From contig JAVHNS010000010.1 of the NCBI GenBank assembly GCA_036872755.1, positions 1,550,001 to 1,614,000 on the forward strand: a stretch of 64,000 bases of DNA, written 5' to 3'. The notes beneath the pieces are model-generated. The model ran no database searches. It saw only the letters and a list, made by a program, of their open reading frames with translations, and was not told the origin of the DNA. Of this stretch, positions 1 through 64,000 are shown one piece after another (the first letter of the stretch is position 1; every line of letters begins with the position of its first letter). The stretch is from Orbilia blumenaviensis (lineage: Eukaryota; Ascomycota; Orbiliomycetes; Orbiliales; Orbiliaceae). A program made the translations under genes and the position numbers.

Positions 1-139
1 AAAGTAGCACTACTTGAGGATCCAGGGAAAACTTTCACGACGAAGGAAACCCCCGTCGCCGCCGTCGCAACTCCCCATTGAGCAAGAAAATTAGACCCCC
101 CCAAAAAAAGGTCCAAAACGGCAAATTTTTCCAAAAACG

Positions 140-2101
140 ATGTCCACGCCATCGTCGCCGCTCAGCTTGGATGCTAAAACAAAATTCCAACAGCTGTGGG
201 CTCAATTCGGTACCGCTTTCATGGAGGAACCCATGCTTCGCGACCATTCCAGACGCGTCGAGGACCTTGTGCGCGAAAACGAGCGCCTCCGTCTGGAGGT
301 CACGTCTGCCAAGGCGGAGCAGACAAGGCAATCGTCGGAGCACAGGAATACCGCCGAGGAACTGGAGAGCTTGAGGGAAGAAGTTAACCAGGAGGTGAAA
401 AGCGGGATGGAGAGAGTTCAGGAAAGAAATGCGGCGCTTGCGAGAAAGGATAAGGAAGTCATGGGACTACGAATGGAGATGAAAGGAATGGAGGCGATAT
501 GGGCGCAAGAGAGACAGAGGTTCAGGCAAACGATTCGCTTGCTTAAAGATGAGCTGGAGAGCCAGACCCTTGCACATGATAAACTCCGAAAGAATGTTGC
601 TGTTCTAACGGGTAACTATGACAGTGGGGATGACGAGTACGATGAGGAAGAGGAGGAAGAGTTGGCCAATCAAGCTGAATTACAGTTACAAGCTGAGAGG
701 AGCTTACAAGCCGGTGCATCTTACAGGAGAGCTAGCAGGCGCTTACAGGTCGAGGAAACTCCTGGAGTTGAAGAAACCAATGGGCACATAGCTCCGGAAG
801 AAGACGAGGACGAAGACGATTATCACCAAGTGGGGAACGGAGACGTCTACGCAATCGAGGATGGTGAAGAGGACGACGAAGAACAAGCTGAACCTGGCGG
901 GGATGAGGACGAAGGACCTGCCGAAGAAGATGAAGAAGAAGAAACTGCTCTCAGGCCCGAGGACCACGACGTCGAACCCGCGAAGAAAAACAATTCGGAA
1001 AAGGCCGAGTCTGACGATGTCCCGGAACCCGAGCAGCCGCTTCGACGCTCCACAAGGATACGACACTCCGAAGCAGCAACGACCGTGGAACCCATCAATG
1101 GCAACGAAACGGTCCAACTAACCGGTACTAAGCGGGGGCGCGATGAATCCAGTGACAGAGCCACCGTCGATGGAACCAACCAAATCCCTGAAGCTGAGAC
1201 CGAGCGCAATGGTGTTCCTCCCACGCAACCGGAGGCGGCGGAGAACTCGGATGTTGTGGAGCGCCCTGCGAAGCGCACAAGGCGCCAGACAGAGCGGTAT
1301 AGCAATGCTCTAGAATCAAACAAGAACTTTGCTAAAATTATGACCCCACCAGCCACCTCTCCTCCCTTTCTTCCGTCCGTCCTGCCGCGTAGGCGATCCC
1401 CTACTCGCAAGCAAACTTCTCTCTCGCAAACCTCTACCCCTGTCAACCGTCGCGGATCCAAGCGAGGTGCGGCAGCGGCACAGACAGCTAAAGCAGAAGC
1501 AGAAGCAGAAGCAGAAGCTACAGCTCCAACAGCCCCTGCCAGCGCCCCTCCAAAGACAAAGGCCACGCAAACGGCCAAATCCCCAGCGAAAAAACCAGCA
1601 AAGGCCCCCCCAAAATCCCCAGCAAAAGCCCCCAAATCGCCCGCACGACCCCTAAGATCACCCCGACTCACCAAAAAATCCCAACCAAAATCGCCCTGGT
1701 CGGCATACCCCACGAAAATGTTCGACTTCACACTCGTTTCCGGTTTTAAGCATGGTCGCAGCCTCATTGTAGGTGACGAGAAAATTCGCGACCAGATGGA
1801 GGGGCTACTCCCCAGGACAACAGACCGCATCCGCGAAGTTGCCGTTACTCCCGGCTTCTGGAGGTCGTATGCGCATAAACGAAACTCGCAAAGAATCGCG
1901 CAGGGGTTGGACCCCCATTGTGCGTTTACTAGCCAGTTTCCTCTCAACAGCACGGAAGTTGAGACGGAGAACCAATGGGAGGACGGGACCGACTTCGCCT
2001 GCTCCAACTGCCTCAGAGAAGGCATTGTTTGCTTTACGGTCGGACGCAGGCTGGATACGGAAAAGTACGGGGCAACCTATAGGCCCCCGAAGAGGTCCTA
2101 G
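140..2101 (+). CDS. Coiled-coil, acidic/basic low-complexity protein, probably nuclear (653 aa)
   Basis: This is a single uninterrupted reading frame of 653 codons from an ATG in good context (aaaacgATG). Residues about 35-160 form a charged heptad-like coiled coil rich in Glu, Arg and Leu. Residues about 165-280 are a strongly acidic Asp/Glu block. Residues about 430-530 are rich in Ala, Lys, Pro and Ser with repeated KSPAK-type motifs like those of histone H1 tails, and include an alternating Ala-Glu run coded by a GCAGAA repeat near 1494-1520. The last 130 residues look folded and carry a small Cys cluster (CSNC followed by C at +7). Acidic plus SPAK-type basic tracts suggest a chromatin or nuclear role, but this is inferred from composition only. 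I recognise no catalytic domain. The long minus-strand frames over it are antisense shadows. Confidence 0.8.
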   Translation: MSTPSSPLSLDAKTKFQQLWAQFGTAFMEEPMLRDHSRRVEDLVRENERLRLEVTSAKAEQTRQSSEHRNTAEELESLREEVNQEVKSGMERVQERNAALARKDKEVMGLRMEMKGMEAIWAQERQRFRQTIRLLKDELESQTLAHDKLRKNVAVLTGNYDSGDDEYDEEEEEELANQAELQLQAERSLQAGASYRRASRRLQVEETPGVEETNGHIAPEEDEDEDDYHQVGNGDVYAIEDGEEDDEEQAEPGGDEDEGPAEEDEEEETALRPEDHDVEPAKKNNSEKAESDDVPEPEQPLRRSTRIRHSEAATTVEPINGNETVQLTGTKRGRDESSDRATVDGTNQIPEAETERNGVPPTQPEAAENSDVVERPAKRTRRQTERYSNALESNKNFAKIMTPPATSPPFLPSVLPRRRSPTRKQTSLSQTSTPVNRRGSKRGAAAAQTAKAEAEAEAEATAPTAPASAPPKTKATQTAKSPAKKPAKAPPKSPAKAPKSPARPLRSPRLTKKSQPKSPWSAYPTKMFDFTLVSGFKHGRSLIVGDEKIRDQMEGLLPRTTDRIREVAVTPGFWRSYAHKRNSQRIAQGLDPHCAFTSQFPLNSTEVETENQWEDGTDFACSNCLREGIVCFTVGRRLDTEKYGATYRPPKRS

Positions 2102-2283
2102 TCCACTCACCCTCCTAACAGTTATAGAGAGGGCTGGGTTTTTGTCCGACTGGTGTGTTCTGAAACGCGCTTTTACACCATCTTTTCTGGGTTGCTTCTT
2201 GGGCGCCAGTAGCCCCCGAATTTTTTGCTTGTCCTTATGATAGCTCTTTCATATTTTCCTTCTACTATGGGCGTATGAGAAGG

Positions 2284-2289
2284 AATAAA
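2284..2289 (+). terminator. Candidate polyadenylation signal AATAAA
   Basis: An AATAAA hexamer lies about 180 nt after the stop codon of the coiled-coil gene, followed by T-rich sequence. The hexamer and distance suit a fungal 3' UTR end, but fungal poly(A) signals are degenerate. Confidence 0.35.
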
Positions 2290-4588
2290 CTTTGTGCATT
2301 GCTTGTCTCAGCCCTCACTCGTTGGCTCTTAACACCCAACTTTCTCCCCCCTCCCCTTCTTCACAGTGTATAAACATTAGCTTTTCCACCCTCTCCTACA
2401 ATTCTCGTAATATGATTTGATACAGACAAAGACACTCGCGCGCGCGGTTTAAACCCCATAACTTTGACGGTGCGACTTATCCTTCTCAAAGCCACTTATG
2501 TCCTTTTCTTCTTTTTTGCTACCAGGTTTTTTTTCCATGATATGGCCCCCACCTTAACTACTAGCGTGTGTGTTAACTTATACCTCTTATTACTCTTATA
2601 TCGGTTCTCCATCGCCTTTCCCTTAGCCCATTTCCGCGGTTCCAGCATACGGCGACCTTGCGTTGATGGGTGCACTGTCAAAGGGCTGACTACTTATCAT
2701 GACATTGTTTTCTTATTGCTTTCTCCTTTTTTTTTCTTTGTTGTTCTTTTTGTTTTTTAATGCTAGGTTCGGCTGCGATACGATATATGCGAGGGGAGAT
2801 GTCATTAGGCTTGTGCAATAACCGTGGAATTATAAACCAGGCTGGCTACTCAAATAGCTGGGCTTGGAATGGATGATGTTGTTTATAGGATGATAAAAGA
2901 CGTAGTTTTTTTTTCGGTGAGAGAATTGGGTCTATTATATAGACTTTTAGGATAGCCAAAAAGGGTTGATGGTGTTTACTTCGGTATAGTGTATTTTGCG
3001 TAAGAACATGGTGATGTTGTTACGTAGTTACAATGTCGCTGTTTACAGTGTCGCCGCGGCGTCGTTACAGTGGCACATCTTCCTCAAAAACGGCCGCTTT
3101 CAAAGTTGAGCGAGGCATGCATCCGGGAACTTTTAGCGTGCACATGTGAGAAAGGTTCCTGCCGCCCGCTGTTGCATGTTGGAGGGTCGATCTTGGCGCG
3201 CCTCAAAAAGATTGGTTTGTGTGACGTTGACGCGAGTTCGCGTGATCTTTTGTTGCGGCTGATTAGGGACGATTGCCTGATGGGGAAATGCAACAGGGAG
3301 AAACGGTTTTTTGGGTTGTTTAGATTTATTTGGTGAATTTGGGTTTGCCAAAGTTTTGGTAGCCAGTATGACGGGCTTAAAAAGTTACAACTTTCTATAT
3401 TTGCTTTGCATGTATATCGCTTGTATAGTCCAACATTAATTTGACCAATGGGTTCATGTCTTTTGTTTGTAAAAGCCCATAAAATTCTGATGTGTTACCA
3501 TCCAGGCTACTATGCAATTAACTGTCAGTGTTGTCCAAAATTCTCTCTTCGGGTCAATCCATCAGCCTAGCGGGAAAATCTTTCTGTACTTCTCAGATAT
3601 ACTCTGCTTCGCTAATTAAATGGGACTTGGAGAATGAAAGTTAGAAAATAGAGATCCAAGACACTAATGATAACAAAAGTTATGACAGTCAGCCTTTGTT
3701 CCGTCAAAACGGATTATCGGCGCATGGTATATATAACGCCGGTCATTTCAAGCTTTCCTTGGCGCACACGAGACCATATACCATGCATCCTGTCTATCTT
3801 CGATCACCTCGCAGAAATTATCATCCCATACCGATCGAACAACCCATATACAGTCGGAAAATTTCCAAACTTTTTCTTACGCAACACCTCAAAAAGCCCA
3901 CCAACAACAGAGCTTGGCCCTCTTTTCGTTGATCCCTGACACCAAAATCCCTGTTAAGCCATCCATTCCATTTCCCAAAAGAATGGTATAATAGCATTTT
4001 GACCAACTATTACAACTAAAAAAAAAGTGAAAACGGGGTAAGTATACCCGCAGATCTGATACGCACCGACGAGTTTTTTTCAAAAAAAGAAGCGTGGGAC
4101 CCGCCACCAGCTATCTTCGGACCGCCTCCCCGCATAGGAGCCGAAACTTTAGACTACCAAACAGCCTAACACCGCCAAGCGAAAATCGTGCCCCATCTCA
4201 AATCTATCGATATTCTTAGGACTCCGCCCCTAGTCAATGCGTGGGCATGCCTTTTCCCTTTGATTACAACCCCCCCTGGTGCCGGACCGAGGATTTCAAA
4301 CCCAGATTTGTCCGTCTACTAGGTTTCAAAGTTTGGTAAACGTCTGTGAGTGGTGGAAATTCTGAGGTCAAGAAATTCCAAGAGTGGTTTTGGCAAAAGC
4401 TTCGTTTGTGGGGCCCTTCCAGGGGGTTTGGAGGAAGCGGCATACGGAACCATGGTTAACCATGATATCTCTTTTGGAAAGTGGGAAAGGGAGGATTGAA
4501 TGGCCCTGAGAGAATTACGTCGCAGGGCAGGTTTTTTTGATTGTATAAAAATTCCGCGATCAGATAACGCTGAAATGAGTCTGGAAGC

Positions 4589-4598
4589 TATATAAATA
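4589..4598 (+). promoter_or_regulatory. TATA box of the pectate lyase gene
   Basis: TATATAAATA lies about 150 nt upstream of the lyase ATG and is followed by pyrimidine-rich leader sequence. A strong TATA element is common in inducible secreted-enzyme genes of fungi. The transcription start itself is not visible. Confidence 0.5.
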
Positions 4599-4741
4599 GG
4601 ATAGGTTCTATCTGGTTCAATGCTCCTGGTTTTTTTGTATTAACAGCATCGATCGGTCTTCTCTCGTTTTGTCAATTTATTAAATTTTGGTGCATGCAGC
4701 GCATTCCATTCTTCAGTGAAGAAAAATACATATAGACAAAT

Positions 4742-6095
4742 ATGGTTACAAAGGTTATCATCGGCCTCGCCATTGCGGCGGCTGTTAATGCGCAGGCTCA
4801 ACCGTACGCACAGTGCGGTGGTTCTGGCTTCACTGGGCCCACCAGTTGTATTTCGGGGTGGACTTGTGTCTATAGCAACGAATGTGAGTTACATAACTTA
4901 AGAATACATGATACTAGATGAACGCTATGGTGAGAGCTGGCACTGACGAGGTTGGAACTAGGGTACTCCCAATGCCTTCAGTCGACTGGAACGACTGCCG
5001 CTACAACCGCAAAGACGACCACTAAATCGACCACTACATCCTCCAAGGCGGCAACTACCGCATCGACCAAGACTACCACCAAGGCTAGCACAACCCTTGC
5101 GACATCGACTACGAAGACTTCGTCGCAGCCAGCAGCCAGCGGCTCCTGCATTGCTCAGTGCACGTAAGTGGTTCCCCACGCATATTCCCGCGGTATAGCC
5201 TCTTAAGAGTAAACTTTGTACTAACCGGCCATATAGTGTCGGATACTGCACATTGAACGGTGGAACCACCGGCGGCATCGGTGGTACCGTCAGCACAGTC
5301 AGCACTCTTGATGCCCTCATCGCTGCCCTCGACAACGACACTCCAAAGATCGTTTACATCTCCGGCACCATCTCCGGCAACGTCCAAGTCGACGTCGGCT
5401 CCAACACCCACGTGATCGGAAAATCCGGCTCCCAGCTAGTCGGCGTCGGTCTCCGCGCCTGGCGTCGCAAGAACATCGTCTTCTCAAACCTCAAGATCTC
5501 AAAATGTCTCGCACCGATCGATAACATCATTATCCAAGAAACCACAAACGTTCTGGTTGATCACTGCGATCTTTCATCCGACCAGGCTCATGATAAAGAC
5601 TACTACGACGGCGCTTTGGATATGTCCCACGCCACTGACTTCGTCACCGTTTCTAACACTTACGTCCACGACCACTACAAATGCTCATTAATCGGTCACT
5701 CCGACAACAACGGTTCCGAAGACACAGGTCATCTCCGCGTCACATACTACCGTAACCGCTGGTCAAGCTGCAACTCCCGCCAACCATCCGTTCGCTTCGG
5801 AACCGTCCATGTCGTTAACAACTATTTCCAAAACTCCGAGTTGGGGTATACATCCCGTATGGGAGCACAGATGCTCGTGGAGTATTCGAAGTGGGTTAAC
5901 GTTGCTTCGATTGATTACGAGGAATCGAAGCAGACCGGGTATGTGGTTACCAGAGGAAATGATTATGGAACTGGCAAGACTCCAATTTTACCGGTGGGGA
6001 CTTTGAATTCGGTGCCTTACTCTTATAGCACTTTGGCGGTTGGGGATGTGGACTCTTATACTTCGGCTAATGCTGGGCAGAAGTTGAGCTGTTAA
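4742..6095 (+). CDS. Secreted pectate lyase (PL1) with N-terminal CBM1
   Basis: Three exons (4742-4883, 4962-5163, 5237-6095) give 400 aa. Introns of 78 and 73 nt have GTGAGT and GTAAGT donors. Residues 1-18 are a signal peptide. Residues 21-53 are a CBM1 cellulose-binding module with the QCGG motif, four Cys and the aromatic WYSQC end; the first intron splits the Trp codon. A Thr/Ser/Lys linker follows to about 113. The rest is a polysaccharide lyase family 1 beta-helix: VDHCDLSSD and [15 protein letters not shown] match the calcium-binding Asp region, and [17 protein letters not shown] carries the conserved Arg block. The enzyme should cleave polygalacturonate by beta-elimination outside the cell, held on plant cell wall by the CBM1. 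A TATA box lies about 150 nt upstream. Confidence 0.93.
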
Positions 6096-8772
6096 ATTAA
6101 TGCTTTGAGTTGGGTGGTGCGGTGCATGTGGTGTGTATATATTAGAAAGAGAAAAGAGTAGTATTGTATATATTTATTCAGTACATAAATTACCATAGTA
6201 GATATTTGCATAAAGAGTTACATCATACGTTCACACTATAATATGAGTTCAACTGAATGCAACTGCATTGGAAACTATTGGACCTTGATAGTAATCCCGA
6301 CTGCTACAGACCTTCACACTCCTAACCGGTATGTAGTAACTCCACTTTAAAATGGCCCTTCCGCGAAAGGACTTCTCAAGCGGTCCCAGCAGAATAAGCT
6401 GCGAGATCGAGATTTCTTGCAGTCTCGGCTCAGCATCCTCGTAAAGCAGGATAGAGGAAATTGCAACAGTATTAGTTGTGTTGGTAGACGCTCTAACCGA
6501 ATATATATATGTGGCGCGGATATACAGCGTAGCTTAGATAGCAATGTCATGTCACAAAAGACCAAACATTAGGACAAGATGGCGAATAAAAGTTACTACT
6601 GCCTGGCCATTTCAGGTACCTGCAATACCATCAATTGTTAAATTTAGTCTAAACATTCTTAGGACACATTAGCGAACTTCTAAATGCTATGTGAGCTCTG
6701 TGAGCTAGGCGTTTAGTTAACGAGATAACACTTTCCGAGCCACCATATGAAATTGCGGAACACGGGTATGAAAGGTAGAGTCATTGTTCTAGCCAGTCTC
6801 GTAGCCTGTTCCAGCTCCCAGCCAGACAGCAGTTTCTTCCAGCCACCAGTTCCATGCATACCGAAGCTTTGTGGCTGGTGGATACCCATATCCCCATTCC
6901 CGTCCTCTACTGCGTAAATAACGTTACCAGCCACTTTTGATGCGTTAGCATCGAAGCCCATCCCGTGCCCCTCGTGGCTGCAGCGCTCAGCGACAGTTAC
7001 TTCGAGCTCGAGCCTGAGTCACCATTCTATTCCGCGGATCCGTGAGCTCCCAATGTTACATAAGCGACGGGCTCCTGAAGATTTTTTAGCTGTATATCCA
7101 CTTTCCGCCTGGCCTGGCGTTTCATAACGGAAATCCCGCGATCTTGCATGATCCGGATAACCAAAATGTGTTCCCCTTACCAGGTACACTCTCGGTGCGC
7201 CTTACAATACCAATTTTGGGAGCGGGAAGGGAAACCACGTTGGCCGTCACGGGTCGAACATGGCTCTAAGCGCCGCCGCATTTTAAAAAAATCCACCCAC
7301 TCAGGCCTGCCGCATGCAACATTGGGATATCGATGAGCTGGTCCCTTGCGGGTGGTCCAGCAAATCTTCAATGGTAATCATAGACTAAACCGGATGTGGA
7401 ACATCGTCTGAGATGGCATTGAAGACTTCGAGTCAACTAGGCACATTATTCTCATAACGCATTATTATCCTCGTCTATGGAACCTCGTGATGGGTGCAGA
7501 GGCATTTTGGGACTGGAATGGCCCGCTGGCGGAAAGCTTACAAAACAGACAGCAAACCAATTCACGCTAACCGAAACCCCTCTCTGCGTTGGCTAGCATG
7601 GTGGCTATGATCTGAGGAGCGCTAACCAAGAGCTCGAATCCCAACCCCGGTAACTAAAGAGAGCATGAATTGGTCGCCTCGTACCCGAGCGAACGAGTGA
7701 ACGAGAATTTGAAGGAAGTCAGACTTTCTGACACAGACAAACGCTGCGCCCATTTTTGCGAACTAGTAAAGAACGGGCCAGACTGGACACGACAGAATCG
7801 GTAGAAGTTTGCCGGGAAACAGATTCGACTCTCAGATCATACATGAGCATTACATGCGCATACACGCATGCCGACATATCATGCAGGGCCACGATTCCCC
7901 ATGTCCAGAAAATTGGGCCTCCCATGTTCTCCCGTTTAGCGCTCCCCGAAAATGGATGTGGGTTGTGGCGAAGTAGGCCAGCAAGATGTGGCGCATTAGA
8001 GAAAGTGGTATCTTCCTATTGGCCTAAAAGTGTGGCGATGTCCCATGTCATCATGCATTTTTCAGCTGAAGATCGCCTCTGGATGCTGGAAAGGGTTTAG
8101 GCGAGCTGGAAGATGCTCGGAGATGCAAGAAAAGTCGATCGAGGAGAAGCACCCTGGTCCTCCCTATTTTGGGTTCGAATCCCCGTGCGTGGTGGTGTTA
8201 CTTGGTGCCTCTTTGGCATTCTGCTGTTGTTGCTAATAATGCTGTACAACAAAGAGGAATGGGGGATCTGGCAGCTGATTCGGACAAAGCATACGAAGCT
8301 AGCAAGAAGTCTCCCATCCATGGACGGGCGAACAGAAAAATACTATGCATGCAACCATGTCAGCTCTCTCTCCAAAGTTGACATGGTGCCGCAGTCGTAA
8401 TGCAGTTTGACGTCCAACCAGCCATTTCTTGCCTACTTGGAACCCTGTTAGTCTTGATTTGACTCTTGATCTGATTTTTATCTATAAAGGCACCTTTTTC
8501 GCCGCCGACTTAGAGTAAAGAATTTTTTTTATTCTCCAGAGATCAAACTAAGCTACATCTTCGAGCTTGAGCTTCTTAGCAGGTTAACTACTTGGGATAT
8601 TCGATATATCCTATAAACAACCTCCCTCAAAGATATTCGAACTTTACAATATATATTCCACTCGACGAATCCTTTCCGGTTTCTCGCATTACCTAGTATC
8701 ACAAGCAAAATCTCTCTATAAACAAAACAAGGGCTTCCTGGAGAATCCCATTCGACATTAACATCTACCAAA
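6096..8772. other. Intergenic region, no confident gene
   Basis: About 2.7 kb. The best open frame is a minus-strand 82-codon stretch with an ATG at 6961 (down to 6713), with no recognisable domain or splice partner. Other frames use non-ATG starts. The T-loop-like string near 8170 was examined as a tRNA and rejected. The right end contains the leader of the next gene. Confidence 0.4.
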
Positions 8773-9642
8773 ATGTCCAAGAACGCTAAATCTGCTCAAT
8801 TCGGCGAGCGCGAGTTCCGTGAAGCTCGCGCAGCCATGGACGCCCGAGAAGCCAGAGACGCCAGAGACGCTAGAGACTCCAGAGACGCTAGAGATTCACG
8901 CAAGGACCGTCACGAACGTTCCGACAAAGAACGTGAGAGTTCTCGCCGCCGCCGTCGTCATAGGTCTCCATCCTACGATTCATCAGATTACGATTCCGAC
9001 GATTCTTACTACCGCCCGGCTTCCCCACCTCGCCGCCCTACAAGGCGTCATACAACCGCACAACCACACTCTGATGGCGAGGAGCGAGGATATCGTCGTC
9101 GCTCTCGCAGCCGAGAATACAGAAGACGTGACTCCGACCACTTCTCTGAGCGATCCCGCAGCAGGGAAAGGGAAAAGGGAAACCTCGTCGAGGATCTCCT
9201 CGCCGCTGTTGGTCTGTTACAATCTAAGCACAAGGATGGACGAAGCAACAGATCGGTCGGTGACGATGATGCCCGAAAGAAGCATACTCGTGAGGCACTA
9301 CAGGCCGCACTTACTGCCGCTGCCATGGAAGCTTTCCGAACCCGAAAGGACGGAAAACTCACACCTCAAAGAATCATGCAGATTGCAGGTGCAGCCATTG
9401 CAGCTGGTGGGTTGGATGTTCTAGTTGACAAGGCTGGTGGAAACGCCGGCAGCATGAGGAGTATTATTGAGTCGGTGGTTGGCGGACTCGCAACCAGCAA
9501 GACTATGGGTGGAAAGGTTCAGCAGAAGCGGGAGGGAGGTGTCGCTGACAAGCTTGGATCTGGAGTTGTTGGTATGGCTGCCAGGCATTTGGCAAGGAGC
9601 ATGAGCCAGGGGCCTACCAGGCGAAAGACTTCAAGATACTAA
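8773..9642 (+). CDS. Arg/Ser/Asp-rich protein with glycine-rich helical C-terminus (289 aa)
   Basis: Single exon of 289 codons starting at an ATG in good context (ccaaaATG). Residues 15-45 are a near-perfect tandem of A/S-R-D triplets (for example ARDARDSRDARDSR). Residues 45-140 are rich in Arg, Ser and Tyr, in the style of RS domains. The C-terminal half is different: Ala/Gly-rich amphipathic segments (IAGAAIAAGGLDVLVDK, IIESVVGGLAT) resembling the small-residue C-termini of widespread uncharacterised fungal proteins with charged N-terminal halves. No transmembrane prediction can be made by eye. The function is unknown; RNA or membrane association would be guesses. The tandem RD triplets suggest replication slippage. 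Confidence 0.8.
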   Translation: MSKNAKSAQFGEREFREARAAMDAREARDARDARDSRDARDSRKDRHERSDKERESSRRRRRHRSPSYDSSDYDSDDSYYRPASPPRRPTRRHTTAQPHSDGEERGYRRRSRSREYRRRDSDHFSERSRSREREKGNLVEDLLAAVGLLQSKHKDGRSNRSVGDDDARKKHTREALQAALTAAAMEAFRTRKDGKLTPQRIMQIAGAAIAAGGLDVLVDKAGGNAGSMRSIIESVVGGLATSKTMGGKVQQKREGGVADKLGSGVVGMAARHLARSMSQGPTRRKTSRY

Positions 9643-10005
9643 GCCGGTGGAAGCCGGGCCAGGGTTTCTATTTTCATGAATGTTATTTTTGCTCTTCCTG
9701 TTTCTTGATTCTATAACGGTCTATCGGTCGGGTTTTTGCTATTCATGAGTTATGGGTCTTTACTTTTTTGGCTTTTTTCTTGCTTCTGGGAATTCATGGT
9801 GTTTTCTCGATCTTTTTCACTTCACATGTTACTATATTTATTTCTAATTCTTTCCTTTTCCCGGATTTTTACTACACGGGATATTACGATTCTCAGTATG
9901 GAATATTTCAGTTTTTTTCATCTTTGAATTATATATACTATACTAGACGACTAGATAGCCAGACTGATTAGCTATAGCTATAAAACAAATTAACTGTGGA
10001 AGATT

Positions 10006-10031
10006 GAATTCGATATCAGGATATCGAATTC
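10006..10031. repeat. Perfect 12-bp inverted repeat with 2-bp spacer
   Basis: GAATTCGATATC is followed by AG and then by its exact reverse complement. It sits about 365 nt after the stop of the Arg/Ser-rich gene, just downstream of another short palindrome (TAGCTATAGCTA, 9969-9980). It could fold as a hairpin at an mRNA 3' end, but the arms read as EcoRI plus EcoRV sites. Confidence 0.9.
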
Positions 10032-12244
10032 TAGCTTCTGCTAGTTTTCTCGGCCACTTCCGGTTCATTTTTTCGTTCCCTGTTTTATTTGCCTCAAACA
10101 ATTTTCGCTAAAGAAATGGTGCTAATGACCTGGCCACCGAGGATTCTGGGCCTCTTGGGCAAACGGGCTTGTGAGCCCTGCGAACCTGCCTTGTGCCTTT
10201 GGTAGCTGACCCCACGGACGTGTCGTCGTAATCATCAGCTGTTGTTTAACATTTTTCATTCACTATTGGCACGAGAAGGAGACAAAATGTCTATGGCAAA
10301 AAGGAAGAGAAATCCTTCGAATTCGAATTCATCTTCCAAGCAATTGTATTACAATTGGCATTGGCCGCATGAGTTTTGCCTCGCCGACCAAAGAACCACA
10401 GGAAAAAACAAAAGGGAATGTTGAAAGAGATGCGAAAATGTTGGTTTTCCTTGGAAGTTAGTTAGCGGAAGGTGAGGGGTTCAAAACCAATCTTTTTTCG
10501 TGCCCGATGTAATTATATGTAATGACGACGTCTCTTGTGCTGCAGCTGGTGTCTACATCAGGGAAAATGTGTTGCGATCCCCCACCGATGATCTTCACTT
10601 CAGCATCGGAGACAGGCATCGGAATGGAGATCGACCATTACGTGGGTTTCTTTGGTTTCACAAAAATTTAGTAGACCCTTTCGAAAGAGTTTTTCCAAGC
10701 TAGTTTAAGCTTCGCGTATTACGTCTATTGATTTGCTATTGAAATCAATCTCTCTTGTTTTTTTTTTTTCTCCCTCGATTTTTTTCCTGCCATGGGTTTG
10801 ATCCTGTTTTCCGTCAGGAATGTCCTGTTAGGGTGCGAAGCTTATTGCAACCTCTGGATGTCTAGCTGTATTGGATACAATTGATTGGTTCAAGGGTTAA
10901 CTTGAACATGATACAGTATACTATGCGGCTGTGAAATTGAATTGAATTTATGGACATCTTCTGGGCGCACGTGGATAGGAGCGACCAGTGCTCAAGTAGC
11001 ACACAACGTAATTGTACGGCGTACGGTCTTGGTGTTACTGACATTGTGGTGCCATGAAAATTTATGCTTATGTTGACATGCGTCTGTCCTAGCTTTGTGG
11101 CGGCGGTCGACGTGCGTTCCAAGCAAAGATATAGCCTAACTAAACCACTAAACTCTGAATAGCCGACCGGTACTCCGAAAGTTGATTTCTAAAAACATCA
11201 ATTTGCCGGTAATATAACTCTTGGAGGACAAGAAATACAAGAAAGGAGAAAAAGCCAACTCTTGACAGTTGCAGTGCCCCTCGTATATATCGCGTAGTTA
11301 AGCAATTGAGGGACTTGGCCGAATAGTGGCTCCAGAATCTAAAATAAGTGGATATCCACTTCAAAGAGCGGATCCGCGGAGCCAAGCACACCGGAATGAG
11401 ATTTCTAGAAAAAGGCGGACCTTGAAACGGAATCCACTTCCATCTTCTCCATCCAAATACCTGTATGGCCGCCAAAGAGTTACAGGTTGTCCCCACACCG
11501 TCGCTCCGATGAGCCCCAGATACCGGGCTATATAAAGCAGACAGCCGACTAAATCTGTATATAGGTGGGCAAGAATGTATAGCATGTATGCGCATAAGGG
11601 TAGATCGGACAATTACCAAGGCGGCAGGTTCAGAAAGCTTGACGTATCTTAAGGAGTCTTAAGAGATCTTGTGACTGGTAGCATTTCCCCTACCCCCTGT
11701 CGCTGCAGCGCTTGGAGGCATATGCAATGACAGGCCGGGGTGGTGGGGACGGTTTTGGTGAGCGAAGAGCTAAAGAAAACCCCGCCAAGGGGTTGAAACT
11801 ACAGCCGGAATGACATCCGTCAAACAACATGGGATCTCGGTGCTTGTTCTGCGCGGACCGGATGCTCCGCACTTAAAACACGCAGGCGTCAAGGGCTTCC
11901 AATAATTGCAAAACAGACTATTGGGATTCCGCCATAATTTGTCTGTATAATTTTTTTTGGTGTCTTGCGTTCGCAGGCCAGGCCATTGGAGCGGAGGCAC
12001 CATTAACCCGGACATCACTGGAGCCCTTCCCTGCGCTTAGAATTGCCCCCCCATTGATTGATCCTTTCCAATGTGATCTGGATCTTGGATTACCCCCCTT
12101 CAAGCCTTTAATCTCGCTGGTAGAAAATATGGTCGGGGTTACGGATTGATTAGCCGTTAAGATTGGAGGCGGTGACGTTGATTCACGAGTCAAGCCTCCA
12201 AGCCCTCAAGTCTTTTTCCAATTAAGCTGTGGTCCATGCTGGAA

Positions 12245-12250
12245 TATAAA
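12245..12250 (+). promoter_or_regulatory. TATA box of the GH131 gene
   Basis: TATAAA lies about 175 nt before the ATG. A pyrimidine-rich leader (CCCTCTTCTTC) follows, as is usual near fungal transcription starts. Confidence 0.45.
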
Positions 12251-12423
12251 GCCTGTTCCCGCTGCCTCTCGACTAGACTTCCCTCTTCTTCAACAAGCAT
12301 TCCCCAAGGTTTCTTCTGCACTGTTGGCACGTTCTTTGTAAGGACTTGGAAAACTGTTCAAGACGTTCGATTGACCTCTGTATATATTATTCTTATTTTT
12401 TGATATTGGAACTGGATTTCAAA

Positions 12424-13734
12424 ATGTTCAAGCTTGCTTTGGTTCAAGCCCTCGCTGGGTCCGCTTTGGGTATGTTTATTACTCTATCTCTTTATTGATT
12501 GATACCACGGTATTGGAGATATATGATACTAACGAATTGGATTCACAGCCGGCACCGTCATCTGGGATGGACGATTCAACGAATTCACATCCAGCAGTGA
12601 CCTGAACAACTGGTCGTGGTCGAATCAGGTCGGCCCATACCAGTACTACATTCACGGCAGCAGCCCAGTCACACAATATGTCAATCTCTCTCCAAGCTAC
12701 AAGAATCCTGCCGACACCGTCTCCAACCAGGGTGTTAAGATCTCCATTGATAAGACTGCCTACTGGAACGGGCAGAACATGAGACGTACCGAGTTGATTC
12801 CCCAGACCTCTGCTGCAATCAACCAGGGACGTGTCTACTACCACTTCTCGGTCAAGAGGACCAATACCAATGCTCCACGTGCCGACCTCGAGCATCAGGT
12901 CAACTTCTTCGAGTCTCATTTCACTGAGCTCAAGTACGGTCTTCTGTCTGGTGCCTCTGGTTCCAGCGACCCAACTTTGAAGTGGTGTGTCTCTGGACAG
13001 ACCAAATGGAGCGTCACCTTCGACGCTGATGTCTGGCACAACGTTGCTTATGATATTGTATGTTTAGTATATCCTTTTACATTCAAAAGACTTGGCGAGT
13101 TCACGATTTCTAACATGCATGATCTTATAGGACTTCTCCTCCAACCAAGTCTCTTTCTGGCACTCCACTGGCTCTGACGCACTCACCCTCGCCGCTGGTC
13201 CTTTCTCCGTCAGCACCTCCTCCAACGGTGCCGATTGGCACTTGGGTGTCCTCCGTCTCCCAATGAACTCTGACCTCCAGAGCTCCGACATTGAGGACTG
13301 GTACTTCAGCGGTGTCTACGTTGAGAGCGGATCTTTGAACACTCAGATCGGATCCGGCGTTACCCCAACCACTACTCGCAGCACCACCACCGCAGTTCGC
13401 ACTACCACCACCACCTCGCGAACCACCACCCCAGCAACCACCCTGACCACCATCCGAACCACTACTCCAGTCACCACCACCGCCCGAACCACTACTCCAG
13501 CCACTACCACCCCACGTACTACCACTACCACCACCACTACCACCGCCCCTAACACCCCAGCTCAGAACAAGGTATGATTTAACTTTCTCCCTTATACTAA
13601 TAACGAATATCGATTGCTAACTCTTACCTTAACAGTGGGGACAATGCGGTGGTATCGGCTGGAGCGGCCCAACCAACTGCGTTGAGGGAAGCACCTGCCA
13701 GGTCCTTAACCCATACTACAGCCAGTGCTTGTAA
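12424..13734 (+). CDS. Secreted GH131 beta-glucanase with C-terminal CBM1
   Basis: Four exons (12424-12469, 12549-13057, 13131-13571, 13636-13734) give 364 aa; introns are 79, 73 and 64 nt. Residues 1-16 form a signal peptide ending in ALA, and the mature protein starts GTVIWDGRF, typical of glycoside hydrolase family 131. The body carries GH131-like blocks such as [17 protein letters not shown] and [10 protein letters not shown]. After about residue 268 comes a Thr/Pro linker rich in TTT and RTTTP units. The last exon alone codes a complete 32-residue CBM1 ([15 protein letters not shown] ... YYSQCL) and begins in phase 0, so the module sits on its own exon. Known GH131 enzymes act on beta-1,3- and beta-1,4-glucans. 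This one should act outside the cell on plant or fungal wall glucan while anchored to cellulose. Confidence 0.93.
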
Positions 13735-14397
13735 ATAAACAAGTGGTTCCCTTGCAACAAGGGGATTGCTTGAAAGGTGGGGAGTAGATGTGTATATAGA
13801 AGGGCCCTGGGGATAGGGTTTGTACATAGACTATACCAGATATATACATACCTGTATTCGAGCGTTTGAAATTACTATTCGTATTGTATATATATATTAC
13901 TATATTATATTTTTTCACATTTGGTACCGTGCCTTTTATTTAGATTTTTTTTCTAGCTTACGAATTGCATTCGATAGAATGCATGAATATGTGCTTCTGG
14001 GAGTAATATAGATGACTCAGCGAGAACAACCGGGATATAAGAGAGTAAAATTCACCCGTTTAAGTCCAAATTCCAAGCCGGTTCAAGTGTACACTAGTCG
14101 GAATCATACTTAAGTAATCACCCGGCCCACAAACTACTGCCGGCTGCCTTCTACAGCGTGGTATTTCGAGCTGACAACACTCTGGATAAGGGATGAAAGT
14201 TTGCGTTAGACTTCTCTCCAGAAGTTTATTCTCTGGAATATATTATTGGTACTGCGATCGGTGTATGGATATGGACTTTACGTGCCTCAAGATACTATAT
14301 TAAACATTACTATGATAACTATTCAAACAGACGCCTTATATGTCCAATAATCGACCCCTTCCCCGTACGAGATGATTCGATACTTTATCTTCCCTGC
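13735..14397. other. Intergenic region between convergent genes
   Basis: About 660 bp of shared 3' flank between the GH131 gene (plus) and the subtilase (minus). It is AT-rich with TATATA runs near 13835-13920. I see no gene. Confidence 0.5.
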
Positions 14398-15930
<1,533 letters not shown>

Positions 15931-17563
15931 CTTGATGCTTCTCAGTATTACAGAGATTATTATATTATATTTAGTATTAAATATGAAAGCAAATGGATTG
16001 GATAGATAGTCCTCTGTATCTGCTTGATAGTGATAGTATATCGATACCGGCTTCAATGGGCTCTTATATATTTTCTGAGGTTCAAGTCCGATATACATAA
16101 ACTATGAAGTACAGATAGTCTAGAACTCAATTGATCGGTTTTGGAGATCCAACTTCCATGAGAAGCGTAGCATAGACGCTTGGAAGCTATAAGATTACAC
16201 ATTAGCTAATCACCCCTGGAGCATGGAGCCATCCAAGCGCTTTAGATTAACCATAATTCAGGCTCATAGATCTATCGGCCACCCATGAAAACATGATTCC
16301 GGGGATATAAGTTATAAGCGCCCTTCAAGAGGTTCAGCAGCTGCCAAATGCGTTTCATGCTAAGAAATTCCAGATGTTACAATTTTTTGAGTGCGCGCTC
16401 GATGCCAAGGAACGGCCGATTGTGAGAACAGCTTTCGACAAAAACCATAAATATAGTGGCGAATGCTATTACAGATCGGGGAAGGAGATTGACAGCTTCT
16501 TTGTTGGGATGACGTTGAATGGGTCCCCTTGAAATTTGGTGAGATAAGGCGCATAGTGTGGCCTGGGGAGGGGTCTAACCTTTTTGGGCGGGTGGAGTTA
16601 ATGCGGGCGGCGTTCCGGCCAATGCTGCTTTGGGTTTGATGTTTACGATAGGTCGCTCTTTGGAGAGATGAAATTCTGTCGAAATATCGATATATCTAAT
16701 ATCAAAATTTATTGATCTTCCTATGCAAGATACTGTTTGGGGGATAATATTATGCAGCACTGTGTGCCGTCGGTACCGTTGTCTAACCAGTATTGTGTGT
16801 TGCAGATGTTGACATATGGCGAAAGGCGCTCCAAGCTGGTCTCGCAAGCTTAGTTCGAATTCGGTCGAGTTCAGTCGAGTATACAGAATCTAGATATATA
16901 CATATTTCAAAAGGAAATGGATTTGCGGGCTGGGTATCATAAGAAATCGCATTCGATGGAAGGAGCATGCACTCAGTTAATGGTAAACTCTGTTGTGCGA
17001 AACCCATAGGGTGCGTACCAACAGCGCTGCCGCAAGTTATTCAGCATTCCTATTCTTTCATCAAGCGGTGATAAAACAGAATTTCCTTCATCGGGTAAAA
17101 ATGCCGTAGATATCTCACTAATTCGCCTTTACTTTCATGGCCGAAGCGCTTGAGTATCTGTGCTCGGTTTGGTGCCAAACTTGTGGCGGCGTGTCGTTGC
17201 AGGCCCGGTCCGGAGGAGAGGGAGGACAGCATAGTTACTATGAACTACCATTCCTTGATAAATAACTCATCTTTGAGGGATCTAGGGGTGGCCAAAAAAG
17301 GTAGCAGGTTATTATCATGGTAGACAGTACTATAAACTGCCCTATAAACACGTTCGAAACTGACAGCGAGTCGAGAAAATATAAATTGAGATACGATATC
17401 TCGCTGACCAGCTGTAGACCATGGCTCAGGCTATAGCCTGATACAATAAAATACTGCCGGCGAGAGCGACCAAAGAGTGCAATATACTTAAGTATATTGT
17501 AAGAGCTTGTACATGTACAACATTTCTATAGTACAGTCCGATCCACCTGCAGCTGCACCACGC
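15931..17563. other. Intergenic region, no supported gene
   Basis: About 1.6 kb between the subtilase promoter and the first Met-Pro-Cys gene. It holds only short frames without domain signal. Confidence 0.45.
16063..16070 (-). promoter_or_regulatory. TATA box of the subtilase gene
   Basis: On the minus strand this reads TATATAAG, about 135 nt upstream of the protease ATG at 15930. Confidence 0.45.
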
Positions 17564-17773
17564 CTAAGAGTTTGGAGTTTTATTTCTCCAGGCTTCCATT
17601 AGGGCTAAGTACACCTTATAACAACGAATTCTCATCCGGTATTCTATAGCCCTGGGATCTGTGTACTCCAGTACTGTCACTTTCTTTTTCAGTCCCATTA
17701 TGTGGTCCCATATGTAGCGTGGTGTGTCGTCGGCTATGAAGCTGGAGGGCTTGCCCGATGCCTTACACGGCAT
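17564..17773 (-). CDS. Met-Pro-Cys small protein A (69 aa), tandem family member
   Basis: A single 70-codon frame with an ATG start. The product begins MPCKASGKP and continues IADDTPRYIWDHIM, then a basic, aromatic-rich helical tail. It is one of ten minus-strand genes here (called A to J) whose products start MPC. A, B and D align without gaps through residue 22: Met1, Pro2, Cys3, Lys4, Pro9, Asp15, Thr17, Pro18, Lys/Arg19 and Trp22 are shared. The start is fixed by this homology. This copy uses CCG for Pro and TGT for Cys, whereas its sisters use CCC and TGC, which argues for selection on the protein. There is no signal peptide, membrane segment or known domain, and the function is unknown. 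A cytoplasmic or nuclear protein is likely. Confidence 0.7.
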   Translation of the reverse strand: MPCKASGKPSSFIADDTPRYIWDHIMGLKKKVTVLEYTDPRAIEYRMRIRCYKVYLALMEAWRNKTPNS

Positions 17774-17898
17774 TTTAGCTCTTTTAGGTGGGTTAAATGG
17801 GTAGCTAAGTTTCGTATAAAGCTAAGGTATAGGCTCTGCCGCAGTTTTTGCTGTGGTGGAGCGGTTCAAGTGAAAGCCTATAGCTGCTGGCGGAAGCT

Positions 17899-18141
17899 TT
17901 AAGCCCACAGTGTATATGACGAGGCTCGAGTTATTGATATTGTCGCGGGGCTTGCCAATCGCGATCGAAGACCAAATTCTTGTCGAGATTCAGACGTTGA
18001 TTCTTGACCGCTCGTCCGCGGCCGACAGGCGATGATTCGATGGTAGTCTAGTGCTTGTGGTTCCCCGCTTTTTTTTACTTCTGGAAGCCTTTCGCGCAAT
18101 GGCCAATACAATCCACACTCTGCGTAACAATCCGAGACCAT
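17899..18141 (-). CDS. Possible small gene between two Met-Pro-Cys genes (80 aa)
   Basis: An 80-codon minus-strand frame with an ATG start lies between family members A and B, with TATATATA immediately upstream. It starts MVSDCYAECGLYWPL and is rich in Arg and Ser further on. It does not carry the MPC signature and I recognise nothing in it. It could be a diverged neighbour or a chance frame. Confidence 0.25.
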   Translation of the reverse strand: MVSDCYAECGLYWPLRERLPEVKKSGEPQALDYHRIIACRPRTSGQESTSESRQEFGLRSRLASPATISITRASSYTLWA

Positions 18142-18559
18142 ATATATATCAGGTAGGGTTCACCAATATTAGGTTTGAAATATTCGTGAGATTTGTAAGT
18201 GAATAGCTTCTATGTGTATCGGCTTTGGCAGCTCCAAAAGGCTAATTGAAGAAGCTCTTGTTGCTTGTGGCGTGGCGTCGGGCCGTATGTTTGTCCCGAA
18301 TTCCTGCCCCGATGGGAACAGCCCTTCTGTCAAACCTGGGACAAGGGTTCATATATCTGATTGATTGGGAACAATGCAAAAATGTATTCAAAATCCGCTG
18401 AAGAGCTTAAGAAACATCGACGTATCAAAGGAAAACTGCAAGCTAGTATACATCGAGTATCGTGAATGAGGTGGGGGAAAAGCAGGAGGCTAGTCTAAGT
18501 GTTGTACGGAGTATATAGTTTACATGAACCTCGAATTCCTCTTTGGAGCACAGCACTGG

Positions 18560-18766
18560 TCAGTTTAAGCGAGTCTGACGGTTCTGATAGTTGCGCATAT
18601 ACCCCCGATATAAATATTCAAGCCAATCATCATAGCTCCTCCGTCGAATCTCATCCCTCGGCCGGATTGGTTCGTCGTGTTTTTTCTCATAAACTTTGCC
18701 CCAGACAGATCGCGGCGTCCCGTCGGAGATGACCTCAAGGGGGCTTGTTGTTGCTTTGCAGGGCAT
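18560..18766 (-). CDS. Met-Pro-Cys small protein B (68 aa)
   Basis: A 69-codon intronless frame starting MPCKATTSP. It aligns gap-free with A and D over the first 22 residues (shared Lys4, Pro9, Ile13 with A, Asp15, Thr17, Pro18, Arg19, Trp22). The remainder is very basic and rich in Tyr and Arg (YDDWLEYLYRGYMRNY), predicting an amphipathic helix. In-frame GTG precedes the ATG by one codon; I take the ATG because MPC is the conserved start in all sisters. It sits about 0.8 kb upstream (in minus-strand terms) of A. Function unknown. Confidence 0.7.
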   Translation of the reverse strand: MPCKATTSPLEVISDGTPRSVWGKVYEKKHDEPIRPRDEIRRRSYDDWLEYLYRGYMRNYQNRQTRLN

Positions 18767-20827
18767 CACTGCTGGCCGGGTTGTTTGAGTGTGGGGGAGC
18801 TCTCGACAGGGATTCTAGTCCAACCGATGCCCTTCGAAGTTTGGAGCGAAAGGAGGGGTCGCAATATCAAATTAATCGATGCAATCGATACCCCGCGAAT
18901 CCAAGGCTAGCGACGCAGCGTGTGCCTTTTATCTTTTGATGTTTCTGCGACTGCAAGGTTCGAGTTCTTTTTTTTTTTTGCGCTTGGTGAATGTTTGGTA
19001 GTGACGTCAAGATTGAAATGGCGATATCGAGGTTTGGGATGGCTGTGTGTGTGCTACGCTTGAAATTTGATGTTTTTTTTTTTTCCCTTTGAATCTCCCG
19101 ATCGATCCGCCGACAGTGGTGCGTTCACTACAATACTAGGTCATGAGCGCGAGATAAAGAATAATTTCGGACTCCCTCCGTTGCATCCGTGTCGGCGGCC
19201 GATCTTCTGTCCCGTAAAGGTGATGGGGTAGGTTAATTTACGACTGCGTCGCCTCTAGACGTCTCCGACTATATTAAGTTAGTAGGAAGCCAAGAAAGAT
19301 TAGTTAGAATATAAAAGCCATTGTAGTTATAACCCCAACCAGCTGCCCAATCTCTACATATTTAACGAGAAAGTGGTGCGAAATTAAAAGGCTCCATCGC
19401 AGCCATGTCCAACTGACTACTATAGTACTAACGAAAACATAACACCTTCTTCGTTACACGTATCTCTAGTTAAGCTTAGTACGTATTCGAAGCGAATACC
19501 CGCAATTATAGGCCTTTGAGCCGGTGAGAGATTTTCGCGATAGCGCACACATAAACCCCCAAATGCTTCACTCGCCATGTTTATTATGCCTTAGAGATGG
19601 ATATCAATTTAGCTGGAAAAGGAGATTCCATTTTGCAATTCTAATTTCTACTCTCTATAGGCAACTGCATACTTCGAAATTAAGCTGGCAAGCACAATCT
19701 GCGTAATATGCAGATTACGCCACTCGAGATTTAAGAGTACCGGGGAAGAAGGGGATTCCTAGGGCATCGATTGATCTAACGGGTGGTTTATCCTCTTAAA
19801 TCATACTGACTGGAAACCTTCCCGGGGTTTATGCTCGGTGTATAAGGACTTGCTAGGTGATACCACTAGGGAAAAATACGTGGTAGCTGATGCTGTGACT
19901 AGGCCGACCCGCACCCACAAGCCGTAACGCCCTCAAAGGCGAGTGTTTTTTGAGGTTATTCCATCTTGGATCTCTTCTCAGGTTGTTCTGGATAAATGTC
20001 GAGTGTCCACGGTGAGTAATTGTCACCAATTGGAGCCTTTATACGACCAGAGGGTGGTATACGCCTTCACGGTTGCGCTGGATATCGAGAGGTGCAATTC
20101 TGTTTCCCATGAGAGAAACAGCTGCTTAATCTTTATGGCTGGCTGTCGCGGGTCGATATGGGGATTTACCACCTAATCTACCAGGCACCGTGTTTAAATA
20201 CACATAATTCTGTCGATTTCGAATCAGATGGGCCTAATGGGACGCAACGTTTCATTTTGTGTTGCTTCTGGTTCTGACGAGACCTGGCCGTCCATGTTAA
20301 CCCCCAAGTAAATTTCTGGGGGTCTCCCTTGCGTATTCGGTGATCGGTAGTTTAAGGGCTAAGTGACTTTCAAGTCAAAAATTTAAAGAGCTGAGGTCAA
20401 GACCCTAGACCGCGGGGGTTGATTTGAAGATAGTTCGGATTGATTTGCCACCGAGTGCACGAGGTGTTTGTTTCCTTTAGCAGGGGCTAACAAGCCGTCA
20501 CGGATACCTCGCCGTGCAACTAGGGCTCTTTCTGTGAGCCATTGACACCTCCGATACTTCTTTCTAGGTCCATGAGGCCTTGCTAGTCTGGTAACGTCAT
20601 TCATTGAGCCCCCGAAGCTGTGGTTTGGCAGTATATATGGTTTTTTTTGAAATTTTATTTACTATATCTTATTTAGTGAATGGAACCAGAGCCGTGTAGA
20701 CGACCGAACGAGGAAGGAAAGCTACCCGACATGCATTGGCGCACCTCATCGCTTGACCCCCATCATCAATTGGAAAAAAAAAAAAAAAAAAAAAAAAGGA
20801 AACAATAAAAATGCTGGAGGCTACTGA
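18767..20827. other. Intergenic region ending in a poly(A) tract
   Basis: About 2.1 kb with no frame that I can support as a gene. The right end carries a run of 24 A (20774-20797). Confidence 0.45.
20774..20797. repeat. Homopolymer of 24 A
   Basis: An uninterrupted A run lies 30 nt beyond the stop codon of family member C. Read on the plus strand it could be the tail of a retroposed sequence; read on the minus strand it is a T tract in the 3' UTR of gene C. No target-site duplication was found by eye. Confidence 0.85.
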
Positions 20828-21082
20828 TCAGACATCATAAACCCCAAACATCTCGTTCTTCTTCCTAACATCTTCAAAATGCTTGGCGATATCATGCTCC
20901 AGGCGCTCGATTGATTTAAGAGTTAGAGCGCGGTGCGGGTGCGGTTGGGCTCGGCCAATACTTCGGAAGTGGGCAATGTTTTCGCTTTGATAACGTAATC
21001 GAACGAAATTCTCCCAGTATCCGATGGGGATTTCGCGGGGGATGAGGACTTCTGACGGCGTGATTGTGGATTTGCAGGGCAT
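20828..21082 (-). CDS. Met-Pro-Cys small protein C (84 aa)
   Basis: An 85-codon intronless frame starting MPCKSTITP. It shares Met1, Pro2, Cys3, Lys4, Ser5, Thr6, Pro9 and Glu11 with its neighbours, and has the later Pro and Trp one residue displaced (IPIGYWENF). It is longer than A, B and D at the C-terminus, which is charged (HDIAKHFEDVRKKNEMF) and probably helical. Pro is coded CCC and Cys TGC. It lies between B and D, so B, C and D look like tandem duplicates. Function unknown. Confidence 0.68.
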   Translation of the reverse strand: MPCKSTITPSEVLIPREIPIGYWENFVRLRYQSENIAHFRSIGRAQPHPHRALTLKSIERLEHDIAKHFEDVRKKNEMFGVYDV

Positions 21083-21467
21083 GTTCGTGGTGATGTATCG
21101 TGTGTTTGCTCTTTTTAGGCTAGCTTGCGCTTGTCGATTTATCCAACTGGTTTTCTGTGATGATGGGGGGCGCCTGCGGCTGGTCTTTTTGCGATGATAT
21201 CGATATCGGTGGCTTCGTGGGAGGGTAGATGCAATAAAACGATGGGTATCAAGAAGTTGGTTTCAATGAAATAATGTTAACACCGTTGAAACTGATGATG
21301 AGAGAGAGAGAGAGGTGAGAAAGGGGGGTTGTAGGGTTTTGATGGTTTGCCATTGTGGCTTTTCAGCAAGCCGTCCCTTTGATTTTCTTTGCCATAGCGT
21401 AGTCGAAGTACACAATGGGCTGGTACGAGCTGGAATGATATTGGATAAAGGGCGATAAAATGGCTGT

Positions 21468-21659
21468 TTATGCTGCGGGAATACCCGCACGCGCTCTACT
21501 CATTCGACCTTCGTATATCGACCTCTCCCACTGGATGAAAGTCGGGGTTTTGACGAACTCTTCGTAGTCAAGTCTACGCCGCATGATAAGGTCCCAGACC
21601 CATTTCGGGGTGTTATCGCGGGCGTACTCCGGCGGCGGGAGCGAGGATTTGCAGGGCAT
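21468..21659 (-). CDS. Met-Pro-Cys small protein D (63 aa)
   Basis: A 64-codon intronless frame starting MPCKSSLPPPEY. It keeps the full N-terminal pattern of A and B: Lys4, Pro9, Asp15, Thr17, Pro18, Lys19, Trp22 (DNTPKWVWDLIM), followed by a short Arg-rich tail. The frame stays open upstream for 28 codons without the conserved motif, so I place the start at MPC by homology. A poly(A) run on the plus strand (21721-21738) gives a T tract about 60 nt before this ATG. Function unknown. Confidence 0.7.
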   Translation of the reverse strand: MPCKSSLPPPEYARDNTPKWVWDLIMRRRLDYEEFVKTPTFIQWERSIYEGRMSRARAGIPAA

Positions 21660-22257
21660 TGTGAGTATCGATACGGTGAAGTCGAATCCAACATACGAGC
21701 AATTGCAAAGCAACAGAGACAAAAAAAAAAAAAAAAAAGACAAAAGAGATTGGGCGTGCGGAATTGAAGAAATCCAATTGCTAGCGAAACATAGTCGATT
21801 TTATTCTCTTTGCAACTAAGAGAAAAGGAAAGAAGAGAAAAGAAAGAACACTGAAACATCTAGACCTGGTCTATTATCTATGGAAGAGCTTGACTCGTGG
21901 AATTTTTCAACATGAAGCAGACATACAACACGGACAGTTGGCCATGCGCCGATTTGATGCATGATGATGACATTTTGGATAGGGTCTATCTACGGCCACC
22001 TTCCGGACTGGTTTTGTTAACAGTATACCCAGTCAGACGTGTTAGGGTAGAATGAGAGTCGTCTGATTGCCCAAAATATTTGGATATGGACTCGGCACGA
22101 GCCTGCCGAGCTCGTACGCAAAATCACCTTGTCTCCATTGAGCACACAAATTGCACAACCAGGACTTGGGACTTTTAAAAGGCTTCTTTCTAATCTCCGG
22201 GCTGTTCAAATGTGAAAATAGCCACCGCCGAAATATTATCGATCGATCGGGAGGAAC

Positions 22258-22485
22258 TCATTTTCCTCTAATCGGACTGTTTGACAAGTACCTAGGTAGT
22301 TTCGAAACTCGACTTTTAGCTTTCGGCGGCCCGAGTAAGCTCTCGTATTGCTCAATGCCCTTTGTGTATGCAAACCAAAATCGACGGATTCTGTTGTGGG
22401 AGGTATCCGATGCGAGGCAGTCGAGTGTGGGGAAGAAGTTGGCGCCTGCGCGAGGCCCGCCCTTGCTAGACGGTGTGCAGGGCAT
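22258..22485 (-). CDS. Met-Pro-Cys small protein F (75 aa), divergent
   Basis: A 76-codon intronless frame starting MPCTPSSKG. It keeps Met-Pro-Cys but lacks Lys4, Pro9 and the TP..W block. The tail is basic and aromatic (RRFWFAYTKGIEQYESLL). A longer 134-codon frame overlaps it in another register but begins with TTG. The MPC frame is preferred because of its neighbours: it lies between D and E on the same strand. It could be a fast-evolving member or a decaying copy. Confidence 0.5.
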   Translation of the reverse strand: MPCTPSSKGGPRAGANFFPTLDCLASDTSHNRIRRFWFAYTKGIEQYESLLGPPKAKSRVSKLPRYLSNSPIRGK

Positions 22486-22670
22486 GACGTTTGAGGCTTT
22501 TTTTGTCGGGGTTGTTTCTTACCCCCGCTCCCGCTCCCGAATGTTTTGTCGACAGAAGATGTCGCTAGGAAATGTTGTTTATGGGCTGTTATGATCCCAG
22601 ATGTAGCCAATCTATAACCTGTGCCTGACTTTGTTTCCAAGATTCGATTGTTTTGTGAAGGGTAGCGGGT

Positions 22671-22940
22671 TCAGCCCAACTGGGACCAGATTTTCCGAAC
22701 AAGGTTTGTTATCGGTAAAATAGTATGTTGATAAACCCGCTGCCCGAGAGATTTCCGGGGACGGCGATACCGATATAGGCCTTCTTCCGGGTCCTGGTAG
22801 TAGAAAGTAGGCAGTCTATCCTGACACCTCATCAAGTCGAGCCTGATCTCCCAAAGGTGTAGCTTTTCTCTGAACGGCCTTGTCCCTAGCCACCTATATT
22901 CAAGAAGATCCCATGGCTCCGGTTGCGCTCTGCAAGGCAT
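22671..22940 (-). CDS. Met-Pro-Cys small protein E (89 aa)
   Basis: A 90-codon intronless frame starting MPCRAQPEPWDLLEY. It has Arg for Lys at position 4 and keeps Pro9. The rest is rich in Arg, Leu, Trp and Tyr (YYQDPEEGLYRYRRPRK) and probably helical. Pro is coded CCT and Cys TGC, unlike the CCC of C and D. It is the last of the six-gene left cluster. No signal peptide; function unknown. Confidence 0.62.
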   Translation of the reverse strand: MPCRAQPEPWDLLEYRWLGTRPFREKLHLWEIRLDLMRCQDRLPTFYYQDPEEGLYRYRRPRKSLGQRVYQHTILPITNLVRKIWSQLG

Positions 22941-24856
22941 TTATTTAATATATTTTACTTTGGAATGGGTTAATTTTAATACCCCGTCGCCGCGTGTCAA
23001 GTCTAGTTAGAGCGGGTAGTATCTGGCGGTGCTGGCTAACCAGTGGTGTGTCAATCGCCGCCGCCTACGCACAATCTAGAAAAGCACACGATAGGGAGTA
23101 GGAACGAAAGTCAAATTGTCGGCGGTTTCGCTGATGTATTTCGATTTAGGGTTTGTGTAATATAGAATAGTGGAGATATTGTGGCGAACTGCCCGGGTCG
23201 CAGAACTGACAGAACTGTTGCGAAGTTAAAGATCTTATCGTGGCGAGGAAGCGCTAATTACAGAGGTTCAAGGCTTGAGCACGTGTTGCCTGCAACGCAT
23301 TAATATAGGACGTCCAGTCCCAAACCCGGCCTCGGAATCTAAGAAGGCTAGTGTCTTTACAACCAATCGTAGTATTTGACTAAATGCTACACCACCCGTT
23401 CTTCAAAAAACCTACAATGAAAAAAACTCCTCTTTGATGACATTTCCACAATCCATCAATTTTGGGATACCTTTGTAGTTCTACCATTCAAAACGATCCT
23501 CCTTCAGCCGCTGCCAGCATCCATTACATCTGACAGACAACTCATATCACGTTTCCAAAACTTATGCTAACTGAGAGAGTGGATTCTTGTTCCTGATAGA
23601 GGGTTTGCAAACACGGTACAGCTACAATTGAAGTCCGGCGGGCCTGGCGGGGAGTAAGTCACACCGGTTGGCTGAGGCGTTCACACTGTCCCAATATTCA
23701 AAGCTCCTTTTCCGCAGTGAAGACTGTAAGCTGGTTTACGAGACAACTATTTATCTATTTATTACCGGCGCGCTAGGAAAGACCTTGTATGATGCATCCT
23801 GGTCAACGGGACCAATACATCCTAGTTAGGTGTTTATGGTCTCGTTTGGTGTTTATCGATTATTGAAAATCAGGGTGCGAGGTGTAGCCTCCTCGAACTG
23901 GAGAATAAATCGATAAACAAAAGTCTTCTGAATCAGATCAGAATGACTCGTAAAATTGGATTTAACTGCACTATGCTTATGCGTAAGTGCTTCGCATGTA
24001 CCGGTAGCCAATCTTACAATACCTTTCGAAATAGAGACCGCGACCTTCTTTTAGTTCCCATTCATTTTAGGAAGGATCTTTAATTTGTTTTCTTTTCCAA
24101 ACTTTGACTTTCCTAGATCCAGTTCCATTCACTACTCATTTATATCCTTGTCACTTTTGTTTTCACGAAAGGGTTATTCCTCTTTTCTTCTCACAGAAGC
24201 ATGTTAGCGAAAGGCATATTAGATGTTTTCTGGTTCCAGCGAGGCCATGTTAGATGCGTTTGCCAAGGCCCGTGCTATAACGCAACACAAAGCAACCCCA
24301 GAATGGCTCGTCTTGTGCCTAGTCCACCCAGCCCTCAATCTGGTCTCGGAAAAGTCTCATTGCCCGCCTAAGTAACTATTTTGATTGAACAGGAGAGGTT
24401 ACCTTGCTAATAAAAGTAGTTGTGAGCTTTGTGTGATTTGTAACCTATTATTAGGAGCTGAAGTAGATGTCTCCGTAGGGCTTTATTCGATCAGTGTATC
24501 CTGACTTGACCCCGAGAAGTGTCGTATTGGTTCATTGCATAGCACTAAGTGCCATTATATAGTGATAGCTGGCTAGTTATACGCGTTATTGCATTTAACT
24601 TCCGGCGGTTAAGATAAACTACAAGCCTGACTACCTGTTACCTAGCCAAGCGGGTATATTCTCAAACGCCATTCCCTATGTTGTAACCTGGACCTACGTG
24701 CATGGCACCACCCTCTCTATATTATTCGTACTCATTCACGCACTCGATTATAAACTTGCCGCCATCGATACCCGTCATTTAATTTCCAATCTACCAACCT
24801 GCCTCGAACCCTTTTTCCTTAATCAATATACCTCAATCGTTTTCTACAACGCAAAA
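22941..24856. other. Intergenic region containing one copy of a dispersed repeat
   Basis: About 1.9 kb before the kinase-like gene. It holds the repeat copy at 23904-23997, which recurs at 27279-27368. I see no supported gene. Confidence 0.45.
23904..23997. repeat. Dispersed direct repeat, copy 1 (about 94 bp)
   Basis: This segment matches 27279-27368 closely, in the same orientation. Shared strings include ATCAGAATGA, TGTAAAATTG-like and CTTATGCGTAAGT, the last followed by CTTCGCATNT in both. Copy 1 has a few extra bases, and some differences are G/A or C/T transitions. Confidence 0.75.
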
Positions 24857-26374
24857 ATGGAAGAAGCACAGGATAAATTCGAACCAGAATGGATTTGGCC
24901 TGACGACGAGGGCACCAATGTCTACGCCCAGGGATATGGAAGAGACCTCACTGTCATCTTCTCTTTTTCTTCCGATAAACGGAACCCCCCTACCTCTCTA
25001 GCTAACCGACTTTACACCAAATACGAGGAACTTAATGCCGACGATGAAATTGAGAACGAGGACCCTGCGACCACTTTTCCTACCATCAATGAAGCACACA
25101 CCGCGATCTGGAGAGCAATCCATCACATTTGGCCACAGTGTATCTCCCAGCCTGACCTTAGAACCAGGCTGGATTCTGTGGTACGAGTTGATAGTGTTGA
25201 CGGCTCTATTGAGAAGATTTCGTGGGACATTTACTCCCACCCTCTCTTTCCCAAGTTCGTTCAGAATCTTGCAGATAAAAGTCGTAAGTTTGTATATTCA
25301 CTATCAATCCTCTCATAGGCTGAGGGAACTAAAACTCTCCAAAAAGTTGGCGATATATCAGGAGATCTTGATACTGCGGTGGATTTTACCAGCCTCGTCC
25401 GTTACGAACAGCTCGGTGGCAGAGGCTGTACTACTCGGGTTCGTTTGCCTGGAGTTGACGGATACTGGGCCTTCAAGGGAGTAGATTTCCGAACTGCTTT
25501 GCATTATAGCGACAACGAAGGCGACAGCATCATTAGGAACCTGATTTATACATGGCATCAAGAGTGCAACACCCTCCAGCGACTTCCGTCTCACCCTAAT
25601 ATTCTGCCTCCACCGCAAAAGCTCGTTACTTTAAAGTGGCCGGACGGTTTAGCTCAACCGGTTATCTGTGGTGCTTTGTCCCCATTCTACCCTGGAGGTA
25701 CTCTTGCCTCCCGCATTGAGGAGAGTAACAAAACTGGGGTACGCATATCTCTTGAACTCAAGGCGCGGTGGTGCGCTAATATGGCTGCCGCAATGCTTCA
25801 TACTCATCGGGTTGCAAAAACGTATCACAAGGACCTCAAACCTGGCAATTTCGTCGCCGATGAGAACGATAATCTTATCCTTTGCGACTGGGAACAGCAA
25901 GATGCGAACCCTGTAACCCTTGCCCCAGAAGCAGATAGAACATGGGATGTTAGTACGGGGGACCTTCCAACAGCTCCGTCCGGCCGCCCACAGCTACAGT
26001 ACTCAAAATACAGCGGCCCGCCTCGTCGAAACGTGCAAGAGGCTGTTCTCGGAGATGCACCGTGGCATTTATGGAACGTGTTCTCACTTTGGGCGCTTGA
26101 ACAGCCCTGGGCGCTCGAGCTTGCAGAGGTCTTCAGTCTAGGGAGAACCATGTGGATACTACTTCGCCAGCCAGATAGTGACTTCGAGGATATCGAGCAT
26201 CCTGACGAGCTTGTCACTGATTGGGGCGGGTCTGAGGATATCCCCGCTGCCTGGAAGCAAACGATTGATCGATTCATATCACGGGATCCGAATAAAAGAC
26301 CTGATTTTTCGGAATTGTCAGAATTTTGGGTTAACGAGTGGAATACCCTGAAGACTACGAATAAAAACGGCTAG
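24857..26374 (+). CDS. Protein kinase-like protein with novel N-terminal region (484 aa)
   Basis: Two exons (24857-25283, 25347-26374) joined by a 63-nt intron with GTAAGT donor, an ACTAAAA branch-like site and AAAAAG acceptor; other acceptors nearby break the frame. The first 150 residues show no domain I recognise. From about 160 to 475 there is a kinase fold: Lys186 in WAFKGVDF as the ATP lysine, the catalytic loop HKDLKPGNF (Asp305, Asn310), and the metal-binding Asp323 in LILCDWEQ, where the usual DFG reads DWE. HKD in place of HRD plus DWE is common in fungal kinase-like families of accessory regions. Activity is plausible because all three key residues are present, but the substrate is unknown. 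The start MEEAQ was chosen for its good context; the frame is open further upstream. Confidence 0.8.
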
Positions 26375-26634
26375 ATGGCAGATAAAGCAAACTGAAAATG
26401 TACCTCTCTCATGGCCTTTCGGGTAAAGTTGCTCTGTAACAATTTATATTTTTATTTCCTTATCCCTATATGATTCGTATACGTACCATCTGGGGGTTTC
26501 TCCCTCCGGTTGCTTTGGCAGGGCGTTCGGCTTAACAAGAAGAAAATCGTGAAAGACTAAAATCATCAACTTCTGTTCGCATCCACATGACTACCCTCTC
26601 ACAGCGTCAATCTCTTTCTCTGGATTTTTCGTAG

Positions 26635-27072
26635 TTAGTTGCCTATCAGTATGTTGGCCCCTTTTAACTTTATAAATTTATGAGCTACCTTATACTTCTT
26701 GAACACGAACAGCTGTCCCAAAGGACCTAAGGTCGTTGGCGCAGAGTTTGAGTGAGTAATATCTGGTAGTTACTTACTAGTCTTTGACCCAAACTGCCAG
26801 ATAACATGAATCCAGGCATCAATATTAGCTTGAGGGTTGATATCGCGTTCTAGAGTAATAGTCGCATAGCTAGATTCGATCTCCAGCAACGGCTCCGAAT
26901 CAATCTCCTTATCATCTAAGAGAACGAGCCCAAGGACATTAATAAGATTATACTCCTCTAATACAGCGCGAAAGCTCAGCGAGGAACCGGCCGTGCTTTT
27001 CGACGGTTAATATAAGCGCTCTACGAGTTTGTTTACTCGAACCTGAACAGCCCTAATCCCGGATAAAACCTT
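26635..27072 (-). pseudogene. Decayed or partial coding sequence with one intron, unknown family
   Basis: Reading the minus strand from about 27072, one frame stays open for roughly 100 codons apart from a single TAA near 27007. It has protein-like composition (LINVLGLVLLDDKEID, LERDINPQANIDAWIHVIW). It then reaches a GTAAGT donor near 26771. Joining it across about 50 nt to a TTAG acceptor keeps the frame and continues PLGQLFVFKKYKVAHKFIK to a TAA at 26635-26637. No ATG opens it. It looks like the 3' part of a gene whose 5' part is lost. I cannot name the family. Confidence 0.45.
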
Positions 27073-27179
27073 CAGTGACTAAGGGCCAAGCGCCTGCGAC
27101 ACCGTTGGAAGTATCCGGATTGTCGGCGGTGTTCCAAGGAACGGCACTGTTTCCGAACTGGACCGGTATCGCCTTGTTC

Positions 27180-27295
27180 CCACCACTACCCAATTCAATC
27201 TCTTCACTGGTGGCAACCACTAAGCTAGGACGGTAGCGAAGCATTTCCATTATGATACATATCCTGTGAAACCCTAAGGATAAATCCATAAACAA
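27180..27295 (-). pseudogene. Relic of a NACHT-ankyrin gene
   Basis: On the minus strand, IIMEMLRYRPSLVVATSEE corresponds to IKMEMLRYCPGLVAVAATS in the intact receptor. The DNA over 27205-27270 is closely similar to 30498-30560 of that gene. Downstream the frame loses the similarity. It is a short fragment of a paralogue, abutting the dispersed repeat copy at 27279. Confidence 0.6.
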
Positions 27296-27368
27296 ACATC
27301 TTCTAAATCAAATCAGAATGATTTGTAAAATTGTATTTAACTGTGCTTATGCGTAAGTACTTCGCATC
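27279..27368. repeat. Dispersed direct repeat, copy 2 (about 90 bp)
   Basis: Same sequence family as 23904-23997. It touches the NACHT-ankyrin relic, which suggests that the two travelled or duplicated together. After it, 27369-28077 is AT-rich with no gene that I can support. Confidence 0.75.
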
Positions 27369-28077
27369 TATTTAGATCTATAGAGCCGAGTAGTCAAGTA
27401 TATAGTATCGAGATACTTAACTAGATGTCTAGAGTTCCGAAATAGGAAGAAATTCGCATGTATGCAAAATTTTCAGTACAAATGCGAAATCTTACTGGTC
27501 ATATTATCGTTCTCTATAGTAAATCTAACTTGAAAATTTGTGCCTAGCTTGCCTATTCTATAGACAATCTATTAATTTTCTTGTTCTTCCTACCTGCACT
27601 GACCTTTGTATTACTCATTTTACCGTTGCTGCTGCCGCCGCCATCCGATTTGTATGTTAGTTTGTGTGATACATATATATATTTCAGTTAATGGCTTGGT
27701 TTACAGTCATTTGTAATAAGCCAAAACGTAAGCTATAGAATAGGCACATCAAAAAAACTTTTAAGTCAGATTTATTATATATAGCTACCTTGGTGTGGCT
27801 AGTAAGACTTTGCGTCTTTTTTGACAATTTTGTATTTGAATTAGATTCGAATAGTATTGTATGCAAGTGACTTTTTTGCGATTTTGTCTGCCATAAGTTA
27901 CGCGTATACGTCAGTATCTATCTGCTAATTTATACCTATTTGAACAATTTATTTGAATGCTGCACTAGTTCTGAAAGTATCTGACCTAACTAGTTCCATT
28001 CCATTGCCCTGAGGAGTCTAAAGCTAAGATGATTCATCTCACTCATTACCAGCCTCACGATCGGAATTTTTATTTAA

Positions 28078-31000
28078 CTAACCCTTCTGATACCAGAAAT
28101 TCCGCAACAGTTCCACGATACGAACCCGGTCTTTCCGTCTATCTGTGCTAGAGAAAGGTTCCGCTACCGGCGTGAGGGGGCCATCATGTTGATATTGATA
28201 CCAAGTCTCGACTGTCATTATCTCCCTAGCGGGCTTAGTAAGGGTCCAATGCCTACTGACGCCTCTCTCCAGCAACAGCTTTACAACATCGTAGTAGCCC
28301 AAATACGCTGCTACTGAAAACAATTCGTAATCAACCACATTAAGATCAACACCACGGTTCAGGAGCAATTCTAGAACTTCGCAGTGGCCGTTTCTTACTG
28401 CCATAGCACATGCACCTCCACGTCCTATCTTGATGTTGCCATGATGTCCAACTAATGATGCAAAAAGAACACCATCGCTACCTGCATCAACATCAGCGCC
28501 ATACTCCAACAACAACTCCACGACATCTCGATGCCCCGCCCATGATGCCCAACGAAGAGCAGCGCTTTCACCTGCATTAATATCGATATCAGCACCATTC
28601 TTCAACAACAGTTCTACAATATCTCGATGACCATGCGCTGATGCCGCAGAAAGAGCAGCGCTTTTGTTTCTTGCATTAATACCAGCACCACCTTCCAATA
28701 ATAGTTCCACCACATCTTGATATCCATGCAGTGATGCCCCATAAAGAGCACCTTTTTCACCACTTGCATTAACATCAGCGCCATTCTTCAACCACAGTTC
28801 CACGATATTTCGATGACCACCCCATGATGCCGCCGAAAGAGCAGCGCTTTTGTTTCTTGCATTAATACCAGCACCACCTTCCAATAATAGTTCCACCACA
28901 TCTTGATATCCACGCAGTGATGCCGCATAAAGAGCACCTTTTTCACCACTTGCATTAACATCAGCGCCATTCTTCAACCACAGTTCCACAATATTTCGAT
29001 GACCACCCCATGATGCTCCCCGAAGAGCAGCGCTTTTGTTTCTTGCATTAATACCGGCACCACCTTCCAATAATAGTTCCACCACATCTTGATATCCATA
29101 CTCTGACGCCCTATACAGAAAATTTCCATCATCCAGGTTAACATCAGCGCCAACCTCCAAAAACAGCTTTACAATATCTCGATGACCATTCACTAATGCC
29201 CTATAGAGAGCTTTACCATAATACCAGTTAATATTAGCACCATTCTTCAACAATAGTTCCACAACATCTCGATGACCATTCTGGGCTGCCCCACAAAGGG
29301 CTTTACCACCATCCTTGTTAATATTAGCACCGTATTCCAACAACAGTTCCACAACATCTCGATTACCATTTGATGAGGCCCCTAAAATAGCGTTACCATG
29401 ATCCTCATATTGATTGTCGTGGGCCAACAACAATATTAGATCTTCACGATTATTGATAAGTGACCAAGAATAAATCTCAGGGCCACTGGTGTTAACATCA
29501 GCACCATTTTCCAATAACAGTTTTACAATGTCTCGATGACCATTTAGTGATGCCCTTAAAAGGGCACTGTCAGAGTCTGCGTTGACATTGGCTTTATTCG
29601 GGAACGCTCCCACAGTATTAACCCAACCCCTTGGAAGTTCCATGTATCGCGGGTTTCCGAAAATTTCACCCTGTGCGTTGGCGGGAGCTCTTATCCCCAA
29701 TAGGAGTTCAACGAATTTGAGGTGATTTTTGGGGCTACCTGATAGCACACCAGTATCGCAACCAGATTTTGGTAGCACGCGTCCAGAGGCTAGAGGACTT
29801 CCAACATTATCTCGGTGGCCTCCACCCGATGCTCTGGTAAGTACTCTGTCCATTCGAATACTATATACTACCTCATGGTTGGGATCAGCGCCGCTATTTA
29901 AGAGTAGTTCTGCGATCTCATAATAGCCTTGATCGGCTGCTAGCCAAAGCGCTTTGTTACATTCTGCTTTCAGTATTTCCGGGTCCATGTAGACATTTTG
30001 ACCTAATAAATACTGCACACCCTTCTTGAGGCCGCTACGCGAAGCGTAGCAAAGGGCTGAATAGTGATGAAAGTTCAGATCGTATTGGGTTTCTTTTGGT
30101 AGGAGGTAGAGGCTGTTGGACCATCGGATTTCATGTAGGAACTTGCGGACAAAATCTTGCACTGTATCATCCGCTTCGAGGACGGCAGCGAGAGATGGGC
30201 AATACTCGTCGCAAAATGTAGTTAGCGGGAAATCGTGAAGTATCGTCAATGTCCTATTACGAAAGTCCCCAGAAAGAGCACTGGAGCCCGAACTTAGCAA
30301 ATACCCAAAGCAGACTTTCGCCATAGATGCCTTAGCATTGGCTTCTTGGAGGTCTTGCTTAATGATCTGGTCAGCTGGTTGAAACCGCTTAGAAATTATA
30401 TATTCTCGGATAGACGAATGTGCCAACTCAATCCTTACGACATCGTCCCCGTCTTCGTCCCCATCACTAACCCCTTTCGATTTCGAGTCTTTACTAGTTG
30501 CAGCAACAGCCACCAAGCCAGGACAGTAGCGAAGCATTTCCATTTTGATAGGTATCCTGTGATGAGGATTAAAGTAAACTGTATTATTCGTGTTGACTGC
30601 TAGCGCATCAACGAGCTCATCAATTGTTAGCGGCCTTGGAGAGTATGTAAGAAACTGTAGAATCCTTATAGCTTCGTTCTTGTAGTTGTCTGGTATATTG
30701 TTTAATATTCTCGAATAAGTTTCTTCCAAATTCTCAGGAAGATCTTCGAGAGCTTTATCAAGGTTTGTGGGTCCGAGGCACTTTTCAAGTGCATCGAGTT
30801 GGCAATCAACCCACTTAAACCTATTGAACGTTAGTTTTAATATATATATATAGTGCTTTGTTGCTTGCGCGAATACAACAAAGAAGTGAAATGTCTCTTA
30901 CATTCCATTGGCTTTTTCTGAAAGAACCTTTTTGATTCTTTCTCGGCCTTTCGGCCCCCATCTTTTAAATTCCGTCGTCTCCGCCACTCGATGTTCAATA

Positions 31001-32839
31001 AATTCTTGGATATCGTTGCCAATAAGGTCGCTATGAATGGAAACAATTTGAGGTTTGATGGTGCAGTTTTTAAGCTCGGATTCAATGTCCTCTTCGATAC
31101 GGCTCGTTATAAGGAGGTGTATGTTTAGATGCCTTGAACTAGTGACGGTATCTTGTATCCATGAGAGTAACTGTTTTCTGGTCTTTGTGTCGCGACTGCT
31201 TTCGTCTACTGCATCTAAAACCAACCAGATTTCCCCGGCTTTCTCAGCCATAGACACAAAAGTGCTGCGTAGTGACCCCAATGCCGGTTGATCTTTTCCA
31301 TTATTACAAAGAGAAAACAGAGAGTGTAGCTGTTCCGAAACCTCTCCACGTAGAGTATAGAGCTGGCTGGTTAGAACACGAAGCATCTTTTCTAAAGATT
31401 GTTTGCCAACATCGTTATCGTCAAAATAGAAGTAAAGAAGATGGCGATCGATAATCGTTTCGGATTCCTTCAGATGCTCAATGATGATTGAGCTAAGGAC
31501 TGTTTTGCCACATCCAGGAATACCGCGAAGCCACAAAAATGAATTCCGTTGCCTTTTCCATTTCTCAAAGCTCGCGCTCTGGAGAAACCAACGGCCCGAG
31601 TCTTTATGGCGCCGCTGAATAGCAGCGTTATAATTTGTCGAGGGGTCAGCGGGCGACAACCAAGAATCTATCGCCACTTGGACCTGAGAAAATGTGAGAA
31701 GCATAACATTTTTCAACATTTCCTTTACATTTTCACTAACTTCCATACAGTCAATACAACAAATCCTACATGTTCTAAGAAAACAAGAAGTCTTGCAACG
31801 AGCGCGAGATGCACGACGAAAACCAATGGGATGACTAACTAGACGTCACAAGCGTAGCGATCTTTTCCTCTCTCTCCACCTTGTCCGCTCTAACCTCAGA
31901 AAGCAAATTTTTGGCATATGCAGCAGCTGTCATGGCTGCATATCCTTGCCAACCATCGTTTTTGTGAGTATCAGCATAGTCGCATATGCCCCGAATGACA
32001 ATGCAGGGTAATTGATTCATCAAGCCTGCTGCTTCCATCTCAAAACACAGAACTTCCGTTTCTGTAGCAAATTTGTCTCGCAGTTTTGCATTTTTTATTA
32101 ATTGATTTCCCGAAGCAATTAGACCGTAGTGGACTGCTGGATTATCGTCATCTTCTGTTCTTTCGGCTCGTGGTACTATTTTTGATGGATCGTTTCCACA
32201 GAGAACCGCACAAGTTGCACCAGCCATATTCGGTGGGTGCTCGATGTGAGATTCATACAGTACATCGCTAGCTAAATCGGGTCGTCCATATTTTTTTCGT
32301 AGTTTCCGATTATCTTCGAGGTCTAGAAGGCCGGTGATAACTTCGTGAAAGTTATTACCGCGCTTTTCATGCTTGACTTTCACTCCGGTTGCCGCCGCTA
32401 ATAGCAGCAAGGGTGGTTGGTTCAAGTATCCTGTAAGCGTGAAACTTTGACCTTGAATCTGCTTGCCAAAGTCATGCTGAAGGACACTACCTCTCCCATT
32501 CCCCGGAACACTTACTACAATATCGCCAAGGCGGATATCATGACGGCTGCTTGGGGCACCACCAGCTATGCCAACCATTAGGCAAACTCTTATATTATCA
32601 AAGCTGCGTATCATATCCTTGACAACAGCAGTCGCAGATGATGTGCCATATTCTCCCATGGGCAAGGCAGCAATGACGACATTATGACGTCCAATACTGC
32701 CTAAAGTGTAGTGATTGTTATCGTTGGGGGAGAGTTGCGTCGCCTCATCGTGTTCTTTGTCGAGAAATAGTTGGGCGGCTTGATACTCGGTTGCTATAGC
32801 GCAGATCCATCCAATGGTGTAGATACTCGGATCAGACAT
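28078..32839 (-). CDS. STAND/NLR-like receptor: nucleoside phosphorylase-NACHT-ankyrin repeats
   Basis: Proposed exons 32839-31850, 31791-30902 and 30820-28078 give 1540 aa. The last intron (81 nt, GTAAGA donor) is well supported: it restores the NACHT motif GMFKWVDCQLDALEKC. The first (58 nt, GTGACG donor) is inferred; otherwise the phosphorylase and NACHT parts are two adjacent genes. Residues 1-330 are a PNP_UDP-type domain (GWICAIATEYQAA, VGIAGG, RLGDIVVS, CFEMEAAGL, IRGICDYAD). The NACHT NTPase has Walker A GIPGCGKT (about 420-427) and Walker B IWLVLDAVDE (about 518-527). About 15 ankyrin-type repeats fill the C-terminal half, several nearly identical. By analogy with fungal NLRs, the repeats would sense a ligand, NACHT would oligomerise, and the N-terminal nucleosidase-like domain would act as effector. 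The ligand is unknown. Confidence 0.85.
28661..29100 (-). repeat. Tandem 186-nt repeats inside the ankyrin region
   Basis: The string beginning CTTTTGTTTCTTGCATTAAT starts at 28661, 28847 and 29033, so the period is exactly 186 nt (62 codons, two ankyrin repeats). Copies differ at only a few positions. Near-identity implies recent duplication or ongoing gene conversion. Confidence 0.9.
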
Positions 32840-35789
32840 ATTTCCAGAATGTAGCCATAGAGGCGAAGTTTCGAAATATTGGTAAATAATACATCAGTGA
32901 AGCTGGCTCAAACTCTGCCCCGATGGGAGAGGCAGGAGGGAACAGTCAAATATAAGTTGCAGGTACACGCTGACAAGTGATAACAGGCTGAAAGATTAGA
33001 ACAATGAGCCTTATAACCCGGCGTACCTTTGCAGCGGGATAAAATGTTCGTAGCCAATCTTTCTAGACCTATCGGCTTTTCTTGCCTTCTGTTAAAAAAA
33101 AAAAAGAAAAGAAAAAGAAAAACGCTATGCTCTTGCATCGTATGATCGTATGAGGATTGCATAAAGAAGGGTGAACACGAGGAGCCCTCCTGTTACTAAT
33201 TCGCTGGACCTATGCATGACGCAGTCATAGTCTCGGTCCCAGACGCTGTTGACCACACGCAGTCACAACCCCTATTGGCTGGTTATCAACATCGCACGAG
33301 GGCGGATCCTTATTTCTGACAACCCAGGATCCTTCGCCGAGCGACCGAATCCTCTAGTCTCGACTATGTTGCCGCCTACCTTGGAACCATATTGGCCGGA
33401 AACGAGCTCTGTCAAACAGCGCGCCATTTTCGAGAAGCAGGCTAGCATTGTATGCAACTCAACAGTGCTCGAGCGCCTTTCCCAGGTGATATTCTGCCCA
33501 ACATACCCCCCTGAATTGCTAGTTCTGTGGAGACTAGTTACCGAGTCTATATTTAGCAGACCGTTGGTTAGTCTATGCATAGGTATATGAGGCCTTACTA
33601 TATAGTCCAAGAACATGCATCCACGTACCCGGTTGAAACAAAAGGCCTTCTTGTGTAAGCTACATATATCCCCATAACTAGACTCGATAATGCTAACGCT
33701 AGAGAAGGATCTGACTAGCTTTCGACTTAATAGACATGCGTGGTGCCAGCCAGAAACACTCTTCCTTGTAAAGAAGGTCTAGTTACAAGCCTGTTAAACC
33801 CCCCGCCGGGCAACGCAGGCCTAGGAATTAAGTCTTGATCGCTTATATAGATGCCTTCTTAATTAATCTACAAGGTTTACCCCAGCTAGTTGGTATCTTA
33901 AAAAACCTCAACGTATCGCTGCAGCTCTGTAGTTACGTAATTTGCCTCGAAGAGTCCATGAATATAGTAACTGATGAATCTCGAGCTTGATGACAAGCCA
34001 TTCTGCATAGCTGCCATAAAGGGGAGCTAGTAGAAAGTAGGTAACGTTTGGCTTGTGCCTGGGCCCCACTTAAAGCATATTGCTATACAGAGTGGATTCT
34101 CAAAAGAAAGATCTTCAGGCGTATGGTCGGTCTCCCTCCGTCTACGCAGTCCCTTTCTAGGGCGAAACAGGAAATAACAACTATGTTTGGTTTTCAGAGT
34201 TTCGGAAATCTAAAAACTCCTTCCTTCACATTCCGATAGCCTAGTAGGTTTGCTGCGCCGCATCAAACATTGCATGAGCATGCATATTTGGTTACAGCCC
34301 GCAGACCCTCGTCAAATCAAAATTGTAGGCTGGATTTCTTCTTATCTATTCCGATAGCATTCATACAGCCACATATGCAAGGACTTTTTGCTTGCACATG
34401 CGGATATGGTACATATGTTCAGGGTAAAGGCGAAAAAGAAACGCGTCGTTTGCCCTCCCCGCACAATAGAGTAGAGAAAAAATTCACAATACCGAAGATT
34501 ATATACTGCCCTGTTAACTTCACCTTTAGTGTTCTCACCAAAAAGGATAGAGAGATTGAAATGATGTCGTACTTAGATTGAAATGGACTTAGAAACATAT
34601 GCTTGTAGTACCAAAACCTTACGCTCATACCTCGCCCAAATACCCCGCTACAAATTTGAAAACCGAATCCATATAATTTATACCGCAGTGGCGCTTAAGA
34701 ACGCTGGGATGGATGCCACCATCAGGGCATTTCGAACTATCTGACGGTGGGAAATTCTAACTATTTATCTTGATCGTGGGCGAAACTAGAGCTGGGAAAA
34801 GTATCTTCGCCAAGACGATAGCACCAAATGCCAATGTTAGAATTGAGCATAGCTTAGGTCTTGGTAGGTGTCCGGTCCACCTTAGGCAATTGAAATAGTA
34901 GAGACTTTCTCACCATAAGCTACCAGGTAGCCTGACAGACACTTAATAATGTGCTCTAGATACATTAAGCTCAACGGCCTTTCCTGTCAAAGTTGGTCGG
35001 CTTTGTGAGTATTACTACGTCTCTTATCTACTCCCTCGAGGCCTCTATGTCTGACCAGACAGAATAAGGTTAAACACTTTGCCCAGACAAATTGATCCGC
35101 ATTAAGATACGCCACACAAAGCCGCCATGATATCTACACTCGGATGTAACATATAATGAGCAGTCGTTAACTTTTACTTAACATGAAAGTTGAGGGGATA
35201 CCCACTAGCGGGGCACCTTTCCCTCCAAAACGCCCGGCAAACGCAAATGACGACATTCGATAACGGTGCTTCTTTGTCAAAAATGTTGACAACACAACTA
35301 CAACTTCCGTACCACTTCCCCGCTACCTGCATCGGCGGCCGGCTCCTTTGCTTCGAGCCCGGCCATGCTTTACGTTGGTGACTTACTACCGGTAAAATTG
35401 TGGGTGCGGAATCTCGGCCCTCTTGGCAAAACGCTCATGTGGTATCCATCGTAGGATATGCAAGCGCATATCTGCAGGCGCATATATCTGCATGCATTCG
35501 CATGCTATTGTTACAACGTTGTAAACTGGAATCTATGTTTATTACCGGCTAGTCCGCATTAACCCCGGCGAAATCAAGTCGTAATGCCCGAAGATATTTG
35601 TCGTCTCCAAAATGATTCATCGATTCAGGTTGGGGTCGTCAACACAAAGATGTGTATGGTTATCACCTAGCACGTTGATACCTTCGAATATATTATAGGA
35701 TAAATGCGATTGCTAGGTTGACTGTGTGCATGAGATATGTCTAAATATTATTCGGAAAGCAAGTCATAGTATAGCACTAAAAATCATCC
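32840..35789. other. Gene-poor region, no supported gene
   Basis: About 2.9 kb upstream of the receptor. It contains A-rich tracts near 33091-33122. Overlapping plus and minus frames at 33249-33616 (about 113 codons each) open with TTG or lack any recognisable sequence. It could contain eroded mobile DNA, but I see no terminal repeats. Confidence 0.4.
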
Positions 35790-36356
35790 TCTTTATTGTA
35801 CCAAAGAATTATTTTCAGGTCTTTCTCTAGTCGCGTCCCTAGCTGAGCTTACGCTTCCCATCTCTTTGCGCCTTTGCTGTGTGTATTTATTGGCTGGCGT
35901 ACCATTGCGGATATCAAAGGCAATTCGTCCGTTAGGTAAAGTGGCCATGATTTTCCAAAGGGTATCAGTCACACGGTCCGAATTATAACCGCAAAGTCGA
36001 GCATGAATTTCAAGTCAAGGTCTTTCCTTTTCTCTAGCAACATTATCTCATAAATTCATAGACCGAATTGGGTACTTAGGATTCACTAAATCTTGTTCGC
36101 TTCGTGGAGGCTGATACACGAGCCCACTAGCTGCTAGATTTCACAATGTAAGATTCTCAGAATGCCAGCCTACCAGAGAGCGCTCCTCCACCGCAAACCC
36201 TAGTAAGTTTTCTGGCGCAGATGCCAAAGCCTCCAAGGATCTAACCGTGGAAGGTGGAAAAACAAAATCCCAAAATTTTTTCAAGAAAGCCTGAAATGGT
36301 AGAAAAGAGGCATGTGGAGTAGGGAAATGCTTCTGAGAACCTAAGCTCCAAGTCAC
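35790..36356 (-). pseudogene. Possible decayed gene, one frame broken by three TGA stops
   Basis: On the minus strand one reading frame runs from about 36356 to a TAA near 35790 with coding-like stretches (FAVEERSLVGWHSENLTL, NLAASGLVYQPPRSEQDL, LPNGRIAFDIRNGTPANK). The only interruptions are three TGA codons, which can arise from CGA by C-to-T change. No start is visible. The family is not recognised. Confidence 0.3.
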
Positions 36357-36611
36357 AACCTAATTGTAAGGAGATATATCCTACCTATCATTATAATGTG
36401 CACTATAACAACAGTGTATCAAAGAGTCATTAGAGTTTTAAGTACCTTGCAGCGATGTACGTCCTGCAGCCGGTACTATGCCCACTACGTTATATTATTA
36501 AACATCTTTCAATGCAAATAATTTGAACAGCTATATCCTGTGTTCCAATGCCAACATTAACTGCCTTCATGGCCCTGGAATTTCATATGTGCGGATCACC
36601 TCTTGGCCATC

Positions 36612-36812
36612 ATGGTCGAGGAAGAAGGGGCCACCGATGGCTCCATACCACAATACGAGTGGCTTTTGTCGATTCTGAAAGGGGGGGCGAGTTTTCAAAG
36701 AGCTCGAAGATATGATTTTGGATATCAAGAAGATAATTTTAGCACTCTTTGAACGGAAAAATGAGGGTTCCAAACATGCCGAAGACCATTATCGTGAACG
36801 TTGGACTCCTTA
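36612..36812 (+). pseudogene. Possible frameshifted coding fragment at a poly-G run
   Basis: A plus-strand frame starts with ATG at 36612 (MVEEEGATDGSIPQYEW ... ILKGG). At the run of seven G (36681-36687) a one-base shift continues into a different open frame, RVFKELEDMILDIKKIILAL, which ends with TAG at 36811-36813. The second half is a convincing amphipathic helix. The minus-strand frame over the same bases is the alternative. Confidence 0.22.
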
Positions 36813-37394
36813 GCAAACATGATTACGGACCAGCCAGTAGTCAAAGCATTGCATTGGGTTGATCTCTGAAGCTCCCTATTGAATTTTCCAGGACCCAATG
36901 TCACTTAGAAGATGCACTAGCATCACTCGAGGCAATTATCATTAAGATTCTGTCCGAGGAGGATCTTCTTGAGAGAGTCACTCTACATGATGAGAAGAGA
37001 AGATGATGGTGATGATGATGATAGATGAAAGTGAGAGGGGCAGCTATCTGAAGATCTTAAGAGCTATCTATCTGACAACACAACACATCCACAGGGTCAC
37101 GTGACAATAATCCACGTGACATGCCATCCTAACACTTCTCACCTCCTTTACGTAAATTTACGAAAGCGCTCATCAAATCGCAGATCTTTATATTTTATTC
37201 GGGTGCTCTGTCACGGGGCTTGCCTTTCAAAGTCTATCAGAAATTTATTTTGTAATTTTCAATTGATAGATACAAACCAGATGTCGCATGATTCAGAGGT
37301 TTAGTAGTAGGGCCATAAACGGGTTCATCACAGGCCGACGCCACCAGATCTTTCTACCAGCTTCCGAAAATCATACAAGCAGGCACATGCCAAG

Positions 37395-37691
37395 GTGAAA
37401 TATACCTTGCTTCGGGAAAGCTCAACTCGGTTTTCACCATTTCAATCTGGACATACAGTTGGATTAAAGCAGACATCGATAGGTGCCAAGAAACGTCCCG
37501 ATGAAAAACTGCGTGCCACTATCACAGCGTTTACCCAGGGAATCCTTCGTGGCACTCTATTGAAGAATGGTGGCGAGGTCCCACGGACCACGATGTCTAT
37601 TATGGAGCTTAGTAAATTTTTAATCCTTCTTAAAGAAAAAAAGTCTTGGACTTTTATGCTCAAAATCATTCAATATTTCTGGGATCGGTGA
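37395..37691 (+). other. Open coding-like stretch without ATG (98 codons)
   Basis: A 98-codon frame opening with GTG reads as plausible protein (SIGAKKRPDEKLRATITAF, ILRGTLLKNGGEVPRTTM) and ends in TGA. No upstream exon was identified. It may be the last exon of a gene or a remnant. Function unknown. Confidence 0.22.
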
Positions 37692-38068
37692 TGCGAGCAT
37701 GATAAAACCTAAACCCCAGACTTAGCCACAGCAATAGGGCGGCGGCGGCTTTGCGATACATATATAGTGTTAAACCGAAAGGAGGAGGCCCTCCGATTGT
37801 GTGAGTATATATACTACAACTACTGCCGCGTGTTCGGAGAGTTGAATCTAGAGTACAGCTGTATACTAGTGTATCGCAGTATGGGAGATCAATAGCTCTT
37901 AATGAGAGAGTTTTGCAAGCTCTCGTGAATTTAGCCAACAAGGGAACTCGGGAAGGGGCAAGAAGTTGAAGTTGTATTCTGAAAACTTAATCTTTTAAAA
38001 TACGCCTGTTCAAAGAAAGGGAGTTGGGAAAATCTGGAGGAAAACATAAACCTCATCTCGTAAATTCG

Positions 38069-38372
38069 TTACCTATATTTGCTAAAGTATTTGTGCAGTG
38101 ATGAAATTGCAGACTTGAAGCTCTGGTCTACTAAGGACGTTGAGACCAGTGCTAGCCTGATATCCTGGGAACCGCCTACGATATGTAATACATTCGGAGA
38201 TGAGAGTATTGTCTGGAAGGCATGGGTTCCTTGCATCGTCGAAAAACCGTAGCCTCGATTAGGACGACGGTTATCAAAAAACCCGGCGACGGCTTCTGAG
38301 AAGGCTGTTATGGCACAAGAAACCGCTTTTGAAGTTCTCACTATCTTCTTTTGCCCTTCTATTTTCAGTTGC
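38069..38372 (-). other. Open coding-like stretch without ATG start (about 100 codons)
   Basis: The minus-strand frame is open for about 100 codons (IVRTSKAVSCAITAFSEA, FFDNRRPNRGYGFSTMQG, SPNVLHIVGGSQDIRLAL) to a TAA at 38069. It has protein-like composition but no identified start or family. It could be a terminal exon or a relic. Confidence 0.22.
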
Positions 38373-38951
38373 TTTTAAACGCTTTAAGCGATAAGCTCGC
38401 CTATAGTTAGAAGTTTGTTGGCTGGGTTTTTACTACTAGTTGCACAAGCGCACATATAGATTTCAAATGGTATGTAGCCGCTATAATCTCACCTAAATAC
38501 GGAATGTATGTGATAAACCCTTGCAAAAAAATCTTTGTATTATGGAATTGATGCCTGACTTTTCATTCACTTTCTCCCAGGGTCTCGTTCAAGTCCCGCT
38601 TTACAATTATTAATATATATACACAACCAATAGACACTTTTCAGCCACCGCCTAATCGTTTCCTACGAATATTGCCAACTCTTCCACAGTTTTTTGACGG
38701 CTCTCTGAAGTCAAACTAATTGCAAAATTACCGTACTACAACTCCGAGTGGATCCGCAGGCGCCAAAACAGTTTATATGTGTGCTAACAAAGATTTACCA
38801 CCTAGGTACCTGTAAATAAGACTCGGGATTTATTTTTGTGTTAACAGCCCAGCTACTCCTAAACTTGAGTTTCTAGAAAGAAGATATATGGAAAAGAATT
38901 AGCAAGTTACATCATTGGTATTGCAAAAGCTTTACACGGTGGACGTATACA

Positions 38952-39200
38952 CTACTTCGTACCATTCGCATCATGTATTCTGCGAAAGGGTGAGATGTAT
39001 CCCTCTCGTCCAGCAACCATGGCCTGACGCTCCTGTTCGAGTGCCTCTTCCTTCTCCTGCGCTTCCCTACGCTGGCGCTTCCATGGCACCCGCCACCATC
39101 TCCTCAGAATTGGTAATTGGGATTCAGGTGGCAACATTAAAAGTGGCTCTTGGATCATGAACATCCGGGTGATAGCCGTGGCGTAAGGTTCGCACGTCAT
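38952..39200 (-). CDS. Small basic coiled-coil protein starting Met-Thr-Cys (82 aa)
   Basis: An 83-codon minus-strand frame with an ATG start, product beginning MTCEPYATAITR. The middle is Trp/Arg-rich (ILRRWWRVPWKRQRREA) followed by a Glu/Gln-rich coiled-coil stretch. It resembles the Met-Pro-Cys genes in size, strand, basic/aromatic character and Cys3. Pro2 is Thr (ACG, one change from CCG), and Pro9 is absent. I treat it as a possible diverged relative. Function unknown. Confidence 0.35.
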   Translation of the reverse strand: MTCEPYATAITRMFMIQEPLLMLPPESQLPILRRWWRVPWKRQRREAQEKEEALEQERQAMVAGREGYISPFRRIHDANGTK

Positions 39201-39786
39201 TTTGATCCAACAAGAGCCGTTCGGTAGAGATTCTTGAGGATAGTTTCTTTAGGCTGTGAACATTCCGAAAAGCCAATCTCTGCGATTTAAGTATCACCTT
39301 ATTCTTCGAATTTGCGCTTTGTCAGGCCTGAATTCGCCACATTCACAAGGCTGATTCTGAGGTGGTGGCGCGGGGTGCATAAACGGCCAACGGGACCAAA
39401 CCACAGTAGGATATCCAACACAAAGTCAACGCCACAGCGCTGGGCATGGAATGAGCCCACACCCGCATATTCAAGCGAAGCTGGAATAGCAGGACGTTGT
39501 CAATAGCGGGGTAATTGGAATCGCGGGGTAGTAACTTGCACGACCAATACTTGTTATAGGAGTCCTCGGTTCAATTGAATTGGTAGTGAAAGATATTCGT
39601 ATACGTGTAATTTCATAATACATGTGGACGGCTAAGGTTATGGATTTATGTTTAAACACTGATACATAGATGCATGAATATAGTCTCTTCCCGGCCTGGT
39701 CGCATCCTTGAAATATGGTATGTACACTCAACCCATCATTTTAACTGTCATAAAAACTATTTCGTCTTCATATAGCTTTCTTCCGA

Positions 39787-40206
39787 TTAGGCAGAGAACC
39801 CTCCTCCCGAACCTTCAACTACCACATTTTTTGCGTTTGCACCGTTCACAAAACGTATCCGTTTTATTACCGCAGGTACCTCAGTTTCTACTTCCTGCTG
39901 TGACGATCGCAGCTCGTGGGTACTCGAATCCGGATACCAACACTTCAGGCTCGCCTGACATTGCTTGATCCAACTGGGGGTGTCCTCCTTGAATGCGTGG
40001 GTCAAGAGATACGGTGAAAGGTGTGATAATAACGATATAGGACCTGGCTGCCAGTATAGAGGGCTTTGGCATTCTACTCGGGGCATTTTGGGAGGGCTTA
40101 TCCGTATAGATATATGTTCCGGCGGCTCAAAATACCTAAAACCTACTCCAACGTTAGTTGATCGGTCAGTCACTTTGAAACCATGATAAGAGTAGAGACC
40201 ACCCAT
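39787..40206 (-). CDS. Hypothetical protein (139 aa), uncertain
   Basis: A minus-strand frame with ATG at 40206 and 139 codons, starting MGGLYSYHGFKV and ending with a glycine-rich tail after KRIRFVNGANAKN. Its length is borderline for chance in this composition. I recognise no domain. It lies between the Met-Thr-Cys and Met-Pro-Cys I genes on the same strand. Confidence 0.3.
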   Translation of the reverse strand: MGGLYSYHGFKVTDRSTNVGVGFRYFEPPEHISIRISPPKMPRVECQSPLYWQPGPISLLSHLSPYLLTHAFKEDTPSWIKQCQASLKCWYPDSSTHELRSSQQEVETEVPAVIKRIRFVNGANAKNVVVEGSGGGFSA

Positions 40207-41011
40207 CAATTGAGGTGTGTTTACCGTTGTGTTTTTTTTATCAAAGGGTAACTGTTTCTCAGGCAGCTAGAGTTTGAAGTGATGAACCGGATAAAATCTC
40301 TCGATAGCTGGTTAACAATACATATTGACCGATATTAGAACAAACTGTGACATAGGAGTGTAGTGAGGCCTCGAGGGTAGAGCATACGAGGTTTCTAGCA
40401 TAGATATATTTAATAAGATCGTATTTGCGAGCTTACGCGGAACAGGCTAATTATAAACGTATACGAGTCCGTATATGCAGTGTTGATGACAGGAGGCTGG
40501 TGTACTATGGTCATATTAGAGGCAAAGCAGATACACGAAATACCGAGCATAAGGAAACGGGATATGTTGATCTCACTTATAATCATGCAATGGCACGATA
40601 ATATAGAAGGATTAAAGACTCGAGTTCTCGAAATTAAATTGTGATAGATCGAAAGATAAGTTTGAGTTTACAATACATGAGGCCTTTTTAAGGAAAAATT
40701 AAATAGAATAAAAAAAAACAGGATACCAGAAATCATAAGAAGTCAAAACTAGACGCTTCCGAGAGGAATAAATCTGTCCCTGTCCAACTACACATGCAGT
40801 TGGATATGTTGGAAGCCCCGCTTTTTTTCGTTGTTTTACAGACGGCTGTTTGATTTGATGCAAAATGAAACAGGTCAATTCTGTGTAACGCTAAGATGAA
40901 ATCTCGGATGCCGGTAATTGGTAGAGAAAAACCTTATGGGCGAGCGCGTGACATGTTCCCCAGGATGTCAATGGCTAATTTTTTTTTGATTGTGATTTGG
41001 TATCAAATGAA

Positions 41012-41817
41012 TTAAATCCCGCTTTTGAACCGGACGCGCTTTCGTCTGGGATCCATTGAGAGACTATCTGCCGCCATTATTGGTCTTAAGTTTGCAGTGG
41101 CCCGCCTTTTTGTCCCCGAATGGTGAAATGTGGTATTTGCGTCGAACAATCGAGACACTGCGTGAGCCGATGAATCCCTGTCCTTAGGCATAGAACTTGC
41201 GCTCCGAATCCGTGCCAGGATACTCTGCATTCGCTTCCTCCCGAATTGATAGCCTTCCTCCGCTTCGCATCCCGGAATCGTTTTCTGTTTGAGTATCGAT
41301 TTGGCCTCAAGCCTTTTACTACGACGTTGGCTGGTGAGATCGATATCCCGGACTAATCGTCGGCCGCGCTCTACCGACGCGACCCAGAAGCAGGCGTAAT
41401 ACCGCTACTAAGCTCATCCATTGACAGACCGATAAAATTCCGAGCGGTCGCAATCGTAAGGTGATCGTAAAGCCGGTGTATTTGGCGGCTTGACATCGGC
41501 CGAGCAGGCGCAGGCATGTGTACCGGGGCTCCGTTTTGAACGTCTATTCCGCTATCCCGATTAAACCCGTGCTGGCATCTAAGCTGCCTCCCCATCAGCG
41601 CTGCTTTCTGAAGCTGTACAAATATTTCTCGGTGCCGGGCTTGCTTTTGTTGCCATGATTGCCGTTGGAAAGCTTCTTGCTTGGGGGGTAGGACGGGCCA
41701 TGGCACACCCTCTCGGAGGACATGTATCGGGCCTTCTGGGGCGCGGGGATCGATGACGCCGCGATGTGTCTGACCCATCGACGGTTGTAGATACTCGCTT
41801 AACAAACTGCAAGGCAT
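41012..41817 (-). CDS. Met-Pro-Cys protein I, larger subtype (249 aa, two exons)
   Basis: The first exon (41817-41375) starts MPCSLLSEYLQP. A 56-nt intron (41374-41319, GTAGAG donor, CGTAG acceptor) removes a stop and joins in frame to 41318-41012, ending RRKRVRFKSGI. Without splicing the protein would be 148 aa. The spliced form matches neighbour J in three places: MPCS-L/I-L...L-Q/E-P at the start, an IH..(Y/L)DH..I..(A/S)RN block near the middle, and a short Lys/Arg-rich C-terminus. The basic end looks like a nuclear localisation signal. The region about 60-90 is Gln-rich. Function unknown. Confidence 0.6.
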
Positions 41818-43328
41818 TTTTTTGAAGTTTTCGTGTGTATAGTATTAGACCTTGGAGCCACGAGAATATAATACGGTGCGAGGTTATATAATTTGTAAGA
41901 TTGTACTCCAGGACGTAGAATTGAGGCAGAGCTATCCGAATACGAATATCTAGGGAATCTCAGTTTAATACGAGCTGAGATATGGTGGCCATAAGCAAAT
42001 TAACAATGTGCATTGTCGAGTTAACACCTTCCGGCTCTCTGGCACAATGCATCGATGCCCAGAGAATGAACAAAGCAATCCAGGCGTCTTCAGCCATGGG
42101 CGGAATCTGCGCATTTCCGCCCGGTTAAACTTAGAAGTAACCACCAGACTAGCGTGAAACTACACAGAAGCTTCCCGTAAGTACTTAAGTGTGTTTGTAG
42201 AATCACATTCCTTTCATGCGACCATGCGTGAAAGCACAGTAAGATCGATACTGTTAGCTATGCCGCTTATGGGAGATACGCTGGCCGTGTAACGCAAACA
42301 ATGCGCGGTAAATCACCCCTGTATTTTGTGTTTTCGAGGTATCAGCCTTACTCATCTATATTCTGGCACTTGAGTACCCATCGGTATCGTGGAATTATCT
42401 AGAGTAACTAAAATGCTCCATCCGGCTTTGTTCCTGACGGCATAGAAGTTCCACATGGGCCATAATTCGCTTGCGCATGGATATTATATTATGGATTCGA
42501 GGCCACTCTTCCTTGATATATTGATGAAAACTCTGGGTTCGAGGCTAATGAGACTTACTTCTTTTCAATTTGTTCACCATGATCAACAGAGCCTGAACCC
42601 ATAAACCAAACAAGACTAATAAGCCAAAGGCAATAAATGAAGCTGGTCTGGAAGAGTCCCTGCTCTTCGTGAACAAATACAAAGCTGGAAGTGGTCTTAA
42701 AAACCCGTATTAGATCTAGACCCACTATAAAGCATTTTGTTCGTGCTCTTGACAGACTGACTATTAACGTAATTAACAGGCACAATACACATACCAAGAA
42801 ACAAATCTGTGACCTTATTTTGTGCTTGGCTTCGGATCACGGGCAACGGGCCGAGCTCTATTGATTATAGCTGTGGTATTCCACTCGAAGTTATGCAGTG
42901 GTTGATCAGGACATTAAGGCCGTTGAAAACTGCGTCTTCTCCATCAAGGCTTTTTTGAATCAAACCATCTAAAACAGAGCCCCTGCTCTCTTCTTATAAA
43001 CTAATTCCTAATTTGTAGATCTTTGCATGTCTATAATATTAATATTGAACATAGTACTAGGGTGAATACGCGTAGACCGATACCGATACGGCTATATTTA
43101 TATGCAGCTACAATTTCGCTCTATGTAGAACACAACTACATAAAGTTTTTTGTTTAAAAAAAAAGAAAAGAAAAAAATTAGAAAATCAAGAGTGTTTGAA
43201 ATGTAATAGTGGGCCGAAGCAGCCAGACTTCGCGAGTGAGTGAACGGGCGTTTAAACCGCTCGTATTGTTTCAAGCCCGAAATAAGTGGGTAGATACTAA
43301 TCTACTAAATCTTGCGAGTATTGCCGAC
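41818..43328. other. Intergenic region, no supported gene
   Basis: About 1.5 kb between genes I and J. The only notable frame (minus, 42555-42797, hydrophobic) starts with TTG and is not supported. Confidence 0.4.
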
Positions 43329-43985
43329 CTATATCCCCAGTCGTGGCTTCTTCGTCATCTCCCCAGGTTCAGGCTGTGTCCCTTCAAAGGTTCGCTTTGC
43401 TAACCGTGCAGGTACAATAGATTGTTGCATTTCCCCCGCCCCTAATCGACATTCGGGATATTCAAAAGAATTTGGTCTGCTCTGGCAGGAATCGCCCGAT
43501 GGAGAATTTGCCTCCTTAATCCTTCCAATTATTGTATTTACGCTCGTGGCTGCTGGAATACATTTTTCTTTATTAAGCTGCAAAGGTACCGAAGCTCGCG
43601 ATCGCCGGAGATTATCAGCTAGAAGGCTATTACGACTGCGTTGTATTCGATAGTGATCCAGCACCCTTGGATGAATTTGGATCATTTGCGGCGAAAAGTT
43701 ATTTATATCCGCAACCGTGGCATTAATTTCAGCCTGAGAGGGCACAGGTAGCTGTCTAATCCGACGTGCATGGACTGAATGAAGAAGCCACGCGATCTGT
43801 ATTTGTTGTTGTTGCAGAATTACTAGTTGTATTCTGGAATTCTCTTGTTGGACTCGTTGCATCGTTTGCGTTTGAGGAGTCCCCATCTGGGGGTTCATAG
43901 GCATACCCATACCCATGTGCGTCGGGGACCAGGCATTTGGCGCGAGCGGTGGTTCTAAAGCCCCTGCAAGAATACTACAGGGCAT
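43329..43985 (-). CDS. Met-Pro-Cys protein J, larger subtype (218 aa)
   Basis: A single 219-codon frame starting MPCSILAGALEPP. It is followed by a Met/Gly/Pro-rich stretch (MGMGMPMNPQMG), a Gln-rich helix (QQENSRIQLVILQQQQ), the IHPRVLDHYRIQRSRN block shared with gene I, and a basic end KKPRLGI. Pro2 is CCC and Cys3 TGT, whereas I uses CCT and TGC, so the shared protein start is not just recent DNA identity. The Gln-rich core and basic termini suggest a nuclear regulator, but that is inference. The plus-strand frames here are shadows. Confidence 0.65.
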   Translation of the reverse strand: MPCSILAGALEPPLAPNAWSPTHMGMGMPMNPQMGTPQTQTMQRVQQENSRIQLVILQQQQIQIAWLLHSVHARRIRQLPVPSQAEINATVADINNFSPQMIQIHPRVLDHYRIQRSRNSLLADNLRRSRASVPLQLNKEKCIPAATSVNTIIGRIKEANSPSGDSCQSRPNSFEYPECRLGAGEMQQSIVPARLAKRTFEGTQPEPGEMTKKPRLGI

Positions 43986-45042
43986 TTTTTTTTCCAGCTG
44001 ACAAGTTAGGCAGTTTTGCGCAATTGTACCAAGACAGCCAGGCTTCGCCGGTGCAGGAGAGTGTTTTGTTGTGTTTTGGTCTGGCTGTAAATGTGTTTAG
44101 ACCAAGTACAAATTCCTCCTTCGAGATCAGTGTGCGTGTTGTAGCATCTTGACAGGCGGGATCTGTGTTCATATAAATACGTTGATGCTGTCGGATCCTT
44201 TTGTGTCTGCCTTGCCGTCCGTGTAACATCCCGCAGTATTCAACCCCTTATGGGCTTTAGCCCATTTCGGTATTGACGTTAACCACTTTGTGCTACACTA
44301 GTCCCAACCCGCCGAAATATGTGACCATGGCCAACATAATAGAGTTCATCCTCTCAATTTTTTGATTTCCAAATGTTTTCGACTTACCAGTAAATTTCTG
44401 TAGTTTCATCAGCTATTTAGATTCCGAGACCTAGTTATCCAGCTCAAGCCGTTGGCCAAGTTCAGTGCCGAGACCGGGAGAAATTCAGTCTCGGCTGGTC
44501 TCGTTGGAACCAGACAACACAAAGGTCTCGGCCCGCCCAATCATGCTCTGGTAGACGGCTTCAAAATACAACACGCCGCCGCGTTGTCCAGCCATAATGG
44601 CGCATAGTAACGACGCTACCGGTAAGAACGCCTCGTCCATAAGATATCCCACGGATACCTAAATAGACATATGGAACATCGTTCTTGATGAGAAAAAATA
44701 TTGTTATATTAACATTTGTTTGACCACAGCCAAGCTCGGGCTCGGACTTGCTAATGTGTCTCGGAAGAGTGTTCACTCACGTACACAATTATTATATTTA
44801 TATACTAATTGCGCCAGATCGATGCCCACTAGGGGTGAAAATAACACTTCTCTTCCCTTATTTTGTATTTTTGCCCTAAATCTAGTACGCACCTTGTAGA
44901 GCCACTCAAAACACCGAGCTATACAGACCGCTTCAATTCCTCACCATAAGTTTTATACTAACATCGAATCACACACACACCTCAAAGTTTGCTGTCTAAC
45001 CGGTAAGATCGTAGTTTTACCGTTATATCCCGACATCCAAAC
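43986..45042. other. Intergenic region, no supported gene
   Basis: About 1.1 kb. Short minus-strand frames (43975-44229 and 44561-44776) have no recognisable features. The right end is the leader of the Lys-rich protein gene. Confidence 0.4.
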
Positions 45043-45534
45043 ATGTTCAAGGGAATTCTAGGAGGGGACGCCAAAGGGAAGAAAAGCCGCGAACAGTCCA
45101 AAAAAGATACCCCCAAAAAGGACGCCCCGGGGAAAGAGACCCCAAAGAAAGGCCCCACAGGAAAGGACAACCCAGAAAAAAGGAGGGATCAAATACCGCC
45201 TAAAGCGGGACCATCCAAGCGTAGAATTGACATTCTCAAATTTCCCTTGCTCCCGTTTAAATGGCCGACGTCGGATATGAGCGAGCGGGATTGGCACGCG
45301 AGCCTGAGGCTGAGCAAAGAAGATGTGGACTATAGTGTTGAGAAATGGTGGCAGAAAGTGCAATTGTTCTACCGAGCTTATGATCCGTATACGCTCGAGC
45401 TAGAAGAGGAGTTGCAGGAAGCTAATAAAACGATCCGTAGACTGAGGGGGGAAAGGGATGCGTGGAGAAAAGAACATGATGATGTTTACCTCATGTATTC
45501 AAAATTGAAGCTGGAGAACCGATTCAAGGAATAG
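45043..45534 (+). CDS. Lys-rich protein with C-terminal coiled coil (163 aa)
   Basis: A 164-codon frame from an ATG in good context (ccaaacATG). Residues 1-60 are Lys/Pro/Gly-rich with loose repeats of the KKDTPKKDAPGKETPKKGP type. Residues 65-115 contain Trp and Phe and look folded (FKWPTSDMSERDWHASLR, YSVEKWWQKVQLFYRAY). Residues 120-163 are a Glu/Arg/Leu heptad coiled coil. The Lys-rich tail may bind nucleic acid or acidic membrane, and the coiled coil could dimerise; neither is shown. Not recognised as a named family. No intron is needed. Confidence 0.7.
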   Translation: MFKGILGGDAKGKKSREQSKKDTPKKDAPGKETPKKGPTGKDNPEKRRDQIPPKAGPSKRRIDILKFPLLPFKWPTSDMSERDWHASLRLSKEDVDYSVEKWWQKVQLFYRAYDPYTLELEEELQEANKTIRRLRGERDAWRKEHDDVYLMYSKLKLENRFKE

Positions 45535-46245
45535 AGTATGGAATCGAACAACACCTGGCATGGTAAAGCAGGGTTACCGAAAGAAGGAAGGGAGAAAGGG
45601 AGAAAAAGGATACTACCAGAAATTTATACTCCAAATCGACTCAAACAGTGCAACTGGAGGAAATATGTTAGTATTATTAGACTACAGGATTATTTGTATA
45701 TATTAAAATTGTAATTCAGCTAGGTTAGCCATCATCAACCTGGAACCAGTTCATCACGTCGATCCTTGTCAATTGTGTTCTGTTGTATTTGGGCCCAGCT
45801 CATTTTAACGCAACACAAATCTGCCTCACGTTGGGCAGGATCTGAGCGACTGCACCCGGCAGCTCTGTCGCCTGCTGCATCAAACATTGCATTGGTCTCT
45901 CATATCTTCTGAAGCCAGACGCGCGACTAGTGGGCTAAATACCCATCATTTTATATGTATAACAGCCCGCCAGCTGCTCATTTCCCATTCATAAACCAAT
46001 TAATTTCTAATCCAACCTCTTCCGATCGAATGATCGCTTCATTGCATCGCATTGCGACCAACCGGGAATTTACCTCCCATATTCGTGCGTCAATTCTTTC
46101 TGGCTCCTGAACCTGTCTGAGTGACTATATCTCAACTATCATCACCACCCTAAACGGGCCAATCTTAAAGAAACCCCATTCATCGTTCTTTCAAATTAAA
46201 ACATACTAGCATACCCGAGGGTTTTCGAAAGTACCCCTCACTACA
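45535..46245. other. Intergenic region
   Basis: About 0.7 kb holding the 3' flank of the Lys-rich gene and the pyrimidine-rich 5' leader of the F-box-like gene. I see nothing else. Confidence 0.5.
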
Positions 46246-47510
46246 ATGCCGTCTTTACCCCCCGAAATCTGGCTGTCTATTTGCAGCTATCTTCATTCCC
46301 ATGACCTAAAATCCGTATCGCGGTCCACAAAGTACCTTTATGGAACCGCTATGCCCTATTTGTTTCGCGCAATTAACATTTCACGGGAAACGGCTATCGC
46401 GATCGAAGGAGGAGGCTACAGCGACCTCACAGATTACGTCCGGTACGTAGCAGTTTATACTTCAAAGTCATCCTACTCTTAGTGAACCGACACTATTACT
46501 TTTCTTCTTTTCGCTATATAACTCAGTAAGACTAACAATAAGCCTCCGGGTGTTATAACTATAGAAGCGCCACCATCCGCGGGTTCAGTGACGCTCTCTT
46601 AGACGCCGCCATCACAGATCTCGAGGCTTCTTGTCGGGCCCTTCAGTACCTCCCCAATGTCCAGCACCTGAAAATCAGCTTTGTAGCTATGAGAGAGGCG
46701 CAAGCATACATATACCTCGCAACATTCCGCGAAATATCTCAATACACCTGTTATCAAAAACTCACCAGCCTGACGTTGGAGTTCGTCCCCGGAACACAAT
46801 CCTTCAGCTTCAACGGAAACGCAATTCGTTCCTTATCGGCTAGAATACAAAAAATCATGGGCGATACTAGCATAAGCTGCCCTCCAAATATTGAACGCCT
46901 CGATGTTTCAGGAATGGCGAATTCATACTTCGACTTCACCGTCAGAGCGATGCCGTACCCTTGCGTCCTATTTTATCCAACAGCGAACACCCTAAAGAAA
47001 ATCAGAATAGAGACCAATTCGTTAATTTCACCGGTAGCGGATCTCGACCCAATACGAAACATGAACTTAGCTACGTACTCCTTAGTCACAGAAGTCTGGT
47101 ACATCCAAAACACGCACGTCAACGAATTCTACAGCACATACGCCGAAATCTGCCGAAGGTTTCCGAACACGCAGAATCTAAGATTCGATTACGACGGCGT
47201 AGCCCTCCAAAGAGGTTCTACGGCGGGAGAAACGTACCAGTACCTTGCGGATTTGAAAAAGCTTAGAAGAGCGATACTACCCTGGCCCAGGCATGGTTAT
47301 CAGAGTCCTATCGAGCCCAGTAGCTTGGGTACAAGCTTGGGGCTGTGGCTTAGAGAGCTTAATTTTCAATCATTGGAGTATGTTGATTTTGTAACTAGGA
47401 GCTGTTATCTTAGTGTGGGGAAGGTATGTAGAATTAAGCCGGCGGTACCGCAACCGATCGGTATGATACAACAACGGAGTCTTAGGCTGTCGGGGGAAAT
47501 TGGCCTTTAA
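46246..47510 (+). CDS. F-box-like protein (380 aa, two exons)
   Basis: Exon 1 (46246-46442) begins MPSLPPEIWLSICSYLHSHD and continues LKSVSRSTKYLYGTAMPYLF, a fungal F-box with its LPPEI start and following helices in residues 3-45. A 122-nt intron (GTACGT donor, ACTAAC branch-like site near 46530, ATAG acceptor) joins in phase 2 to exon 2 (46565-47510). The C-terminal 330 residues contain leucine-spaced stretches resembling divergent LRR-type F-box tails, without clear repeats. F-box proteins link targets to Skp1-cullin ubiquitin ligases; the target here is unknown. An upstream leader has several CCCC/TC tracts and no obvious TATA. Confidence 0.75.
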
Positions 47511-47872
47511 CCTTATTTAAGCCTCCCAAAGCCTAAGTTTGTTCGAACGTTGCGGGTGGCCTTAGCGTTCAGTCCAACTACCCTTTCATTTCACAATTGA
47601 GTCACCAGTAAATATAAGTTTGTCTCGAATAATTGAACATAGAGAGCGTTTATATGCCCAGATGGGATCTCAAGCCTCAAGACTAAATAACCAACCATAG
47701 TAGATGTCTGACCTCTGTTGTATTCTCGGTATTCTCTCATTCTCGGAACCCCCCCCCCTCTCCCCTTAAGCAGCGTTAAGCCTATGAGTTTGACATATTA
47801 AGTACTCACATATAAGGCACAATTTTGCAAATTCAGAGCAAAGGGGGGAGAATTCCGCACACTTTAACGAGC

Positions 47873-48097
47873 CTAACCGTGAAGTCTCATCAGACGGTCT
47901 TGGGCCCGTCGTAACGTGAGTAACCTCATAAAAGTACCCGTACACCTTTCAAGCGCATTCCATTCCCAGCGCTTCTGCTCCTCGCTTAGGTTGCGTGTGA
48001 TCCGTAGCCAGGCATCAAGGTAATGAAGGTAGATCTTTGAATCAAGTTCAGAATTTAAGGGTGAGTATGGAGGGGTTAAGGCTGCGCGGCAAGGCAT
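47873..48097 (-). CDS. Met-Pro-Cys small protein G (74 aa)
   Basis: A 75-codon frame starting MPCRAALTPPYSPLN. The frame is open upstream for 68 codons, but the MPC start is chosen by homology. It keeps Pro9. It is closest to H: both have (R/S)xA(L/I)xPP(Y/F) at positions 4-11, a YLH element followed by DA and RN, then a Gln/Lys-RRW or KRW block, and a basic C-terminal helix (RRAQDRLMRLHG here). Pro is CCT and Cys TGC, against CCC and TGC in H. It lies between the two F-box-like genes, on the opposite strand. Function unknown. Confidence 0.68.
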   Translation of the reverse strand: MPCRAALTPPYSPLNSELDSKIYLHYLDAWLRITRNLSEEQKRWEWNALERCTGTFMRLLTLRRAQDRLMRLHG

Positions 48098-49410
48098 TGG
48101 AATCCTTCGTGATATGCTGCAGGACTTATAAGTTTGCAGGTTGGTGCATTCGTGCTCTCGTATAGTGCGGAGTGCATGTAAGCTGAGCTCGAAGACCCCC
48201 CCTTCCCCACAGAATGACAGCGCCAAGACCGTTGACTCAAATTCCAACAAATGTTGCAAATTCGAAACCGGAAAATGTACTTGTTGGTACCAGCACCCCA
48301 CGATCTCTGGATGTTAAAAGCTACTACTTTCTCTTCGGAGATTCATAAAACGGACTCCTCGGGTGAATGGGGGGTGGCTGATAGCTCTCAGCCAGCTACT
48401 AGTGTAGCTTAAAGCTTCTATTATCCCACAATATTCACCGTTCCCACTAACTTTATGCGGCTTCATACTAAAAGAATGAATGAAGGAAAAGTTTGAGCTA
48501 ATAGCTTCGTTTGAGGTCTTGAAGTCAATATACTTGCTAGGTTTCTTGGGCTAGTCCGAGCTAATCGCGTGCTATCTGCATCCCCGTTCCAAATCCAGGG
48601 TCCTGTAGCCCGATTGGACAGTACAGCTCGGAAAGGACGTCACTCTGATATTTTAGTCTTATCCCCAAAAAATAAACTTCAACAGAGCTAGGAAACATTC
48701 CCCATAACCCCATATTTAACCACCCCCATAAACACTGAATAGAAACTTCTGAAGACTGCACTGGTAATAAGATATCGGGCGGGGGTTATGACATGAAAGA
48801 GAAAAGATCAGACAGGGCCCCCTCCCCTGCAAAACGAAAAGAAAACAGATAAGAGGTCTGCTGACCGCATCGGTGAGACCCGGCTAACCCCACTAGCTCC
48901 AGCGCTTAAAAGCTAACTTAGTTGATAATCGTAAACTCCTGGCGATTGAGTTACACGCACCATAGAAACCCAGCGTCCGCGCGCGGCTTGGCATACGCTC
49001 TATGAACCCACGGTTTTTTTTTTTGTTAACAACAATCCTAACTCGAAACCGGGATGTGGGACCCACAATGGGAACCATGGGGAAGATAAGGTGTCTCTTC
49101 TTGTTTTGGTTATACTATCAATGAATATAGCCGGAACCCGAAGTATCTGCCACGTCACATGGACTATCAATCGATTTGATCTAACTAGTTAACGGGCAAG
49201 ACTATGAGACCGTAAGTTGTGAAAATTTTACTCGGATGTGCCACAACTTTTGCATCTTCATCTGGGGATACCTCGTAGGACCCTCCTTTGATTAATCGAT
49301 TTTAATGGAAATTCTTTAAAGATATATATATACAATCTCAATCATAGAATTATTCGCTATCTACCCAGAATACTTATATATAAAACACCCCCATCTATCC
49401 ATCCCTCAAA
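48098..49410. other. Intergenic region
   Basis: About 1.3 kb. Near its right end there are TATATATA runs (49322-49332 and 49376-49384) before the next plus-strand gene. No supported gene. Confidence 0.45.
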
Positions 49411-50163
49411 ATGAGTTACGTCCCCCGTGAACTCCAATACCTCATCCTCGAACAATCCGAAAAATCACAGTATCCAACTTTAATCCAAGTCTGCAAAGCC
49501 TGGAAAACCCATCTTTTCAAAAACTTCAAACAGCGCTACGTGCAACCTCACTTCCCAGATGCAAAATACATCGCATCCCACCATCAAGAATTAGACATCG
49601 GACTTATCGCACCAGTCCCACCTGAAAGGGCACCGTTTTTGATCCACTCCGCAATAGTGGAGCATTCCAGGTATTTGCGGGGTACGATCAAGCGAATCGA
49701 TTGGGGCACCGGGTCTTGGTTACAACTCGGGGAGTATAATATCGACCGCGCGCCGAAGCCGGATGATCCCGGTGTTTTGGCGGATACTGAGAGGTTTAAG
49801 GGATATCTTAATGATCCCGTCCTCATCGCGAATGCGGAGGATACATTACTCTCCGGCCGTAGGATTAACTTGGTGACACGATACCCGGGGGGTTCGAGCC
49901 ACCAACTCGCAAGAAGGTGTGAATCTAGCGTGGCGAAGGGGAGTCAGAGGGTTTTGGTGGGGGAGGCGTTGGGGTTTGAGTTCTTTGGGAGTAATAGGCT
50001 TTTAGAACGGCCGCGGGAGCTCGAGCCGGATCAGGTTATGCCTAAGTGTTCTTATCATGTTGTGTATAATTGTGCGCCTGCGCCGGATGGGAAGGCCGTG
50101 GTTGATTCTGAGGCTGATGTGACGGTGTTTATTTACTATCCTGATATAGAGGAAGTAGCTTAG
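49411..50163 (+). CDS. F-box-like hypothetical protein (250 aa)
   Basis: A single 251-codon frame with ATG in good context (ctcaaaATG). Residues 3-45 (VPRELQYLILEQ ... PTLIQVCKAWKTHLF) look like a degenerate F-box: a Pro start, hydrophobic helix and a V-C-K-x-W element. The remainder is not recognised; it contains conserved-looking stretches such as GTIKRIDWGTGSWLQLG and a C-terminal YHVVYNCAPAPDG. Codon use shifts from AT-ending in the first third to G-ending later, without loss of frame. A ubiquitin-ligase adaptor role is possible but weakly supported. Members G and H of the Met-Pro-Cys family flank it on the other strand. Confidence 0.65.
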   Translation: MSYVPRELQYLILEQSEKSQYPTLIQVCKAWKTHLFKNFKQRYVQPHFPDAKYIASHHQELDIGLIAPVPPERAPFLIHSAIVEHSRYLRGTIKRIDWGTGSWLQLGEYNIDRAPKPDDPGVLADTERFKGYLNDPVLIANAEDTLLSGRRINLVTRYPGGSSHQLARRCESSVAKGSQRVLVGEALGFEFFGSNRLLERPRELEPDQVMPKCSYHVVYNCAPAPDGKAVVDSEADVTVFIYYPDIEEVA

Positions 50164-50377
50164 TTTTTAGAAGTAGACATCCCTGTTTGCTTTTTAGTTA
50201 TTATACATCAGCCCCTTGTATCTAGTCATTGCTTCTTCCTGGGAGGCGGGCAATCAGGGGCCTTAGAGCAGAATCGATTGAATCTAACCTCCCAATAGAG
50301 CTGATGGAAGTCCCCCCCAAAAATTCCGATGGAAGCGCTCTGCGCATAAGTCCAAACCACAAGCTTCCATTTCCAGC

Positions 50378-50608
50378 CTAGCCGTTAGGCCTGAGATGTC
50401 CCCTGCGAATCATTGCGTTCAAAGCCCTAAACCGTGCGGAGGGGTCTAAGATAGCTGCAAGGAATACCCATCTCCTAAGCTGCTGTACCACGGTGAGACG
50501 ACTGTTCCGCGTGGCATCGAACCATATGTGGAGGTACTCGAGTTCCTGTTCGCGGGAAAATATGTTGGGGCCTTTGAATGGGGGTAGTATGGCTATTGAG
50601 CAGGGCAT
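50378..50608 (-). CDS. Met-Pro-Cys small protein H (76 aa)
   Basis: A 77-codon intronless frame starting MPCSIAILPPFKGPN. It keeps Pro9 and matches G through YLHIWFDATRN and the later QQLRRW block. The C-terminus is basic (ALNAMIRRGHLRPNG). On the minus strand TATATATAAA ends only about 13 nt before the ATG, so either the leader is extremely short or the run is not the TATA box. Function unknown. Confidence 0.68.
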   Translation of the reverse strand: MPCSIAILPPFKGPNIFSREQELEYLHIWFDATRNSRLTVVQQLRRWVFLAAILDPSARFRALNAMIRRGHLRPNG

Positions 50609-50934
50609 CGCTGCGGGTTTATATATAGCGCTGCCTGTGCTGTGACTGTAACAGTTTTTCAGCTGCACTGCGCACTGGCAGCTGCAGCTTTGTATGTTGT
50701 ATTTTCCGGCCGGGGCAGTGGGTGAATTGTGACAGTCGCAGTCTCGTGATCAGGCCGCGGTTTGAGGGGGTTTGCTCGCCGACGAATTGTGGGGGGTTCG
50801 ACAGCTGGGGCTTATATATCGCTTTCAACAACTAGTCTTTCAGTTAAATAAGTAATCGATTAGCGGAGGGCGTGAGAGCAGCCGGGGGACAATAAGTTCC
50901 AAAGCTAGCTTTTGAGTAGATGGTGGGCTTCAAG

Positions 50935-51090
50935 TTAAACTTCTGGGGGTAATTCTTTAGAGGATTCGAAGATACAGTAAGAATAAATGGATAAATTATT
51001 CATCATATACCTATCTAAAAGACTTTGGGCTGGAACATTTCTTATTAAAAGTAGCATTTGATGGATAATTTCGGGGGGAAGAGCGTCCAC
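50935..51090 (-). pseudogene. F-box-like fragment
   Basis: The minus-strand frame reads VDALPPEIIHQMLLLIRN and then VPAQSLL, the shape of a fungal F-box, but it stops 30 residues later. No start codon lies close upstream. It may be a truncated F-box gene or a first exon whose continuation I could not find. Confidence 0.3.
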
Positions 51091-51225
51091 CCTGAACCAA
51101 AAGAGCAAAATCACAATAGTATTGGTATTTGATCGCCATACCCGCCTACAAACGTTAACTATGTGGCCCTCAGGCAAAGGATTGGATCCCACTGACGCCT
51201 CACGCCCAACAGTACAATTAACCAA

Positions 51226-53270
51226 TCGGCTAATTTATAGCCTATTACTGTGGTAGAGTAATTCCTGGTACAGTAGGGTAGATAGGTACCTACCAGGTAC
51301 CTATCCACCTAACTGTTCTTCTATTTAAATTTAACGAGCGCCCCGGCTGAAACGAACAAAAGAGAAGGCTATTGATATGTTGCCTACGGGGTTACTTTTG
51401 ACCTAATATTATAATACTACTATCACAATACCAGTTTAATATCTGTCTATATCAATCCAATACACATTACCACATTAACATTACATTAACCCCAGATCAA
51501 TCTTAATTTTATTTTTAGCGCGGTACTGTAGGGGGGAAATAGGTAGTAGACCTATTGACTAGGAGGTTTCTAGAATCCTGCAGTTCCGGTCTATATCTCG
51601 TGACCAACATCATTTCTTAAGCTTATTGTTACCTAGGTAGCTTGGTAGTCTTCAGATCACTCCCCAAACTACATTAAAACGTACCGTAAATGATCTGCCG
51701 CGTTTTTCGAGGCCCTCTTGTGCTTCGGGGGCGCCTTAAAGCCTCTTTTTATATATTTTGCTTTCAAGCCTAAATTAAGATCGACATGCGTCCAATAAAT
51801 ACTGTGCGACTGAACAACTTTGGTCAGTCACCGCACGCACGCACTTGCGGGGTTGAGTTTAAGTTTGGGGACGCAATTGGTGGAGAAAACAGGCATCAAA
51901 AAACACGAGGGAGGAGGACCCACTCGCACCTCCAACATTCGTAACTCTGGAAACCCTCGGCACAAAACAAAATATGTATACATCACCAATTAAACCACGT
52001 GAATGTTTCTTTGGCGTTCCAACTCATGTAGCTTACCTAGCCGTCAGCTAACGGCATGGGAGGGAGGCAAAATGGTACCCATAACATACTTCTTGCTGAG
52101 TCTTAGCTGGAGCTGACTCTACAATTAATTAATTAATTGTTAGGATGACGTTTATAACGATAGATGGTAGTGGCCTAATAGATTCCACCGATCCGTCCCA
52201 TGAATACGAGAATATTCGAATGCTGCCCCGTCGGCAAGTGTCAATCAATCGGATATATATATGAATACCACCTTTTCGAAGCTAGGCCGTCACCGTAACT
52301 GGCTCACACGGATGAAAACATGCAGAAAGCTCCAAAGCTTTTTTTTAGAAAACATGCATCGAAGCCGCGCAATTCACCCCAGTTTATAGATTTCTAAGCA
52401 CCCAGGCTGTATTGGCAGCCAAGCCGTCGGAGAAGAACGGACTCCGGAATTACATGGGTCCGCTGCTCTTGCGTGGCCAATCAAACCGCGGCATTCAACG
52501 GCGGAGTTTAATTGCTTACCGAACAGCCGGGCGTTGCGAATGCGGAATCCGGAGGACTGGCGGCATTCTCACCTTTTTTTTCCCTCTCCAGGCTTTGTCA
52601 GCATAACTTTTTTTTTTTTTTTTTGGAAGGGAAAGCGATGTCTGAGCTGAGCGGTGATGGCATCGAAACTTGTTCCCCTCGAGATTATCTTTCCTTTTGT
52701 TTCTGTTGAAAGTGAGATCCTGTCTACGACTTCCCTAACTTGATATACACTACCTCCGCCCTACTCCCCACCCCCAAGGCGACATTAGTACCTTTTTTTT
52801 CTCTTTCTCGAAGCCCAGGTTCTTTCCCCCATTTTCAACTGCCAACAACGAGAAAAAGAGAAGGCTGAGCCTAAAAAGGCCACCGGGTTAACTTGGATTG
52901 AATATCCCTCGGTCCGAACGGAAGTCATTTTGCTCTCCTTTCTTGTCCACTGTACTGCACTCCCCTTCTTTTTTTGCGACCTCAGATCCATCCAGCTGGT
53001 AATAGTCCAGCTCTGGCTCCTGCATCTGGTCGCCCCCCTTGCACGGCCGACGTTACCTGCATTTTGCAAGTTTTACCTGCCCTCTCTCCTCTATAAGCAC
53101 TTTTTATCGCTACCCTCGGCCGTATCCACTCGGAAAACTAGCATTCTTTCGGGGCGCGCAAGCGTCTTTATTCGCCGAACCACCACCACAACCACCATTC
53201 CCTCTGACCCCAAGCAAAAAAAAAACCACTATCTGGAGCTGTAAGCTTTGAGAGCGGGTGTGGGAAAACC
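51226..53270. other. Intergenic region with short palindromes
   Basis: About 2 kb. It contains a GGTACCTACC/AGGTACCTATCC inverted motif near 51276-51305, an AATT tandem (52121-52139), and pyrimidine-rich sequence leading into the transcription-factor gene. No supported gene. Confidence 0.45.
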
Positions 53271-56200
53271 ATGAATTCCGGGTCATCCGCAACAACGGCC
53301 TTGCCGCCAATTCACTCATACCATCATCTTCCCCAACACAATAGTAATTCCACCTCCACCACCGCAAGCTCGGCGGCCAGCTCGAGCTCCTCTGCCGCTA
53401 CTGCTGGTGCGCAACCTCGCTCGCCGCCACCGCTGCTTCCGGCTGCTGCTGCTGCTGTAACTCCCAACGTCAACGCCGCGGGCCCAAGAAATACCAAAGC
53501 TCGTGCTTGCACGAATTGTAAGACAAAGAAGATAGCTTGTCGGCCGGGGTCCGTCAGTGGCGTTTGTGTCAAGTACGTACCTTTTTTTTTTATTTTATTT
53601 TAAGTTTTTTCTCTTCTCTCTTCCCTTGTTGCGTATAAACCTCAGGTTTGGGTGTATAATATCTTTTAAAGTATTATATCCGCACTCTCTTTTTTGGGTG
53701 ATTTTGTTCGTTCGCCTTCATGTAGACGTCTACACAGTGCTTTTGCTCCACTTGCCTCACAAACAAAAAGCATCACACTTGTTCTTATAACAAAAACAAC
53801 AACAACAAAACCTGTTCCGGAACCTTTCGTTCCAGAACTCGGTTATATACACCTATATATTTATATTTATATCCATATTATAAATATATATATATACATA
53901 TATAACACAAGATGCTGTGCAAGCTCTGCGACACCATCCACGCAAAATACACCTGCACATTCAGCATAAGAAAACTAATCAGAGAATCAAACGTCAGGTG
54001 CCAACGTGATAACAAGAGATGCATCGTCGAAGAGCCCACCCCGCGCCCGGTGAGGGGGAAGGGCACCTCCAAGGCGTTAGTAACCACACATCCCCCCCCC
54101 CCCCCCCCCATCCTTGTTCCATCCCCTCAAAAATAATAGCCGAGGACTACTCTAGCTAACGCATCATACGCATCTTTTAATAGAAGGGTAGCTGAGATGG
54201 AAAAGAAACTTGATGGATTAGTCGCTCTGCTCACCGGCGCACAGTCGATATCATCGGGGAATAATAGTAAAAATAATAGTAGTAATAATAATAGCAGTAG
54301 CGCTTCATCAAACCTTTCGGATCAGGAACAGGCTGCGATAGGACTTGCGAACCTGGCACCCTCCCTATCCCGACTATACGGCAGCGGCCAAAATGGCGAT
54401 AAAAGCAGCAACATCTCAAGTCTGGTAAACGACACCAGCATGCCGGATTTCAACGTCGGCGCCTGTCTCAGCGCCCTAAAGGCCAAGGATGAAGAATGTC
54501 AGATCCGCAAGGACAGGAGAAGGGAGGAAGAAGAGGAACTGGAACGCAGACAGGAGAAAATACGACAGGACGTCAACTGTAGTAATTTCAATTTTATGAT
54601 GCCCCCGCCGTCGACTAGGATTCCGCTTGAAGACGTCATCGGGAGGAATCTGGTCACCGAGGTCCAGGCGGAACAGTTTTTTTCGCTGTTCACGGAGATG
54701 TCTTCGCATTTTCCGTTTTATGTCGTACCGCCCGGTACCACGCCCACGACCCTGAGAAGGGAGAAACCGGTATTACTGATGGCGATGCTGTGTACCGCCT
54801 CTGGAAGCGAGAAAAGGGTACAGTTGGTCCTGGAACGGGATTTTAGAAGAGTATTCAGCGAGAGGATTCTTATGAAGGGAGAGAAGAGCTTGGAGCTACT
54901 GCAGGCTGGGTTGGTGTACTTGACGTGGTTTCAATGTCATTTCTCGCCGAAGACGCAGATATTCTTGCAGATGATACATATCTTTATCAGTCTGGTGACG
55001 GATCTGGGGTATGATCGCAAACCGGATAAGGTGAAGCCACCGACGGGGGTTCTTGGGGGTGGAAATGTTGCGAGTCCGATGTTTTCGGAGGCGGGGTCGG
55101 AGCCTGAGGCTGCGGAGAGTCCGGAGAAGCTGGCGGAGCAGGAGTTTAGAAGCAAGGAGATCAGGAGGGCCCTATTAGGGTGCTGGTGGGTTACCAGCTC
55201 GTAAGTACCTGGTCCCCCCGATAATTATCATAAACTCCAGCTGATAACCGGAAAAAACAGAATATCTATCGACTTCCGCAAAAGAATCCCGCTCCACTTC
55301 ACAAACTACATGGGGAAATGCCAACAATCATTCGTCGACTACCCAGAGTTCGAGTCGGATAAGTACATGGTAATGATGCTCAGACTCCAGAAATTCCAAG
55401 AAGATGTCTGCGAAACCTTCCGGTACCACGAGCCCGAAATAGCCGGAAAGCAGGAGTTACTCCGGATCCAGATGAGTTTAAAGGCCTTCCAATCCCAACT
55501 AAAGCTCATCGAGCAGGATTTCCGATATCTCGACCCCCGTCATCCAGCCTGTATGTCACCCCTCTCCATTCAACCCCCTCATAAACCTTTTGCTAATCTG
55601 TAAATATAGATGACTCAATCTACCCCACAATCTTCGTAATGGGCATGTACCTCCACGAAATCGGCCTGCACATGACTCCCCCTCCCGCCTCAACCTCCTC
55701 ATACGCCCCCACTGCCTCCTTAGAATGGACCTCCGAAAGAATATCCATCCTCTCCGAATGCCTCCTCTACACCAAAAAATTCCTAGATTGCATGACCACC
55801 CGCGACGCTGAATGTTATCGAAAAATGACAGCCCCGTGCTGGATGCGTATCTCTTACGCTCTGGTCGTACTTTCAAAACTTGCGTTGGGAGGGACGGAAC
55901 CCGTTGATTTATGCGGTATCAAAGAAAAAACCGTCATACAGTATTCCAACAAACAGTACACCACTCTATCGCCACATCCGTCGGTAGCAGCGGAGGTAGC
56001 GCAGAAGGAAAAACGCCAGCTAATGAGAAAGATATACGAAACCCACGCCGGAATCCCCAGCCGCAGCCCTTCCCCGGAAGTAGAAACCCCCAGACCCGGT
56101 ATAGCGCAGATACCATCCCCATCAAACGTGGATGGATGGGACACCTCGGTCGTACGCTCGGCCGTGAAGATGGAGATATACCTCGATAGGATGGTTGAGA

Positions 56201-56910
56201 TTTGTAAAATCCTACACAGGCCGACGACTCCCATACGTGAGGAGGACAGGGAGAGGTATAAAGCTAATGGGGTGGAGGAGATCGTTCCGCCGGATTTGTA
56301 TGATTTTGGAATGTGGATGTTTGGAACTATGAAGGAATGGTATCTGGCGATGGTGCGCCGTGAGGAGGAGATAGAAGAGGCGGTTAGGGATGCTGTTGGA
56401 GCTACCCCTGCTACTATGAATATTGGTAGCGCGGGTGGGAGTATGGTCACCTCGATAACGGGGGGTAGTACAACTGGAACCCCCGGCGGCAGTATAATCA
56501 GCACATCCGGCATCGGAAGCACAAGAACGAGAAGTACGAGTGTCAGCGTCACAACTCCGAGCGGTATGACATTACCGAGGGAATGGTCTTCTCCGACCAC
56601 GACTTTTCAATCGCTGAAGAGGAAGTATGAGGCTGATAAAGTGCCTTCACCGGGTCATAATAATAACCACCATCACCACCACAATAACAACAATAATAAT
56701 AACAATAATAGCAACAACAATGGTATGGGTGAATACGGAAGTCCAGCTGGCGGGATGCTGCCTATACAGCCCGGTGTTAATAATACCGCAGGAGATGACC
56801 TGCAGATGGCCTTACCGCCGAGTATAGGCTTTGAGATCATGGATCCTGTGGGTGATGATTTTTGGGGTGCGATGTGGAGTAATTGGCCGTTGTTTTTCTC
56901 TGGTGCTTAA
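53271..56910 (+). CDS. Zn(II)2Cys6 transcription factor (995 aa, five exons)
   Basis: Exons 53271-53572, 53998-54075, 54184-55200, 55261-55550 and 55610-56910 keep one frame. The zinc cluster spans residues 80-109 (CTNCKTKKIAC, then C99, C102 and C109 in CQRDNKRC). The first intron, 425 nt and unusually long here, falls between the fourth and fifth Cys. A coiled-coil linker follows (RVAEMEKKLDGLVALL). The middle region (about 230-600, with EKPVLLMAMLCTASGS and LEGL-like helices near LVYLTWFQCHFSPKTQIF) resembles the fungal transcription-factor domain of Leu3/War1-like regulators. N-terminal Ser/Ala/Pro and C-terminal His/Asn tracts are low complexity. It should bind CGG-type sites in the nucleus; targets are unknown. 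Intron 2 holds an 18-C run. Confidence 0.9.
54092..54109. repeat. Homopolymer of 18 C in intron 2 of the Zn2Cys6 gene
   Basis: An uninterrupted C run lies in the proposed 108-nt intron. Its length is prone to sequencing error, but errors here would not affect the coding frame if the intron call is right. Confidence 0.85.
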
Positions 56911-57526
56911 ACCCCAAGAGTCTCTAAAACAACTTTTTTTTGTTCTTTTGATATAGTCAATTTATTTCTATGGTCTTTTGGGAGCTTCTCTTTTTGGTAG
57001 TTAAGGACTGTATTATAAAGTTTTTTACTGGTAGTAGTGTTTTTATATGCTGCATTCATAGCTAGGTAATGATATGTATATAGAAAACGCTCATAGCTGG
57101 ATTTGGTATATATATTGCTTACGTAAGAGGAGACATCTGGGATGGAACTGAGAATGCTCTCTCACTCTGCTAAAATCGTAAAAAAATACTCCCCTCCTCT
57201 ACAAAATCACTAACTTCTGCCGATAAAGCATGCATGAGACCGGCGAATTGTGCTGCTAGTTTACGAACGTTCAAACGGCTCTATTCCTTGAACTCGACGG
57301 ATGCTAATGGACCATAAGCTAGCTACAACCCTTTGCATGATATTATTCGAAAGGCAGCCTCGACTGTCACCAATGAATGTGACCCGGACCTGGTATGGTG
57401 AAACAGAGAAGAGGGGCTTAGAATTTATTGTATACAACTAATTATTAGTAATAGATTTTGCCTTTCGTGGTTGTCAATAGATGAAGATGAATGGTAGCAG
57501 TGACGCAGAATTACTATAAAATACAA
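56911..57526. other. Intergenic region between convergent genes
   Basis: About 0.6 kb of AT-rich 3' flank shared by the zinc-cluster gene and the NACHT-WD40 gene. No gene seen. Confidence 0.5.
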
Positions 57527-60500
57527 CTATTTAGCAGACTGAAAGTACAGTGGTGGCGGATTTTCTGGAGAGTCTTGAATAATGCATATGAAAACATGAC
57601 CTGACTTAGTTCCAATTGCAATAGCATTATTTTGAAAGCATACAGAAGATAATCGGAAGGATGAAGGAAGTAAGAGGAAATCTTGATATCTTGGCGAGGA
57701 GGAATCCGTGACTATATCCCAGATCTTGATGGTATTATCACCAGATCCGGATATCAGCTGCTTACCATTGCGTGAGAATGCAACGGATAGAACCCTGCCT
57801 GAATGACCTTTAAGGGTAGTAGGTTCGGTTGTCGTAGAAAGGCTGTTTTCCATTGTTGCATCCCAAATCCTGATAGTATTGTCATCGGAGCCGGATGCCA
57901 GCTGTTTGCCATCTTGTGAGAATGCTAGGGAACGGATCAGACTTGAGTGACCTTTAAGAGTCGTAGAGGTAGTTGTCGTAGTAAGACTTTTTCTCGTGTC
58001 CATATCCCAGAGCTTAATAGTCTTATCATCGCAGCCAGATGCCAGCCGCTTGCCATCATGTGAGAATGCAAGGGAACGGACCCAACTTGAATGACCTTTA
58101 AGGATGGTAAAGCTAATTTCTGTAGCAAGAGGTTCTCTCGTTGGTATATCCCACAGACTGATGGAGTTATTGTCACAACCGGATACCAGCTGCTTGCCGT
58201 CACATGAGAATATAACGGACAAAACTCTGCCCAAATGGCCTTTAAGAGTGGCAAGGCTGGCTTCCGTAATGAGACTACTGCCTGTAGTTATATTCCAGAA
58301 CTTAATACTGCTATCATCGGAGCCGGAAGCAATCTGCCTGTTATCGCGCGAGAATGCAAGGGAGCGAACCCAGCTTGAATGTCCTTTCAAAGTAACAAGA
58401 TTAGCTTTAGTGGCTGTATCCCAGAGCTTGATGGTCTTGTCATTGGAGCCAGACGCCAGCTGCTTGCCATCGTGCGAGAATTCAACGCACAGAACCGAGC
58501 CTAGATGGCGTTTAGAGGTATTAAGGCTAACCTCCGTAGCAGGGCAGCCTTCCGGGGTAAGGCTACCCCCCATCGCTGTATCCCAGAGCTTGATAGTACT
58601 ATCACCGGAACCGGATGCTATATATTTGCGATCACAGGAGAATGCAATGGAGCGAATCCAGCTCGAATGGCCTTTAAACGTAATAAGATTGGCTTTTGTG
58701 ACTATATCCCAGAGCTTGATGGTCTTATCACTAGAGCCAGATGCTAGCTGCTTTCCATCGTACGAATATGCCACAGAGAGAACCGCGCCCAAATGGCCCT
58801 CAAAAGTAGCAAGTTCGGTCCCCGTGGTAGTATCCCAAAGCTTTATGGTCCTATCGTTAGATCCGGACGCCAGCTGCTTTCCATTATGCGAGAATACAAC
58901 AGATCCAACTGAGCCTAAATGACCCCCAAGAGTACCAAGGCAGGACCCCGTGGCCGTATCCCATAGCTTGATGGTTTTATCGGTAGAGCCGGATACTAGT
59001 CGCTTGCTATCCGGTGAGAATACAACGGATTGAACCCAGTCTGAATGGCCCTCGAAAGTAGCAATTTCGATCCTCGTGGTAGTATCCCAGAGACTGATGG
59101 TCTTCTTTGAGCTAGATGCTAGCCACTTGCTATCGTGCGAGAATGCAACTGATTCAACTGAACCTAGATGGCCTCCAAAAGTAGCAAGGCAGGACCCCGT
59201 AGCCGTATCCCAGAGCTTAATAGTCCTATCGATAGAGCTAGATGCCAGCCGTTTGCTATCAGATGAAAATGCGACAGATTGAACCCAGTCTGAATGACCC
59301 TCGAAAGTAGCAAGATTGGCTCCTGTGGCTGTGTCCCAGAGCCTAATGGTCTTATCGATAGAGCCGGATGCTAGCCATTTGCTATCTTGAGATAATGCAA
59401 TTGAACGGACCGAGTCTGAATGACCTTCGAGAGTTTGTAGACATGAATCCCAATCGTCTTGGAGTGCAGGCGCACTTTTGATCCATGGAGGAATTTCATC
59501 CCATTTCTGCCTTCTGATCAAGGATTGGTTTGGGCTAAACAATAAACAGCTCAAGTATACTTGAAGAGGCCTATGCTCTATAATTGATCGATTGAAACGA
59601 ATGAAGCGCTTTGCATCATATACAAATGCATATACGTTATTTTTTGAATCCTTTATTTTCATTAGATTAAAGAATCATCATTAAGACCATTGGGCATAAC
59701 TTACGAGTATGGATAATAGGGTTTCAATCATTCTTATTCCCTCAGACAATGCCCTCATTAAACTGAGAGCTTCCAGCCAGTGCAAAATATGATCTTTTAA
59801 AAATGTATGAAATTCGTCATCATCACCAAGTTCTATTCCGCTCCCCTTAAGATAGTCAACCCAATAAAGGCATGCGTGTTTCGTAATTTCTGATATGTTT
59901 TCATCAATAGCAGCACTTTCTGCAACGTCCTCAATTCTTGACCCTGGTTGCCCAAGTCCGCAAATGTCCCTTCGTAGCGTCTCACGCATTATACTGATAC
60001 AACGTAAAGCCATCATTTTGTTCGTTTCTTTCTTGTTGATTTGAAAATTAGTGTCTGGGCATCGGTCCGGGTCTAGCAGAAAGTCGCGAAAGGATAGGTG
60101 TAATAATCGGACTTTTGAATGGTTCAGGCCAGGCTTTGGCACGTCCAGAACAGAGCTCAATAAGCGTAAAAACTGTCTGACAGATTCGAAACTTTCGTGA
60201 AGTCCCAGGAAACCTGCAAGATCTTCCACAGTAAAACTCTGAGAGAGCAGAATAAGACACCCTACGAGCTCTTTAAACTTCCGGATTCTTGATTTACCGA
60301 GGATAACTTTTTTCAAGATATCCAAATATATTTGATCGAGATCTGGGGTAGTAGATTCCCCATTTGCTTTCCCCAGAGCAATTTTAAGAACGGCTTTGGG
60401 GCAGTCCCCTTCGTCATTGATGAAACGACAGACGGTTGCTGCATAAATGAATAGCCCGTCAGACTTCTGAGTCAAAACTTCAATTTGTTCTTTTGTGATC

Positions 60501-61876
60501 CAGTCAGGAGGAAGACTTCGTGATTCGCCTATTTTATGAAATTCGTGATGAAGAAAATGGTTAATATCCGCTTGAACAATATTTTTTGAAATATCGTGTA
60601 ACGCAATATTAATGTGATGCGGGATGATATCAAAGGCTCTGCTGATGTAGCTTTCAGGCCTGCTTGTAATATACGCTCGTAGTTTAATCGAATTTGATAT
60701 GCTCGCACCGCTTTGTAACAGGTCAATTATCAACCGAACATCCTTTTCATCGTCACATTCGTCCAGTGCATCAATAACCATAATAATTGGTTTTGAGCGG
60801 TTACTATCTAATTTGGAAAGCGGCTTGAGAATCAGCTTGGTCCATTGGCTTTTAAAATCCAGTTGTGAAATATTGGCGGGTCCAAGTTGATGTATAGCTT
60901 CGTGAAGAGGTTCTTCAAAAGCAGCGATGCTAGAGGCCAGCTGAGATGCGATTGTTGTAAAAAATTTAGTAGCTCGACTTCGTTCACCATCGCCCCGAGA
61001 GAAGAAAAAGCTAGCACCAAGAATTTTATTTTTGCTGAAGCTTTCCGCAACAGTACGGCTGATCGTTGACTTCCCTGTCCCGGCCATTCCTCGCAACCAG
61101 AAGATATTTGGACCATTATCGCAGGTCGCCCATAACTCAATTTCGTTCAAGAGATTTGTTCTCGTGTCTTTCAAGCACCTCGGATCATGCTGCTGTCTAT
61201 TAGAATCGAAAGCAGCCCCATTGGCTTCTAGACTTTGCAAAAACTGTCGTTTGCCTCGCAACTCAGCCGCCTTTTATATTGCATCAGTGTTATTATTAGC
61301 AACGTCACGCGAAACAAGCTACTGCTTAGTTCATTAGTGGTTAATTATCTTACTTCAATAGCAATATTTGTTGTTTCAACCTTTTCACCGGTCCTGATAC
61401 TTATATCCCTAATTCAAACTGTTATTATCGGTGTCCTGGGAATGAAGAACGGTTGCAGGAAGCCAATACAAATTGTTACAAAGCAGTGCATTAGACAAGG
61501 TTATCTTAGAAGACTCCAAAACTGTAAGAATCTCCTGAACCTGTGGTTTATCAAATGGCCATTTGAGGGATCTCCGCCATCCGAGGATTTTTTTTTGTTC
61601 CGGCAGTTTACTTAGTACCTCTTGTACTTGAGCCTTGCACTGCGCCAATGAACTCTTGAGTGACTGTATGCCAGGGACTTTGGTTTCATCTTTCCCGTCG
61701 ATGAACGTTTGGATGCTTTGGAGAACCTCGTACAGACACTCGACCTGGCTAATAAGCCGTTGGATATCTTTTTTGGTATTCCTCGCATCTTTGCAGTACT
61801 TGCCCAAGACACCAAGAAGTTTTGCGGAAATTTCGATAACTGCAATCACGCTCGCCGCAGCGCTTAGGCCATCCAT
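57527..61876 (-). CDS. STAND/NLR-like receptor: HeLo-like N-terminus, NACHT, 14 WD40 repeats
   Basis: Four exons (61876-61470, 61408-61354, 61270-59705, 59650-57527) give 1383 aa; introns are 61, 83 and 54 nt. Residues 1-150 (MDGLSAAASVIAVIEISAKL onward) are a Helo-like fungal N-terminal STAND domain. Exon 2 is a 55-nt microexon linker. NACHT follows, with Walker A GMAGTGKST (about 215-223), Walker B IIMVIDALDECD (about 316-327) and YITSRPES. A winged-helix-like stretch leads to VYDAKRFIRFNRS and then 13 canonical WD40 repeats ending in LWD, IWD or FWN plus one degenerate repeat (about 748-1383), enough for two seven-bladed propellers. By family analogy, ligand binding on the WD40 face would trigger NACHT assembly and a cell-death or incompatibility response. 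The long plus-strand frame 58104-58922 is antisense. Confidence 0.9.
58930..59430 (-). repeat. Higher-order 249-nt repeat in the WD40 array
   Basis: The string CAAGGCAGGACCCCGT recurs at 58936 and 59185, a 249-nt spacing that covers two blades (one blade is a residue short: SSSKKTISLWD). Flanking blades are also closely similar. Confidence 0.75.
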
Positions 61877-62634
61877 CTTTGTTGGGGAAAATCCTCCGAA
61901 GCTGCCGGTTCCCTCTTGAAGTCGTATATACGATAGATTGTTGTGAGCCTGTTGGATGGATCCAGCCAGTGGTTTCCTTCACCAGCGTGCTAATACCACC
62001 CTTTACATATAATAATTGTTGAAACCAAGAAGCTTTGTATTATTTGGAGCCCTTTACTTCGAGTACAAAAACGATGCAGCAAATCTGCATTCCTGATTGG
62101 AGGTCGCATCTTGTACACCTGGCGGTCCACTTTCATGCGTTGTGAAAGCACAACGATTTAGACGTGGCCCGGTGCCATAAGACTAGACGTGTCCGTATGT
62201 CAGTGGACAACTTCGAAATTTACTCCAAATAATTAAGAGATAAGTTGAGGGGCTTGTCTTCGTAGCTAATCTTAGAATTAGTCCTCCGTTCCCATATTAA
62301 TTTTATCTTTGCCTACCTAATATCGTTATTATCACAAACATGGGGGGTACAGTAAAAGAGAGGACTACGTAAATTCGATAATCAACTAGCAAAATCAACT
62401 AGCCATCCTCCGAAGTCGTCCTTAAATATATAGATTGGTTATACAACTATAAGCTAGTTAGTTATTTTGTTTTATAAGATGCCTAGTTTGATTTGGGTTG
62501 CCATGAAAACTGTTCTGCATGCATGCAGCGCAATAAGTAGCCTTTCCGGCATCAATGGAAACCGTAGGTTATCCCGCGCATAAGTTCTAACCATGATTGC
62601 CGTGGCACTAGCTGCAACTTTTCTGCTAGTTTTC

Positions 62635-62664
62635 TGGCGGCGGTGGCGGCGGTGGCGGCGGTGG
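62635..62664. repeat. TGGCGGCGG 9-nt tandem repeat
   Basis: Just over three perfect 9-nt units, G-rich on the plus strand. It could form a G-quadruplex-like structure. Confidence 0.85.
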
Positions 62665-63108
62665 TTGCATGAGTAGAGATTTCTGTCGGTCCAACATGTG
62701 CTGATTGCTAACTATAGCTAGTTAAGTAATAACAATCGATGTTATTACCGAACTAAAAAGTAGCAAATTTGCAAAGATCCGGACTAGATTGAGGATACGA
62801 TCAGTGTAGCCGTTACTGAATTGATAGAAACAGAGTCTTCTGTGGTTCTGACGAGGAGGATGAAAATGAATGGGAAGAGAAGTGGATATCATTTTGCGCA
62901 CATCTCTAGTGTAGAGGCGTATGTATACGTAGAGTGCGGCTTAACATCGGATTAACTAATACTTCGTTCGTGTTACATTAAGTTTTTTTGGATTTGTTAC
63001 GTTACAACAACGCGATGGATTTAAAGCTGAGATCGAGTAATACCCAGATATAACTGCCTACCTATGAACCAGTCACCAGCCTCTGGACTACCTAGCTAAT
63101 AACTTGCA

Positions 63109-63150
63109 AACCAGCTACCGGCCTATAAGCCAGCTACCTGTAAGCCAGCT
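63109..63150. repeat. Degenerate AAGCCAGCTAC tandem repeat
   Basis: Three successive copies of a unit containing AACCAGCTACC, AAGCCAGCTACC and AAGCCAGCTG, spaced 15 to 18 nt. Confidence 0.6.
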
Positions 63151-63343
63151 GTTTTGCCCACCTGCTAGCTTAAAATGTGACTGTCTGAAACGGGTAATCT
63201 TAACAGTGGGTTTGCATATAAAATCAGTTAGCCCAGTAGCTATATAACCTTTTTTATACATACGAATTCCTTGCTTGCAGGATTACTCTATCCCTTCTGC
63301 TCTGTAACAAAGCAGTCGGGTATTAGTCAGGGATCATTATAAA

Positions 63344-63450
63344 ACTAGCGACCTCCTTCCGAAGCTGGTAAACTTGTAAGACTAGCAACCTTCTCAAAAG
63401 CTATAAACTTTATGAAACCAACGACCTCCTCAGAAGCTGCAAAAATTACG
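63344..63450. repeat. Three degenerate copies of a 36-37-nt unit
   Basis: Units starting ACTAGCGACCTCC, ACTAGCAACCTTC and ACCAACGACCTCC begin at 63344, 63381 and 63417. Each continues with a (G/A)AAGCT core and an A-rich tail. Confidence 0.7.
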
Positions 63451-64000
63451 ACGCCGTAGGACACCAAACTAATAGCCCGATAGAATGGAATAGAACAAGG
63501 ATAACGAACGAGCGAAGAAAGAAAAAGAAAAAAAAGAGAGAGAAACTCAAAACCTCTGACATAACAATATAAATAGGGATATGGGTAAGGGTAAGAGAGA
63601 TGTAGTTACAGCTGATCCCTAAACCAAGGTAGACTAAATTAGCGGAAGGGACGGCGCGGTTTTAATAAGTAGGTACCTAGGTAGTTACCGTAGGGGTTTT
63701 AGTGCGTTTCTGAGGGCACTGATGTGTGTCGAAGACGCCTTGAAGTCCACTTGATCAACTGATATATCTCTACCACTATGAAGACCGATTTAAGCAGTAC
63801 TGACCTGCATTTGATAAACGTTTCAAAAAATGTATTCTTCTGCCCTACGGTATGCCGGTTCAAAACTGCGTGGGCTATGGATTTTTTTTAAAAAAAATTA
63901 GGTCCATAAATTACCTAGGTAGCTTGAAGCTTTTAAAGCCATAGTCCACAGAGTTTGGATTAACAGAAGCATCAAACCGCTCCATCCCTTCGCTATGAGT

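Follow-up and report, generated by a model that had tools for sequence, protein, structure and literature searches.

The 64-kb window, i.e., the whole stretch of DNA analysed here, contains 11 first-ATG frames of at least 60 amino acids (aa) that start with Met-Pro-Cys (MPC) on the minus strand, and none on the plus strand. MPC is the commonest start tripeptide among minus-strand ATG frames of this length (11/62), followed by MGG with three. A sequence-only reading had listed ten of these frames; all ten are confirmed in position and strand, each beginning at the first ATG after a stop, while the eleventh (25358..25558, minus strand, 66 aa) had been missed. The latter lies opposite a kinase-like frame with a kinase domain match on the other strand, and was rejected as a non-member, probably spurious. 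Simulated sequences (Markov orders 1, 2, and 3; n = 200 each) yield on average 0.05–0.12 MPC frames per strand, with a maximum of two, so that about 0.1 are expected per strand against the 11 observed. The small size of the products and a codon usage that barely sets them apart might suggest chance frames; against this excess, the homology retained without MPC, and the probable orthologues in other species, the probability of such an origin is negligible. Chance is refuted for the group, with frames 22485 and 22940, taken singly, outside that refutation.

The frames are named below by the coordinate of their ATG, and all those of the window are on the minus strand. Frame 17773 (17564..17773, 69 aa, TP..IWD motif) is assigned to subfamily 1 by phmmer and blastp matches; after removal of MPC, phmmer matches it to C20:21980 (E = 1.9e-6) and C7:2338547 (2.3e-5). 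Frame 18766 (18560..18766, 68 aa), assigned in the same way, reaches 7.2e-3 and 9.9e-3 with two members without MPC, and blastp matches members of C7 and C10. Frame 21659 (21468..21659, protein P0001, 63 aa), for which an AlphaFold2 model is also available, matches C20 and C16 members without MPC at 1.8e-7 and 3.6e-7. Frame 21082 (20828..21082, protein P0004, 84 aa) has a best paralogue at only 0.022 without MPC, and is placed in subfamily 1 with a probable orthologue in O. oligospora (P0006 TWF192_009141; phmmer 5.6e-23, 45 of 80 aligned residues identical). With MPC included, 17773 and 21659 match relatives from O. ellipsospora and D. dactyloides with E values no higher than about 3e-8, and the match of 18766 to foreign relatives is weaker. 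Three homology searches revealed no relatives in other species for the remaining six window frames.

The long type is represented by frame 43985 (43329..43985, 218 aa), with an IIGRIKEAN stretch, and by frame 41817 (41371..41817, 148 aa), which may continue via a 50-nt candidate intron (41353–41402) into 41012–41352 to give 251 aa. Compared with 43985 without MPC, the spliced product scores 61 against a shuffled mean of 33.8, a score reached by none of 300 shuffles; taken singly, the first part is equalled by 3 and the second by 11 of 300. Frames 48097 (47873..48097, 74 aa) and 50608 (50378..50608, 76 aa) are paralogues of each other by the same test (score 47 against a shuffled mean of 22.9, 0/300 shuffles), and their phmmer values without MPC, 0.061 and 0.047, fall, like the 0.022 of 21082, in a range (0.01–0.1) where two control pairs also occur. 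Whole-genome protein searches with 43985 and with 50608 returned the self-match only. The membership of frame 22485 (22258..22485, 75 aa) is based on the MPC start: without it, there is no phmmer match, and one of five pairwise scores is marginal (reached by 4/300 shuffles). Frame 22940 (22671..22940, 89 aa) shares with members the MPC start and Pro at position 9; without MPC it has no phmmer match, its five pairwise scores lie inside the shuffle range (the best is reached by 21/300), and its match to profile A5 is circular, since 22940 is itself a row of that profile. The ten frames had been proposed to form one family, which is supported for subfamily 1, joined beyond MPC by phmmer and blastp; 22485 is joined by MPC only, and 22940 by MPC and Pro9 only. 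Pro at position 9 is confirmed in seven of the ten, and the proposed size of 63–89 aa is correct for eight, the two long-type frames having 148 and 218 aa.

Beyond the window, similar frames are clustered in C16 (17 frames), C20 (2), and C7 (2), giving 31 members at four loci of one genome. Location on a single strand, as noted for the window (10/10), is also seen in C20 (2/2) and C7 (2/2); in C16 two of 17 frames are on the plus strand, so one strand per cluster is not a rule of the family. Frames C7:2331438 and C16:511700 were included despite an in-frame Met upstream. Left out of the counts were 25558; C16:515053 (62 aa, without support, a judgement call); C16:506996 (58 aa, opposite 507139); three C20/C7 frames shorter than 40 aa; and L011 (a stray 63-aa MPC frame in C8, without support) and L007 (55 aa), both unlike members by eye. 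The 31 members include frames for which MPC is the sole support, among them C16:499429, 540734, 541331, 22485, and 22940. The whole-genome pattern survey covered MPC-(Lys/Arg/Gln) starts, and its background may be too low, as the reversed control patterns carry extra CpG. No MPC frames occur outside the clusters in 176.5 kb of the 264 kb surrounding the four loci, a result partly built in by drawing the cluster borders round the frames. RIP was considered as a link to the members and rejected: RIP-like two-kb windows (C16, 2/40; C20, 7/25; C7, 3/15; C10, 6/52) show no clear association with them. No shared promoter motif stands out among 6- to 9-mers in the 400 bases upstream of the 31 members compared with 1500 random segments, the best 6-mer having p = 9e-5 in 2047 tests.

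Similarity beyond the start was assessed by phmmer without MPC for 30 members (511700 omitted, as also in the pI and codon tests; all 31 were used for hydropathy, Cys, the C-terminal motif, and promoters). At E ≤ 0.01, there are 36 matches among the 870 ordered pairs of members versus 2 among 12390 member–control pairs, and both control matches proved to be family sequences; between 0.01 and 0.1 there are 16 member pairs versus two control pairs. All but two of the 36 matches join members of subfamily 1 (TP..VWD helix), and the other two join another pair. With the first sequence of each alignment as reference, paralogues show 16–38% identity. Since only 10 of the 30 members, including three of the ten window frames (17773, 18766, and 21659), match another at this threshold (E ≤ 0.01) without MPC, similarity clustering would split the family; the shared start thus exposes a divergent family that would otherwise be fragmented. 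A C-terminal LLxRIR-like motif, in a pattern written after part of the counted sequences had been viewed, is found in 12 of the 22 members that do not belong to subfamily 1 versus 11 of 409 control frames. The family comprises at least two subfamilies and the longer type.

Homology searches, of the kind proposed earlier as a check, found relatives in other species, all those named belonging to Orbiliaceae. Identity in probable orthologues is 73/86, 42/61, and 41/73 residues, and MPC is kept in all ten relatives from outside this genome (P0003, P0005–P0007, P0009–P0014). The invariance of MPC is partly built in, because members were picked by this start and searches were run with MPC-bearing rows; one related frame in C7 begins with MPR. 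Within the members Pro is encoded by four codons and Cys by two, in line with the suggestion that the start is conserved as protein, not as DNA. Frames this short are often missed by gene finders. The proposal of an undescribed family is supported by the Orbiliaceae relatives, the homology without MPC, and the lack of any Pfam match over the cut-off for the ten window frames (best E 0.12 and 0.26); Pfam matches among the 11 A7 members (NOT2_3_5_C, E = 0.0033, and PML_C, 0.26, one member each) were not judged convincing. Profile searches of PDB sequences gave no matches for A6 and three weak ones for A7 (best E 0.41), and a Foldseek search of PDB with the subfamily-1 model gave none, so these searches yielded no convincing known family. 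The MPC proteins almost certainly form a genuine family, as yet known from Orbiliaceae only, whose members are small, for the most part basic, helical, and probably intracellular. Judged from the clustering and similarity of its members, the family seems to have grown at a few loci through local duplication and marked divergence.

The products had been described as basic, probably helical, and without signal peptide, and each of these features is supported. The pI is at least 8.9 in 25 of 30 members, the other five being near-neutral or acidic. The AlphaFold2 model of 21659 is confident (pLDDT 85.6), with helices at 19–31 and 39–57 and pLDDT below 50 at residues 1–3 only; the model for subfamily 2 is poor (64.8). 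In codon usage, members exceed the control frames (full score, p = 3e-5; synonymous score, p = 0.028), but the correct reading frame ranks first in only 9 of 30, which makes codon bias scant evidence for coding. By hydropathy alone, no signal peptide-like stretch (19 residues above 1.6) is present in any of the 31 members. This bears on the idea that the proteins are effectors aimed at the prey, leaving the cell by a route that needs no signal peptide, with bodies varied by an arms race with nematodes. Short, divergent, lineage-restricted genes, here with all named relatives in Orbiliaceae, are what is generally described, in the cited passages, for species-specific genes of nematode-trapping fungi, and for the small secreted proteins (SSPs) expressed during infection the same study proposed tandem duplication with subsequent rapid divergence (Meerupati et al. 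2013, PMC3828140). Both groups are short, often orphan, and divergent; however, SSPs are secreted according to the same passages, and would be expected to have several conserved Cys, while MPC proteins lack a signal peptide-like stretch, have no Cys besides Cys3 in 19 of 31 members, and occupy four loci. With no known export route, and with well-conserved probable orthologues that make an arms race look improbable, an effector role is quite unlikely.

As MPC lies outside the confident fold in the model of 21659, the start itself may be an accessible tag that would be trimmed to Pro-Cys and might carry a lipid anchor; low pLDDT is common at chain ends, which makes this weak evidence. The initiator Met would be cleaved because Pro follows it, MetAP being described in the cited passages as acting on Met-Pro ends (PMC8189435), and a free Pro-Cys end, often followed by Lys or Arg (residue 4 in 20 of 31 members), would be left outside the folded helices. 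The Cys, which is near the N-terminus with basic neighbours (31/31 for Cys3, by selection), might be S-acylated, so that the N-terminus would tether the protein to a membrane with the aid of the basic residues, while the helical body, which varies and in many members bears the C-terminal LLxRIR-like helix, would dock a different partner in each paralogue. In this speculative proposal, the MPC proteins would be adaptors anchored in a membrane, alike in their tag and different in their bodies. A real divergent family carrying an S-acylated tag is the best explanation overall, and one that we put forward tentatively, as possible rather than probable. GAP-43 and PSD-95 are proteins S-acylated at an N-terminal Cys, preceded by Leu or Asp. 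By analogy, the MPC proteins resemble them in having Cys among the first residues, basic residues nearby, and no transmembrane segment; they differ in the Pro before Cys, and acylation here is putative.

The exposed Pro could instead serve as a Pro/N-degron, read after Met removal by a Gid4-like receptor, making the proteins short-lived, nutrition-dependent regulators. Yeast Gid4 recognises N-terminal Pro exposed by MetAP in substrates such as Mdh2 (PMC8189435), the sequence permits such binding, and Pro2, present in every member, is not part of the confidently modelled region. The substrates named in the passages cited are, however, metabolic enzymes, with Cys no stated part of the signal, and the constancy of Cys3, equal to that of Pro2, is left unexplained, which makes a degron unlikely. 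The MPC proteins may also be ordinary cytosolic or nuclear orphans with a chemically unremarkable start, the longer type having basic NLS-like tails; the basic composition and the Lys/Arg-rich C-termini of 43985 and spliced 41817 agree with this. A functionless start should not outlive the rest of divergent paralogues, although the start was also the search criterion, and this reading is a serious possibility, if short of probable.

Partnership with the NLR (NACHT-ankyrin/WD40) receptors of the window was considered because of gene neighbourhood: the window cluster both contains and adjoins NPHP3_N/NACHT frames, an ankyrin gene lies within the C16 cluster, and a frame located 3 kb away from the C20 members (C20:25602-27137) shares 42% identity with the PNP_UDP_1 frame of the NLR in the window. 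Yet NPHP3_N has at least 124 matches genome-wide, among the matches listed none is at C16, C20, or C7, and ankyrin genes are numerous too (184 matches); with such abundance chance neighbourhood is easy, and the partnership is very improbable.

Returning to the tag, MPC might, in a broader and rather unlikely reading, be a novel N-terminal signal of modular kind, carried by dozens of helical microproteins of predatory fungi that differ in all else, predating the split between constricting-ring and adhesive-trap lineages and serving for one cellular site (e.g., the trap cell membrane) or for joint switch-off. If functional, it would be a three-residue signal testable via two residues in fungi studied for nematode capture, and, with four loci in one genome, whole clusters are open to deletion. 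A common start on variable small proteins is also known from the MSDIN family of Amanita, whose members differ in the middle and agree at the end. Their precursors have about half the length of MPC proteins and yield cyclic peptides, whereas probable orthologues in the MPC family keep their middles.

The small frames that start with Met-Pro-Cys (MPC) are a clustered family at the protein level, best shown for subfamily 1, the members with the TP..VWD helix. All ten minus-strand frames placed in the window by the sequence-only reading (17773 to 50608) were found at their coordinates, and the claimed Pro at position 9 is present in seven of them. Markov simulation (200 sequences at each of three orders, first-ATG MPC frames counted per strand) gave a mean of 0.05–0.12 frames per strand, against 11 observed on the minus and 0 on the plus strand; the eleventh, 25558, lies opposite a kinase-like frame and was put aside.

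Two start classes were surveyed in the whole genome (42.46 Mb in 23 contigs). The pattern MPC-(Lys/Arg)-(Ala/Ser) has 23 matches versus 9 for the reversed control; 15 of them are family frames, on contigs C7 (2), C10 (5; the window is C10:1550001–1614000), C16 (7; 1217248 bases), and C20 (1), and the other 8 are, on reading, short or unlike the family. MPC-(Lys/Arg/Gln) with Pro9 has 33 matches versus 20, with caution due on the backgrounds of 9 and 20, as the reversed patterns carry one extra CpG; 15 of the 33 fall at the same four loci, and C2:2572981 and C5:1492146 are the two examined of the 18 remaining. By these two start classes, the family seems largely restricted to the four loci. The frames kept number 17 in the C16 cluster (15 minus, 2 plus), ten in the window, and two each in C20 and C7; hence, the claim of a single strand holds in the window (10/10 minus) and fails at C16 (2/17 plus). 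Outside the clusters, 176.5 kb contain no MPC frame, which is partly built in, the borders having been drawn around the frames. The frame C16:533234 is identical to the hypothetical protein TWF730_003932 of Orbilia blumenaviensis. Two stretches of C20 separated by about 8.6 kb, 8187–8761 and 16819–17294, encode frames that agree in full over 122 aa (100% identity). At C7:2339005–2339568 (minus), a frame starting MPRKASIL is similar to the adjoining MPC gene, with Cys3 replaced and the remainder diverged, and looks like a decayed paralogue.

With residues 1–3 removed, E ≤0.01 is reached by 36 of 870 ordered member pairs versus 2 of 12390 member–control pairs; the controls in these two pairs are the MPRKASIL frame and a C7 member whose translation was begun at an upstream Met. 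Thirty-four of the 36 lie inside subfamily 1 and two represent the pair C16:507982/507139, so that 10 of 30 members take part; at E 0.01–0.1, there are 16 member pairs versus 2 control pairs. For the proposal that the ten window frames are one family, similarity beyond MPC passes E 0.01 for 17773, 18766, and 21659 (3/10); 21082 (E 0.022) has a probable orthologue in another species, and two pairs match within themselves. These are 48097/50608 (E 0.061/0.047; score 47 vs. a shuffled mean of 22.9, reached by 0/300 shuffles) and 43985 with the spliced reading of 41817 (61 vs. 33.8, 0/300; parts alone, 3/300 for the first and 11/300 for the second), the intron of the latter having been chosen after the likeness of the two ends had been seen. 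This candidate 50-nt intron (41353–41402, minus) lengthens 41817 from 148 to 251 aa on removal and adds an ILARIR motif. Such support does not extend to 22485, with one marginal score among five comparisons (39 vs. 23.0, 4/300), nor to 22940, none of whose pairwise comparisons stands above shuffled sequences. Whole-genome searches with 43985 and with 50608 each match the query only.

Subfamily 1 (four members in the window, three on C16, one each on C20 and C7) shows MPCK(A/S)..P and TP..(V/I)WD in most rows; when the whole genome is searched with the relative from D. dactyloides (E up to 10), the seven places found all belong to this subfamily. The pattern (LIV)(LIV)x(KRW)(ILV)(RKHNY) occurs in the last 60 residues of 12/22 other members, 11/409 control frames, and 0/9 subfamily 1 members, an excess partly built in, since the pattern was written after some of the counted sequences had been seen. 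By eye, the C-terminal ends are similar in the foreign relatives P0007 and P0009–P0014.

Homologues beyond this genome were also found. Three protein searches with an E-value limit of 10, which scored 182, 438, and 294 candidates, yielded 14 proteins: four of this genome (P0001, i.e., 21659; P0002; P0004, i.e., 21082; and P0008), eight from O. oligospora (Arthrobotrys), O. ellipsospora, O. brochopaga, and D. dactyloides, and two more (lgn, ena). Within these searches, the proteins are seen in Orbiliaceae only, the family of O. blumenaviensis and of every named source. Profile E-values are weak for P0006 (O. oligospora TWF192_009141; 0.23, before joining the query rows) and P0014 (0.24); against their probable orthologues here, they reach 5.6e-23 and 1e-25. 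The start is MPC in 10/10 foreign proteins, although the queries favoured such starts. Identities between probable orthologues are 46/61, 42/61, 45/80, 73/86, 47/81, 60/84, 61/75, 41/73, 38/75, and 71/77 aligned residues. TWF696_003740 and TWF696_003743 of O. brochopaga, which makes constricting rings, correspond to C16:507982 and C16:513835, here 6 kb apart. The contigs given for the two O. brochopaga proteins are equal in length; should the locus tags follow one another on a single contig, the cluster would be conserved in that species. Since relatives occur in both D. dactyloides and O. oligospora, the family probably predates the split of the constricting-ring and adhesive-trap lineages.

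As claimed, the ten window frames have no Pfam match above the cut-off (among 11 aligned members, the best is NOT2_3_5_C, E 0.0033, for one), and the proteins are mostly basic and lack a hydrophobic stretch, in agreement with the absence of a signal peptide. PDB sequence searches with family profiles gave no convincing match, and no description of the family was recognised in the literature searched, including PMC10662756, matched in its reference list only. The closest published frame, from PMC3828140, is that of short lineage-specific genes of nematode-trapping fungi, with tandem duplication and RIP-driven divergence; therefore, we place the family with lineage-specific clustered orphan genes, unusual in that its members share a start and carry no secretion signal.

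The AlphaFold2 model of 21659 (63 aa, 8 rows; mean pLDDT 85.6, pTM 0.67) has helices at 19–31 and 39–57, in line with the helical proteins proposed, and Foldseek found 0 matches to it in PDB; the subfamily 2 model is poor (pLDDT 64.8). As pLDDT <50 is confined to residues 1–3, the most conserved residues, MPC, are outside the confident fold of the model, although chain ends often score low. Because Met-Pro ends are a MetAP substrate (PMC8189435), the initiator Met would be removed, leaving a free Pro-Cys N-terminus, the likeliest use of Cys being putative S-acylation. The main specific rival is that MPC acts as a putative Pro/N-degron.

Among neighbouring genes, three adjoining frames at 28078–32839 (minus) with PNP_UDP_1 (phosphorylase superfamily), NACHT/NPHP3_N, and ankyrin domains are likely a single NLR-type gene, its ankyrin part having a 186-bp tandem unit (94% matches). 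Adjoining frames at 57527–61876 (minus) with PigL_N, NACHT, and many WD40 repeats make a second one, with a 144-bp tandem unit (76–80% matches). Lying 3 kb away from the MPC frames of that contig, a 512-residue open frame at C20:25602–27137 (plus) shares 42% identity, across 341 aligned positions, with the PNP_UDP_1 frame of the first of these NLR-type genes. The 250-aa frame at 49411–50163 (plus), whose start, VPRELQYLILEQS...CKAW, is F-box-like by eye, has no Pfam match at E 0.001. Frames at 5253–6095 (plus) and 15517–16098 (minus) carry a pectate lyase and a peptidase inhibitor I9 domain, respectively.
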